Part shown: piece after piece, positions 1-64,000 of the stretch
How positions within the stretch are numbered: the stretch's first letter is position 1
Layout of the letters: each line of letters begins with the position of its first letter
Notes under the pieces: model-generated
Seen by the model: only the letters and a program-made list of their open reading frames with translations
What the model was told of the DNA's origin: nothing
Databases searched by the model: none
Source: Pleurotus ostreatus/Saccharomyces cerevisiae fusant
Taxonomy: Eukaryota; Opisthokonta
Direction of reading: 5' to 3'
Assembly: GCA_024196135.1 (NCBI GenBank)
Contig: JAMQCK010000031.1
Span: 62,001 to 126,000, forward strand
DNA: 64,000 nt
Position numbers and translations under genes: made by a program

Positions 1-952
1 TACATGGTACCAGAGATGCACAACACCAGCAGGGCTTTGAAGACGCGCTGCGTGTATTCTCTCGAAGTGATCCCCGACATCATGAACTTATGGTGAGTCC
101 TGCTCGGGAGGTCAGCGCATGGATTTCGTTACCGGGCTTCATACGTCTCACCATGCCCTGATCCCGGTCATAGTGGTGACCACGATGTTCGTGAGGAGAG
201 TGGGCAGCGTGAGGATGAGCGAATACCAGTATTGATCCTCATAGTATACCAAGATTCGCTCCCAGACAATAATCCCTATATCCGCGAGCAAGCCCACTGT
301 CCAGCGGAGTCAGAGAGACAAGTCCAGAAGCAACGTAGATATCACTCACAATAGCTGATCGTCAAGCACGCTATGAGAATAAAGCGAGCCTTCCTGATGT
401 GCCGCCATATCACCCAAGCCCGCCACACGACCACAGTGTCGCTTAGCATGAACTGATATTCAAGACTGAGTCGCTTGACTACGGCAAGGTAACGAGACGA
501 GCGCACCATGATGCGAAAGATGACATTCTGTGCGATCCAGCATCGTAAGAAGTTCGGGTCCTCCTCCGTCGCCCGCCCCGCCATGATATTAACGTAGTCC
601 CGTAGCAGGACGATGTCGATGACGACAAAGGTAGACGCCAGACAGAACATGGCCGTCGTCACGACGAGCAGCCCGAGCCGGGCCCGAGAGGTGCGAATGC
701 CTCTCTTTCTGTAGATATTCAGTACGACGCGGTGGGCAGATAATCGCTGATAGGCTCACATCAAAATGTACGCTGCGCTGAAAAAAGAGACTGCGTGAAG
801 AGCTGTCGATGGTCAGTCAGGACGCGTATCCATAGATCTCTTTGGTACGGACCATAGAAAGAGTACTCGATAGCCGCATAGGCGAGCTCATATCGCAGGA
901 AGCTGATAGTGGCATCGTCGAATACAGCCTCCTCAGAGGACGACTTAGCCAT
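1..952 (-). CDS. Multi-pass membrane protein, basidiomycete family (3' end outside window)
   Basis: The function is unknown. The protein belongs by pattern to a family of integral membrane proteins that is widespread in mushroom-forming fungi. The exon chain I read on the minus strand is 952-853, 790-760, 708-350, 296-152 and 99 to the edge, and every junction keeps frame. At least five hydrophobic segments are visible. The family-like block LSDTVVVWRAWVIW is followed by a short loop and another helix, and a later helix ends in VVTTMTGIRAW. The start ATG at 952 precedes an acidic, soluble N-terminus; the longer open frame to 1000 has no ATG. The donor of the first intron (GTCCGT) is weak, so the exon 1 end is the least certain part. 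The gene runs off the left edge, so the C-terminus is missing. Neighbours give no clue to its role. Confidence 0.7.
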
Positions 953-1589
953 CGGTGCGCTGGAAGCTGACTGCTTGACCTGTCGGGGCGTCCGCGCCAA
1001 GGAAGAAGACCCAGCCGCAAGCTCCAGCTCTTATGCATCTGCTGGTGGATTAGGATGACGACCAGGATAGACGCCGAATATGATCCTGAGAACGCAGAAC
1101 GCCTTTAGCCATCCGTAAACGTTTATGAGAGTATGCTCCTGAGAGGCCAGGCACGCCAAAAGTGGCTCAGAAGCATTCATCGTAGCAAGGACCCCATGGA
1201 ACCCGGCTCCGAGGCCTCAATGAGCAGCGCGAAGGCTCGGATTGCGGGCGTCAGCATACAGATAGACCTGGACGACCATGCTATGGCGGGGTCCGGTCCT
1301 TCAGCTACTCGACGTCTGCAATAAGGTCACTGAGCCTATCCGGGAAAGCAACGTCTCACGCACGAAGGTTCTTTCTCTTCGTTGCTGCGGCAACTGAATG
1401 TAGATACCCCGCCAAAGAGAGGGCGGCGCGCTGCTCACATGTCAATAGAGCCAGAAGACGATAGTCCGTGAGAGACAAGATAGCAAGCGCGTGGGCGTAA
1501 GCGCATCGGACCCGCAGAACCGCTTGGCGCGTGATATAGCGAGTGCATTGCATTGTTGGTTGTGGCGAGCCCGAGCCAGTCGGTCACTG
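953..1589. other. Intergenic, nothing recognised
   Basis: This stretch lies between the start of the membrane-protein gene and the end of ART-B. The short open frames here have no family-like pattern. It should contain the promoter of the membrane-protein gene. Confidence 0.5.
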
Positions 1590-2592
1590 CTAATCGTACA
1601 GAACGAGATAGGCGGGGCGTATGGCATCGTTGGAGTATACTACGACCTCGTCATAGTTCAGTTGTGCACCAACCTCCCCCAGGACCTGAGGATGTCAGAG
1701 GCGGATTGGAGGAAAAGAACATTGTACGTACTGAGTCGTAGCCGACGGGCGGTGTCGTTAGGGAGGCGTTGTCGTAGCGCATCTTGTACCCTCTGCCGAT
1801 GACGACCTTCGCCAGAATCATCGCCTTCATAGTTGACCACCTATCTGTACTCAGGGAGTAGTCATCGGACCTAATCTGCGTCAAACAAACTTGTGATGAA
1901 GAGCACGTTATGACTACTAACTTGGAGGACGTCGAGGACGTGTAAATCCCTCTACCAAACCTGCGTACTGGGCCTAAGTTCGGGACTTGTCATCCGAGTA
2001 GGAGGAACTTACCGCCCCCATCCGGTCCTGCCCTTGAAGTGCCGAAGATCGAAAGACTTGCGGATGATGCAACACAAGGAACACGTCGATGAATTGCAAG
2101 GTCTGGTCTGATCTTTCTCGCCGATCCAGCATTCGCGTCTGGTTCCATGCCATCGTCTCTTCTCGTTTCCTGGAGAGCGCCCGACGGCAGTGAAATCTCC
2201 ATAAGCCTCTACAGTTTGCCTGCGCGACCAGGCTTGAATGGACGTCGTCGGAACAATGGCAGGAGTACTACTCACTGGTATGCCTCGTAACGACTGACAA
2301 CATCGAAAGACGATATGATTAGGTAGATGCGCAGCACCGTGGGGCAGCGCTTGTGCGGATGCCTCCAGGATTGCTCAAACTGTTCGGCGACTAAGAGCGA
2401 GGTAAATGCAGATACTACTCCAACCTCAGAGCCTGATCACTTACCACTGGCGAATGCCGCATGATGGCGAGGAATATTGACAATGTTCGGACCGGCGAAG
2501 TAAAGGGAGTCTTCGCACCAACGACTACAGATAGTTGATTGTTTTCCGCTGTGCCTACGCCCGCAGTATATGCAGAAAACACAAGGCCTGAT
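1590..2592 (-). CDS. PARP-like ADP-ribosyltransferase paralogue ART-B (5' end unresolved)
   Basis: Predicted NAD-dependent ADP-ribosyltransferase of the H-Y-E (PARP/tankyrase-like) class. Reading the minus strand through about six introns gives, in order, a Cys-rich knuckle (CIYCGRR then ICSRWC), a linker ending near HHAAFAS, a spacer block (VAEQFEQSWRH), the RRWHGTRREC His motif, an inserted Cys group (C..C..LCCII), the FGRGIYTSSTSSK Tyr motif, the PPVGYDSV loop, and NYDEVVVY with the third catalytic residue. The stop TAG is at 1590-1592. The three more N-terminal zinc modules seen in ART-C and ART-J are not visible upstream of 2592, so this copy is either shorter or its first exons are too diverged to recognise. 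It lies head-to-tail with ART-C. Substrate and partner are unknown. The catalytic half is sure; the start is not. Confidence 0.78.
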
Positions 2593-3582
2593 CTACTGGT
2601 TAGCTCTAGTAGTATAGCGAAGGTACATTTGCTACGCACCCCCCAAGAATCAGTTCGTGCAGAGGCGGCGCCAGACGGTAAAGGTCTTCTTCGTACGACG
2701 AGTTTGAAGGCTGACCGAACAACGCTGATGAACGGGGGACTCAGTCGTGAACGCGCAGTCGAGCTCCGTGAGGTCTTACTTCCAATCTCTACGCCTCGTT
2801 GACCATTCCTATCGGAAGACCGGCTTCCGTGGTAAGCGTTATTATACATTCTGAAATCTGGATACTACGAACATCGAGGAACTTGCGTGAGCGAGGGAAA
2901 GGATACGGTGAACGACGCGAAGACGTACTTGGCAAGATGAAAGAGTTGAGCAAGAGCGTGCATCACACGTGGACTCCGCGTCGAGATCGTCCTCGTGTAG
3001 AGTCAGATCAGAGCTCTGTGCAAGGGGGTGAGCATGGTAGGCTTCTGTATCACAGTCGAAAGCGTACAGACCTCGCTCAGCCAAACAATGATATCGCTGG
3101 GTGTTAGCCAAGACATGGGATTGAAACAGAAATATCATCGAGCGACGGTGCCTCCCAGATGGTGGTTATTGCGAACACAACAGAAATATGCAAGATAAGT
3201 TGCCGGTCTTTTGAGGTAAGCCCGGGTGTTCGTGACAGTCATCACAGCTCCCCTGCACGGTCTCAGTTATACAGCCTCACTTCACGCGTCCGCTTCAGGC
3301 CATAAGCGAGGAGCGGCGACACAAAGTGGGTCTTTGGTTCGTAATATTGAGCGTATGGCGGCCGTTTGACCGCGTTGAACGCGGACGCTGCTCGAGCATG
3401 ACGGTCAGAAGCAAAGACAATGGTCGTGGGAATTCAATATACTGCCTAATAAGGAAGGTCATAACAAATAGACAATACATGTAAACAGTGGACCCATAAG
3501 TCGTGAAGTCGTGAAATCGTACGTAGATAAATACGTATAGTACATGCATAGATACTTCACCATCACTGGCATCGTAAGGTTC
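2593..3582. other. Between ART-B and ART-C, possible lost exons
   Basis: About 1 kb. It should hold the promoter and perhaps diverged 5' exons of ART-B. I looked for the CxxC...YCSxxC pattern on the minus strand and did not find a convincing one. The Cys-rich open frame at 2842-3138 does not match the module spacing. Confidence 0.4.
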
Positions 3583-5152
3583 TCACTTCGAATCATAAAC
3601 AACCAAGTATGCTGGCTTGATCGCCTCGTTGCGGTATACGACGAGCTCGTCGTAGTTCAGGCTTCCGCCGACCTCTGCTAGGACCTGGGAGCAATCGACG
3701 ATAAGTACATCGTCACCAAAGGAGAGAAATTTAACCATACCGAGTCGTGGCCGACCGGCGGCTCTGTCAAATCCGTCTTGTCGTGCAGCATCTTATGTCC
3801 GCGCCCCACAACCACCTTCGTCAAGAGGATGGCTTTGCAGGTGGACGGCGTATCGCCCGCGTTCATCGAGTAGTCATTCGCCTTCGATGACGTCGAGGAC
3901 GTATACAGGCCCTTTCCGAACCTAAACGCAATATTCAGTATGTCTGTCATTCAACGACGACGCGCACTCACCTCCCCCAGCCCGTCCTCCCCTTGAAGAA
4001 GCTCAAATCAAACGACGTGCGAATGATCGAGCAGAGCGAGCAGCTCGGCATATCACACAGGTGATTCTGCCCATCGTCACCGAGGCGGCACTGCCGCTTC
4101 GTCCCGTGCCAGCGCCGGTTCTCGTTGCCCTTCGTCAGGCCCTGCGCGGTGAAGTGACCTCGGGATTCGACTTCTTCTCTAGGGTGGGATTGGGCGTGAG
4201 TTACCGTCGCAAATCCTACTCGGAAGACTAGAGAGACTTACCTATATTGCTTGTACTGATTCACGATCTCGCGAGGCGGCTGGATGAAGTAGATTTGCCG
4301 GACGGCAGGGATTGACGTGCGGTGTCTCCAGGAGTCCTGGAATTGGCGGGCGACTGCGGCCGATGAGCCTCAATGAGCACAGAAATATTTGCGAGAAAGA
4401 CTCACCACTCCGGAAGCGATCGTGGTCGACGGGCACCTTCAGGACGAGGGGACCCTTGTCCAACGCCGTATCTCGGCATGCACGACCACAGTACGCAGAT
4501 ACTCTATCCGTGGGGTTCTTGCGACAAAGAAGGCAAATGTGCTCCGCGAGGCTGGTGGAAAGAGTCAGAGATGGAGCAAAGGGAGTCAAAGGTAGCAATG
4601 CAGACGTACTTCCGGTGCTTCAAAGAGCAGTACTTCGAAAGCGTTCCGTCGTTCTTCCGATAGACAGAGTTACCGCAGTCAACGATCGCGCATGTCGTAG
4701 CTAATGCTGAATATGAGAGACTATCGGGAAAATTGGACTCGAGCTTACCTGACGAGCTCGCCGCCGCTGCCGGCTGTGGCGACGAAGGCGGCTTCACGGT
4801 AGCAGAGATCGCTGCCTTCGCAGCTGCCTCGGCCGCCGCTGAGGCGCAAAGCCTGCCACAGTGTGGAAAGATACGCTTGCCCTCTTTGTACTTCGGACGC
4901 GAATGGCAATACTTCCCAGAGAATTAGCACCTCTTTAGGCAAATCAAATGATGCTACTCACTTCGCATAGCTTCGACGCCGCCGTAGCGCAGCTACGACC
5001 ACAGTACTTGTATCCCGTACTTCCATCCTTGAATCGGGGCCTTGTATGGCAATGCTGCAGGCAATTTAGCGGGCAAGGACGTAAGGTTGACAAGACAGAT
5101 CACTCACGTCGCAAAGGTACGAGGGCTGGTACGTGTCGACGAGCGCAGGCAT
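3583..5152 (-). CDS. PARP-like ADP-ribosyltransferase ART-C, full zinc-module form
   Basis: Predicted ADP-ribosyltransferase with all parts of this local family. The start ATG at 5152 opens a 15-codon exon (MPALVDTYQPSYLCD, 5152-5108). The first zinc knuckle (CDHC) is split by intron 1. Four Cys modules follow: HCHTRPRF..YCGRSC, YCHSRPKY..HCGRLC, CAIVDC..YCSLKH and CLLCRK..YCGRAC. The catalytic part has RRWHGTKRQC, an inserted Cys group (LCDMPSCSLC), FGKGLYTSSTSSK, PPVGHDSV and NYDELVVY, so His, Tyr and Glu are all present. Unlike most copies it lacks the intron after the SSK motif. The stop is at 3583. The 5' end faces NADAR-D across 0.88 kb, so the pair may share control. I infer writer activity; the zinc modules could bind nucleic acid or protein. 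Confidence 0.88.
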
Positions 5153-6034
5153 AGCGTCCAGCGGTATGCAACAAGTGATCCAGCGGAAGCCAGTGAAGGT
5201 TTAGACGAAGAAGGGTATGCTGAAACTTATAGCGGGTCTCCGCGAAGGCCACGCCTCGCGCACAAGGGGGCACCTGGAGACCATGAGGCGCAGACCGTCG
5301 GCGATATGTGGTAAACTTCACCCGAGGGTCCCCTCTTGTGCATGTCGGGCTCATCTTTACTAGGGTGCGGCTCTCTCGAGTGGTGATTAGACAGATATGA
5401 ATATTGGAGATGTATACAAGCTCTCTTCACGTTCGTCTTCGAAGCCGGTTCTCTGCCTGACTGAGCGATTTCTGTTTTTGATGATCGACGCTACAAGTAC
5501 CATGTCGGTCCAGAACATCTGTATACGCTGCCATAGAGCGCCTTCGGCGGCGTGCTGGAGTATTGCAGACTTTTGAAAACAAAATCTATGTGGACGAAGG
5601 CAACGACGGCGAACGGGGCGGACCGTTGATCACCGCGTCTTTCTCACGGTTTGCAAGTTGAACTTCGAGCCCAGGTCGTCTCTGTCCATTGTCCTCACCT
5701 ACGCGAAACTTGTTGCACGCAAGTCCTCACCAGCGCAAATCCATTCGCACCACCCAAAGTAGCGTTCTCTTACTCCCTTTCAATCCAGGGGAGCTTACGC
5801 GGACAAGACACGTGCTGCCCTTATTATACGGAGTCAGCCGGCGCCTCACCTGAACAACGTGGGGGACGGGATGTGCTGAGCGCTGCGACCTGTCTCGCCT
5901 CTGCTATCTCGCGTCACTAGACGCATGGCTCGCTAATTGCAACTTAACTTCCAACCACCACGATCGCGCCACTCATCGGCCGAGCACAAACTCCCTAACA
6001 TTGCTCTCGTTCTCCTTCTATTCTCTCCAGTTAC
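5153..6034. promoter_or_regulatory. Shared divergent upstream region of ART-C and NADAR-D
   Basis: This 882 bp gap separates the start codons of ART-C (minus) and NADAR-D (plus). No coding pattern was seen. A pyrimidine-rich run (6001-6030) lies just before the NADAR-D ATG, as is common in fungal promoters. Shared regulation is an inference from geometry only. Confidence 0.4.
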
Positions 6035-8036
6035 ATGTCCACGCCTGAACCCATTGACATAGCCCCTCTGGCAATCCCTTCCGACACTCTCGTGCACATC
6101 GGCGAAGTCCCTCCAGGGTCCTCTGATAACCCGCGCCAAGCGACGGTTACGACAGGCGAGGACGGGGCTGTCCAAATCTTCCTGCCCCACGGCTGCCAGA
6201 TCACGTTCACGCCGCGCGACTCGGGCGCCGTACGCACGCTGGCGCCTTCTACGCCAACGACTCCATCTAAGTCTGGCTTCGACAGCGTTCTCGGACCGAC
6301 TGCTTCGACTTCTTCCCTCTCTTCTCATCTGGGCTCATCACCCCATCGACAACCGGGTGAGAGCGGCGAGCAAGACTCGCTTGTGACTTCCACCTCCGTA
6401 GCGGAGGCCGACATAGAGGAGATCGAGGCGTCTTCTGACTTTACATCGTCCATGCCTACGGCGCACACAGGCGTCGCATCGCCGCCGTATATGACACGGC
6501 GGGTACCGGCGGATGAAGACTACTACCATCGTCACGCGGGAGGCCGGCATCGAAAAAATGCAGGATTAGGCTTTCAGGACAGCCAAATGCATGCGAGGAG
6601 AGGCTCGGACGACATGTCTACGGATGACATGCAGCCGCATAGCTGCCCTCCCCCGAGCAAGCGCAACTTCGCGCCGACTACACCTTTGCATGGGAACTAC
6701 AAGGATCACCGCAGTAGGCCTGTGTCCGCGACGCTGCCCCTGCAGTCGACCAACCGCGAGAATGTGTACGCCAGCGCCAGCGCTAGCCCCAACGCGCACT
6801 CAGGTAGCGCGGGCGGCAAGCGACCGTATACTCGACCAGCGAGCCTCGCTACAGTCCGCTACTCAAGCGCGGAGTCGGTCGCGCGCTCGCAGCTCGGCTC
6901 TCCATACATCCAAATTACCCCTCCCGCCGATCGCAGCAGCCAATTCTCGGTCGCATCATCCTCACCCAAAGTCATCCTGTTCTACCACAAGCACGATCCG
7001 TACTACGGCTTCACGAACTTCTCCGATCACCCGGTGATCTTCGAAGGCAAGACCTACCCGACGAGCGAGCACCTCTTCCAGGCCTCGAAGGTCGTATACT
7101 GTACCCAATCGATAAGCGCGAACTGACCTTCTTGCATGCAGTTCCTCGGATACAGGCCGCTGCTTGCGGAGCACATACGCAAGGTGTCGCGCAGGCCCGC
7201 TGTCGCGTTCTCGGAGGCGCGTCGCTTTCAGCCTGAAGTCCGGCCAGATTGGCTGCAGGTCAACATACAAATGGTGAGTGGGCCCAGTCTCAGGCATGAT
7301 CAACAACTCACCGCTCACGCAGATGGACCGAGCGATCTACCACAAGTTCAAGCAGCACCGCGACCTTCGTGAAGAGCTCTTATCAACCGGCGACGCCGAG
7401 CTCATCGAGGTGCGTCTTCCACCCTACACCTGAGTCACGATACTCACTTCCACCCAGGACTCTGACAAAGACGCCTTCTGGGGCGTCGGCGCGGACCGCA
7501 AGGGCCGCAACGAGCTCGGGAAGGCCCTCATGCGCCTCCGCGACAGGCTTCGGAGGGAGCAAGAGGAGGAAGAGGAAGCCCGGGCAATCGCTGAGGCCGC
7601 CAAGGCAAGTCCTCCGCCCTCTCCCAGAACGGGCGGTTTGAACAACTTATAGGTCGCAAGGTCCGCCGACGCAACATCCCTCGGATATAATTCACCCATG
7701 ACATATAACGCTCCCCTCGCCTATAACGAACCCGTCGCGCGCCGCACGTCGCAGGGGAGCGACAGCGTCCGATCGTCGCATCGGTCGGGGAAGGCGGGGC
7801 GGCAAGTGCCCGTGCGGTTCTCGTCGGGCTCTGGGGGAAGTGGAGGATACAGTACATGGGAGCGCTCGTCGGAGGTAGAACAAGAGGGAGCGAGGCGGAG
7901 TAGTCGGCGCGCTAGCGGTGGCGGTGGCGGCGGCGGGCGCGCGCCTGCGCCGGCGTCTGGACCTGTCGAGTGGGTGATGTACGCTTTCGTCGCTATTGCG
8001 GCCCTCGCTATTGGGGTAAATATGTTTGTAACTTAA
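6035..8036 (+). CDS. NADAR-D: NADAR (DUF1768/YbiA-like) protein with optional tail anchor
   Basis: NADAR domains bind ADP-ribose-like ligands. Characterised members remove ADP-ribose from guanine, or cleave riboflavin-pathway intermediates. Exons are 6035-7090, 7142-7273, 7323-7409, 7458-7604 and 7653-8036 (601 aa). Residues 1 to about 310 are Ser/Pro/Thr-rich and look disordered. The domain starts at VILFYHKHDPYYGFTNFS, has YPTSEHLFQASK with the conserved Glu, continues through RPDWLQVN and ends with DAFWGVGADRKGRNELGK. The last intron (7605-7652) is GC-AG with the donor AAG|GCAAGT. It is 48 nt long and in frame, and if it is retained the protein stops at TAG 7650-7652. If it is spliced the protein gains a Gly-rich linker and a hydrophobic C-terminal segment (VMYAFVAIAALAIGVNMF), which is a likely tail anchor. 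It is flanked by ART-C and ART-E. Confidence 0.9.
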
Positions 8037-8181
8037 TCGAGCACTCGCATTGTCTCATGAGCATGTATCTAGGCGTTCAAGTAATCCTGGGGTCATCCTG
8101 TTGCGCTGCCCAAGTCGTTGATGGCTGGGAGAAAGCCTCTCTGGTCCAAATAATGACGTCTACATATGCCATTGTGTTGCA

Positions 8182-9662
8182 CTACGTGAAGGGTTCGTAA
8201 ATAACGAGATACGCGGGCTTGATGGCCTCGTTCCGATACACGACGAGCTCGTCGTCTTCCACGGAACCGTCCGGCTCGGCAAGGATCTGAATGGACGTTA
8301 GACCCCGGGCTGAAGAAGCAGTCCAGCTCATCCCTGCTCACCGAGTCAAAGCCAGGCGGGGAACGAGTGAGCGTGGGTGCCTCCGTGACGCATTTGGCCA
8401 TGTTACCGGCCGCGACTTTGCACAGAATAAGCGCTTTGAAGCGGGATGCGCACGCGTTGCTCGAGTATTGATCAGCCCTAGCAGAACAAAAAACTTGAGC
8501 TCTTCATCAGGCAGACGTTAGACTAGATGAATACTTCGAAGAAGTGGCGGTCGAGTAGATACCGCGACCGAACCTGTGAAGGGCGAGAGATATCACTGTG
8601 GCCCAACCCAGCATGGATGAAGAATTGTGTACACACCTTCCCCAGCCATTCTTCGAATTGGCGAACCCCAGGTCGAAGGAATTGCGTATAATGTTACACA
8701 GGGAGCATGTAGGCTGAGCGCACAAGTTCTCGTGATTGTAACTGTCACCGAGATTGCACGCACGCCTGGTTCCATGCCATCGGTACACCTCATTTCCCAT
8801 GGCCATGCCCCCGTACTGAAACTCGCTGCGCAACTCCAGATAATCACTGGAGCGTTGTTCAATGACCGTAAGAGAACATGACTGCAAGGGCTTACCGATA
8901 CGCCCAGTAAGACTTGTCGGCGTTCACAGACGTGGCCAGCATGTACACTTTCCGCACTGTCGGGCGGTCTGAGGGCATGGAGCGTTCCCATGTCTCGTCG
9001 AAGTATCCTAAGACTGACTATCTGTCAGAAACATCGATGCGAAAGATCGCAAGAGACTTACTGCTTAATAATCGCACAGCATGAACGTCGCAATCCATAT
9101 CCCACAGACGAGGCACTTGGGCGAACTGGAGCCAGCACGATTGCGAACAGAACTCACTGGGCTCGTTCTGCATGTTCACCTTGCAGAACGCGCATATGTG
9201 GCCGTAGTACCTGTGTGATCAGTATAATCTACGGGTATAACCACAAACAAGAAGCGTACATGTGTTCGAGATCGCAACAGGTCAGAGCAGGAGCATTGAT
9301 GGACAGTATTTTGGCCGTTTGCTGACACGTTGGCACCGAGCATTTGGGAGCAACTGTGAAAAGTAAGTGTAAAGCAGAAGTTGCACGATGTCACGGAGAG
9401 ATCGCGTACGATCGTGACGAAACGGAAAATGCTGGCCCTTGCTTTGAGCCAATGGAAAGGGGTATTGTCGCGCTTTCGCTTCGCAGTGATCGCAAAGTTC
9501 GCACAAGCCAGCACCCCAGCGACTGCACATCTGTATATCTGCATCAATAAGAGGACATCTGATCTGAAGCATAAGAAAGCGCACAGAGCATGATTCTGAC
9601 AAGCTGACCGGGACGGTGAAGCATCGTGAGCAGTAGAAACCTGGCGGGGCGCCCATCGGCAT
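8182..9662 (-). CDS. PARP-like ADP-ribosyltransferase ART-E
   Basis: Predicted ADP-ribosyltransferase paralogue whose 3' end lies 145 bp from the end of NADAR-D (convergent). The catalytic part contains YRWHGTRRAC, an inserted Cys group (LCAQPTCSLCNII), FGRGIYSTATSSK, PPGFDSV and EDDELVVY, so the H-Y-E residues remain. N-terminal modules are more diverged than in ART-C: CSRC..MCSRW, CELCDHC, KCSVPTC..CCDLEH and CAFCKV..FCSQSC. The preferred start is the ATG at 9660-9662 (MPMGAPPGFYC), which puts the first CxxC near residue 11; a second ATG lies two codons later. The stop TAG is at 8182-8184. Exon borders in the N-terminal half are approximate. Function beyond ADP-ribosylation chemistry is not known. 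Confidence 0.78.
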
Positions 9663-10502
9663 TCTGTAAACACCTGGACGAGCATAGCAACGCTGTCAAA
9701 GATCTCAGTATACTGAGTCGCCATAAGCTGCTGTCGCGCGTACCCCACAAAGTGGTGCACGTTCGGGCACTGCTAAAGCCATTCTGCGGAGGAGACGGGG
9801 CGAGCGAAGGAAACGACCGCGATGCGGACGCTATAAGGAGATTGGAGAACGCGTCAAGACCAGAAGGACCTTGCGTACACCGTATGGCATCTCGTGTACG
9901 CGGGTTTCGTTCAAACTAGGCTGGAAACAAGCAAGAAGGCAGGTCGGGGTGCGATGAAAAAGATGGACCCCATAGATCACGCTCGATTAATTTGAGCGTA
10001 TTGGACAGTTTAGAGATGGCGAGTATCAGTTGTGCAGCGCTGCTATATCTCCTCCCTGAGTGCCTCGATGGACCTCGCAGAGCCAACGTCCGTAGAACAT
10101 GTCTTTGTTGACGGTTCGGGAAGAAAGACTTGAACGTGACAGCTGTACACCGTGACGTTACTCTCCTCTGGTAGTGCCACGTGGCTTATGCGCGTTCCCC
10201 AGTAAGCGGTGCGAAGGAGTTCTTTGCAACGTTACCCTCGTACTCAAACCTATGATGTTTGGGCGAGGTGGTTCGCTAAGTCTTTCGAAAAATTTGCAAC
10301 TCATCGCGATCTACTTCACCTCAGAGACGAGGCCTTCCTAATCCGGAACAAAGACTACATCCCCGACTGTCATAATGTCAATCCAGGTTGGACTGGATCC
10401 GCAAGAAATACTGTTGAATATACTGTACATCTAAGATAGATAAGCACGTCAAGAGCTGTAACTACTTCCCTCATATCCACCAAGTTATAGAGGCGCACAC
10501 GT
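9663..10502. other. Intergenic, nothing recognised
   Basis: About 0.84 kb between the start of ART-E and the stop of the cystathionine beta-lyase/mevalonate kinase gene. An open frame at 10209-10439 on the plus strand has no recognisable pattern. Confidence 0.5.
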
Positions 10503-13489
10503 CTATACGTACAACCAGCGCCCGAGACCCTCGGCCCACTCGCCAAGTTCGGCGAGCGAGGTGCGCTCGAAGGACTGGCGCAAGAGTGGCAAAGGCTGTG
10601 TCTCAACGACCGCCTTGGGGCTGCCCAGCTCAGGACCTGGCGTGACTGGGGGCGTGACGACGCCGGAGTTCTGCCTTGCCTCGGCTTCAAAGTTGCGATG
10701 GTGAGCGTAAGGGGACAAAATGCCGAGACCGCTGCCACCAACTGAGGTCGAGTATGGCTCGAAGGCCGCGTCGACGAGGTCTTGGCACAGTGCAGCTAGG
10801 TTTTCGTCGCTGAAGTCTGGATCATATGTGAGCAGCATCTCCACCCACTTCAGGATGAGAACTCACCATCAGGAACAAGAGTGACCGCGCAGCCACCACC
10901 GCCAGCACCCGTCAGCTTGGTGCTCAAGCCATACGGAGCGCTCGCCGTCTTCGCCCTAATGTTCTCCAACGTCGGATGTGACACGCCCAACGACACAAGA
11001 TACGAGTGGTTCTCGTTAATCCACGCCGCCAACGCATGCAACAGCGCCTCGCGCGGTAGCTCCGCATCCGTCAACGCGCGCTGCGCCTCGTCCACAATGT
11101 GCTGGATCGACTTTAATACCCTGCCCACCATCTCCGGCTCGCGCTGCTTCAGCTCGCCCACGCCCGCCACGAGCTTCTTCGTGTCGCGCGGCACGCGCGA
11201 GTTGGTAAGCAGGAACTTGAGCCGGCGGAAGCCCTGGATTGGGACCATGCCCGCGGGACGGCCATTCAGGCCGCGCGTATACGCGAGCGCGCCACCGAAC
11301 ACGGCGACCGAGTTGTCGACGCCGGATGGATTGCCGTGCAGGATCTTCTCCGCGACGAAGGCCCACCGGTTGACCTCGCTGGCGACGTCGGGGGTGATGG
11401 CGCGACGGCCCTCATGCGAGATGTGTACGTGGCCCGTCTCTGCGGAGGAGGGCGCAGGAGGGGGCGGGATGCTAATGCGGCGATGAAGAAGGAGGAGCGC
11501 GGTGGCAGCGCAAGCAGAGAAGGAGGCGGAGGAGCCGAGGCCGGCCCCGACGGGAAGCGTCGCGCGCGCGGAGAAATTGAAGGAGGGGCGGCGGCGACCG
11601 GCGAGGGTCATGTATATGTAGAGGAAGGCAACGCTGGCGGCTTTGGCGTGACGGTAGCGATCTGCAGCCAGAGACTTCAGCGGGCCGTTGTAGAGCGCCT
11701 CAATGAGCTTGAAGTTTAAGGTCTCGGGAGGCTGCTCTCCAAGACCAACGGGAGTGACAACATCCCAAGGAAGGGACTTGATGTCCCATGCGCCGGCAAA
11801 GTTATCGATATCGTGTAAGTGCACCGAAACCTTGCCGTCGTGGCGAGGTGAGCAGAGACCATAGCATCGGAGGTCAACTGATGCCGCGATAGCAGTCTGA
11901 TGGTCGAGTTAGCTATCATCGTACCACGGATGGCTATCGAAAAACATACCACGCCATGTACGACTGCGTGTTCGCCGAACAAGATGACCTTGCCGGGTGA
12001 GCTGACGAACCATTCGGTCTCCTCGTCCTCGTCGGCGAGCTTTTCAGCCTCTGCCTCGGCTTCCGGCGAGTCGGGCAGCGGTGTGCGCACGAACTTGTTC
12101 TGGGCCGCGTTGAGGGAGATAGCACCAGCGTCGTAGAGCGCGTGCTCCAGGTCATCGAGGAGGTCAGAGGCGTCCTCGATACCAACGCAAAGGCGGATGA
12201 GGTCTTCCGGAAGCCCACGCTCCTTGCGCGTCTTCGCATCGATAGATGCATGCCTGCGAAATACGTGAGCGAAAGTCGTACGTTGCAAAAGTAGAGAAAC
12301 ACGCACGACATCACACAGGGCATACTGATCAAGCTGTTCACACAGCCGAAGCTGACGGAAATGCCCCACAGCCGGGTCCCACCGACGATGCGCTCGCTAA
12401 GCTCCTTGCTGCCGGTCTCAAAGCTCAGCACGGCGCCGTTGCCGTCGGATAGGCGTTCGTGGACCTCCCGGTTCGGGTGGTTGGGGAGGCCCGGATAGTT
12501 GACCTTGAAGCCGAGGCCGTGGAGGTAGTTGGCGACAACGCCAGCGGTAGCTTGCATGCGATCCATGCGGATGGCCAATGTCTTCACCCCACGGAGGAGC
12601 AGGAAGGAGTCGATGGGAGAGAGGGCGTTCCCCACAGAATTGATCGTGAACGCCATTTTCTGGGCACATGTTAGCAAGGCGTGCGCGGTCCAGGCGCCTC
12701 TCGCCGTACCTTGGCAATGTCCTCGCGGTTGCAGGTAATGACGCCCGCCATGAGGTCGTGGTGGCCGGAAAGGTACTTGGTAGCGCTGTCGTAGACGATG
12801 TCCGCGCCGTGCTCGAGGGGCCGCTGGAGGTACGGGCTCATCATGGTGTTGTCCACGACGACGATGGCGCCAGGTGCCTTCTCCTTGACGTCGCGGGTGA
12901 TAGTCGCGAGGTCGACGATCTTGATCAAGGGGTTGGTGGGGGACTCGAGCAAGACAAGCGCGGTCTTCGTGGGGTGGATGTGTGGGCGGACGTTCTCTGC
13001 GTTTGTGGTGTCTACATGGTGGACGGTGACGCCGACATGGGTCTTGATGAAGGTGAGGAGGCGGTTGGTGCCCCCGTACAGATCGTCGCCAGCAATGACC
13101 TCGTCTCCGGGCTTTAGCAGGCGCAGGATGACGTCCAACGCTGCCATGCCAGACGACACAGCGAAAGCATGTTGCGCGGACGAGATTTTCGCAAGATGGT
13201 GCTCTAGTCCATCCGTTAGCTCAGGGTCTCGTTATACACATCGCGACGCACCAAGATGACTCCTCGTGGGGTTACCGCTGCGAGTGTAATCGTACTGCCC
13301 CCCGACGCCCTTGAACGTCGCAGTCTGGTAGATGGGTACGGAGCTACTGCCGTACTGATCCTTCGCCTCGGGGTTTTCTACTGTGGCGCACATCGTTGAG
13401 AACTTGTACGGCTTCCGAGGCCCCAACGGCGACTCGGGCTCCGGAGTGGGGAGATCGCGCGCCCCGCGCAGGTCTATCGTCGGTGCCAT
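10503..13489 (-). CDS. ERG12: Bifunctional cystathionine beta-lyase / mevalonate kinase fusion
   Basis: One reading frame joins a PLP-dependent cystathionine beta-lyase (cystathionine to homocysteine, methionine pathway) to mevalonate kinase (mevalonate to 5-phosphomevalonate, sterol pathway). Exons 13489-13252, 13203-12710, 12659-12307, 12253-11950, 11896-10867 and 10816-10503 total 2733 nt, exactly 911 codons. The lyase half has SGMAALD, the PLP lysine in SATKYLSG (about Lys222) and the tail LPEDLIRLCVGIED. The frame continues without stop or Met through an acidic linker (EAEAEAEKLADEDEE) into SSPGKVILFGEHAVVHG. Kinase motifs follow: PVGAGLGSSAS (GHMP ATP loop), GNPSGVDNSV (catalytic Asp) and KLTGAGGGGC. 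Both halves look full length and intact. A hidden promoter or a separate kinase start exon inside the lyase is possible but not seen. Nothing links it functionally to the surrounding ART/NADAR genes. Confidence 0.88.
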
Positions 13490-13680
13490 CCTCGAGTGGT
13501 GTTTTTGCTGCCAAATTCAGCGGCAAGGGGGCTCAGAATGGAGGGAGGAGATGTGGTGGAGAACAAGATGCGATTCCGAAGGCGACGGGTATAAAGATGA
13601 CTGTCGATGGCGTGATCCGGGCCGCTCGTCGACGGTCGCTTGCAAGTCGTTCGAGTTTGCTTCGTCCGACGACGGCTGCG

Positions 13681-14353
13681 ATGCCTTACCTACCTCCGAA
13701 GAAGGCGCGAGAGCAGAGTGCGTCCATCGCTTGAGATAACGCCGTATTGACTGACGATGTGATAGAGCAACGGCAAGTAAATGCCTCGTCTACCACTTTA
13801 GCGCCCGAGCTCCTCGTCAAAAGGACAAGACGTCACCTCGACGAGCTCGAAGTAAGCCGAATGGGCCACTAGCCTTCGCACGCTCACCCTACGGCTAGCA
13901 ATCGAACTATACAGAGGCGGTCGGAGACGATGCAGGGGAGACCAGTAGCAAGTCGCGCCATGCGAAGGGGAAAGCGCGCGCACCCATCACCGACCAACGC
14001 AAGGTCAATCTTCTCGGCAGTTCGCCCGCCACGAAGAAGAAGAAGTCGAGCATGGCTGTTCGTACTGCCCTGCTGTATCCAACAAACTTCAACGCCTTGC
14101 TCGAGAAGTCGGTGCGTGGTACGGCTGAGTGCTCATTGAAACCATGCTAACCCACGACCAGAGAATCGAAGCAATGCCCGGTCCCACGTATCTCACGGCG
14201 ACGGTCCCTCCATCCCCTTACCCTCCGCGACTGATCTGCTCCGTCTGTGGCTACTGGGGCCGATACAAGTGCATGAAGTGTGCGATGCCCTACTGCGATC
14301 GCAACTGCGCTGGGGTACATGACGAGACTCGCTGCGAGAAGCGCGTTGTATGA
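13681..14353 (+). CDS. VPS71: SWR1 chromatin-remodelling complex subunit, HIT zinc finger (Vps71/Swc6, ZNHIT1-like)
   Basis: Subunit of the nuclear SWR1 complex that loads histone H2A.Z. Exons 13681-13717, 13766-13851, 13899-14111 and 14162-14353 give 187 aa. The N-terminal block TRRHLDELE resembles the conserved helix of ZNHIT1 proteins. Residues 60-110 are basic and low in complexity, with a KKKK run. The C-terminal HIT finger is clear: CSVCGYWGRYKC, CAMPYCDRNC, then H and C in GVHDETRC, which makes a seven-Cys-plus-His treble-clef set. I chose the ATG at 13681 (MPYLPPKKAREQ) because conserved sequence begins there; an in-frame ATG at 13591 would add 30 residues. It starts about 190 bp from the divergent lyase/kinase gene, so the two probably share a promoter. 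Confidence 0.9.
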
Positions 14354-15283
14354 CCGCTGTTCCTCTCCCTCCACAATCATGGCGCTCGCATCTCTGTGAC
14401 GGGTGCTGGCTGCACCTCACCATAAGCACTTTGGGCTACGCGCTTCACGAAGGAGGACGCCCGCATTGCCGGCGCCATATCCCTCTACATCACATTGCGC
14501 ATCCGCGGACCTGCACTCTGGCTGGGCTAATATCCGACACGCAAGGATAATTCTTGCGAAGAGCCTTGGACTACCCCTTAGTGCGCCTACAACTTGATCG
14601 CGGGAATGATCACTATTTCGATGTCTGCTCAGCTGGAGTGAATGCATTGCCTCAGTCGCCTATGCACTAACTAGAGAGTACCGATGGGTATAGCGGTCAC
14701 TGGCTTGCCTTCGCCACCGCGCACGGTAGACTCGGTAGTATCTCAAGCACTCCGTTATAAACTGTACTGGGATAATTCTTCTACTGGTCTACGCTTCGCG
14801 TCCCTCAAGGCACAGCAAACTTCGATCTGTCCACTTCGGTACGAGTAATGCAGTATGATGATCCAATTTCATGCGCTCGACGCAAATGTCAGAATGATCG
14901 CGGTTGTAATGAGGCCCGGGCTTGTATAATGGCTCCGTAGGGACACCACACTCGATTTCGAGCGCTGTGACTCTTACCTCTGACACTCTACTACTACTCT
15001 TCTACTGTGTATGACTTGCAACATATTGTTTCCTCACCTTCCGTGCGAGTTCCGTCAACCTTCCACACAGTTGGATAATGGGCAAAATCGCGACGCCCTT
15101 CCCTGTAGTAATATCTTTGAGTTCCGCTCATCCCAATTTGGTTACGGACACCACGGAGCCAAAGTCTAAACAACCTTTCGCGCGTGTCTCTTTGATAAAC
15201 TTTTGATGGCAAGGCCTGCTCCCGCTCAACTTGTTTCCCTTGTTCTGAGCGCATTTCTCGCCCGTTTGGCCTCGCAAAAAGAC
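14354..15283. other. Intergenic, nothing recognised
   Basis: About 0.93 kb between VPS71 and tRNA-Arg. No open frame with family-like features was found on either strand. Confidence 0.5.
15276..15280 (-). terminator. RNA polymerase III T-run after tRNA-Arg
   Basis: Five T on the minus strand lie four bases beyond the 3' end of tRNA-Arg, the usual Pol III stop signal. Confidence 0.75.
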
Positions 15284-15366
15284 AACCCGAGACGGGATTC
15301 GAACCCGCAACCTCTGCCTGATTCCGCAACCGGAAAGCAACGTCATAACCATTAGACAACTCGGGC
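15284..15366 (-). tRNA. tRNA-Arg(CCG) with 10-nt intron
   Basis: On the minus strand the acceptor stem is GCCCGAG with CTCGGGT (one G-T pair). The D arm is GTC..GAC, and the anticodon stem is TTGCT with GGCAG. The loop TTCCGG places CCG at 34-36. A 10-nt intron, TTGCGGAATC, follows position 37, the canonical place. The T arm is GCGGG TTCGAAT CCCGT. It reads the Arg codon CGG. It sits inside the ART/NADAR cluster, between VPS71 and NADAR-H. Confidence 0.9.
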
Positions 15367-15407
15367 GTTATGGAGAGATCTTTCAGACTGTTCTCATCGT
15401 TCAAAAA

Positions 15408-15472
15408 TTTTCAAACCAGTCCGAATACACCTCTCAGTATCGCGAGCTCACTTTTTTTCAAACCAGTCCGAC
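15408..15472. repeat. Short direct repeat next to tRNA-Arg
   Basis: The 17-base string TTTTCAAACCAGTCCGA occurs at 15408-15424 and again at 15456-15472. It is not part of any gene I recognise. Confidence 0.6.
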
Positions 15473-15648
15473 TGCCGGCCCTCAAGTAAAGTAGCAAGGC
15501 AGTAGCAAGCGGCAGACTAAGACCATTCCATAGGATCCCTTGAATTATGTCTTTCAAACCGTTTAGGACAAGTACGACGCACGGCGTCGATAAACAATAG
15601 TATAGCGAGTGGCAGAAATAGTACACGAGAAGCATTGAAGGCCCTGGA

Positions 15649-16565
15649 TCAGTTGTAGGTAGTACGCCTCCTCAGCTTCTTCCTCAACCTCCCAAGAGCC
15701 TTTCCGAGCTCGTTCCTCCCGCGACCGTCCTTTCCGATACCCCAGAAGGCGTCGACAGGCGAGTCCTGCGTATGATCAGTGAGGGCATGTACGACGAGTG
15801 AAGATGGGATCGTACCTCGATCAGCTCAGCGTTTCCCGTTGACAGAAGCTCGTCCTGCAGGTCCTTGTGCTGGGTGAACTTGAGGTACAGCGCCTCGTCC
15901 ATCTGGAAGACGGGTTAGTAAGGCGTAAAAGGGGCAACAGGGTACGCGCACCTTGTCGATGTTAACCTTGAACCAGTCGCGCCGCTTCTCGTTATCAAAA
16001 CGGCGCGCCTCAGACAAGGCATCCCTCGGACGCGGCTGCCTGCGGATATGCTCGGCGAGCCGAGGTTGGTGTTCCATAAACTACAAAGTCGTCAGACGAC
16101 GCACATCCCGACGCAGTGGCTACTCACCTTGAACGCTTGAAAGAGATGCTCGCTCGTCGGATAGACCGCATCTTTGTACTTCACCGGATGCGGCGAGAAG
16201 TTGGTGAACCCGTAGTGCGGCTTGTCCCTGTCATAGAAGAAAATCTGGGGGCGAGGGCCCAGATGCCTGGGCGCTGGGCTCAGGGATCCATGGCCACTCT
16301 GTGCGGCGGGTGGCGGGGTCTGCGACGAAGACGAGTCCGCGCGCGGTACTGAGGTAGCGAGGAAGGTATCCGGCGCCCTGTACTGTGGTGAAAGGCCCGT
16401 GGAGACTGAAAGTTGCGCGCGCTGGCTCATGTGTGGCTGATGTGGTTGTAAGTGGAGAACCCTGGGCGGTCCTTGTAGTCTGTCGTTGGGTCGCAAAGCC
16501 GCCATCGGAGATGTGCCCGATATCTCCTCGCACAGGATGAGCACGAGCATCGTCATCTTCAGCAT
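15649..16565 (-). CDS. NADAR-H: soluble NADAR-domain protein
   Basis: Second NADAR-family protein (predicted ADP-ribose-binding N-glycosidase fold). Exons 16565-16128, 16080-15952, 15902-15816 and 15765-15649 give 256 aa. Residues 1-105 are Pro/Ser-rich. The domain begins with IFFYDRDKPHYGFTNFSPHP, then YPTSEHLFQAFK, RRDWFKVN, MDEALYLKF and DAFWGIGKDGRGRNELGK. It ends soon after the domain (RRTTYN stop) with no membrane tail, unlike NADAR-D. The 87-nt third exon matches those of NADAR-D and NADAR-K exactly in length, which shows common descent. It is divergent from ART-I, 729 bp between starts. The hydrophobic start MLKMTMLVLILC could act as a weak signal or may mean the true start is internal (MAALRPND). 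Confidence 0.88.
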
Positions 16566-17294
16566 AGCTTACAGTGATAATTAGTGCGTCCGCCCGTTGC
16601 TGAATGATATCCGGGTTTTGTCGAGAGAGCGGAAGGGCGTCGGAGGAAGAAGAGAGGCGACCTTTATGAGTGGAGTGATCCGTGCCAATGACCTAGCCTC
16701 GTGTAAGTCGCGCTTGCGAAGCCGTCTATGAGGCGTTTGCTCCGAAAGAGGGGTGAGATGAAGGGGCATGACTGGGCGTTTGTACACGAGGCAGCATAAT
16801 AGCCGCGCCGAATGAGCGCTTCCGGCCTTCGTCGACGCGCTTTGCGTCCTCGCAATGCTGCCATATCGTATATTTCATGCAGAATGCTCGAACGAACCTA
16901 CAAAACAGAATGTTCAAAGTTGGGACGAGACAAGGAGCAGATCGACAAAATCCGAGAGCCCTTCGTGCGCAACACGTGTGACATTGATGCCGCCGTTTGT
17001 TAGCAGACGCCACCATGCTGAACGTTGTCAACGCGGACGCCGCTGGCCTGATGCAAACAGCGGGCCTTCCAAGAATTACCGCTTCTCAATTCTTCCACTG
17101 CTCGACTGCGTGATGCCTGGTAGCAAACACGAGGCGACCGTCTTACCGAAACGGGGTCCTTGGCCACGCGAAAAACGTACTTGTCTTCCTGACCGACGCG
17201 CGGTGATAGACCCTTTCGAGCCGCCACATGAACGACCGCGAGCCATATATGATATCCAGCTGAAAGCGCTTGCTCCACATCTCCAACTCCCGCC
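16566..17294. promoter_or_regulatory. Divergent upstream region of NADAR-H and ART-I
   Basis: This 729 bp gap lies between two divergent start codons. No zinc-module exon of the ART type is visible on the plus strand here, which supports ART-I starting at 17295. Shared control is inferred from geometry only. Confidence 0.4.
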
Positions 17295-18862
17295 ATGGCG
17301 AAGACGCATCAGTACAAGGATTATCCCTTCGCTCACTGCGCAGACCTGCGGCGCCCCAACCTGGGTCGCCTGAAGGGCCTTGCGCGACAGGATCCGGAAT
17401 ACGAACAAGGTTGGCGGGAGTTGTCTGTGCTGGGTCGTGTACTGACGCGCTCGCAGTCTTGCGATTTTTCATGACCGGGTGGCTTCACCCTCACAAACCC
17501 ATCCCGGACGTTCTGGATATTTACAAACTGCCGCAGCCGTCCAGAAGCGTTGCTGCGTACGAGAGATATAGGTAAGGCTTCTTGCAGTGAGCATCGTTTC
17601 CCACACTGACCTTGGACCTAGGGATCGAGTGGCGTCTGAGCTCCGAAATCCGCGCGATCCTTCGTTCGCCAATGAGACGCTCTTATTCCATGGCACTCGC
17701 CATACGTGCTTGGGTGACCCCAGTATGTCTGGTACCTCGCTGTGCGACCGCTTCAGTTGCTACTCGTGCGGCGTCGTACGTGCATCGTTCAAGAGGGATA
17801 GATGCGGTATGTTAATCTCCTTACTGTATTTCTTTCCATTGCTTACCTGCGATACAGGACAGCGGCACTCCTTCAAGAGGTGATTATGACCTTATATCTT
17901 CTCTGTGGTTTCTCTGACCCTCCTTAGGTTCGGGACCGGTATCTACGTGAGCTCGTGCTCTTCCAGTATGTCGCAGAATTCACTGCTGAACGGAGAGGCC
18001 TCTGATCATTCCGTGCAGAGGCAGACGATTATTTCGACGATGGAGGAAGTGACCCTGGCGTCCGAACGCTGCTGGTCAGCAAGGTCGTCATGGGTAGACC
18101 GCTTGAGCTACGCTACAGCGATCCCAGCATCTCCGAGCCTCCGCCAGGTCATCACTCTGTAAGTTGATGTGACTTGTTCGTGACGCCGTATTCTAAATCA
18201 CGTAGGTCATCGGCCTTCCTGGTGGCAACCTCAACTATCCCGAAACCGTCGTGTATCACGAAGACGCTATCCGGCCGGCATACATCATCAAGTACCGTTA
18301 CGACACCGCGGCTGCAAACGCGCAGGCGGTACCGCCAGATACGTGCGCCTGCGCCGCGGAGGTCCCATGGGAGAAGCAAGTGGATTCGTCAGTCGCGTCA
18401 CGATCTCGCACGACACCCTCCTCACCTCCTAGGCAGGCTGGACATGTTGAAGAGCTTCATCCGTGGCGTGGACGACGTCCTCCGCAGCGCTCCTATCCCC
18501 GTGCAGCTGCGCCTGTCGCCCCAAGAGGAGTTGGCCCCGGAGCGCATCGCTCGGACGCTAATAGAGGAGAACCAGCCAGTCCACCGCCGTGCGAGCGCTT
18601 CGCGCAGCACCACGGTCGTCCGCGACACCCCGGCGGCAAAGTCTACGAGCGGCAAAGAGTACGTTTTCTCCCAAGCCAGCAGTCCCATACCCTGACCCAA
18701 TATAGGTCTAGCTTGTTGTCGTTGATCTTCGGCCCTTGGCAGCGCGTACAGCCTGAAGAGATTTCGACTGCTGAAGCACGAACTACTGGCTCGGATTCGG
18801 ACTCCGACGATGATGAGGAGGACATGTCTGCCTTGATTTCTCAATTTGCATTCCTGTCGTAG
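17295..18862 (+). CDS. PARP-like ADP-ribosyltransferase ART-I, zinc-less N-terminus and acidic C-terminal extension
   Basis: Divergent member of the local ART family. The ATG at 17295 has a strong context (CCGCCATGG). Exon 1 (17295-17409) encodes a short new N-terminus (HQYKDYPFAHC) in place of the zinc modules. Exon 2 (17457-17571) gives the spacer block (FFMTGWLHPHK..YERYR). Catalytic motifs are LLFHGTRHTC, a Cys group (FSCYSCGVV), FGTGIYVSSCSSK, PPPGHHSVIG and NYPETVVYHEDAIRP, so H, Y and E are kept. The loop PPGHHSVIG is the closest in this cluster to the tankyrase version. About 120 residues follow after further introns: a basic/Ser segment (HRRASASRSTT) and an acidic tail (SDSDSDDDEEDM), ending at 18862. 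The splice before FIRGVDDVL has two possible donors, so that junction is tentative. It is divergent from NADAR-H and tandem with ART-J. Confidence 0.82.
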
Positions 18863-19299
18863 CATATTTTGTACCGTTCGTCCTTGCACATATTTATGAG
18901 GGGTATTTATGTGGGCTTTTCTGCCTTTCACTGTAGCTCTCGACGCCGGAATACTTATTTGTCATTCGAGTCTCGACTTCTAAGTCCGCATACTAGGTAT
19001 GTATGCCTTCTACGCTAGCTCGTTGACTTCCTAAGCCTATGACAGCTGCGACAGTCATGATAGTGACTTGAACGCCACTTTCTGGCCTGCGATTACCCTC
19101 TGCAGAGACGGCGTTGAGCAAACCGCATATCGATCTCGTCACTACGACACGTGTGTAACATCCTCCGCGCCTCATGTCCGTCGCGTGCCCTTCGTCGTGA
19201 AGTCCTCCTGTACAGACCCTATAACTGCCCCCAGGTACGCAGCTCGACGCTAAGTCCCATCCGCAGCCCACCTCCATCAGCCGCCTCACTCTCGCCAAC
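18863..19299. other. Spacer between ART-I and ART-J
   Basis: The 437 bp between the ART-I stop and the ART-J start should include the ART-J promoter. No other signal was recognised. Confidence 0.5.
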
Positions 19300-20870
19300 A
19301 TGGCTGCACCTCCTCCCTGCGAAGTGCGCTCCGTCTCTTACACACGCGCCATGACTCACCTTGTGCTCGCGTCCAGACCTGCTTCGTTCAGCCCGCCATC
19401 CCCGGCTCCGCGTACTGCGGGAAGACGTGCGAGGACAAGGATAAGTGCGAGGTATGCGTGTTCGACGGGTTTCCAATGGGTTGATCGCTCATACGACGTT
19501 CATCAGCTCTGCCATAAGCGCCCGAAATACAAGGGCGGGAAGCAGCCGTCGGCGTACTGCAGCAAGACCTGCGCCGACACTGCGAAGGCCTTGAGGTCGC
19601 CCACACCAGCGAAATCGCCTTCACTGAAATCAAATCAGACCTCAAAGTCGAATGGTCCAGGTAGATGAAGTATATTTCTGCTGCGATGATCCCACTTACC
19701 CTGGCCGCCCAGCCTGTGCCATCGTCACTTGCAAGCGCACCGCGCACGAGAACGCTGATGGCACCTACGGGCGCTACTGCTCGGTTAGCCACAAGAAGTG
19801 CGTCAAGCGCTCGTTGGACCCTCTTCTGTCTCTGATCCTGCCCATAGGCTAGGAGAGGCGATATGCCTCTACTGTCGCAAGGGCGAGAAGAGGGCCAACT
19901 CCGCCTTCTGCAGCCGCACATGTCGAGACGAGGCGGCCAACAAGGGCCCTATCCTTATGGAGATCCCCTCCGACCATGCCATCTTCGCAAGCGGTGCGGT
20001 CTTCTCGCTCATTTGTTTGCGGCGCATGCTCTGACTGTACTTCGCCAGTTGCCGACCAGTTCACTGGTTCGTGGAGGCATCCGACGAAGTGTCCTGGCGT
20101 GAAGCGCATATACAAGATCATGCCGGATCAGGCAACGTGCGCGCAGTACAACAAATATCGGTGAGTGTTCGGTAGATTCTAGCGCAAGGGAAAATAGTAC
20201 TCAATTCATCATTCATCAGCGCGGACGTAGAAGCACGCGGCAACTTCGCGGCGCGGGGCATGACTGCGGGGAATGAGCAGCGCCGCTGGCATGGCACGAA
20301 GCGCAAGTGCACGCTGGGCGACATGGAGCAGGCGAAGCTTTGCGGTGACACGACCTGCTGCCTCTGCAATATTATCAAGACGTCTTTCGACTTGACGGCC
20401 TTCGGGAAGAACACGGGCTGGGGCAGGTGGGTTCATTGATTCATATCGCGACCTGTTAATCGACGCGGTGCTCAGATTCGGAAGAGGCATCTACACGTCG
20501 TCGACGTCGTCAAAGTAAGTGGTCGAGCGCTTTACGTGGGCCAAGTAGCTGACTGGGCTCAGGTCGAACGACTATTCCAAGAACATTGACGCCAGCGCCT
20601 TGTCGCCTCTCAAGGCCGTTCTCCTCAACCGCGTCGTCGTAGGCAGGGGGGACAAGACCTACTTCAATCACTCGACATGGACCAGCGCTCCGCCAGGCTT
20701 CGACTCTGTGAGTCTTGCAACCTCTTTGTGTTGTCTAAGTCGCTGACAGCGTCTAGGTACTGGCGGAACCTTTCACCATCCCTCTTGCGGGGGCTCTCAA
20801 CTACGACGAGGTTGTCGTATACCGCAACGAAGCCATACGCCCGGCGTATCTGGTCCTGTACAAGGCCTGA
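19300..20870 (+). CDS. PARP-like ADP-ribosyltransferase ART-J, full zinc-module form
   Basis: Complete ART paralogue of about 370 aa in ten exons. Exon 1 is only eight codons (MAAPPPCE, 19300-19323). The first CxxC (CETC) is split by intron 1. Modules in order are CETC..YCGKTC, CELC..YCSKTC, CAIVTC..YCSVSH and CLYCRK..FCSRTC. A Ser/Lys/Pro linker separates modules two and three. The spacer VADQFTGSWRH is followed by RRWHGTKRKC, the Cys insert (LCGDTTCCLC), FGRGIYTSSTSSK, APPGFDSV and NYDEVVVYRNEAIRP, giving an intact H-Y-E triad. The stop TGA is at 20868-20870. It is convergent with NADAR-K, 464 bp apart. I infer NAD-dependent transferase activity. The zinc modules resemble FCS/MYND-like knuckles but match none that I can name. 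Confidence 0.9.
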
Positions 20871-21334
20871 TTTTTTTTTCCAACACTTTGACGCTCGCTG
20901 GACGAGAATTTAAAACCTCTCGATTCTTTCCTGTCCGCATTTGTATTCTATTTGCATCGACATCACACTACACGTGCTTGTACTTGTACTTGTACCATTT
21001 TCTCTGCAATATATGTCTCTAGTCGCCACAGCATGAACGAGGGGAAAATCTGCAACTTCCTGTAATGTGCAGAGGCCGAACCAGCGGCAAGCATAGTCAA
21101 ATCCGCTACATTGAATGAGCGCATAGAGGGAGGAAAGCATATATAAATACAGATGAACATATTACATACATATTTAGAGCAATAATTAGTTCGCATCGCG
21201 ATGGGGTACACGTCTAAGGACAATTTTGTAGACCTTCACACACAGTGGCCGAGGTCGCCTAACTTGGCGCCTACCTCTAACGGGGAAATCAGTAATCTGG
21301 CCCGCTCGGGTGAAGAGAAGGACGCACTTGGCGT
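20871..21334. other. Convergent 3' region between ART-J and NADAR-K
   Basis: 464 bp, AT-richer than the genes, probably both 3' UTRs. No coding pattern was seen. Confidence 0.5.
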
Positions 21335-22244
21335 TCAAAACCTCTGCTGGCGCAACTTCGTCCTCAGCCTCATGAGGGCTTTCCCGAGCTCGTTGCGACC
21401 CTTCCCGTTGGGCCCAACGCCCCAAAAGGCGTCCTGGGCAGAGTCCTGTACCCTGAATCAGCACACGCACGATCATCTGTTTCGCACGGCGTACCTCGAC
21501 AAGCTCCGCGTCTCCCGTAGCGAGCAGCTCCTCGCGCAGAGCCGGATGCTGCGTAAACTTGTGCTCCAGCGCAATCTCCATCTGCACCCGAGGTTAGCTA
21601 CGCGACTTCATAACCGCAGACAAAAACGTACCATCTGTACGTTGACCTTGGACCAGTCCTTACGGACCTCCTTCTGGAAGCGATGCGCTTCCGTAAACGC
21701 AGCGCGCGGGCTTGGCGAGCTCGTCCGGATGTGCTCGGCTACCTGCGACTTGTGAGGCAGAAACTGCGCGTAATCGAGTGAGCCTACGGCGCTGCTCGAC
21801 TGCCGTTCTAGAGCGTACCTTCAACGCCTGGAATAGGTGCTCGCTCGTGGGGTACACCTTGCCTTGATACGTGACGGGGTGGTCGGAGAAATTGGTGAAG
21901 CCGTAGTGCGGGTCATGCTTGTGGTAGAAGAGTATACGCTGCGGCTGAGCGAGGTAGACGCCCTTGACATTGCGCGGAGCGTCTCGGCGAGGTTTGGGAG
22001 AAGGCTGTCCGCGAGTGGGTGTCGTCGGCGTCTGGTTTTGAGAGCGGGGTGGTTTATTCGATCTTGGGCAGCACCAGTATGCCGGATTTAGAGCACGGAA
22101 TGGGGAGGGTCGTGCTGTCTTGCTCGACGCCGCTGCTGCACGACCTCCGTACTGAGGATTCTGGACGAAGGCGGTTGTACGACCAGCGGCGGGCGCCCCG
22201 CGCCCCGCTTGGGAGGCCTTCCCAGTTTGCTGACGCCTGGGCAT
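21335..22244 (-). CDS. NADAR-K: soluble NADAR-domain protein
   Basis: Third NADAR paralogue. Exons 22244-21819, 21763-21632, 21581-21495 and 21445-21335 give 251 aa. Residues 1-95 are basic, Pro/Gln/Ser-rich and look disordered. The domain has ILFYHKHDPHYGFTNFSDHP, almost the same as NADAR-D, then YPTSEHLFQALK with the conserved Glu, VRKDWSKVN, MEIALEHKF and DAFWGVGPNGKGRNELGK. It ends at LRQQRF, so it has no tail anchor. The 132-nt and 87-nt internal exons equal those of NADAR-D. It is convergent with ART-J and in tandem with ART-L. Likely an ADP-ribosyl glycohydrolase; a riboflavin-pathway N-glycosidase role as in plant and bacterial YbiA relatives cannot be excluded. Confidence 0.9.
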
Positions 22245-23177
22245 GCGCTAAAGCAGTTCAGAGATGAGTGGTGGCGTTACGAGGCGTGCTGGGGAGAGAG
22301 TAAAGGGCTGGATCCGGTGGATGAACGCGTCCTATTTGTACTGAAGTGCGAAAGCCCGGGCAGTGTCGATGAAGCGAGTGCGATCAAGTTGGTAGCGTTC
22401 AAGGTCATAGGCCTCGTGTCTGCGGTTTGTACGTTCAAGCCACATGTGCACGAAATACGACCACGCCATGAGAGGCAGATCTAAGTCAGATTTCTCACGT
22501 GCTCGATAAGGGCCGCCGAGTGATCCGGCATGTTGATCTTCGCCACCAAGGCTGACTTCTCACCGCTGCCTTCTCCTCCTCTCCATCGTCTTTCTCTTCT
22601 CTTCGCAGGATTCTAGGTGCGCCAAAAACCCTGTACTCGGACATGCATCAGCTGCGCATTTCATTGTCCTTTCATTTTGCTGAGGTTAGACAGCTGCAAG
22701 AACCCTCGTCGGGAAGGGAGCTTGCATAGCACTCTCTTCCTGTCACACACGCAGCGCTAGGGCCTGAATACGCTCTTCCTCTTACGTTCTTTGCCGCATG
22801 GTCTGTCCACGGAAGTGCATGTACGGCTTTGTCGGATCTTCCCGCAATGAACCAAATGCCGCTCGTTTGTCGACGCCGCCCACAGTCAACAACATAAACA
22901 TGATTTCTCCAGGCGGGCGCGGGTTCCCAGTCGCCAAGCTTTGTCAGATCCGAACGTCAGACTTGTCGAGGCTATACAACGATCTTTTGTTGGCACCATT
23001 TCTAATTTGGGGAAAAATACCTTGTCGACGACGCATCAAGCCAGAGTCCCGACTCCTCTTTGTATCGCGCATTCGTTGCCTGACTGCGACTCTTCAGAAT
23101 CTGCGCGCCGGCGAATAAGTTAGTGTACAGTGGGTGCTACGGTCGTCACGGACGCTCTCTTCCCATCTCTCCAACCC
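22245..23177. other. Spacer between NADAR-K and ART-L
   Basis: About 0.93 kb. Open frames on the plus strand (22209-22484 and 22798-23118) show no family-like feature. It holds the NADAR-K promoter. Confidence 0.45.
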
Positions 23178-24354
23178 TCATTTTGAATACATGATAACGT
23201 ACGCGGGAACGATAGCCTCAGGATGAGGGAAATGAATAGCGTCAACTGACCCCTAGCGAACAATAAGCTGGGCTCGCACTCCGTTATTACTGCGCTCACC
23301 TTCTTCAAAGCCAAATCCGCGACCGCATCGCAGGCGATCATCACGCGATAAGGCGAGGTCGTACAGGACGTCGCGTCCTTGTCAGCCATAGCGGGATTTC
23401 CATAGGTATATACTCCCCTCTCCGGCCTGGGGGACAGGTAAGTAGCGCGCTCGACATGCGAAAGTAAATTTCTCACATTCCCTCTATTTGTTTGCTCCCA
23501 AAAGCAAACGACCTGAATGACGACTTGATGGACATGCAGATTCCGCAGGACTTGAAGTCGCACAAGACTGGAAACTTAGTTCCTAGGTCGCAGATGCACT
23601 GCTGACTGAAGAAGGTGCGTATGCGCGTCTCGTTGGGGCGGCTTGACCTAATCTCCGTCAGCGACATGAACTACCACCGAAAAAAATCCCTCACTGATAG
23701 TCATGATAGCCCCGCATCGTATCTGCGGGAAGGACGACGCGGTAGACCTTCTCCACAGACGGCACTATTCCAGGCCCGCTCCATTCGCTGACGAAGTGCG
23801 CCTCGACTGGATACCGACGCGATTAGACGTTCATGTCTCTTCCATATCTGACCCATCTACTCACGATTCGAGAACTCCGTGCTACCAGCGTCGACTTCCA
23901 TGAGCCGCGCTGTGCCAGGGTCCTGCGACCTATTGCATCCCGTGCACAAGTCGCCGACGGCACGCGGGAGCCTCAAACACGTCGTGCATGCAAGGGCCTC
24001 TCGGCTTTGTACCGCGTCGCTACGTGAACGGAGGCTTCATCAGCCGACTTGAAGCAGGGCGGACAAACATGCTCACATAGCGTGTTGTTCGCAGCAATAT
24101 CCGCCAAAGGCAGTTCGCCCCGTCGCCTCGCACGTGCTGAGCGCGCACGGCGACGGGTTCAAGCCCTGTTTGCTCGCGCATGTCCGACTGCAGTATGGAT
24201 ACCGCGTTCCGTTCTCCATGAACTTGGGGCGTTTGCCACAGACCTAGAACGCGCGCCGATGAGCATCGATGACAGGATAAACGGACGCTGGACGCGCCTC
24301 GCAGAGGTGTGTGGTGGGCATTCCGCTGTGCCGCTGGTTGCGCGAAGTGGCCAT
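23178..24354 (-). CDS. ART-L: degenerate PARP-like paralogue, probable pseudoenzyme
   Basis: Same exon plan as the active ARTs, but the catalytic residues are gone. The ATG at 24354 opens MATSRNQRHSGMPTTHLCE. The first CxxC is again split by an intron, here apparently GC-AG (GAG|GCGCGT to TTCTAG). Modules are CEVC..YCSRTC, CALSTC..YCCEQH and CTTC..LCTGC. The spacer block is HFVSEWSGPG..YHDYQ. At the His motif the frame reads RIRTFFSQQC instead of RRWHGT. The Cys insert remains (LCDFKSCGIC). The Tyr motif is ERGVYTYGN, and the Glu region has become HFPHPEAIVPAYVIMY with no DE pair. Splice sites and frame are kept over the whole gene, which argues for a maintained non-catalytic protein rather than a dead gene. 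It is divergent from ART-M, 243 bp between starts. Confidence 0.75.
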
Positions 24355-24597
24355 CGTCGGAGAGGATGAGAGTCGATTGGGTGTGACGACGGCTCCGGCG
24401 ACCAACTGTACTTAAGGATGCACGAGATCGCTTTGTGTGGCGAAAACACGAGGCAGCTGCATTGCATGGCCACCCGACCTCATGTTGTCCTGGAGAACTC
24501 CGCATGCAGGCCAGGTGTTTGTCAGTAGCATGAACCCCCTTTTGTCCGATATCTAGACCCACCATCGCTCTTTGCCTTCTTTCATCCACACTTTGTT
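24355..24597. promoter_or_regulatory. Compact bidirectional promoter between ART-L and ART-M
   Basis: Only 243 bp separate the two divergent start codons, so the pseudoenzyme-like ART-L and the intact ART-M must share upstream DNA. No named site was recognised. Confidence 0.5.
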
Positions 24598-26177
24598 ATG
24601 GCCGCCTCCGCTGTCGCAACAGGTTTGCCGATAGCGATTTCCGTTTTACAGGCCGCCACGGCAGCTCTCCAGAAACCTTCAAATTCTCGCTCTTCCCTCG
24701 ACCCCTCAGCACCACCACCTCCTGCGCCGAGCGCCGTTCCAACCTTATCTTCTGCATCTACATCGCACATGCCTCCTGCCCCACCTCCACCGCCACCTCA
24801 GCCACCCATGCGCCAGTCATCCGCCTTGAAGCCCAGCAAGAAGGTCAACGGTTCGAATAACCAGATGCTCTGCGAGGTACGCTATACTTGATTCCCCTAC
24901 CCGCGAAGGGAAGGACTTAACGAGCTTCAGTACTGTCACGCGAACCCACGTTTCTTCGACGGTGGCAAGCGGCATCCCTACTGCAGCAAGAAGTGCGCAG
25001 GCGAAGCCAAGAAGAATAACTGCGAGGTGCGCGGTGGCAACTCTACTGACTTACATGACACGTTAAACTGACGAATTTGGCTCAGTTCTGCCACCAGCGC
25101 GCCAAGTTCCACGATGGCAAGAAGTCCTATCGGTATTGTGGCAAGATCTGCGCCGCCGCTGCCGCCGTCCAGGCTGGCGCGCCGAACGAGGACAAGATCT
25201 GTTTGATGTGCCGCAAGGCGGAGAAGCAGCCGCGTTCGCACTTCTGTAGCAAGACTTGCGTGGAGGAAGCCGAGAAGAAGGGCCCAGCCATTCTAGAGGT
25301 CCCTGCAGGACATGTTACCTTCCTTAGTGGTGAGCTTTCCGCAGGCGTGGCTAAGGACGCGACACTCACCTTACGCAGTCGCCGACCAGTTCAAGCAGTC
25401 GTGGAGACACGCGAAGCCATGTCCGCCAGTACGGAGGGTCTACAAGATCCTCGCGCCGCACGCGTCATTAGGGAGCTATAACGCGTACAAGTGAGTAATC
25501 TCCTCTTCTCCACGCAATCCCATCCGACAATGTGTGCAGAGCCGCCGTCGAATCCCGAGGCAACTTCAAGCAGCAAGGCATGGCCGAGGGCAACGAGTGC
25601 CGACGATGGCACGGCACGACGCGCGAGTGCTTGCTCGGCGACAAGGGCCACACGCAGTTCTGCGGCTCGCCGAACTGCCCGCTGTGCAACATCATCAAGA
25701 CCTCGTTCGCGCTGAGCCACTTTGGGAACAAGACCGGTTGGGGACGGTGAGCACGGACGCGTTTTGCGACATTGACTCAGCTGACGCGTGAACTAGATTT
25801 GGCAAGGGCATCTACACGTCGTCGACGTCGTCCAAGTGAGTACTTGTATTCTCCTTTGGCGGGAGGACAGGCTGACGTACCGCGTTCCAGGTCGAACGAT
25901 TACTCGTCCAACAAGACCCGGTCCCCGCTGAAGTCCATCTTGTTGAACAAGGTCATCGTCGGCAAGGGCTTCAAGATGCTGCACGACGAGCCGACTCTGA
26001 CGTCCCCGCCGGCGGGGTGCGATTCGGTGCGTACTCGTCCCCAACACATTTGAGCGCTGGCTAAATATTTCGTTCCAGGTTCTCGCGGAGAAGGGCATGG
26101 CCTTGAACTACGACGAGCTCGTCGTCTACCGCGAGGATGCCATCCGCCCTTCGTACCTCGTTATGTACGAGGGCTAG
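24598..26177 (+). CDS. PARP-like ADP-ribosyltransferase ART-M, reference copy
   Basis: The best-resolved ART: exons 24598-24876, 24931-25026, 25086-25329, 25379-25490, 25540-25746, 25797-25835, 25891-26026 and 26079-26177 total 1212 nt (403 aa). Residues 1-90 are Pro/Ser/Ala-rich. Zinc modules follow: CEYC..YCSKKC, CEFC..YCGKIC and CLMCRK..FCSKTC; the CAIVxC module of ART-C and ART-J is absent. The catalytic part contains His268 (RRWHGTTREC), inserted Cys 274/285/290/293, Tyr319 (FGKGIYTSSTSSK), the PPAGCDSV loop and Glu384 (NYDELVVY). The spacing and the G-x-G-I-Y...SKS signature match PARP-type transferases. The stop is at 26175-26177. It is convergent with eIF3e. Activity and target are inferred from family only. 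Confidence 0.92.
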
Positions 26178-26558
26178 GCCGACATCCAATGCGCATTGTA
26201 CATTAGTAGGGACGGCGGGTGGTCGTCCTGGTCAAGTTGAAGCAGTCATTTCGCTATCTTAATTTAAGTAACGCATTTTTACTATTTAATCATTTTGTAA
26301 CCTCCTACCCACGTGATGGTCACTGTTGAAGTTCGCGGGATGTGACCCACGATTCTATGCGCTAGACAGAAGAGAGGGGGCTACAGGCATCCTCGGCAAT
26401 ACACCAAACCATTGACGGAGGTCGATCTTCACGTGACCGAGGACGTTCAGAATAAATGAATACAGGGAGGCCTTTGCACGTCCATGCCCTCAGATGATCT
26501 ACAAGCAAGTATACAGAGATCGTACAGGGGTAAGTAGTACAAGCATTGCGCCCAGCGC
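26178..26558. other. Convergent 3' region between ART-M and eIF3e
   Basis: 381 bp, AT-rich around 26260-26300, probably 3' UTRs. Nothing else was seen. Confidence 0.5.
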
Positions 26559-28168
26559 TTAGCTGGCGGCCGTCGCGGCCTGCTGAGGGGCAGGGGCGCC
26601 GCCCTGTATGCCCCGGAGGCCAATGCCCATGGCCTGCATGCGCAAGCCGAGGCCGCGCGTTTTCTCGATGACGGTCTGGTAGACGGGCTGCGCGGGGCGG
26701 GAGATGGTGATTTGGTTCTGGTGGAATATGAGTAAGCTTGAGTGGATTGTGAAGGAGGAGAGGGACAGACCTTCTCCAAGTCGATCTTTGCGTCGGCGCC
26801 CATGCGCGTCTCGCGGATGAGGTTGACGATCCACTTCTCGCCCTCGTCGGGGGAAAGGTTGAGACGCTCCGAGAGATCCCTGAAGCCAGGTTAGCAATGT
26901 TCATAGAGATGCGTCAACTTGACATGCCTGATGTCGATGCGTCCGTATATCCTGCAGTACGCCTCGCTAATCAACCCACGCGCGCACTCCACGAACTCGT
27001 CCTTGAACTCCTGCAGGAAGAAGTCGTTCTGGACGACCTTCTCTGCCACCGTGAGCTCATCGCGCGCCTTGTCGAAGTCAAAATCGACGTAGAGGTCCTT
27101 CAGGAAGCGGGTGATGGGGTCGCTGTACTGGTACTCCTCCGTCGTGATGATCTTCGGCAGCTCGCGCAGCGCGGACTTGACGCGTGACGGTACTGCCTGA
27201 TTTCTCCGGCTGGAGGAGAGGATGGCGGCGGTGGTAAGGTAGCGCAAGATCCACGGGCAGGACGTCTGGATGGTGTTCAGGTACGCTGGTGCCATGAAGG
27301 TCTCCAAGAGAAGCGTCCGCCCTTGCGGGTGGTTGAAGTAGACGAAGAGCGACCAGTGAAGGTGCCATGTCCGCGAGTGCAACTGGTTGAGCGCAGGGGA
27401 TAGGGAGCCTTCGCCGCCGGAAAGGGCAGCTGAGGCTGTTGCCCGCGAGTCGATCGTGTCACGGAGAGTGTTAAGTTCTTCAAGCGCCGTCTCCCACTGT
27501 CCGGTAAGGATGTCGGACGCGAGCTTTCCCCAGTGTGCAGAGATCAGGAGGTCGGGATCGGTAGAGAGGACGCGGAAATGGTAGAGGTAGTCTGCTGCAC
27601 CGCTGTAATTGCCGTACGAGAATTGGAAGTTCCCGAAGTTATACAAGGCTGATATTTGGTCGAGGGTGAGCTAGAGAGTTTATGAGTGACTGAACTTGGA
27701 AGATCGGACGCGTCACGTACGTTATAATTCTCCTTCAAGTACTGCAAGTTCTGGTTCTTGTCCTGCTTCAACGACTGCGCCACCTCGGGCTTCTCGATCA
27801 CGTCAAGAACTGCCTGCGCCTCAAGCTGTAGCCGCTCGTTCATCGACACGGCTTTTTCGCGCTTCTCATTGAATTCTGTGGTCCCCGGTCAGCCAGCGCA
27901 CGTCCCGATCATCTCGACAGTACGCACCTGATGGCGGCTCCTCTCCGGGATGCGACAGCTCGAACAACGACGCCGCGTAGTCAAACATGTTCGTCCCCTT
28001 CGCGAGCTCATACTGGGCGAGTTGAACCTGCTCGACGGGGAAGACACCCGTCTCGACGAGGTGCGCGAGGAGGGGGAACGCAAGATGGCGGTCGAGGTAG
28101 GGAATGATCGTCTTGGACAGATCATAATCCGCCAAGGTCGCGGCTTCAGAGGGCGTTGGGCTCGCCAT
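26559..28168 (-). CDS. INT6: Translation initiation factor eIF3 subunit e (Int6)
   Basis: Cytoplasmic translation initiation subunit with a PCI domain. The ATG at 28168 begins [19 protein letters not shown], followed by the typical N-terminal block [17 protein letters not shown]. The second exon has [15 protein letters not shown] and the third [17 protein letters not shown]. The large exon contains [21 protein letters not shown] and [18 protein letters not shown], both strong eIF3e signatures. The PCI region ends with [21 protein letters not shown] and the family-typical [14 protein letters not shown]. The stop TAA is at 26559. The gene is intact, of normal length and codon use, and looks like a housekeeping gene that interrupts the ART cluster. 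No functional tie to its neighbours is implied. Confidence 0.95.
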
Positions 28169-28616
28169 TTTGTGCTCGACGTCGCCGACGATGTGTAGAA
28201 GATGGGGACGGCGGGGGAGCGAAGACGATGAAAATTAGCACAGCCACTCTGATGATTGAGTCGCGGGAAAGAACTGCCAAATTGGTTACTTCAACCGTGA
28301 CGACGTGACGTTACGGCCTGCAGCATCTTTCCCAATAATTTAGAGGCGACGTACACAGCAGGCTGTAGGTTCCTGCTGCTCACAAACTAATATGATTCCG
28401 ACGTAGTTATTCCAAGATTTGCTTTAGAGTTGCCCTCATCTGTGCATCGCAAAGATTCGGAGGAAAAGATGATCAATTAGGACATGGAATAGAACGGTAG
28501 TAGTGAGCAGCAGAACGTAGCGTACAGGTATCTTAAGCTTCTAAGTACAGCAGCAAGCAAAGTAAGCATAAGTCATGGAATAGGTGAGATTTTTAGAGGG
28601 AGTCGCGACTCGCGAT
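28169..28616. other. eIF3e promoter region and ART-O 3' flank
   Basis: 448 bp upstream of the eIF3e ATG. No specific element was recognised. Confidence 0.45.
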
Positions 28617-30164
28617 CTAGAGGTCATACATGACCAGGTAGGCTGGGCGCACAGCGTCGTTGGTGTAGACCATGATGTCGTCGTGGGCAAGGAAGAAGCT
28701 CTTCTTGGCCATGACCTAGGTGGTTGAGTTGTCAGATCATCAGATTGCGCTGGAACTCCGAGACGCTCACAGAGTCGTAGCCCTGAGGCGCGGTCTTCTT
28801 GAAAGGCCTGTCGACGTGCACGATCTTGGGCTTGCCGACGATCACGTCGGCCAGGATCATGGCCTTCGCCGTCGAATTATGCACGCGGTTGCTCGAAAAC
28901 TCGTCCGCGCTGCACTTGCGGTTAGTCGCATGTAACCGAACAATGATTATCGCAACTCACGTATAGGTGGAAGACGACGTGTAGATCGCGCGACCGAACG
29001 CACCGATAGGCAGCTTCTTGCCGTGCGCCTTCAGGTCGAAGTCGGTGCGGATGATGCTGCAGAGGCGGCAGGTCAACGAGGCGCAGGGGTACGACTGCTC
29101 GCTCTCGCCGATGAGGCACTCGCGGTACGTGCCGTACCAACGGCGTGTCTCGTTCCCGGCGGGCAGGTTCTGCGCTTCGAAGTGGTTGCGACTCTCGACG
29201 AGGGTGCTGTGGAAGTTTATGAGCTAGAGATTATAAGTGAAGCAGATATAGACTGACCGGTAGGCATTGTACCTCTCTCGGGCAGCCTTAAACGGAACAA
29301 TGGCGTAGATAGCCTTGATCGCCGGAGGGGTACCACTCTCGTCATCCCACGAAGCGTCAAAGTCCAGCTTGACTATAGCTCTCGTTAGCAGATAACTCGC
29401 TGATTTCATGGAGATCCCATACCGTCATGGAAGGCAACATGGTCCTTCGGGACATCAGCGAGCACCATGCCTCGCTCACCGGCTTTCTGCTCGCAGCGAG
29501 TGCTGCAAAAGACGGTGCCTGGGGACGCGGTACCGTACTGGCAGGTCAGGCAAGAGTTCGAACCATGCCTATGCAGCGGCGGCATTGCGAAGGGAGTGCC
29601 GTCGGCTTGCGAGCTCGCGCCGTTGGGCGGCGCTGCCTGACTCATTCTGCGAGGCGATGATTAGACACTCGACGTCCCTAGACGGCAGAGTCATGCTCAC
29701 TTCATGTGCGCGCGACTGCAGAACGTTCCCTCTGTGCCGTCGGGGGCAACATACACGGCGCGGTCGCATCCGCTCAGCTCGCAGAGAGCTGCGAAGTCAA
29801 GCGTCAGACGCGGCTCGGGATGAAAGAATATCCAGACCACGCACTATTCTGCGGCTGCGCAATGACCAAGGGCAGAGGCTGCGGCTGTGGAGAAGCGACA
29901 ATCGAGGCCGGATGTCCGCTTGCCATCCGCGCCTGAATGGCGCAGTGCTTGCCGCAAAAGAGGTGCCTCTCGACGCCATCATTGAACTGAGGGCGCTCGT
30001 GGCATTGCTGTGGGTCACGACGTCAGCGCAAGAAGCCGACACTGAGGATGGTCCACTAACGACGCAGAGGACCTGATGAGGGTCCTGAGAAGAGAAGTGT
30101 GAGTCCTGACGAAGACCTGGCAATGCAAAGAAAGACATACGCGCGGGTTGTACAGGGCCTGCAT
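28617..30164 (-). CDS. ART-O: PARP-like paralogue with altered triad
   Basis: Eighth family member, separated from the rest by eIF3e. It has the spacer block (FDASWDDESGT..YNAYR) and the ART domain, but the His motif reads RRWYGTYREC (His to Tyr) and the third motif reads HDDIMVYTNDAVRP (Glu to Asp). The Tyr motif FGRAIYTSSST keeps Tyr but loses the second Gly. The Cys insert is present (PCASLTCRLC). N-terminal modules are QCHERPQF..FCGKHC, CELSGC..FCSRAH and CLTCQY..FCSTRC. The stop TAG is at 28617. There is no intron between the Cys insert and the Tyr motif, unlike the other copies. The start near 30164 (MQALYNPR) is tentative; an ATG at 30370 would also be in reach through a different first exon. 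It is probably catalytically weak or inactive. Confidence 0.75.
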
Positions 30165-31867
30165 GTTGCGATCTCTGGGAGTGTGGTCACTGCAGGGCTG
30201 AGAGGAGTGAGAGTAGCGGTGGTGGCTGGTTGAGTTCTAGCAGCAAGCGCAGCCTCCTTTTGTAGGAACGCGGAGACAGTCAGACACCGTTCTCGCCATC
30301 TAATTCCAGGATACCAGGCGTTGGATTGTCCTAGGATCGGCACGTTGCCTTCACTCATCGACCATGCCAATCAAGAGCGATGACGAGCCTTACGAGGAGG
30401 CGCTTCATATCACGACCGCATCGCGGCGCTATCTTCGACTGGATTTGGTACCTGCGGCGGGTATGAGCATCCTCTCGACGCCTGCACGCCTACGGATCAG
30501 CAGGTCTGAGTAATCCTGTGCGAACTATGAGTACACAATCATCGGGAGCGCCGAGTTCCGAGGCCAAAGAGTTGGATCGGGATCACTAGTACCTGATTGA
30601 CGAGCAGGTCCTACAACCTCCCCGGTAGATACACGCCGCAGAAGCGAGGCGGGCTTGGAGTTCCGCATTCCATCTAGGTGCTGTTGAGCACCGACACACA
30701 CTACAGCAGTACGTTGTGCAGCCACAGAAGCTCCAACTGCATTCGAATAAGTGGTTTCATGGGGTAGGAGGACAAAAGAAACAGATCGGAACGTGTACTC
30801 ACTGAGGCCGACGTCGGTACCTGCGCGAAGGTATCCAGGATAGGCAGGTTTTATCGACCGTAGCCTTTGTCTCCTAGCATGCTGAAATGAAGCAGGTACA
30901 TCCAGGAGCAGTCCCTTTGTCCGAGGTACAGTCGTTTGAGTGACATCAGATAGGAAAAGTCCGGGCGTACTGACGTGTAGGGTAGACAGGCGGCTACGTT
31001 CACCATACGCCATCCTGTGGTCGTATGCCCTAGTAGACGCGCCGCTCAGTCCCAGTCATTCGTTTATTGATCGTATACTTAGTAGACTTCGTAGAGTGTA
31101 CTTGGCTTCGTTGAATGGCTTGTCACTTCCGACCACCGAGGCGAAGAGAGATGACAGGTCGACGGGGACAAGGCCCTCCGCAAAGACCGGTTCTTCTCGA
31201 AGTTCTAGTCGCAGGAGAAGACTATGGGGTCCCATTGCGCACAAAGATACAAGGTTCGAGCAGCCCATGCCTGGGAATGCCGACATGATGGTTCGAAGCA
31301 AGTTCATTTTGATTCTGATTACATGCAACCATTTTACCAGTTTAGGAAGGTCTAGTTCTCGAGCTTCCGTCCCCCTGAGGTCGGCGTACCGATGGACGCA
31401 AGAAAAAGGATCGATTGTATGGTACACCGTAAGTACAGGTCGTACTATTGCAAAGTACTGTTGTTGTTACACTTGTTCATTCCAACACATTGATCAAGAC
31501 GCGTAAATCAGACGGCAGACATGAGAATGAGACGATAACAGGGGGACATGAGAGAAAGATGAGATGCATCGTGTCGTACAGAGGTGTGCAAGTATCATGA
31601 GGGGGCAGTGCAGGACATCGCCAAGAAGCGCAAAGTGATGAAGGGATCGGGGCGATGTTCATGAAGGAAGTGGAGATCGTCAACGAGGTTCATGAGAACG
31701 GTACTAGGAAACACTGCCTGGGGTGAGCGCCGGACAGAAAGGAGTGATGTCAAAGCAATAAATAGCTACAAGAGCCCGAAAGCAAATCCTAGGATCGCCA
31801 GACTTCCAATGATACACACCAATCCGCGACGGCCGGCCTGCTCGCGCTCATACAGTCGCCGCGCGTA
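30165..31867. other. Intergenic, possible gene remnant at 31056-31427
   Basis: 1.7 kb between ART-O and the PPS1-like gene. A minus-strand open frame at 31056-31427 (LPKLVKWLHVIRIKMNLLR) has Leu-rich text vaguely like fungal F-box proteins. It has no clear start, partner exon or domain, so I do not call it a gene. Confidence 0.3.
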
Positions 31868-34800
31868 TCAGTGCAGGTACTTCTCGTTCAGAGCGTGCAC
31901 CTCCTTTGCGAGGTAGGGCCAGCTGAGCGTCCGCGCAAGCTCGAAGCGCAGCTTGTGCGGATCGTCGCCCGCCCGCTCGCGCGCCAGCTTGATTTCCCAG
32001 CCGCACAGGTTGTACAGCAGGCGCATGTTCGGCTGAATGAGCACGGACAGCCTGCGCGACCTCACGATGAGGTACGCATCGACGAGCGGGATGTTCAGGT
32101 GCTTCATCGCGTACGCAATCTGCATGGTCTAGTCAGCCTTCTAGTGACACCCCAGGAAGTCTAAGGAACCTACCACCACCGTCGCACTGCGCGATACCCC
32201 GACCCTGCAATGGACGAGTACTTGGCCGCCCTCCGCACGCGCCTTGTCAATCCAGTCGCATATGGGCTCGAGCTGGGGTTCTAGGGTGTCGATGCCATCG
32301 TCGCAGACGCCCTTGATGTCTAACACCTTGATGCGGCCTTCGCGCTCTTCGATCCATAGAGAACCCTGGTTGCCCTTCCCAGGGAAGACATGGCACGAGC
32401 TGCTCCCCTCGCTCCCCTCATACTGTCCATGCGCGGGCGGGACGAGCGCACATTCGCCGACGGAGACGACATGGGTGATCCCAAGTGCGTGTAGCATGTA
32501 CGCATTCGAGGCATGGTTCCTATCGCGTATGTCGTTAGCCTCAACCTCGCACGCACAGCCATAACGACTTACAGATTGCCCAGGTACAAGAAGGGCAACA
32601 CGCGGCTTGGGAAGCTGCCGTCAAACCGCGGGTCGTTGAACCACGCCTGATGGTCCCCACCGAACAGCGAAGGAAGCCACGGACTTGTGCTGGCACGCGG
32701 GCGACGTGCACGAGGGGGTGAGGCCACATTGGTCTGCAATGCCTTCTCGCCGCCCATCGCACTCATCGTGGCTCCGGCACTGCCTAAGGATGCCGTTGAA
32801 CTTGACACGCCGAAGGACGAAGAGCCCCCACCGCCAGCGAGCGCGGCTGCAGGCGTGTTGATCTGCGGCCCCATGCCTGTCGCGTAGCTGATACTCTTCG
32901 CGCTGGGTCGATGAGTGAGGGGTGGCTGTACGCGGTGTCGCCCGGTGGTATGCCCGCCTCCCTCAAGAAGTCGAGCCTCGACCCGACGCAGCACCCCAAG
33001 GTCGGAGCTGTAGACGAAGAACGAACGCTTCTTCTCGACCTAGAGCATTCTTATCAGCGGATGCATCGTCAACCAAGATTCGTCAAACTTACCTGCAATT
33101 CCAGATACGCCTCCGGCAGCGTCAACCCGCGGAACGTCATCAACAAAAACAACGCCGGCACCGAGCTCTCCGTATACCCATCCGCCGAGTACAACAACAC
33201 CTTCAACGGCCGCGTCCGATGCGCATAGTAGTTATACGTGAAATCCGCATGCGGCGGCGGCCTCGCCCCAGGCGTTGGGCTCGGACTCGGCGCAGGGCTG
33301 GTCATCGAGCGCATTCGCCCGCCCTGCCCGTGTTGAATGAAGCCGGCCTGCGCCGCAGAGGTGGTTGACCAGCGCCGGCTCTTGCTGCCACCGCTCTCGT
33401 CATCTGCTTGGTGTCCATCCGCCGGCTCGGCGGCCCCATCCCGCGCAGACTCGCGTCCATCGCCACGTACGGCGGCCATAGGCACAGCACCCGGCGCGGC
33501 AGGAGGCGTCAGCCAACGCTCCAAGAACCTCGTCACAGCCGTGAGCGAGCCCACGGTCGTCGTGTTGCTCGGCGGACTGCTCGGAAACGGCAGGTGAATG
33601 ATCGCATTCGCGTTCGGCGGCGGGCGCGTCGGCAGCGTCCACATCTCCTCCGGATCCTTGGGCGTGTCCGTGACGCCTTCACGTGCGATCTCCGCGCGCT
33701 TCGCCGCCACGCATCGCGTCGCCCAAGCACTCTCCAAGCGGCCAAGGTGCTCCTCCGCCGCGCGCAGGTTCCCCGCGGTCGGCCAAGGCGCGAGATCGTG
33801 ACACTCGATGGCGATATCGTACCCGTACCCATCGCTTGGCGAATTCGATGGGGCGAAGTTAAAGGGATCACCGTCCGCGAGACCAGAATGCAAGGTGTCC
33901 GTGATGCTGAGATGTTCCGTGGTATCCGTAGGCAGCACTGGGGAGGTCGCCCATTGCGAGAGCGGGAGGGGCTCGACAATGCCGAGGGGCACGTCGTTCG
34001 AGTTGCCAAGGAAGACTTGGCCAACCTTGGGATCGAAATGGGTTTGGGTAGACGAGTTCGAGAGGGATAGGGGATGGGGAGCGGAGTTGGGGCGAGGCGA
34101 GGTAGATCGAGATGCTGGACGGGAGGAGGGACCTGAAAAAAGTGTAAGTAATCATAGTAGAAGGGGTCGGCGAACGAATATATGCGCCTCGTAAGTGCAT
34201 ATATGCGCAAAAGTATTTGTGGCAATGACCCACTTTCAGCCAAAACGTAGACAGGAACTCACCGAAGTTCATATGCGGCGGGCTCACGGGCGCCTGACGA
34301 CCTGACGGTAAAGACGTCGACATGCCCTCACGGCTGACAGCTTCCTGCGAGTTGTAGCTTCGTATTATCGGACGGGGCGTCGTCGGTGGCGAAGCGACAC
34401 GTCCATTCGCAGCCTCTGGCGAGCCTATACGCAACGCGGACGATGGCCTTGACGTCGGCGGTGGTGATGGGACCGTCGACGCAGGCGAAGCAGTAGACTG
34501 CCTATCGAACGGCGACGGCGAGCCTCCGTTCGTGAGACCAGGCGATGGCAAAGGCGATGTTATCGTCGGCAACCTCGGCGCAGGCTGCTGAGGAGGCGGG
34601 GTCGGAAAGAAGCTGAGTATCTCTTTCGCCATGGTGAGTTCCCGCATCTCGTCCTTCTCGCGCTGCGCAAAGTCGATCGTGGTGTACCACTTGTTCAGGT
34701 CGTCCGTCTCCGATCGCTGGGGGTTCGGTGACGAGTTCTGGGACGATCCGTCGGACCCAGCCGTAGCCGAGTTGACAAAGGAAGGCGTGAGTATGCTGCG

Positions 34801-36259
34801 CGGCTGCGGGACCACAGTCGCCTCCACAACAGCAGGCGGTATCGCGTCCCTTGCCTCCACATCCGCGTCTGAGACTATCGTGGGCGACTTTGGTGGCTCG
34901 GGAACACCGTGCTGAGGGACCAGCGAAGGCGACATCGTTGGCGCGGCCTTGTGCAGGTCTGACGGCAATAGTCCGTCCTCCGGATAACGTACGACAAGCC
35001 ACGGAACTTCGGTATTAAGTTGCTGATCATCAGCGTCCAAGATGAAGACGTTGTATTTGAGAAGCTCGCTTTCATCGTCCTCGGCAGGGTCATCTGAGTG
35101 CGCCGTTAGTATGCGCCCGCATCCGCAGTAGTCAATCATCAGGATGTGGGGACAGCAGGTGTGGTAAGAGCGATACCGGAAAGCTTAAGCCACCGCGAAA
35201 TGAAAGGACGGGGGGATTGGAAGTCGAAGTGGCTTGCCGAGGAGTATTGTACCCCACAAGAAGTCGAACCGCACGTACCTGCGTCGTGTGAGGGCATAGC
35301 ACCGTGGCCACGCAGCCTCTGGACTCGCTTGCGCACTATGGCTTCGCGAAAACGCTCGGCTAGACGCTGCGCGTTAGCGGAAGAGCGACCATGAGGGGAG
35401 TAGACGACAATGTCGCATAGAGTCGCGTATATGGGGACTTGAATGCCGAAGTTGCGAAGGGAGATGCCATCTGGGATGCGAGGAGGAACAAATTCCCAGC
35501 CACTATCGAAGGTAGGGCGCAGGAGGTCGCGAGGGTAGAACGTGGATGTGAGGAGGATTGGCTTCCGAGACTTGCGCTTCATCTTGAGCTCAGGCGTCTG
35601 TCTGTAGCATATTCAGCAGCATACATGCGGCATCGGATGGTCACTCACCCAGCGGTAGTCTCAACTCCAGAGCTCGATGCTGCGGACACGGGGCTGTCTG
35701 GGGCGGGGCGTGTGTGGAGATTGGACGTCTGGATGACGGGGTGCATATGGGGCTGCTCGTCCAGCGGGACCTTGTCCTTCTCCTCGGGCACGACCTGGAT
35801 GATCTCGGGAGGGGACACGGGATCCATGATGTCCACGTCCATGTCGCGTTCCTCGTCCGAGTCTGAGTAGTTGCTTTCATCGCTCGAGTAGTTCTCGTCG
35901 CTGTCCTCCCCGTACTCCAGCGCTGGCGTTGGCGGGGCAGATGCTGAGCTCGCGCGACGCCTCGGCAGGTCCTCGTCGGCGACGACCCAGAGGAGGCCGC
36001 GGTATCGCGGCACCGGTGCTGGACCCTTGCGATCTGCGGACGCGAAGAACGTATTCTGCGCGTGGTTCTCGCCCTCGAGACCATGTAAGAAGGGGAAGAG
36101 AACGTGGTCTGGCGGGTGCGCGAGCGTGTGCTTGAGATGGAGGGCGGCGAAGTCGGCGAGAGGGAGGAGCGGCGTGCGCGCGCCGGGCGCGGTGGGCAGC
36201 GAGGAGATGTAGTTATCTGGATACGTGAGCCCATACGTGGGCGGGTCGTTGTTGGACAT
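31868..36259 (-). CDS. PPS1: PPS1-like dual-specificity protein phosphatase
   Basis: Cysteine-based dual-specificity phosphatase of the fungal Pps1 type, which has a long N-terminal region and a C-terminal catalytic domain. The ATG at 36259 gives MSNNDPPTYGLTYPDNYIS and an acidic Asp/Ser-rich stretch. The next exons contain PRDLLRPTFDSGWEFVPP and IDYCGCGRILTAHS, then a very long Pro/Ser-rich disordered region (about 34.0-35.0 kb) and a block near 33.1-34.0 kb (IAIECHDLAPWPTAGNL, RPLKVLLYSADGYTESS). The phosphatase domain starts at FPSRVLPFLYLGNL and has the loop VHCRVGVSRSATVV (HCx5R) near 32.2 kb. It ends at NEKYLH stop 31868. At least seven introns are present; I did not fix every junction. 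The middle block may be a second inactive DSP-like fold. Confidence 0.85.
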
Positions 36260-38914
36260 CGTGCTCGTCGTCGTCGTCGTGGTCGGCGACAGGAAGGGAT
36301 GGTCGCCGTCGTCGCTGTTGTCGAAGAAAGGTTATCAATGGCCGCACTCCCGCCGCCACGGGTCCGGATCGGCTTCGGCACGTGTCAGGCGGGTGGCGCA
36401 TCAACTTGAACTTCGGCGCGCCGCCTCGCTAAATTCTGGCTTGGTTACGACCGTCATGCACGGCTCCGCGATGCTCCATCCTCCACAGAACGTTGCTCGC
36501 TGCCGACAACGGCGACCAGGTACTTCGCGTCCTCCATTCCGCCTGCCGTACCAGGCCCAGATCTAGCCAAGATCTGGCTATCCGCTGTTGCCACGGAACC
36601 AAAAGCGACCCCAAGGCCGTTTACAAGCTCGGAACCATTTGTCAGTCCCAATCACAGACCGCCCAGCGCCACATCCGATGCCCTCATTCTCTCTGTCTGC
36701 CGACTTCCGTGGCCTGACATCCGCGCCCTTGAAGCCGCGAGCCCCTCCAGCGCCTTCCAGTCAGCACTTCGAGGCCTTTCCTCGACTGTGCACCCTTGAC
36801 TAATCCCGTTCCCCTCGCTATTATAATTAAGGGTCCGCCCTTGTTTTGCTCGTCAATGCCTCCTGACCCTGTCATGAGACTCCGCCACAGCGTACGCGAG
36901 GGCACGCGAGAATGAAGTCTGTTTGTTGATCAGTCAGCGGCGCGTCAAGAGGCGCGTCAGTCCTGTCAGCCTCTCCTGTTTCCCGGTCTGCAGCTTCTTC
37001 ACCGACGACGCTACTCTCTCTGCCCGAAGCGTTTCTAGCGCGCTCGCGAGACGAGTCTCATCTGGCGCCCACGTCACCTGCTGTCGGAGATGCACCCTAC
37101 CGTCCGGGGTTAGCGGCGCGGTCAGCTTCGTGTCCCACAGCGGTCGGGCATGGAGGTGGTGCTCGGAGGCTTTCTATCAACGCATGTCTGCCCCGCTGCT
37201 ATGGTAGCCGTCTTTGGAGCCTCCGGAATACTTCCTTCCTTGAGGCGACTGGTCATGGGTCACGTCTCGATCTAGAGTATGACTGCGTTTATGGCCTGCC
37301 GGCCCAACTGGCCGGCGCTCTAGTCCTCTACGTGCAGATCTACTGTAATTCCGCGCCCAGAAGGAAACTTGTAGCGGCACCATACAAGCTCTCTCCTCGC
37401 TCTAAGGCTATCCACATAGTGTCCTATCTTCCCAAGTAGTGCCATCTCCGTGGAGCGTTTCATGTCCTTGGGACTCCCATGGAGCTCTCAAGAATTACTG
37501 TCGGGTTACTCCGTGTTTGCTTCGCGCGGTTGGAGCTGGGCAGTTGTTGCTACACCTTGATCCTCGCTTGCTGTCGCCACCCTCTCGGTCCTCTCGTGTC
37601 GCTCGCTACAGAAAGGTAATTACTGGTCACGACAGCCAGACTTCAAACGCGCCTCCTCGCCATGACATGAGGCATGGCAAAGACCATCATAGGCGGATCG
37701 ACTTCGTCATATAGCACGAAATATCTGACCACCTCGCTCGACCTGCCTGTGTTCACCGTGTGGCTGACCTCTTGCTATCTCCTCCTATCTTCACCCTTCC
37801 TTTGTCGCCCTACTGCGCACCTATTTATGTTGACCTCGCGCTCAACACCATGACAAAATTGATTGCTACCCTTAACACGCGTCGACCCTCTATTCCCTCG
37901 TCCGCGCCCTCTGCCATTGACAACCTTGGTCGCCCATGCTCCTGAGCCACACTTTTGTCTACTTCTCTCTCTAAGATCGGCATAAGTGCACGATTTTCTC
38001 CCTCCTTGAACCACTGCGTTGCATTTGCAGTACTTTTCTCATGTCTTCGACTTTTGTGGCAACACTGCCATGGGTAAATGCTAGAGAATGCTGTACAAAA
38101 AACAGCGATATCGAAGTTGTTCATCCCACCTCTTCGAAGTGCTTGTGTCAAAATATTGATAAGTCTTCGCGATGGGAGCGATTGAAAAGAGAGTTGTAGG
38201 TCCACGCAGGTATACGCCCAACTGACCGGCAAAAGCCGAATTTCCGCATGCGGTTTCAAGGCTTGCCTATTTAGGAAGGTATTGTGATCGTGAATTTCCC
38301 ATGCTCATCTGCACAGCCGCTATGAAGCTTATCTGTCATTTCCTCTCGATTTTGTTACCCTTTGAGCTGAAATGCGATAAAATGTACAACGTCATGGCAT
38401 ATCGCGGCTGAATTACACTAAGAGCTTGGGTTCATCCAACCTGCAAGCCTCAAATATGCATTTTCGCATACAAACAAAGCGCGAACACTCGACCAGATTC
38501 ACCAGAAGCATTCCTCGGACCGCAAATAAGAGAATGATAGCGATATGATTACTGCCCTATCTCGCCGGATAGTGACTGCAAGGGCTAACGTACATGTAAG
38601 TGCCCCCTCCAACCCGCATGGATTCCATTGACCTTTCGAAGCCTCGAGAATCCATGCAAGCTGCCCCTGTGCCCTGGTATAGTACTCTGAGTGCGGTGGT
38701 ATGTCGTATAGGCTGCTGCTAAGTTCCCTTGGCAACGGTAAGTATCTAGAGACAAGCTCGAGCCGTGGAAGCGATCAGTAATATTTCGTGAGTATAAAGC
38801 CTCCCGAGCGCCGCGGGATAAATCGAGATGGGGCGAGGGCGAGTCAAGAACGTGGTGGGCGGGCTCTGCGCATGGTCTGATGGGGTCGTCGTGTAGGTAA
38901 GGACGTCAACGCTG
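36260..38914. other. Long intergenic region, nothing recognised
   Basis: 2.65 kb upstream of PPS1 and downstream of the PC-esterase gene. Open frames are short and show no domain pattern. Neither a transposon nor an RNA gene was seen. It may carry non-coding transcripts. Confidence 0.45.
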
Positions 38915-40688
38915 TCATGACTCGCTGCCGTGCTCTATCATGTTGAGCTGATGGTACAGCAACCTCGACCATTCATCCAGTACCGCCGGCATACACCCTA
39001 GAGAAATCTATCAGCGGATGTCCGAACTTCGGATGTGGAGGCGCTCACAATGCAAGCAATCCAACCCAGGGCTATCGTGTGCGTCTGGCCGCTGCAGCGA
39101 TAGCTCGTAGATATCCAGATAATACCACTTCGCGCTTGAGTCGCGCGAGGGTATCGCCGCTCGCGTCTCCATGGCGCCCTCTTCAGCCTGTGTGGCCTCC
39201 TCGTCTCGCCTGGGGAGCTGCGTCGTCCTTCCCTCCATAAGCTTCTTGATCTCCTCGCGCCAGAACTCGTTGTGCACGGCGAACTGATCCCAATCCCAAC
39301 GCCGGCGGGTAGACTTCATGGCCTCATCGTCCGTGACAGCCATCATGCGCTCAGGAATGTTCTTCTCCTTCTCGCGCGCATCAGCGCCGTCAGCATAGGG
39401 GGCCAAGCGCTGCTCGCAGGAAGGATGTCCGGGTGCAGTGCTGCGGAAGAAAATAGTAAGGCGGTTCAGGGGTCCCAGGCGGTCGATATGGAGTTGCATC
39501 TGCGTGAAGATGAGCGGGGTGGAGGGAAGGAGGTTGTCGAGACGTACCATAGCCCGGTATAGCTCGTGCAACTTCTGCATCTCGACTTCCTCGTCCGTCC
39601 ATTTCCTGAGCATGTAAAGGACGCCGCGGGACCACTGCTCTATGCGTCAGAAACGCCGTCAGGCCGTCGGATACGGTACGTACATGCGCGCCAGTGTTCA
39701 TCACAAGGACGGAATCCTCCGTTACGCTAGCCTCCTCTCCCTCGACCGGCGTGACCAGCTCCTTCACGTACTCGTGCCAGGCGTCAACCTGCGGGTGCGG
39801 GTGGTCCCAAGCAAAGTCAGGCGGCGTGTCCGTGAGCCTCCGAATGTCCGCATGCGAGATAGAGAGGTGATTCTCGATCATGGTAAGGAACGGGCGCTGC
39901 AGGCGCGACTCCGGCACACCCGCCTGCCTGAGCAGGTACTGCCGCACCGGCGTGTTCGGGTGGATGGTGAACTGCACAAAGTTCGGCACGTCGTGGTGCG
40001 GGAGGTGGGGCGCGTCGATCTCGGGGATGATGCCAGCCTGGCGCAGCTTCCAGGTCAGGGTAACGTGCCACTGGCGCGAGATCGAGTCTGGGAACAAAAT
40101 AAGTTGGACGAGCGGCGAACGAGGCGCGCGCGACGCACCTCCCATGAGAATCATCCCGCCCGGGCTCTTGAGCATGCGAATTGTGAACTCGAGCGCGTCA
40201 AAGTCCATGAGCAGCTTCCCCCCGGCCGGGACCCACTCCCAGTTCAAAATGTCGACAAGGCGCCTGGTCTCCAGCTCGTTCCGCTCCGCCTCGGGCAGCC
40301 GCTCGGCGGACGGGACCTGGCAGCGCTGCCAGACGTGGTCGTACTTGTTCGCGTATGCTTTTTGCAGCTCCGTGGGGGAGCTGAACGCCGGTGATCGGGC
40401 GCGCCAGCGCCCCGTGCCGCACTCTGTGTCCCTGCAGAACGGCGGCGCCTCGTTCTTTGGGGGTGGTGGAGGCGGGGGAGGGGCTTGCACGCGGAGACGT
40501 TCCCTCTCCGTTGTCGTAGGCAGTATCTCGTTCTCGAACTCCTGCTCGAGGGGGACTTCATTGATTGGGATGTACTGAAGCGGCGTGTCGACGTCCTCGT
40601 GTGGTGAACGACGTAGTATGTAGAGAGTGCAGATTGCAGCGAGGGCAAAGACAGGAAGGAACGTGCTTCGACGTCGGAAGGTGACCAT
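38915..40688 (-). CDS. PC-esterase (GDS/DxxH) type II membrane protein
   Basis: Fungal PC-esterase family protein, related to TBL/CAS1-type polysaccharide O-acetyl-modifying enzymes of the secretory pathway. The ATG at 40688 starts a short basic tail and a signal anchor (FLPVFALAAICTLYIL), then a Pro-rich stem. The lumenal domain has CRDTECGTGRW, NWEWVPAGGKLLMDFDA, the catalytic GDSISRQWHVTL (Gly-Asp-Ser, split by an intron), NTGAHWSRGVLYML and the C-terminal DCLHWCMPAVLDEW holding the DxxH residues. Exons include 39xxx-40688 parts and a last small exon that ends at TGA 38915; the open frame to 39011 is misleading because a donor (T|GTGAGC) removes that end. Both catalytic motifs are intact. 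The acceptor sugar is not known. Confidence 0.87.
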
Positions 40689-41097
40689 GGTTGGGGGAGG
40701 CAAGTGCGAAACTTCGTGCTCTGGCTTGAAGAATGCGGGGGTGCGCGCTAGACGTCGAGGCCTCGACTTCTAGGAACCTGTAGGTTCTGACGTGCGGACA
40801 AGGCGCGCGTCCGCGTCTATAGGAGGTAGGGGCAGCGGGAGGAGATGGTTGTCAGAGTTCAAGAACAATGCACTTCGTTGTAAATTAACTCGGGGAAAAC
40901 ACGGCAACTACCGAGCGCCGGGCGCAGGCAGCAGAGCTCGCTGTTCTTCGAGAGTGACGGGCACCACGGCCGCTTGAAAGGCAGAAGCAGACAATCCAGA
41001 TGCATTCAGTCCGCAAAGTGCATAGTGTACAATGTGCATGAATCAGGTACATAAAATCGCAGAGAAGATATGGAGAGAACAAGCTCGCCTTGTCCCA
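40689..41097. other. Spacer between PC-esterase and FIG4
   Basis: 409 bp holding the PC-esterase promoter and FIG4 3' flank. No further signal was found. Confidence 0.5.
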
Positions 41098-44000
41098 TCA
41101 GACTCCTGCGCTCGTCAGAAACCTTTCGTAGTCATACTTTACAGGAAAGAATTCCTTCCTACACGCGTTGTGCAGGTATGCTGCAGAGCCGCGCTCAACA
41201 TAGGTCACAAACTCGCGAGGTACCTCTTCCGTCGAGTCAGGCCCGTCCCAGTGGGCTGCGCGAACGGCGGCGACGTAGATATCGACGTCGCGGCGATCGC
41301 CTCGTCCAGTTGGGTTTTCCATCAACTCTTGGCACTGGTCGATGTATCTATACGGTGGTCAGCCTCTGCCCCAGCTCGCGGAAAGAACATGTCGACGCAC
41401 CCCTGATACTGCTCAACCTCCCGCATCGGTACACTTGGCTGCAAATGATGCCTCGCCAGCGTCGCCGTCGTCCTGTCTGCCGGATAATCCCCCGCATCCC
41501 CCGTCTCCGTCGTCGTCACCGACTTCGGGCGCTTCGTCTTCCCCTGCGCCGCCGCCGCATGGCTCTGGCTCGCCAGCCTTTGACTCGACCTCTTTCTGCC
41601 CGCATGCGGGCCGTGCGCTTCGAACGGTGAGTGGTTCATGTCCTTCGCTGTCTTGCCGGGGAGCTTGAGCGTGCTGTTCATCGAGTACGCGAAGTGCTTG
41701 CCGAGGGAGGTGAAGAGGAGCGGGCGGTAGTACTCGATCCAGAAGTCGCCGCGCTCGTTGACGAAGTTGTGGAGGGCTTGCTCGCAGCGGGTGAGGTCGT
41801 AGGCGGGTTCGAGGTACTCTTTGTGGTACCAGGAGCGGTAGCCGCCGCGTACGGGCGCTTTGGTGATCACGCGCTCGCTCTGCACGCCGAGAAAGAGGTT
41901 GATGGCCGTCTGCTTGTCCGCATCTGCAAGCTATCAGCTACGTAGCTGCAAAGCTGATTGGCGATACTCACCGAGCAAGGAATTGGTGTAGAAGCGCCGG
42001 ATGTTCTCGATGATATCCCGAGAGTGCGAATTCCAGTGAGGCATCCGACGGTAAGTCTCGACGCGGTTGACCAGCGCACTGCCAGTATACTGCAATGCGA
42101 TAGCTAGCCCGAGTTAGCCCAATGAAGACTCCATAAGAAGCGCGTTACTTACTGTCACCGTGATCATGATACATCTCCGTCAGCATATTGACCGCGTCGG
42201 AGTCGAATGACAAGTTCGGATTGTCCACGACGCCCAGCGCATACAGTTGATGCCCCAACGCGCGCTTGCCGAACACGAATTGCGCCGCGTTCGTTCGGTC
42301 GAGGCAGTCGACGCAGTTTGTCCGACAGATACCATTCTGGAGGGCGATAGATGACCGCCAGGGTTGCAGGTCTAAGCTGCCATGCACTTCAGTACGGGTG
42401 GATGGATGTAAGAGGTGGATCATCACATACTCAATCTGCCCCTTCAACAGATGCGCATACGGCTCGCTCCCCGAATGAAAGAACCCCGTCATTTGTATCG
42501 ACTCCTCCGCGATATCCTCCAGATAGCTGATCACGTCCTGCGTCTTCCTGCGCCCGTCAGTCCTTCCGCTTTCACTCCTTCAAATTATCAACACACGCAC
42601 TCCTTATACGCCCTCGACATATCCCACGCGCGGTATATCATCTTCTTATCCCTCGGCAGAAACTGGTTGAGATACTTGACGCACTCCGTGTACTCGTCAA
42701 GGAGCTTGGACTCGCGTGGTACGGGCTCGCGCCGCTTGATGAGGTTCAGGATCATGACTGGGGCACCATAACGGCGGAAGAGGTCGTCGAAGTGGCGGGC
42801 GGCGGCGCTGTAGAAGGGGTCGACGACGTTGACTGGGGAAGCATTAGTCGAGTAGTGGGGATGACCAAAGTTTGCTCACTCTCGATGGGAGGCTTCGCCG
42901 TCATGCTACTTAGTTCCTGCGTCCAGTAGATGGGTATACTACCGCGATACTGCACGTAGCTCGTGTAGTGCGGATTTGGTTGGCGACAGCGCTGGTGCTC
43001 GCAAGTCGAATGCTTCGGAGGTGGGTAGTAGAAGGCGGTCGTCAGAGCCTCCGATACTATCTGCTCAGTCTCGACCTCGTTCGCGACGTTCCCTTCATCG
43101 GTCACACCGCGCTTAAGGTAGCGTGCGCCGGCAAAGTGTCTTGAGCGACGGGCGATGAGGGTGACGAAGACGACGCGTCCGAGGACCGTGAGCTCTGCGA
43201 GGTGATGAGCACGGTTCGGGCTGGGGGAGAGAACGGACGTACGCACTCGCTTGATCCACATGCCCGTGTACAAAGGGAAGTAGCCAATGTGCCTTTGCAG
43301 GATCAGCGGCGCCATTCTGGAAGGGCGCGCTAAGCATATGGAAGTTCCAAGCGAAGCGGTCGTGGAACGGCCAGGGACTCGTATTGGGGCGTGTCGAGGT
43401 CGTGAGGTTGTGCTGCAGCGTAGACGTGAGGTCGTACGTGTAGCTGTCCGCGCCTGTCAGCATCCATCCTCCATACCCAGTCAAGCACAAGACGTACCTG
43501 AAGTAGAAGTTCTTCGTCAGGTCCACCTGCTTGAAGATGTTGATCAGGCGCTGCTCCTCCGCGGGCTTCTCGATCTTGTGGTTGAACGCGACCGGGATCA
43601 TGTCCGTGTTCTCGCAGTGGTAGATGTAGTGCCCTCCGAGGAGCGCGACGACCGAGCGCTTTGACACGAGCACCATGTACCAGCCCGCGGTGAAGCGGAT
43701 GAAGCCTGCGATGCCAAAGAAGACGCGCCCGCGCCCTAGACCGCCAGAGCTCCGGTTCCCGTCGTCGAGCATCTTGAGCATGGCGGTCATCTGCTTGCCA
43801 CTGTACTCAGCCTCGTCCTCGACCACGCTCAGCTCGTCCTGCGTCGTGCGGTCAATTTTGATGATGCGGTGTCGGGAGTCTGCAGCATTGGAGGCGACGA
43901 TGTAGAAGCGCAGCCGGTTTTCGTAAAGGATGAACTTGTTGTACGCGGTCGACTTTGTAGACGGTGGCGCGAGGGGAGGCGCTGCAACATTGGGGCGTGC

Positions 44001-44114
44001 AGGACGGCGTGAAGGGGAGGAGTTCTCGGTGGATGTTGAAGGCTTGGACGAGGTTGTGGTCTCCGTTGTCATCGACGACGTGAGGGGCGACTCGAAATCT
44101 GGCGGCGTCGACAT
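41098..44114 (-). CDS. FIG4: Polyphosphoinositide phosphatase Fig4 (Sac domain)
   Basis: Sac-family phosphatase that, with Vac14 and Fab1, controls PI(3,5)P2 on vacuolar membranes. The first in-frame ATG is at 44114 ([14 protein letters not shown]); the frame is open further upstream but has no ATG. The N-terminal Sac region has [17 protein letters not shown] and [14 protein letters not shown], then [20 protein letters not shown] and the Fig4-like block [12 protein letters not shown]. The catalytic motif is [16 protein letters not shown] (CX5RT) near 42.3 kb. Downstream text includes [11 protein letters not shown] and [13 protein letters not shown]. The C-terminus ends with [18 protein letters not shown], stop at 41098. 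About eight introns are present, each short. Length and motifs agree with an intact enzyme. Confidence 0.92.
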
Positions 44115-46032
44115 CGTCGATGACGAGGCGCTTGGACCGGTCGACGTTGAGGACAGATTCCGAATTTGGTGTTCATTGTACTTCGGCAAATGTCACACGC
44201 CACTTTCCTTCCTCTTCCCCTCATGCCATTGTTGCAATTGACCCTCGCCGCGTATGGCTCTTCCTCGAAGATATCGCACTGACTGTGCGTCTCGTGTAAA
44301 CCTTCACAATCCTGACGGTGATGGACTGCTGGCACCCTGTTATCCTTTCTTCGCCGACGCACAGCGCAACGATCTCATGAAGACTGTACCTTTCTATGAC
44401 TGCAGCGGATACGACATAGCTGTAAATGAACATGACCTAGTTTCGAAGTGGCTCTCTGCGACACTTCACGTACGCTCGACCCGACCTCGAGGCGCCCAGC
44501 TCCAGCAACCGGAAGATGCAAATGAGTCACCTACGGACTTCCCCGCTTACCGGCGGCGCTCTATCGACACCATCTATAGCGGATACCATCTTTAGTTGGA
44601 ATAATTTCCTTGCATATCCTACCCTAACCACTCTAGCGCTCCATGGCTCCGGCACGCGACACCTCCAAGCTTCACGCTTAACGACTCAATTTTGTACCGC
44701 TCCGACGCTACTGGACATCTGCCTCCTGCAATTGACCACCCACTCTCCGCATTCTTCCAGTCAGTTGACCTCACCTCCCATCACTAGTCCGTCGTGAACC
44801 CGAGCGCGCTGTACCCGCCTTCGCGAGACTTCCGCCAAGCTACTGTCTCGCTCCACCTCTCAGAGCTATCACAGCGCCAATGTTTCCTTCTCCGCCTTTA
44901 TACCGACAAGGCCACAGCTCGAACCGCCATTTCTCGTAGATAGCCACGGCCGCACCGCGACGATGGTACGACGAGCATCACCCGCCGCGCGATGGACTCA
45001 TTGGCCAAGGCCGCGCACGAAGATGCCAAGGCCGAGGATGAAGAGGCGCAGCGGCCGTTTAGCGGCGACAACAATGGAATCCCAAACTGCTGTATACGGC
45101 GAAGGCAGCCTTCAACCGCCGAACGACAGCACAGAACGACTGCGCACATCGAACGAAGCCCGCCGCCGGGGTAGAAGGCCCAGTAGCCATGGGTTCGAAG
45201 CTGTAGTAACACTTGTTCTTGGTCGCGTGAGGCGTCTACTTACGCGACCACACGGTACTGTCCAACGCTAGCATTGTCCAGCGACAGCTACCACTCCGCG
45301 GCGTATAGCTAAGGACTCTGGCACCGGCGAAAGACTCCACAAGCGCGCGAAGCTCTTCCGGGATTCTATCTACACGGTCGAGCAGTTTCCCAATTCATCG
45401 CTGTGCCACATTTGTGGCGCAGACGCTCTCACCGGCGGACTTCACCGCTCTCACCGCCAAGCTACATCGCCCTGGCCGCCCTGCATGCTAATCTGGCGTG
45501 GTGTCTTCCACTTCAGTGTGGTTACTCTCAATTGTGTACGGTATCTTCCAATCTCGTTCGTGGGCTTCCATTTCTCTGGCCAACCCACGCACACAGGCAA
45601 CGCTTGCGAGCGTAAAACCTAAACGGCCGGCATCGCCCTTCGCGAATCGACCTTACCGCGAAGCTCAACAATAGGCGCCGTCACGTGTTGATTATAATGA
45701 CAATGTTCGACTTGTGGTTCGCCTGGTTCCCTCACCGCGAAGACAATCAGTCTGCGATTTTCGACTCCGTTCTCTTCGTGACGCAGGGGAATACTCTCAT
45801 TGGCTCGTCTGCCGTCCGCCGATGCAGGGACCGCAGTCAACGGACACAGTAAGCACCCAATCATCGCTATCCATGATTTGATTCCATGGTCCCTTTCCTG
45901 CACGGGGATACCTGCGTACCGAACCGTGCAAAATGACGCATACCCAGCTACGTACCTCGACGTCGTCAGTGGCGGTTAGACAGGGGTGGCGCGCATTCAT
46001 GGTGGGGCGGCACCGAAATTATAATGGGGATA
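44115..46032. other. Intergenic, nothing recognised
   Basis: About 1.9 kb upstream of FIG4. Several short open frames occur on both strands but none has a domain, consistent splice sites or a signal peptide. Confidence 0.45.
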
Positions 46033-46111
46033 GACGAATTCAAGGCGAGGCGAAACGAACTCACGGCGGGGCGAGACGAACTCGTAGCGAGGCGAGACGA
46101 ATTCATAGTGA
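46033..46111. repeat. 21-bp minisatellite, about 3.7 units
   Basis: Units start at 46033, 46054, 46075 and 46096. The consensus is GAY/RCGAAYTC followed by an RNGGCGRGGCGA-like half. The unit is a multiple of three, so an open frame crosses it, but I do not regard it as coding. Confidence 0.8.
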
Positions 46112-46197
46112 ATTTCGGAGGCTACTATTCGTGGATCGGCTCGTATTGAGTTGGGCGTCGCCTGACTTGTAAATGGTCATTGACTAGGAGATACGCG

Positions 46198-46315
46198 CTG
46201 CTCAGGCGACAGATGCGACCTGCTCAGGCGACAGATGCAACCTGCTCAGCAGACTGGTGTGCCCTATTCAGCAGACAGGTGTACCCTATTCAACCTACAG
46301 ATCTCCCTGCTCAGC
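46198..46315. repeat. 22-bp minisatellite, five to six units
   Basis: Units start at 46198, 46220, 46242, 46264, 46286 and about 46307. The first two differ by one base (CTGCTCAGGCGACAGATGCG at the start), and later units drift stepwise (CTATTCAGCAGACAGGTGTA). Confidence 0.8.
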
Positions 46316-46400
46316 TGAGGACCTGGGTGGAGAAGCTAGCGCGCTCAGATGACTGACGGAGGTTTGGCCTCGCATGCAGCTTACCTACTTCCCTTGACGC

Positions 46401-46492
46401 GCATTCAGCGCGTCTTGTACCGAATTCAGTGCGCCGAATTCAGTGGGCCCTGCGCCGAATTCAGCGAGCTTTGCGCCGAATTCAGTGGGGGC
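46401..46492. repeat. 21-23-bp imperfect minisatellite with GAATTCAG core
   Basis: The core CGAATTCAGYGNG recurs four times between 46420 and 46492, with a diverged first copy at 46401. The same ATTCAG/CTCAG text occurs in the 22-bp block, so the two arrays may be related. Confidence 0.7.
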
Positions 46493-48020
46493 TTTGTGCC
46501 GCACTCGGCCGCCTGCGTCGCTGAGGCAGAAGCCCCGTCACGGGGCCGTGTAAACAGGTTCGCCCATCTGTCGTGGGAGGAGTGCGCAGCCCGCGGCGAG
46601 CGGCGGACTGTCGAGGTGCGCGATCCAGGGTGCCTTCGTGGTAGGTGTGCGGCTTCGTTGCAAGTAGAACGCGCGGCTTCGTTGCAGATAGACCGCGCGG
46701 CGGTTCGAGGGCGATGTCGAACGCAGTGTCATGATGAGCGCGGCTGGGGTCTTGAGGGGATCTCCCGCGAGTGATAAGGTGGGAGGAAGAACGCACGGCT
46801 GTCGCTGCGGGCTGGGCGAAGCGGCAAGGGCTCGTTTATTTCGAGCGCCAATGCTGTCGAAGACCTTCGCTGCGTTTCTGTGCGGGAAGGGTACCGAGAT
46901 TCGAGATAAGCATTGCTTGAGACATTGCAGTGACAGGTCGCATGGACTGGTAGAGAATCTTCCTGCGAGGGGAGCTAGAATGACGAGGTGGAGTTGTCTA
47001 TCATCGCAGGCTGAGTGAGGGAAAGCGTCGAATGTTGGTGCGGACGGTGCCGAACCCATTTTGTTTGTTTGCCGGAGATAACTAATTACCTTTTCGGGCG
47101 ACAAGTCGAAGTTGGTTTCCCCAGCTTGTGAACCTCGTACAGGCTAGTACGAGGGAAGAAGGGGGTCAAATCGCTAAGCGTGTTGACTGTAGACACATCG
47201 CTATAGCGGCCTAATTTTCGAAAGAACTGTGTTGTGGGGAATGGCTATACGACCCAGATATGTAGGCACAACAAAGGCCTCCAAAAATGGAAGTTGCGAT
47301 ATTCGCCAAGACGCCGCCCCGGCGAGCGGAGGGATTTCAGACTCAGACGTACTTCCTCAACCTTCCCGCAACGATAGCAAAAGTTGACCGCGTCGAGACA
47401 GTCAGCTGCGGATGGGAAACGGATGGGTTTAGGCGTACACTTCGATAGACGTCCGTATGACATAAATGGCGTCCGCTATCTCTCGCACGCGGACACGGCC
47501 TGAGATAGCGAGACAGGACGGTCAGGTCAGGCAGTACGAGGGTACGATTGGAGGACAAGCCGGTCGGCGGTATGCAACGGTCAATGTCGAGATGAAGGTG
47601 AGGCGACGATGATTGGATCAGAGTGCGGGGCAAGAATAGTGCCACTGTGGGGAATGCGGGGTAGCAGCCTATTGCGGGGGCAGCTGAGCGGTCCCAAACA
47701 GCAGGAGCCGCCCAGCAGACCCGGAGCCAGCCTGTCGCGTGCTCTGTCCGCCGCTCCTCGAGGCTCGCAGGCGCTCGGGTATCCCCCGACCAAACTGCGG
47801 GAAGGACGGTGGTGTCATGAACGTTGTTCTCTTCCGTGAGCGTTCTTGGACAGCTTGCACCACGACTAGCCGGGCGAGAGCTCCTCTGGAGCACCCTCGA
47901 GCGCTCGCGAACTCGACTTGGCCGCGAAGAGGGCGATTCCTCCGTCGCCACGTCGTGTAACGGCAGCAACAGCTTCCAAGATGCGAGATCTCTTGTGGAG
48001 ATCGATGACACACGCAGGCA
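46493..48020. other. Intergenic, nothing recognised
   Basis: 1.5 kb between the minisatellites and the promoter of the next gene. A short doubled phrase (GCGGCTTCGTTGCA) occurs at about 46647 and 46675. The 264-codon minus frame at 47343-48134 has no domain and overlaps the next gene's promoter. Confidence 0.45.
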
Positions 48021-48026
48021 CACGTG
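48021..48026. promoter_or_regulatory. CACGTG palindrome (E-box type)
   Basis: A perfect CACGTG lies 125 bp upstream of the ATG at 48151 and 10 bp before a TATA element. bHLH factors bind such sites in fungi; use here is inferred. Confidence 0.45.
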
Positions 48027-48035
48027 ATGGCAAGG

Positions 48036-48095
48036 TATATAGCACCGCCCGGCCGAGACCTCCTCCTTTCTAACTTTCCTCTTCCCCCCTCTCGC
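48036..48095 (+). promoter_or_regulatory. TATA element and pyrimidine-rich tract
   Basis: TATATA at 48036-48041 is followed by a CT-rich run (48062-48095) before the ATG at 48151. This is a classical layout for a well-expressed fungal gene. Confidence 0.6.
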
Positions 48096-48150
48096 TCGCT
48101 CTACCATCTCCAGTGTTTGTACGAATAAATACATAGCTCACCAAAGCAAA

Positions 48151-48920
48151 ATGTCGTCCAACAACGGTCGCGATAACGCCCAGCACTCGGCCCCCATCCC
48201 CATCAACACCAGGGGCCGCTCGCGCTCGGCGTCCATGTCGTCCGGGTACTCGTCGGGAGGCTCGCCGAGCTCCCCATCGCTGCCCGCAACGCCCATGACA
48301 GGCTCCATGTCGTCGCCCAAGATCGGCGTGCAGGGAGGATCCCCCATCATGTCCTACTTCCTTGCGCAGTCGCCCACCAAGCCCGCTGCGACATTCCCAT
48401 TCAGGCGCTTCGGCGCCACGCCCGTCTTCGAGGGTGAGTAGCGACACAGTACCATGACTCGTCTTAGATCGCTGACTCGAGGTCAGAAGAGGAGGGCGAT
48501 CAGGAGCCGCCTGCGACGGCGCACGCCCGCCGCGCCAGCACCCAGTTCGCCGGTCGTCTTGGTGCCCCGCAGGTGATCCCCGGCGACCAAAAGGAGCGCG
48601 GCACTGGGCTACTTCGGCGCCTCTCCATCGGGGGCGCCGCTGCATTCGCAAGGGTACGTCCTGCTTACCAACGAGGTGTATGCGTGTTCCTGACCACGAT
48701 CGTACAGCCGACCGCTGAGATGCTTTCCCCCACCTCGCGCGGCCCGCCGAGCCCGACTGCCAGCCCCATCACCCCGTCGAGTGCGACCACTAGGGTCCCG
48801 CCGACGACGCAGATGCGCAAGGCCCGCCGCTCGAACACGGTCTCGGAGAGCAAGCCGCGCCGTGCGCCGAGCCCGATGGGCGAGCGCATCCTCAAGGGCC
48901 ACTTCGATGGCTTCAACTAA
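48151..48920 (+). CDS. Conserved fungal Ser-rich protein of unknown function
   Basis: Exons 48151-48433, 48487-48653 and 48708-48920 give 220 aa. The protein is Ser/Pro-rich and probably disordered, with short conserved islands: IMSYFLAQSPTKPAATFPFRRFG, cut here to its core SYFLAQSPTKP, then GLLRRLSIGGAAAFAR in the middle and APSPMGERILKGHFDGFN at the very end. I recall the C-terminal block from proteins across filamentous fungi, but no function is known to me. RRLSI and RRSNT look like basic-directed kinase sites. The gene has a strong promoter layout (E-box, TATA, CT tract), which suggests high or regulated expression. No signal peptide or membrane segment is present. Splice sites are canonical and the length is a whole number of codons. 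Confidence 0.8.
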
Positions 48921-49562
48921 GCAGGCCGTCCCCTCCATCTCTGCTTTGGTCCGCAGCAGGATACCCGCAATCGCTGATGGACGTGTATCATCGCACCTCT
49001 CACCTCTCGTCGTCGCACTCGTCTTCGTCGTCCTCGCTCGTCGTCCCTTTGCCCATCTGTCATCCCATTAGATTAGGTTCCCTGTATTCGTTCTCTCCTC
49101 TTTCTCTCTTCTCTCCCGTCGTCTTGTCTGTCTGTCTAGGGTGTGGCTCGTGGGTTGTGCACCAGCGCCTACTACTTATTGCCTGCTCCCGCGCTGCAAG
49201 GTACGTCGTCTTGTCTCGAACTATCCGCGACGCGATGCTGATCAGGTGTCCAGTTGCTCACCCGAAAGCCGCTGTGTACCATATGTATTGGCTTGCTTCG
49301 AGGTGGTCTTCATCCGCTGTAATGAGACATCCGCCAAGGGCTGACAATGCCCTTATCGCGGCTGGTCTGTCGAAATAGCAAAAAAGTGTATTAGTGGTCG
49401 AATGTACTTTATATCGACATTCATCTGTCGCTACGCAATGGACTGTTTCTTTGCAGAATGGGGCGGGGGTCTGGACAGACGTCAGGCAAGGAGCTTGAAC
49501 TTGTATTGGCCTGCACATTGACCATTAAAGATCTGTTTCTTAGAGCCACCAGGCTTTCATAG
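48921..49562. other. 3' flank of the Ser-rich gene, nothing recognised
   Basis: 642 bp with a long CT/TC-rich stretch (49000-49130), probably 3' UTR and spacer before tRNA-Tyr. Confidence 0.5.
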
Positions 49563-49649
49563 CCCTTCTTAGCTCAGTTGGAAGAGCATCAGACTGTAAT
49601 GGGTTACATAATCATCTGGGGGTCGCCTGTTCGAACCAGGCAGAAGGGA
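49563..49649 (+). tRNA. tRNA-Tyr(GTA) with 14-nt intron
   Basis: The acceptor stem is CCCTTCT with AGAAGGG, the D arm GCTC..GAGC, the anticodon stem TCAGA with TCTGG, and the loop CTGTAA places GTA at 34-36. The 14-nt intron TGGGTTACATAATC follows position 37. It pairs partly with the anticodon region (GTAATGGGTTAC), as is usual for pre-tRNA-Tyr. The T arm is GCCTG TTCGAAC CAGGC. Confidence 0.93.
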
Positions 49650-49664
49650 TTCTGCATGCCTGCC

Positions 49665-49669
49665 TTTTT
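49665..49669 (+). terminator. RNA polymerase III T-run after tRNA-Tyr
   Basis: Five T start 16 bases beyond the 3' end of tRNA-Tyr. Confidence 0.7.
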
Positions 49670-49856
49670 GCTACATCAATACGTTGACCTTACCTCGGGC
49701 TGTAACCATCATCATTATTGGCGAGTTACGCGGTCTCAGGCTCGTAGGCTGAGCTTGCAGCTTGAAAACTGGTATACCTCCATTCCCTCTTATGGGTGCC
49801 ATCAATTTCGAAGTGTCCAAGCGCTCGTGGCAAACATTCGAACCTTGTCCTCGACC

Positions 49857-52313
49857 ATGATAGCTGAACCTTCGCCGCCTCCTGGGACGGGCTATACGCC
49901 ACCAGATACCCCGGCTAATGCACCTTCGAATAGCCATAAGAAGCGTAAACGAGGTGCGCCGCCACAGGCGCCTGGTACGCCCGGTACTCCAGAGGAAACA
50001 GAGTGCGTATAAGTTGCTTTGCACTGTTTCTCTCGAGCGAACTTTGATGATGAGAGAAACATACTTCACTTATATCTACTCTTCTGAGCTCCGTTTACTT
50101 GCTAACACGCGCGTATTTTCAGCGTTATCTCAATTCGGTCTGACCTCTCTGGCCGTCCGAGGCTGGAATATGCACGAGGGCCCACCTTCGTGCCTATTCC
50201 GGATTCTGACCTCTATCGAACCGAGTTCATTCCGATGAACCATATTGGATTCAGGTATACCCCCGCAGGTATTCACCCGACGAACCACTTGTTGCCATTG
50301 CGCACTATTGCCTACCGGCCACCAATTTTTCGCGCTGCATTCGAGGACCGCAGTCCCTACATTGGTATCTCTCAAGACGGGCTAGTACTCGAGGGCTTCG
50401 GTGGCTTCCGCACGGCGCGCTGCACTGCGCCCATGCGAGAGGGAAAGTGGTACATGGAAGTAGAGGTCATACGTGGCGGGGGCGATAATGGCGCGCATGT
50501 TCGCCTAGGATGGTCCCGCCGGGAGACGCTGCTGAACGGACCGATCGGTCTGGACGGCTACAGCTACGCCTACCGCGACAAAACGGGCGACAAAGTGACC
50601 GTGGCACGCCCGCGCCCATACGGCAAACCGTTCAAAACGGGGGACGTCATCGGCATGTACATCTCGCTCCCACCGCGTCGCCCCGCGGATCCAAAAGACG
50701 AGCACGACCCGGCGCACCTGAAGCGCGTGCGCATCCCCATCGACTACAAAGGGCAGGAGGTGTTCGAGGCGCTCGAGTACAAGCCCAGCCCGGAGATGTC
50801 CGCGCTCATGGATCCCTTCGCGGCTGCCAAAGCCGCCGCTGCGTCGAAACCGACCAAACAGGCCAACGACCGCGCGCCCGACAAGCGCGCTGGACGTGCT
50901 CCTGGTGGCTCGCGCGTACCTGCACCGCCTCCGATGCGGCCACTGCCTCGCCTGCATGGCGCGCATATCGCGTTCTTCCTTAATGGGGAGTGCCAGGGCG
51001 TCGCGTTTGAGGATATATACGACTTCCTCCCGCTTCGTCTGGCCACAAACGAGCGGCGCGGCCCGAGGCGACGCCCGCCGCGCGAGGGGCAGAAGGAGCA
51101 TCGCCTGAACGCGCACGACGACGGTACGCTAGGCTACTATGCGAGCGTCTCGCTCTACGGACCTGCGCGCGTGCGGCTCAATCCGGGCCCCGACTTCAAG
51201 CACCCGCCGCCGGACGACGTCGATACGCTGCTCTTTGCGCGACATGCGCCCCTCGTTGCAGCGCCCAATGCAGGCCGCGTGTGGCGCCCGGCGTGCGAGC
51301 GCTACGACGAGTTCATGGCCGAGCAGCGCGAGCTGGACAAGCTGGAGGAGATCGAGGGTGCGGCTGCGCTGGTCGAGTTCCAGAAAGAGGCGGCGAGGGA
51401 AGCGGCAGCGGCCGAAAAGAAGCGTACCAGGAGGGAGGCAGACGCGGCGCGTAGGCGTGCGCAGAAGGGGGCGCAGCAGGCGCGCGCGTCCGCGAGCGTG
51501 CAGCCGAGCCCGCTGCGGCATGCGACGGCGTACTCTGAGGGCGACCAGGATGCAACGCCGACGGTCAACGCGGGGATGGCCCCGAAGCGCGTGCGGATGG
51601 AGGACATCTTGGACGACCCGTCGCCGTTCGTGAGGAAGCCCTCGCATAGTCGGTCTCCGGACGTCGGCTTTGCTCAGCATACCACGGAGTTGGCCGTCCC
51701 CACGCCCAAAATCGCCGAGAGCGCGTACGCGGCAATCATGAGCCACCCTCGGGAGGTCCCATACGAGCGGCAGACGTCGTACCAAGCGTCCGAGGGCCAG
51801 GATACTCAGTCTCGCGATGTAGACATGCACGACGCGGCCATGCAAGGAGACGAAGACGAGCTGCGCGGCGGTACGCCCGGGTCTGCTGTTCAGAGCACGC
51901 CCGGGTCACCCGTGCATCTGCAAGGAACGCCAGGATCGCCTCTGCAAAGCACGCCGGCGTCGCCGTCTCAAAGTGCAGGAGCTTCACCAACGCCGTTCGA
52001 CCACGTTCAGACTGAAGACGAGCACGCTAGCGACCATGAGGGCCACGCTACTGACCATGAAGGCCATGCTACCGACCACGAATGTCATGCCACGGAGGAC
52101 GACATGCCCGACGAGTACAACTTTCAAATCGAACGTGAAGGGGAGGATGCAGACGAAGAAGAATTCGAGGGCGCCTTTGAGGACGCCGCTGAGGGTGTCG
52201 CAGAAGGCGATTACGAGACGGACGAGGGGGACGAAGTCGAGGGTCATGGGTACGGGGGAGAGAACACTGCGACGCCCGAGGGTTATAGCTCGGACTCTGG
52301 GTCGGAAGCTTGA
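49857..52313 (+). CDS. BRE2: COMPASS histone H3K4 methyltransferase subunit Bre2/Ash2 (SPRY)
   Basis: Nuclear subunit of the Set1/COMPASS complex. Exon 1 (49857-50002) encodes a Pro-rich start with KKRKRG, and exon 2 (50123-52313) the rest, 778 aa in all. The bipartite SPRY domain begins with PTFVPIPDSDLYRTEFIP, has HIGFRYTPAG, APMREGKWYMEVEV, HVRLGWSRRE, DGYSYAYRDK and FKTGDVIGMYISLP. A basic insert (KAAAASKPTKQANDR) precedes the second half IAFFLNGECQGVAF and DDGTLGYYASVSLYG. Residues from about 430 on are a helical charged stretch (EAAREAAAAEKKRTRREAD) and a long acidic tail with GTPGSP and DHEGHAT repeats. It has no N-terminal PHD/winged-helix part, as in yeast Bre2. The second exon is unusually long and intron-free for this genome. 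Confidence 0.92.
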
Positions 52314-52625
52314 GGCACGAAGAGTCATTCTGTAAAATAATCTTCGGGCCAGTGCACCGCTCTAGTAAAATCCATTCGTCGTTCTATGAAGTAGCCTCGA
52401 GTAGTGGCTTCTTTTTCTATGCATGTACTGAAGTTGAGGTGCTTCTCTCAGTTGGCGAGTGGTAATCGTGAGAATCCAATGGAAGATGCCGAGAATCACC
52501 CAAAAGGGCAAGTCTTCAGTGCAACTGCGAACTTCGTCAATTCTCCACCGATTCGTCTCTAGTTTCGCTGTTCTGCAGCGCTTGAGATGCCCTTTTAAGC
52601 TGGAATGAACGGGGAGCAAAAGGTT
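52314..52625. other. 3' flank between BRE2 and tRNA-Leu
   Basis: 312 bp. It contains the run of A at 52618-52621 that acts as the T-run for the minus-strand tRNA-Leu. Nothing else was seen. Confidence 0.5.
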
Positions 52626-52728
52626 TGACGAGAGTGGGATTCGAACCCACGCTCCGAAGAACTAGATCAATCGTGGGTTCGATTCCCACTCCTGATTCTA
52701 GCGCCTTAGACCGCTCGGCCATCTCGCC
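52626..52728 (-). tRNA. tRNA-Leu(CAG) with 23-nt intron that mimics the T arm
   Basis: On the minus strand the acceptor stem is GGCGAGA with TCTCGTC (one G-T pair), the D arm GCC..GGC, the anticodon stem CTAGA with TCTAG, and the loop AT CAG G gives anticodon CAG (codon CUG). The long variable arm TTCTTCGGAG fits tRNA-Leu. A 23-nt intron follows position 37. It contains the hairpin GTGGG AATCGAA CCCAC, nearly the reverse complement of the true T arm GTGGG TTCGAAT CCCAC. A short open frame that overlaps here is only a shadow. Confidence 0.92.
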
Positions 52729-53285
52729 CTGTGTTGTAGGGCTTCAGGCTACGTCCTGTGCTCGCAGTTTGAGTCCTCCTCCGCTCCACCCCTTCGGATG
52801 CGCTTCCAGCCGCCTTTGAACAGAATGGGACGGTTGACTGATTACTACATACCCATCCTATTGTTGGCGGGTCTGGGAGTCCGCAGCTGTGGTGAGAATT
52901 ATATCAGAGGCTGCTGACTCTCAACATTCATGAGTCGCTGCCCTTCCAAAGTACGGCGTGTGCGACAGCATGGATATGGACATGCTGGTCGTGACTGTCA
53001 TGATGGTCGGAATGAAGGCGCATTGACGGACGTCCGAAAAGGGAACAATAGGCATCAATCCAAATGTAACCAAACAAACTTGAAGTCCTTGTCACAAACG
53101 GTGACGCCTAACTTGGCCACTGCAGCGCACCGTTCGATTACGGACGCCAGGAGTCTTCGAACACAACGACAGCCGGATCTACTCCACATACTCCGTGCAT
53201 AAGCGCTCCAGCCACCCTCCCGGGCGACTTCGCCGAGTGCTTTGGAACGCTTCGCTCGCATTTTTTCGTGACAACCTGCCACTCG
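52729..53285. other. Upstream region of CTF8, nothing recognised
   Basis: 557 bp between tRNA-Leu and the CTF8 start codon. Confidence 0.5.
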
Positions 53286-53845
53286 ATGACTATCCCCATC
53301 ACTATTGGCTCTTCCTCCGAATACTCGCCTCTACCTCCCGGCCTGGCGCGCATTTCGCATAATGAAGTTGTCCTCGTCGAGTTACAAGGCGCACTCGAAG
53401 TCGAAAGCCGCGAAGCACGCGAGCGCGACGGGCGTCTCATAGGGCGCTTTGGTATCGACGAGAATGGGGTGAGTGTGACTTCTTCTCTGAGGCTCCCCTG
53501 CCCTCCGTAGTATCCTGTCAATCAATGCGCCCTTGGCTAACACCTGCGACCCAGACGCGCGCCACGCTCTTCATCGGTCATCACCTTCTCGAAGGCAAGG
53601 TCGCCCAAATGCCAAAACCATTCGCCGTCATGCAGCGAAAAAGCGTGCCCGCGCCACGACGGAGCACGTTGAGCGCTTGTGAAGGCGACGGAGATGCGAT
53701 GGACGTCGACGCGCCTGCAGACGAGACCTCCCCACAGGAGAACGTCACCTGGGAGATCATCGCTGTGGTGAAGCGGAAGATCGTCTTCTCGAAACGGCCG
53801 ATGCCAATCGTGGGTCGGACGGCGCAGAAGACGGGTGTCTGGTGA
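53286..53845 (+). CDS. CTF8: Chromosome transmission fidelity protein 8 (Ctf8)
   Basis: Small subunit of the Ctf18-Dcc1-Ctf8 alternative clamp loader that loads PCNA and supports sister-chromatid cohesion. Exons 53286-53468 and 53555-53845 give 157 aa. The N-terminal half has VVLVELQGALEVES and the family-typical IGRFGIDENG at the intron border. The second exon begins TRATLFIGHHLLEGKVAQMP and contains KPFAVMQRK, the hallmark block. The C-terminus has WEIIAVVKRKIVFSKRPMPI. The ATG at 53286 is used because the open frame further upstream begins without ATG. It is convergent with the zinc-finger gene downstream. The gene is intact. Confidence 0.9.
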
Positions 53846-54319
53846 GGACGCAGGTGATGGCGATGGCGGCATGGACAGACGCGCCGACGACGAGGATTTG
53901 GAATTTCTTGATGAGTGTCGCCTTCCGACGGGTAGAGAGCAAGGGATAATATTGACGTCTAGCAGCGTCCTATAGGTACATCTGGGCTTCCAATACAGAT
54001 ACAATATCGTACATAGTATACATTTTCGATGCGAGGTGATGACGAATGTTTGGAATGGTGTCTAGACGTCTACTAATCATACAACGACACATCGTTCGAG
54101 TCCTTGACCTTGATTTGGTACAAAAATCGTATGGAGCGGGGAATGGGGAGAGCGGAGTGGAGATTGGGTGAGGCGGAGAGTGGACTACGTAGAGAGTGGC
54201 AGAGTCGAAGGCGAAAAATCGAAAAACGGACTTGAGGCGGTTGAAACCGCGGTATCTTGACGGAGGGAAACTTCCCTCGCTTGTGATCGACCTTGAAGAG
54301 TGCTTGCGCGCGTTGAGCT
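53846..54319. other. Convergent 3' region of CTF8 and the zinc-finger gene
   Basis: 474 bp; the open minus frame to 53970 is a read-through of the last intron-containing region and not coding by my model. Confidence 0.5.
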
Positions 54320-55080
54320 TCAGATGTTGTGCTTGCAGTATGGACAAACCTTGATCTTCCGACTGAAAGATCAAGTATTCAGACACGGCGATGACGGGAG
54401 AATAAAAGGGCACGCACGCGGCCGGGGAACCAGGTCTCGCTAAAGCATTCTGACACTTGGGACAAACGAGTCCCAAGGCGGAAACATACGAACCGTGGTC
54501 ACGTTGAAGCGACTGCTGGCCTGTTGGCCGCGTTGGACCTATGGGAGTACCTACCGGAGGGGGGAATGAACCGACTGGCGTCGTCGAAAAAGTGGAGGGA
54601 CCGTACGAGGAGGGGGCGTATTCTGGGAAAGATGAGCTGGACTGGAAAGTAGTGTTAGTTCCTTCGGCCATAAGGGATTCAAGTTCGAATACTGACAGGG
54701 TAGCCCTGTAAGCGCGGTCAGTATACGTTCAGCGTCTGTCAGATGGGACTTACTGGGGGTGTTGAACCGGTCCTGCGAGTCGCGCTGGGATGATCGCGAG
54801 CGATGTGGTCCGCAAGTGCTTGACGGCTCGGAACGCGAGCCGCGCAGACCCCACAGCGAAGGGCCTGATGTTCTTTCTGGATGTGCTGTGGATGGGACGT
54901 GCTCAGGGCGCCAGCGCGCATGACGGGGATGAACCAGCTCACCTGCTCGAGACCTTTCTCATCACGAAAGGATTTCTTGCAGGTTGCGCACTTCGGGTGG
55001 TTGGGGGCCTTAAGAATGTGTTCCTCCAAGGCGTAGGTCGAGGTGAACAACTGACCGCAGGTGTTGCACGGCTTGGACAT
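54320..55080 (-). CDS. C2H2-type zinc finger protein with C-terminal zinc ribbon
   Basis: Small nucleic-acid-binding-type protein of unknown role, about 190 aa. The ATG at 55080 starts SKPCNTCGQLFTSTYALEEH, a C2H2 finger. A second follows (CATCKKSFRDEKGLEQH, split by an intron), then a third (CGVCAARVPSRQALADH). A Ser/Pro/Thr-rich linker comes next. The C-terminal exons give VCPKCQNALARPG and, after an intron (donor GTGCGT), KVCPYCKHNI stop, which form a CPxC...CPxC zinc ribbon. The last exon ends at 54320. Without that splice the frame would run on to 53970, but it would lose the second half of the ribbon, so I prefer the spliced form. Confidence 0.75.
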
Positions 55081-56091
55081 TATAGCACGAGTAGGATAGA
55101 TGAGTAGAGGGATTTTTTGGATGGGTAGGAGGAGGTCGTTAGTGAAGCTTTTATAGATGTGGTGGCGTAGGTGCGCACCGCGGAGGTATCGTACGCGCTT
55201 CATCCCAATGCTGTCGAGAAGTTGAGCGGAAGCGAGAGGTCGAGTCAACGATCGTGGGCGCTGGGGTAGGTCTCTCGTCTTCGGACAAAGGCCGGTAGGT
55301 AGCTCTGCGTGTCCCACGTCCAGGTGAAGCAATACCGAGAGGCCGGAGGACGAAGAAAAGTCAACCGGAGAATAATGAGCAGATTAGAGTGACTGGCCTA
55401 CGCATTTACGCGGCTCATTGCATGTTCCCATCAATTACATGTTGATCCCAAAACTCAGCGACGTTGGAAGCGCCCACGTTAAGCCTCGCCTCTGACTCTA
55501 CTCATCGCTTTATGGCCGGGGTGAGTCACCTCAAGAGCGCCACAAGAGTCACTGAAGGGCCTTCTGGAAAGCTGATACTGCCGCTTTACTGACTTGTAGG
55601 TCTAGAGGTGTACGGAATGATTCCCGGACAATCGGAGTATATTCTCTAGTCATTATGGGACGCTGTACGGTATACTAGGGCTATCCTACGACTCAGGAAG
55701 GTGACGGCGCCCACTCTAATCAGCATGAAGGGCGCCTGAGAGGTAACAAGCGCCAAAGTCGCTGTTGACGGCAGACCCCGGCGGCACCAGCAGGCCGGTT
55801 GGCGGCCCGTCTTATCCGGCATCAACAGCTTTCGGCCAGTGCCGACATCGTCACCTACAACCTCCCCTCATCTCGATCCTTCAGCACTCGACCGAGCTCC
55901 TTCAGGTTGATCAATATCTGTGAAAACTGTTTTCTACACTGTCTTCGTACTCCAACGGCCCTTACACCGGTCCAGCTCGCTACGTCATCTATCAGGAAGC
56001 CTCGCAACTCATAGACGCCATCGCCGCCGACAACCGCTTTCTTTGACCAAGAAAATTAGAAACAAATCTCGACGCTCTTTATAACACTACC
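55081..56091. other. Intergenic, nothing recognised
   Basis: About 1 kb between two divergent genes. It should contain both promoters. No specific sites were identified. Confidence 0.5.
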
Positions 56092-57098
56092 ATGCACTTT
56101 ATCAAACGATTGAAGGGCAAGGAGCGCGCTGCAGATGCCCCGCCGCCGGCTTGGGCACCAGCGCCTGAAATCTCAGTTAGTGGCCCTCCCTCATCATGCG
56201 CCTAGGTCTTGCTTACAAAATTCATCAAGCATGCAGATGGCTTGTATAATGACGCTCCAGACGAGGAGTATCAGAGCGCCGAAGCTTTCTGCGAGGACCA
56301 TCTTCCCGACGCACCACGCCTTATCCCAGTTGCCGCGCTGGAGGCAATGCAGACACTCGGTTGTCGTGCATGGGGCATAGAGCCACCGAGAACGCCGCGC
56401 TTTGTAGGGCATATATCACGACCGGATGAGAACAAGGGTGGCGTCCCCGTTATTCGCATTCAGACGCAGAAAGCATGTCGCAGCACCTGTCTGCTTAGCG
56501 ACCTCCCCATTGTGGCGGGCATGTACAACGCCCCCGGAAAGGAGGGCGCTTATTTCGAGATCAAGGTCTACCAAATGGACGGTATCGTCACGATTGGTGA
56601 GTTTCTTCCTGCTGCCTTGCGACGGACAAGCCCCTCATCCCCATCGCAGGAACTGCTTGTCGCCCCTATCCCGAATGGCGGCACCCAGGCTGGAATCGCC
56701 TCTCCGCTGCCCTCCACCTCGACGACTTCCGCAAATTTTTCGAGGACCCGGACGGCGGACGCGACTACGATACCGGCGGCATCCTCACGCGCCTCCGCCC
56801 GGGCGACGTCGTCGGCTGCGGGTACGAGGTCGGAGGCGGGTGCCTATTCTTCACGTACAACGGTATACCTCTTCCACCCGCGTTCTCTGGCATCTTCTTG
56901 CCGAAGCACAACTACGACGTGTTCGCGGCGGTCGGGGTGGAGGGCGCGTGTGATGTAGAGGTTAACTTCGGGGGCGATGTATTTATGTGGAAGCCTGGAA
57001 ACGAGTGGGCGTGGCGTGTTGAGGGCATCGCGGGCAGCATCGCCGGTCCATCAGGCGAGCACGGCGACGAGCTGCCATCCTACGAGGATTCCAGATAA
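56092..57098 (+). CDS. SPRY (B30.2-like) domain protein
   Basis: Protein of about 270 aa with a SPRY fold, in a family common in basidiomycetes. Exon 1 (56092-56175) encodes a basic start and PPPAWAPAPEIS; the 54-nt intron (56176-56229) joins it to HADGLYNDAPDEEYQSAEAF. The SPRY core has GVPVIRIQTQKACRSTCLLS, YFEIKVYQMDGIVTIG, then after an intron RPYPEWRHPGWNR, DGGRDYDTGG, RPGDVVGCGYEVGGGCLFFT and YNGIPLPPAFSGIF. The core motifs recall the Ear1/Ssh4 adaptor group, and the tail ends LPSYEDSR, a weak PY-like motif, but no transmembrane segment is present. Partner and process are unknown. The stop TAA is at 57096-57098. Confidence 0.85.
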
Positions 57099-57385
57099 AT
57101 AACGGTCCTTGGCCTTATCTGATTCCTTTACGATATGCTTACCGTCGATGTAATTGTACTTGTGCAATATTTATTCCTCATATGCATACTTTTCTATCCT
57201 TCAGTGGGAGTTCGTTGATTCCCAAAACAATCCGATCAGCCATTGTTACTACAGGTCCAATAATTTACAATATTACATGTGAGCTTGTGCAGGTAAAGAG
57301 CGAATAGCAAAGACTGTCTCGCGCGGAGGGGCGAATCCCGGAGGCTAGAGGGTAGTGGGGGGGTAACGAGACGCAGGGGCATGGT

Positions 57386-59331
57386 TCATGTCGCATCCCT
57401 TAGGCTGTACGCCTCGTCAACGCTGGCGATCCGGCCATGGTCGTCCATTCGGGCGCTACGGGCATCGTCAGCGATAGGACGAGAGGCCTAAGATGACTGA
57501 CACGTACAGAGTCTCATCCTGCAACGTCGTGTGGTCCTTCACGCGCAGATGCACCATCGGGAGCGCGAAAACCAAGCCCGCGACCAGCAAACACCACTCC
57601 GACAAAAAGAGGTGCATGTACGGTACGCGCTTGTAGTCCGCGTACCACCCCGCCGCCGCGCCGGCGGACTGAAGGGACTTGTAGAAGCCGGCGAAATGCG
57701 CGAGCTTCGCGGCGTCGTTCGACATGGCGCCGATGAGCCAGTAGGTCGTCGTTTGCCACATCGAGTCGAAGATGCCCATGAAGACGTAGCAGAGGATGTA
57801 GCCGACGTATTTGGAGTCGTAAATGTCGTAAGTGGGGCGGGATTCGCGGGTGTAGGTCCTGTGTAGGGATAAGATAAGGGGTCTGGGCAATTGAGATACT
57901 AGCGCACCTCTGATAGAAGTACGCCCAGATGTGGACGACGAAAATCATGCAGAAGAGGATTGTCCACCCGGCGAAGGCGCGTAGGCGACGGGGTAGGCGG
58001 TGCTGGTCGAGGAGGATGCCTATTGAGACAGAGCCTATGACCTGGGCAACCCAATAGACGATATTGTTTAGCGAGCGCGCCCGAATGTTGAAGATAGCGG
58101 CGTTGTAGTCGTTGAATTCTGCCGTAATGGTTAGCTCAGCGCCCACAAACCGACAGATACGCCCACGCACGCCAAGTATAGAACCAATTCGACACGAAAA
58201 ACATCGGGAAGAGCAAGAGGATCATCGGGTCCGTCTTCACCGTGATGTACAGTCCGTAGAACTCGGTCCTCCAGCTCGGATGTCGCGGGTTCGCCAGTCG
58301 CGAGCCGTCGCTGCGTACCATGCTGCGCGGGTCGACCATCAACAGTGGGATTAGCACGCCAATGCCGGTCAACACTAGGAAGGTGATCTACATGATGATC
58401 AGCACGCCAACGACACGTAAAGGGGCGCAGTGCTCACGTAGGTCGAATTATTGACTGGGAGCGCATGACTCGAATCAGTACGTTATCCCGCCAGCGTCCA
58501 GCATAACACGCACCAGCACCCGCCTACAAAGCGAGTTAGCCGGGGCATAACTTCGGTGCATGCGGACTGACCCGTGAGTTGTAGTTGGCACCCAGTGACA
58601 CCGCCGCGCCGACTATGCCGCCCAGGTTGAAGATGGCCCAGAATATGCCGATGAAGCGGCCTTTCTGGTGCTCTTGGGGGTAGGACAGCATGAGGGAGCC
58701 TTGCGCTGTCCATAGCATGCCTGCGCAGATGCCCAGGACCGCCCCTGCAGCAATGACGAACCTGCTCGCGTCTTGGTGGATGTTCATGGCCCTAAGCTTT
58801 GTAAGTTGAAGCAAGGGGGATTGTCTATACGACGTACAGATAGGCCCCAATGTAGAGGGAATAGCCGATAGTACCGAGGAAGAGGGTATACCGTGGCCCG
58901 ATCGTGTTATTGACAGTACTTGGTGGGAAGCGTCAGTGGGGGGTAGGCTTGCAATTCCGTGGACGTACCCCGCGAAGAACGCAGAGACAGCGAAAGCAAG
59001 ATACAACGCGGCATTCGCGCTCGCGCTTGTTCTTGCATCTAGCTGTCCGCCCGCCCCCAAGCCATTGAGGGCATTGAACAGGCCTGGACGTCATTGTTAG
59101 CAGGTATCACACCCATAATGAACAGAGCACGCACCCGGGCACATAAAGCACACGAACCCGAGCATAACCACCTGCACGCAATCAATACCTTCCCCGCACG
59201 CGGATCGCGAAGCATTCGCAAGGCACCTGAACTACGGGGCGGGAGTACATACCCCGCACGCCCCTTGGGGGCGCCGCGCGGGCCACGTACGAGCTCGAGT
59301 CCCAGCTGTATTTTTCAGCCTCGGACGCCAT
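57386..59331 (-). CDS. UNC93-like major facilitator superfamily membrane protein
   Basis: Multi-pass transporter-like protein of the UNC93-like MFS group; the substrate is not known. The ATG at 59331 starts MASEAEKYSWDSSS. The first helix region reads VVMLGFVCFMCPGLFNALNG, interrupted by an intron, then GLGAGGQLD. Later helices include ALYLAFAVSAFFAGYVHG, and the family block GMLWTAQGSLMLSYPQEHQKG followed by GIFWAIFNLGGIVGAAVSLG. The second half has NIVYWVAQVIGSVSIGILLD, MGIFDSMWQTTTYWLIGAMS and FALPMVHLRVKDH. A final small exon (ARMDDHGRIASVDEAYSL) ends at 57386. About nine introns are present. Around 11 helices can be counted. The gene looks intact. Confidence 0.85.
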
Positions 59332-62300
59332 GACGGGGAGTAGAAAGGGATAGCGGAAGGGGAAAGGCTGGAACGCGACGAGCGCCGCTTCCCCTTATAC
59401 CTATCGGTCACGGTTGATGCAACGGTATCGAGAATGATCTCCCACGGACGACCGTCGCGCCCCCCTGCATACTAGTCCCTGATGCTTATCTGGGAGCTGT
59501 CGACCATTTTTCTGAGACGTCTCTTCAGTTGACCGAACGGCCGTCGATGCCGAGCGTCGGCGCGCCCTGGCTGGGCTCCCAATTGGTTGAACTTTGGTTG
59601 AACTCTCCAACGCCTGTCCCGTCTTTGAATATGGGCCTGCGCATCATTGGAATTCTCCTTGGCATCTGATGCCTCCGTCTTCAGCTGAGAGGTCATCCAC
59701 TTTCTGCGTCGGCAAAGTGGGGCACCCGCTGTCTTTCTGCTGATGTTGCAGCCATATCTTTCGACGAAAAGAGTAGAAGATCCGACCAAGTCGCCAGCGA
59801 AGAGCGGACATTGAGTGCTCGGTAACTTCCGGCAAACCAAGCACTCGCATACAATGATCAAGTTCGACCCAGTTTGCGCCACCGTGTCTCGCCTTCCGTC
59901 AGGCTGTGCGCACTCATGAAAATCCTCCGAGTATAGCATAGAGACTACAGCATCTTGGAGAGAGGCTCTTGAGCATCTCCGTCGAAGGAAACGACTGTGT
60001 AATGACGAGGCAAAAATATATCCTGAGGATGTAGAGATGATGTTCTCGAGGGAGTTAGCCGCCTCATGTTCAGAAGATTGGAGTCCTGGCGTAGACTAGA
60101 AGAAGCTTGAGAAGGAGGAGGGTCATGGATCGACCGAGACCTGATAGCGACCTAATTTCCGTCCCTCGGCAATCATGCATCGTTTCGCGGAACCAGATGA
60201 AGAGCGTCCGTCATTGACACGGATCGTCATACGCGAAGTGCAGCCACCGTTTTGCGCTTCCGGACGAGTAGAGGCAAGTGATCGAGGGTTGAAGAAGGAC
60301 GACGATGAAGGACAGGTAATGGGCATACCCAAAGCAATCTTTTCATCTATCGACTGATACGGCCGGGCGTGCAGTCTTGATGCAGGGTCATACTGAGCTA
60401 GGCTGATCTACGACGCGTAGATTTCCGAGTGCGTCGGTTCAAAGAAAAATTAGCCGCTCTTCCACCGCGATTTCTAGGAGCACAATCTCTTTATTGAGCC
60501 TTAAGACGCCTGAGGGCGCAACGAGTAGCGTTGCCACCAGGCGTAGCCTGTAAAGAGACGCATCCATACTGTGGAGTTCTACCACCACTTCGAATCGACT
60601 AGGTTCCTGCGGGTGTTCGTAAGCTGACAGTCCGTTCACATTGTCAGCCACGCCCGCCGTACCTCCTGCGCTTGTGGACGGAACTGAAAGATGTCGATAG
60701 ATGATGTCCCTGATCAGCAAGAGGCGGATAGCACCGACGCCTCCGTATTGCAGCTCGAGAGCTCACCTGACTACACGTTCAGCGTGAAAATATCGAGACG
60801 GCGCGCATGACCTTCATGCCCCTGCCACGATCAGCACCAAGGACGGTCGCACAGAATCAAGCGTCTCATCTAGCCAACGACGCGATCATGGCGAGGTCGT
60901 CTGACCTGCGGTCGCTCTTCAAGAGATCGAGCACAACTTCTGTTCTGGGAAAATTGGCCACAAAATCATGCGTGAATATCCGCGTGGGTACGCTGCCACC
61001 CAGCGGCGGCAATGCTACCGAGAAGCATCATTATATTCGCCAATTATCACGCGGGCGGTATGGTTGACGAACCGTTCAATGGGACGTTCGCCGCGGTCCG
61101 CGCGAGAGCGGTCCAATTCACAAAGCGAAGGTAGGTCGCCTATCAAAGGGAAGGTGCTATACGGCCCGAACAGCCTGCAGTCAAGCAGAAGATCAGCAAA
61201 TAGGAAGAGTGGACATCGAGTCGCTTCTTTGCGCACTGGGACCGGTGCGCCCAGCGCGCAGAAGTAGAACAACGGCGAGATGCACTGCTGAGCGACGCAG
61301 GGATGATCAGGCCGTCTGACTGCTCGGTAAGTGGTATAGCGAAGAGAAACGGTGTCAATGAGATCGAGCCGCCCGGGCGGATCGTAGCGCGCTCGTCAGT
61401 GGATCAGCAGAGCGCGCTGCCAGTGTAGCATGCGGCGCTCTAGCTAGCAGCGCCTCATTCAGTCCAAGAGCAGCCTCTGTCGCTCATAAAGATGGGGTCT
61501 TCACGCGATTGAGAATTCGCCCTTCATATACTAGACATTGATCGGCGGCGAGGACGGGCTACCCACATAAGTATAGCAGCGCAGTCGAACAACACGGGTC
61601 GAGCAGATATGAAGGCTGATGCTGAGCCCGATACGCTGAACAAGCTCAAGAATCAGCGAGACAGCCGTCTTGGATGATTGTCCTTAATCGAGGGAGCACA
61701 CCGGCCTGAGATGAGGGTGCATAACGGCGCAGAACAAGGGAGTGAACAAGGTTAGATCGTGGGAACAAACCCCTCAGCGCTGCGGCACGTTGACATTTGG
61801 CGAATGCCGGTCAATCACGTGCGCCATTGTTCTTTTTCGCCTCAAATTCTATTGTCTTCGGAGCGCGTTCACCTCGCTCTTGAGAGCTAGCAAAGACACT
61901 CGTTTCCGACTAGCTGCTCGCCACATAACCGCGTAAATTAGCTCTCAGGATGCCTACCCCGTTTCGCTAACAGTGACAAGGCCCGCCGGACACGGACGCG
62001 GAGGGACCTGACCGAGGGAGTAGCAGACCTGCCTGAAGCTGCATTCGCTCGGCTCAAGGCCCATCGTGCTCGGCGCAAGTGCTGTAATTGTGCTCGGCGT
62101 GAGGGCTGCTATCATGCGCGGTGCAAGGCCCACCGCAAGCTGACAGAGTGGATGAACTGCAACAGATGCAAATGCACGATGTATGAATTCCACAGTGGTA
62201 CATATCCAGTCTATAGACTGCGTGCGTACAGCAAAGCACAAAGCAACTGTCCGATGTCAGAACATGCCCGGGAACATGAACCAGAGAGAGTACAATTAGG

Positions 62301-62654
62301 ATGAGTACATGGCGGGGAGGGAAGGGGTGTAATGTGAGGAAGCGGTCGTGACGGTGAAGGAAGAGGATGGTCGTGAGGGGAGAAGGAGTTCGTGAGTGAA
62401 GAGGTTCGTGAAGACAAGGTGAAAAGGGTGATTGTATAGTGGATGAAAGGGGATATGCAGGCTGTGCAGAAAACTGCGTCGGCCAATGAGGGGAAGAGTG
62501 GTATGTGCGAGGTGAGGACAACAAGGGCTAGATGGCCCGATCCGCCAATCCGACGAGGGACGAAGAATGGAGGGTAAGGGCGTGCCAGCGCAAATGAGAA
62601 GCATGCCGACGACAATAAGCAACTCGCCGATGAAGATAGGCACGATGTGGGTGC
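59332..62654. other. Long intergenic region, nothing recognised
   Basis: 3.3 kb between the UNC93-like gene and the gene at the right edge. Open frames are short and overlapping on both strands. A loose repeat of GCTCGGCGYRAGKGC-like text occurs at 62045-62150. The plus strand is strongly purine-rich at 62300-62600, so the 3' UTR of the next gene would be CU-rich. Confidence 0.45.
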
Positions 62655-63974
62655 CTAGTAGCAGAACGCCGCCTCCGTGACCTTCCTCGACTCCTCGTCC
62701 TCGATCGCCGCCGCGCTGTCCATGACCGTCGCGTGCGAGTGCATGACCGGGTTTACCGCGACGCGCGGCGCCTCCGTTGTCAGGCTCCCACTCCTGTTCG
62801 ATCGCCGACTCGGCGCGACCGAGGCCTTGCTTGGGCGGCGCACGGGCGCGCTGCCGCTATTGTACTGTGTACCGTTGTTGTATTGTGAGGCGGTGCCCGT
62901 CGACGCGTACCCCTTCCCATTCGGCGACGCATACCCGCCCCCCATCACATTCGCCCACTCGGCCTGCGAGCCGAGGGACTCCGTGCGCCGGCGGGGCTCG
63001 TCACTGCTGGAAGCACCGCGCACTGCCCGCTGCGCGCGGGAGAGCGAGCCGACGACCGAGCGTCGGAGGTTCGAAAGCGAAGTGGAGGAGAGGAGCTTTT
63101 GCCGGGTAGGGTGCGAGGGGGTGAAGGATGAGGGAGGTGCGTTGAAGGATGAAGGGGGGGCAGTACCTGCCTGCCGAGGGAATGAGGATGGCGGTGCTGG
63201 TGCATGCCGGGCGAAGGACGACGGCGGCGCCTTGGCGGAGGAAAGCGGCGTGGCGCGAGCAGGGGGTGATGATGAGGAAGGGGGCGTGTAGGCGGAAGGG
63301 GGGGTGGATGTGCGTGTTTTCCGGGGTGGCAGGGGCGGCTTGCCAGAAACGCCGTCCTCGAGGACAAGGACGTCGTACTCGTTGATGGCAGCCGGTATGC
63401 GGTGCGCGACGGTCCGGAATGCGTCGTCCAGGGGGGACTCTATTGTGTCCGACGGCGCGTATGAAGAGACCGTATGCGTGAGTGACGGGGCCGCATGCGA
63501 CATGTCGCTGTGTCCCGTGCTGCTCCCTGGGGATCCGCCCTCGCACTCGTTCGACGTCGTCCGGTCGAGACAAGAGCCCTCGCTAGAAGGGGAGGGCGGC
63601 GTATCGGATGACGAGGCGTGCTGTTCAGCCTGCCGGGCGCGCCACGCCAGCTCGATCAGCCGTGCCTGCGAGACCTCACTGTTGTCCGCATCCGGGCTGG
63701 GAACAATGGGCGAGACGACGTCTAGCTCCTTCTCGCGGGCGCTCAGGTCCTTGGGCAGCAGCCCGCGCTCGCGCAGCGCAGCATTGCGGCGCGCGACGGC
63801 GTGTGGGTCTTCTGGCTCCGACTCAGCCTCGGTTCTAGAGCCGGATCGGAGCGTGGTAGAGATGCGCCGGACGAGGGGCGCGGCGGGAGGTCTGTGCAAA
63901 CGTGGTCAGGGAATGTATAGCGCGTTGTATGAGTGTGCGACATACGGAAGCGAGGGGACGGGTGGTATGGTCAT
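62655..63974 (-). CDS. Disordered Ser/Pro-rich fungal protein (5' end near window edge)
   Basis: Function unknown. The main exon runs from the stop at 62655 to about 63890. An upstream intron (donor GTATGT at 63949, acceptor GCACAG) links it to MTIPPVPSLP with an ATG at 63974; more 5' exons may lie beyond the window. The N-terminal part has LVRRISTTLRSG and ARRNAALRERGLLPKDLSARE, which I recall as a conserved island in basidiomycete proteins. The middle is Pro/Ser-rich with repeated PPSSF units, and the protein ends ESRKVTEAAFCY. No domain, signal peptide or membrane segment is present. Strong low complexity produces long overlapping frames on the other strand, which I reject. Confidence 0.65.
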
Positions 63975-64000
63975 GTCCCTGAAGTGTGGTGTGAGCGTGA

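What the first reader, a model, noticed from the sequence alone, without database searches (positions are those of the whole stretch)
1590..30164. Interleaved array of eight PARP-like ADP-ribosyltransferases and three NADAR proteins
Seen: eight paralogues with RRWHGT / FGxGIYTSSxSSK / NYDExVVY-type motifs lie in 28.6 kb together with three genes that carry the NADAR signature (YHKHDPHYGFTNFS, YPTSEHLFQA). Known: PARP-type enzymes attach ADP-ribose from NAD; NADAR proteins bind ADP-ribose-like ligands, and bacterial members reverse guanine ADP-ribosylation made by DarT. Inferred: the locus encodes matched writers and erasers, perhaps acting on nucleic acids or small molecules in stress, self-recognition or defence. 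I know of no described fungal locus with this layout.
Basis: partly seen in the sequence, partly recalled or inferred. Interest (0 to 1): 0.93.

Follow-up and report, generated by a model that had tools for sequence, protein, structure and literature searches.

The report
Fungal PARP and NADAR gene array
A chromosome segment, apparently fungal, carries eight related genes for PARP-like enzymes, which attach ADP-ribose, mixed in with genes of a family that can remove ADP-ribose; if the two kinds work together, fungi would have an unrecognised reversible ADP-ribosylation system.

Summary
Window 1590-30164 encodes eight PARP-type ADP-ribosyltransferase (ART) paralogues (A-H) and three NADAR genes (N1-N3). 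Two more NADARs (N0, N4) lie on the same contig outside the window. A spliced scan of C514:22-156 kb found these eight ARTs and five NADARs and no more. Whole-genome searches with ART-F, -B and -D found ART-domain matches only inside this 28 kb.

Six of eight ARTs keep the H-Y-E triad. H (Y-Y-D) and G (no H, no E) do not, yet their frames are open. The ARTs have FCS-like Cys modules (not in D), match PARP4/tankyrase catalytic domains best, and differ from the genome's other PARPs. The NADARs are YbiA-type with active-site residues largely kept.

A functional writer-eraser link is inferred from position only. Tested NADARs erase guanine-linked ADP-ribose, so a matched pair would need guanine-modifying PARPs, which I do not know to exist. 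Housekeeping genes interrupt the array, no shared promoter word exceeded chance, and synteny in other fungi could not be tested. I rate it a new variant of a known kind.

The parts
1590..2574 (-). ART-A: PARP-type catalytic domain (RRWHGT / GRGIYTSSTSSKSDDY / NYDEVVVY, H-Y-E) with one clear FCS-like Cys module; N-terminal exons unresolved
3583..5152 (-). ART-B: model of 377 aa in 9 exons: four Cys modules plus PARP catalytic domain, H-Y-E
5153..6034 (.). 882-bp head-to-head intergenic region between ART-B and NADAR N1
6035..8035 (+). N1: NADAR protein of 601 aa (last intron GC-AG, set by hand): long low-complexity N-terminus, NADAR domain (within 6974-7580), Ser/Gly-rich linker, C-terminal hydrophobic segment (tail-anchor-like)
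8182..9760 (-). ART-C: PARP catalytic domain with variant motifs (YRWHGT / GRGIYSTATSSK / EDDELVVY, H-Y-E kept); Cys modules upstream seen in the frames, exact exons and upper end unresolved
15650..16565 (-). N2: NADAR protein (YbiA-type active site)
16566..17294 (.). 729-bp head-to-head intergenic region between N2 and ART-D
17295..18862 (+). ART-D: divergent PARP domain (LLFHGT / GTGIYVSSCSSK / NYPETVVY, H-Y-E), short N-terminus without the Cys modules; C-terminal extension with unresolved splicing
19300..20870 (+). ART-E: Cys modules plus PARP domain, H-Y-E; first splice not verified
21335..22244 (-). N3: NADAR protein (YbiA-type active site)
23178..24243 (-). ART-G: degenerate ART. WHGT and the catalytic Glu are lost and the Zn-like Cys cluster is kept. 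Six exons joined by GT-AG introns without a stop in frame (the first intron uncertain); 5' end unresolved
24598..26177 (+). ART-F: model of 403 aa in 8 exons: three Cys modules plus PARP domain, H-Y-E
28620..30162 (-). ART-H: PARP-like domain with His to Tyr (RRWYGT) and Glu to Asp (HDDIMVY); Cys modules kept; 5' end approximate

Best explanation
An old, locally expanded family of PARP-type ADP-ribosyltransferases, most with zinc-module-like Cys arrays, has grown and been kept in the same chromosome segment as an expanded set of YbiA-type NADAR hydrolases. The proposed mechanism, in steps: (1) The N-terminal FCS-like Cys modules and the Cys cluster inside the catalytic domain fold the enzyme and dock it on a target, plausibly nucleic acid or a ribonucleoprotein (inferred). 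(2) The six H-Y-E members bind NAD+ and transfer ADP-ribose (inferred from residues). (3) G and H act as non-catalytic partners or regulators (inferred from open frames with lost catalytic residues). (4) The cluster NADARs hydrolyse guanine-type N-glycosidic ADP-ribose adducts made by the family, or their side products, limiting self-damage (inferred from position and from the tested activity of other NADARs). The likely setting is stress or intracellular defence, because expanded, partly decayed ART sets elsewhere serve conflict (analogy, recalled). Shown here: the genes, their domains, residues, layout and conservation. Not shown: any activity, the shared substrate, co-expression.
For: Eight ARTs and five NADARs on one contig segment and no further copies there. 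Queries ART-F (27 matches), ART-B (33 of 35 matches; the other two are Cys modules on C1223) and ART-D (20 matches) hit ART domains only within C514:63.6-92.0 kb. 5 of 7 NADAR loci of the genome lie on C514. H-Y-E in 6 of 8 ARTs; four invariant Cys in all 7 aligned domains (G left out of the alignment). NADAR residues equivalent to P. nicotianae E43, K50, E125 and W133 in 5 of 5 C514 NADARs and D130 in 4 of 5, whereas both dispersed NADARs have lost E125. Purifying selection: omega 0.11-0.14 for the 3 pairs among N1-N3 (N0 and N4 not included); 0.17-0.65 for the 18 of 21 ART pairs with computable dS (G not included). Two of three window NADARs are head-to-head with an ART. A NADAR of the same YbiA type (P. 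nicotianae) removes guanine-ADP-ribose.
Against: The pairing rests on one genome. No shared 8-mer in eight upstream regions exceeds resampled sequence (several start sites are estimates, N0 and N4 left out). Housekeeping genes (a GHMP kinase, a Cys/Met-metabolism PLP enzyme, an eIF3e-type gene, a tRNA-Arg) sit inside the array, and N4 lies 38 kb from the nearest ART. N3 is not head-to-head with an ART. E. coli YbiA hydrolyses guanosine-ADPr in vitro but did not protect cells from DarT1. Bacterial NADARs had no or negligible activity on U-ADPr made by a PARP, human PARP10. An H-Y-E triad is typical of protein-modifying PARPs (recalled), and NADARs are not known to me to act on protein ADP-ribose. 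The genome has macrodomain genes elsewhere that could be the real erasers.
Confidence: 0.4

Rival explanations
1. Two unrelated tandem expansions share a chromosome segment by chance. The ARTs modify proteins and the NADARs are metabolic N-glycosidases that destroy reactive riboflavin-pathway intermediates, as described for bacterial and plant members.
For: N1 matches YbiA with 115 bits, and the Mol Cell paper relates motility-linked YbiA-like members to flavin-biosynthetic NADARs of plants and fungi (PMC11543638). Unrelated genes interrupt the array. No shared promoter word. N4 is far from the ARTs.
Against: P of about 0.0025 for two such arrays overlapping at random (uncorrected for choice of families). 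Five retained copies with largely intact active sites are odd for a housekeeping role. The two NADARs outside C514 have lost the catalytic Glu, though this also means that a metabolic NADAR, if needed, would have to be one of the five.
Confidence: 0.33
2. The ARTs and NADARs act in one pathway through soluble products: the ARTs (or NAD breakdown in stress) yield ADP-ribose derivatives and the NADARs process these small molecules rather than a macromolecular mark.
For: A 2022 survey proposes soluble ADP-ribose derivatives as targets of phage NADARs (PMC9503650, passages; for eukaryotic RNA viruses the same paper favours macromolecular targets). NADAR members are N-glycosidases. Interleaving as above.
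Against: Biochemically tested NADARs act on guanine-ADP-ribose in DNA and RNA. H-Y-E PARPs are transferases rather than NADases as a rule (recalled).
Confidence: 0.15
3. The array is a birth-and-death nursery of conflict genes: ARTs are intracellular effectors against viruses or foreign nuclei, and NADARs independently detoxify ADP-ribosylation made by enemies (bacterial or viral ARTs). They share a neighbourhood because it is tolerant of expansion, not because they share a substrate.
For: Locally expanded ARTs with two catalytically decayed members; five NADARs; a published proposal that NADARs may protect bacteria and eukaryotes against toxic ADP-ribosylation (PMC11833690, passages).
Against: Duplicates are old (dS above 1 or saturated in all pairs but one) and under purifying selection. 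No recent segmental copies: repeats found are coding homology only.
Confidence: 0.12

Closest known systems
PARP/ARTD family, Clade 4/5-like catalytic domains (tankyrase, PARP4)
   Same: H-Y-E triad in six members; GxGIY...SSKS/A..Y and PP.G..SV......E.V.Y motifs. Best PDB matches of the profile of seven domains are PARP4 (58 bits) and tankyrase-1 (55 bits).
   Different: Four-Cys insertion between the HGT and GIY motifs; FCS-like Cys modules (not in D). No ankyrin/SAM or BRCT/VIT/vWA domain was found in full-length B and F. The host looks fungal, and published surveys give fungi only Clade 1 and 6 PARPs and find no PARP4 or tankyrase there.
NADAR family (PF08719), YbiA subfamily; P. nicotianae NADAR, E. 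coli YbiA
   Same: Pfam NADAR 138-139 bits for N1-N3; E43, K50, E125 and W133 equivalents kept in five of five C514 copies, D130 in four of five.
   Different: Expanded to five copies around ARTs; N-terminal extensions in N1-N3; one copy with a hydrophobic C-terminal tail.
DarT1-NADAR (DarTG1) toxin-antitoxin system
   Same: An ADP-ribosyltransferase gene next to a NADAR gene.
   Different: Here the ARTs are PARP-type with an H-Y-E triad, the NADARs carry the YbiA Glu rather than the BC4488-type Asp, there are many paralogues of each, genes are spliced and on both strands, and nothing shows toxicity or rescue.
Expanded PARP sets in animal antiviral immunity (PARP10/12/13/14 group; recalled, with general statements seen in PMC9503650)
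   Same: Expanded PARPs with zinc modules and some members without catalytic residues.
   Different: Those belong to Clade 3 with WWE, macro or CCCH domains (recalled), none of which Pfam found in full-length B and F; no infection or expression data here.

Membership tests
PARP/ARTD catalytic family (PF00644) | Pfam PARP domain above the curated cut-off | tested here: met
   Met in 6 of 8 (A-F, 38-53 bits, cut-off 26.7); H 26.0 bits, just under; G no match (F full length, the others as domain models)
PARP/ARTD catalytic family (PF00644) | H-Y-E catalytic triad | tested here: met
   6 of 8 (A-F); H has Y-Y-D; G lacks H and E
PARP/ARTD catalytic family (PF00644) | NAD-dependent ADP-ribose transfer | not testable with these tools
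   Needs purified protein
Fungal Clade 1 (PARP1-like, WGR/PRD/BRCT) or Clade 6 (PARP6/8-like, UBCc) PARPs | WGR, PRD, BRCT or UBCc domain beside the PARP domain, and the clade's HGS-type motif | tested here: not met
   No such domain in full-length B and F or in the domain models of the others (unresolved N-termini not covered). The genome's other PARP loci read [26 protein letters not shown] and FHGSSIRNWHSIL; their clade assignment by motif is recalled
Tankyrase / PARP4 | Ankyrin+SAM (tankyrase) or BRCT/VIT/vWA (PARP4) | tested here: not met
   Only the PARP domain reached a cut-off in full-length B and F; the resemblance is in the catalytic C-terminal half only
NADAR (PF08719), YbiA subfamily | NADAR domain and the subfamily glutamate (E125 in P. 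nicotianae) | tested here: met
   N1-N3 138-139 bits. Glu kept in 5 of 5 C514 copies, lost in both dispersed copies, read by spacing against the residues named
NADAR (PF08719), YbiA subfamily | Hydrolysis of guanine-linked ADP-ribose or of riboflavin intermediates | not testable with these tools
   Needs enzyme assay
DarT1-NADAR toxin-antitoxin system | DarT1-type ART with a BC4488-type NADAR (Asp in place of the YbiA Glu) | tested here: not met
   ARTs match PARP and NADARs carry Glu, the YbiA state. No DarT profile was searched in its own right
DarT1-NADAR toxin-antitoxin system | ART toxic alone, rescued by the NADAR | not tested
   Bench work
Dedicated fungal gene cluster | Contiguous, co-regulated genes without unrelated genes | tested here: not met
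   GHMP kinase, Cys/Met PLP enzyme, eIF3e-type gene and a tRNA lie inside. No shared upstream 8-mer beyond chance; co-regulation itself was not testable
Conserved ART-NADAR synteny in fungi | Proximity kept across related species | not testable with these tools

The most novel reading that the evidence does not exclude
The array encodes a eukaryotic, reversible base-ADP-ribosylation system: H-Y-E PARPs that use zinc modules to reach DNA or RNA and modify guanine, with dedicated NADAR erasers from the same locus and catalytically dead ART partners, a fungal counterpart in logic to DarT1-NADAR but built from unrelated parts.
Probability: 0.15. Interest if true: 0.92.

Novelty: new variant of a known kind. 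Interest (0 to 1): 0.62.

Why it matters
The natural writer matched to eukaryotic NADARs is an open question: a 2024 paper says that the roles of NADARs in eukaryotes, and of bacterial ones outside DarT operons, remain unclear (PMC11125620, passage). This locus names concrete candidates, each ART within about 7 kb of a NADAR gene. It also shows a PARP family, in a genome that looks fungal, that does not fit the published statement that fungi have only Clade 1 and Clade 6 PARPs (PMC2964712, passage). Both points can be tested with a few recombinant proteins and with comparative genomics of mushroom-forming fungi.

Tried and rejected
Tried without result. Shared promoter element: the best 8-mers are in 4 of 8 upstream regions, and first-order resampled sequences reach 4 in 30 of 60 and 5 in 1 of 60; the shared word AACGCGGACG, seen by eye, is in 2 of 8 regions. 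Recent segmental duplication: all repeats found (24 bases or more) are coding homology. Prokaryotic or viral relatives of the ART: 29 and 64 pattern matches, none confirmed, and no phage match. WHGT DNA pattern over the genome: 120 matches against 122 for its reversed control, uninformative. Papers: no fungal ART-NADAR locus in the titles and abstract beginnings listed (25 of 104 shown; 2; 20 of 70; 0; 3; 3, to 2016; 13; 1). One search is uninformative: of 1,749 papers 10 were shown, none holding 'nadar'. The library holds only open-licence papers.

Considered and rejected. 'Eight active writers' (G and H decayed). 'A DarTG1 homologue' (components of another type). 'Exactly three erasers' (five on the contig). 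'Recent expansion' (dS high). 'Window-edge or assembly artefact': the NADARs continue beyond the window on the same 157-kb contig, and GC is ordinary.

Results against my reading: the promoter test, interrupting housekeeping genes, distant N4, no or negligible activity of NADARs on PARP10-made U-ADPr, the weak ART-G signal (78 against a null maximum of 57), and PF00644 picking up only one exon of the array genome-wide.
Full report
What is there. The window is bases 62001-126000 of contig C514 (157 kb) of a 40.05-Mb genome in 1277 contigs. Most modelled introns are GT-AG and about 45-65 bases long, some longer, as in basidiomycetes (the taxon is inferred, no name is given). Motif search and a small spliced protein-to-DNA aligner that I wrote gave eight ART genes and three NADAR genes inside 1590-30164. 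A scan of C514:22001-156000 on both strands found the same eight ARTs (nine hits, E in two pieces) and five NADARs, and nothing else above the maximum of one shuffled query. The order is N0, A, B, N1, C, N2, D, E, N3, G, F, H, N4; N0 and N4 lie outside the window.

Are the families confined to this place? ART-F as query gave 27 matches in the whole genome, all at C514:63593-92016 (that query was a draft with one misread residue). ART-D gave 20 matches, all in the same stretch. ART-B gave 35 matches, 33 of them there and two on C1223, both in the N-terminal Cys modules. At C1223 the four Cys modules occur in the same order (aligner score 218 against a background maximum of 129, n=36), and no ART domain follows in the part read. 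So the Cys-module array also exists without the ART. NADAR (PF08719) lies at five places on C514 and at one place each on C847 and C1112. These searches read exon by exon and are lower bounds. ART-F did not find the genome's other PARPs, and the PARP profile PF00644 found those four loci but only one exon of this array, so distant relatives can be missed.

What the ARTs are. On spliced models Pfam PARP matches six of eight above its cut-off; H is just under and G has none. The alignment of seven catalytic domains (A-F and H) shows four invariant Cys after the HGT motif (C-x10-C-x4-C-x2-C in ART-F), which read as a metal site inside the catalytic domain (metal binding is inferred). G, not in that alignment, keeps a like Cys cluster although it has lost the HGT and Glu motifs. 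Six members keep H, Y and E. H has Tyr for His and Asp for Glu. The profile of the seven domains matches PARP4 best in the PDB (58 bits), then tankyrase-1 (55), PARP3 (49), PARP2 (33), ZAP (28) and PARP1 (27) (best 60 of 74 shown). Outside the PARP domain Pfam has nothing above a cut-off in full-length B and F. The Cys modules give a sub-threshold zf-FCS match in one of four arrays (15.3 bits against 22.4), so 'FCS-like' is a resemblance, not membership. ART-D has no such modules in its model.

Not the known fungal PARPs. The genome has other PARPs at C816, C265, C480 and C1167. C816 and C265 read [24 protein letters not shown], C480 reads [24 protein letters not shown], and C1167 reads FHGSSIRNWHSILRHGL. 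From memory these are Clade 1 and Clade 6 types. A 2010 survey states that fungi have only Clades 1 and 6 (PMC2964712, passages). A 2014 survey reports no PARP4 in fungi (PMC4245714, passages), and a tankyrase survey found none in the fungi it sampled (PMC9688111, passages). A family whose catalytic half looks most like PARP4/tankyrase is therefore outside that published picture. I did not build a PARP tree, as no reference sequences could be fetched.

What the NADARs are. N1-N3 score 138-139 bits to PF08719. N1 matches E. coli YbiA with 115 bits, and the NADAR entry 8bau with 33 (only N1 was compared). Read by spacing against the residues named for P. nicotianae NADAR (PMC11543638, section 12 read), E43, K50, E125 and W133 are present in 5 of 5 C514 copies and D130 in 4 of 5 (Asn in N4). 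The C1112 copy has Phe for E125. The C847 copy has His for E43, Arg for K50 and Tyr for E125. Glu at E125 is the YbiA-subfamily state; the BC4488 subfamily with the DarT1-linked NADARs has Asp. N1 ends in a hydrophobic 19-residue stretch (mean hydropathy 2.25) one residue from the stop, after a Ser/Gly-rich linker; this looks like a tail anchor.

Selection and age. Synonymous divergence is high or saturated, so the duplicates are old. Omega is 0.11-0.14 in the three N1-N3 pairs. In 18 of 21 ART pairs with computable dS it is 0.17-0.65, and 3 pairs are saturated (G, N0 and N4 not included). Omega at such dS is rough. ART-G runs through six exons with GT-AG introns and no stop in frame, the first intron being uncertain, and the H domain likewise runs through its exons, so both look like maintained genes without catalysis. 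This is inferred from open frames alone.

Layout. B and N1 are head-to-head with 882 bases between start codons, and N2 and D with 729. N3 is not head-to-head with an ART. A GHMP kinase (a mevalonate kinase by my reading), a Cys/Met-metabolism PLP enzyme, a tRNA-Arg and an eIF3e-type gene interrupt the array, so it is not a closed gene cluster. No upstream 8-mer is shared beyond chance in eight regions. Random placement of arrays of this size would overlap with P of about 0.0025. With the freedom to pick families afterwards, this is moderate evidence only.

Do the ARTs and NADARs share a substrate? Published NADARs, including one YbiA-type eukaryotic member, remove ADP-ribose from guanine in DNA (PMC11543638, passages and section 12), and bacterial and phage members do so in RNA (PMC11833690, passages). 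Those tested for it fail on thymidine (PMC11125620, section 5 read) and on phosphate ends, and have no or negligible activity on uracil modified by PARP10 (PMC13036486, passages). If these NADARs behave alike, a matched pair requires guanine-modifying PARPs, which I do not know to exist. The pairing is therefore my best single explanation at 0.4, with chance neighbourhood plus metabolic NADARs next at 0.33.

Novelty. Eight informative searches of the open-licence paper library listed no fungal ART-NADAR locus (capped listings, titles and abstract beginnings only, apart from the papers named). An earlier NADAR survey that I recalled could not be read. ART next to NADAR is a known idea in bacteria and phages, so I call this a new variant of a known kind rather than categorically new.

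Noticed in passing
L052 (C1223:14500-24499), about 4140-4990: A protein with the same four Cys modules as the ARTs but no ART domain in the part read; suggests the Cys-module array is a separate unit that was fused to the ART.
   Followed up: partly
window 7605-8035: NADAR N1 has, in my model, a GC-AG intron and ends in a tail-anchor-like hydrophobic segment, so one NADAR may sit on a membrane.
   Followed up: partly
G000:C816:2710-2958 and G000:C265:31575-31829: Two Clade 1-type PARP loci with nearly the same protein sequence over the stretch read, possibly a recent duplicate or two haplotypes.
   Followed up: no
G000:C847:47883-48359 and C1112:4681-5262: The two NADARs outside C514 lack the YbiA catalytic glutamate (Tyr and Phe there).
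   Followed up: partly
window 15284-15366, 49563-49649, 52626-52728: Three tRNA genes by Rfam, the first between ART-C and N2; ARAGORN with the bacterial code missed the third.
   Followed up: no
window 345-755 (-): Membrane-protein-like open frame just left of the array (by eye), no Pfam match at E 0.01.
   Followed up: no
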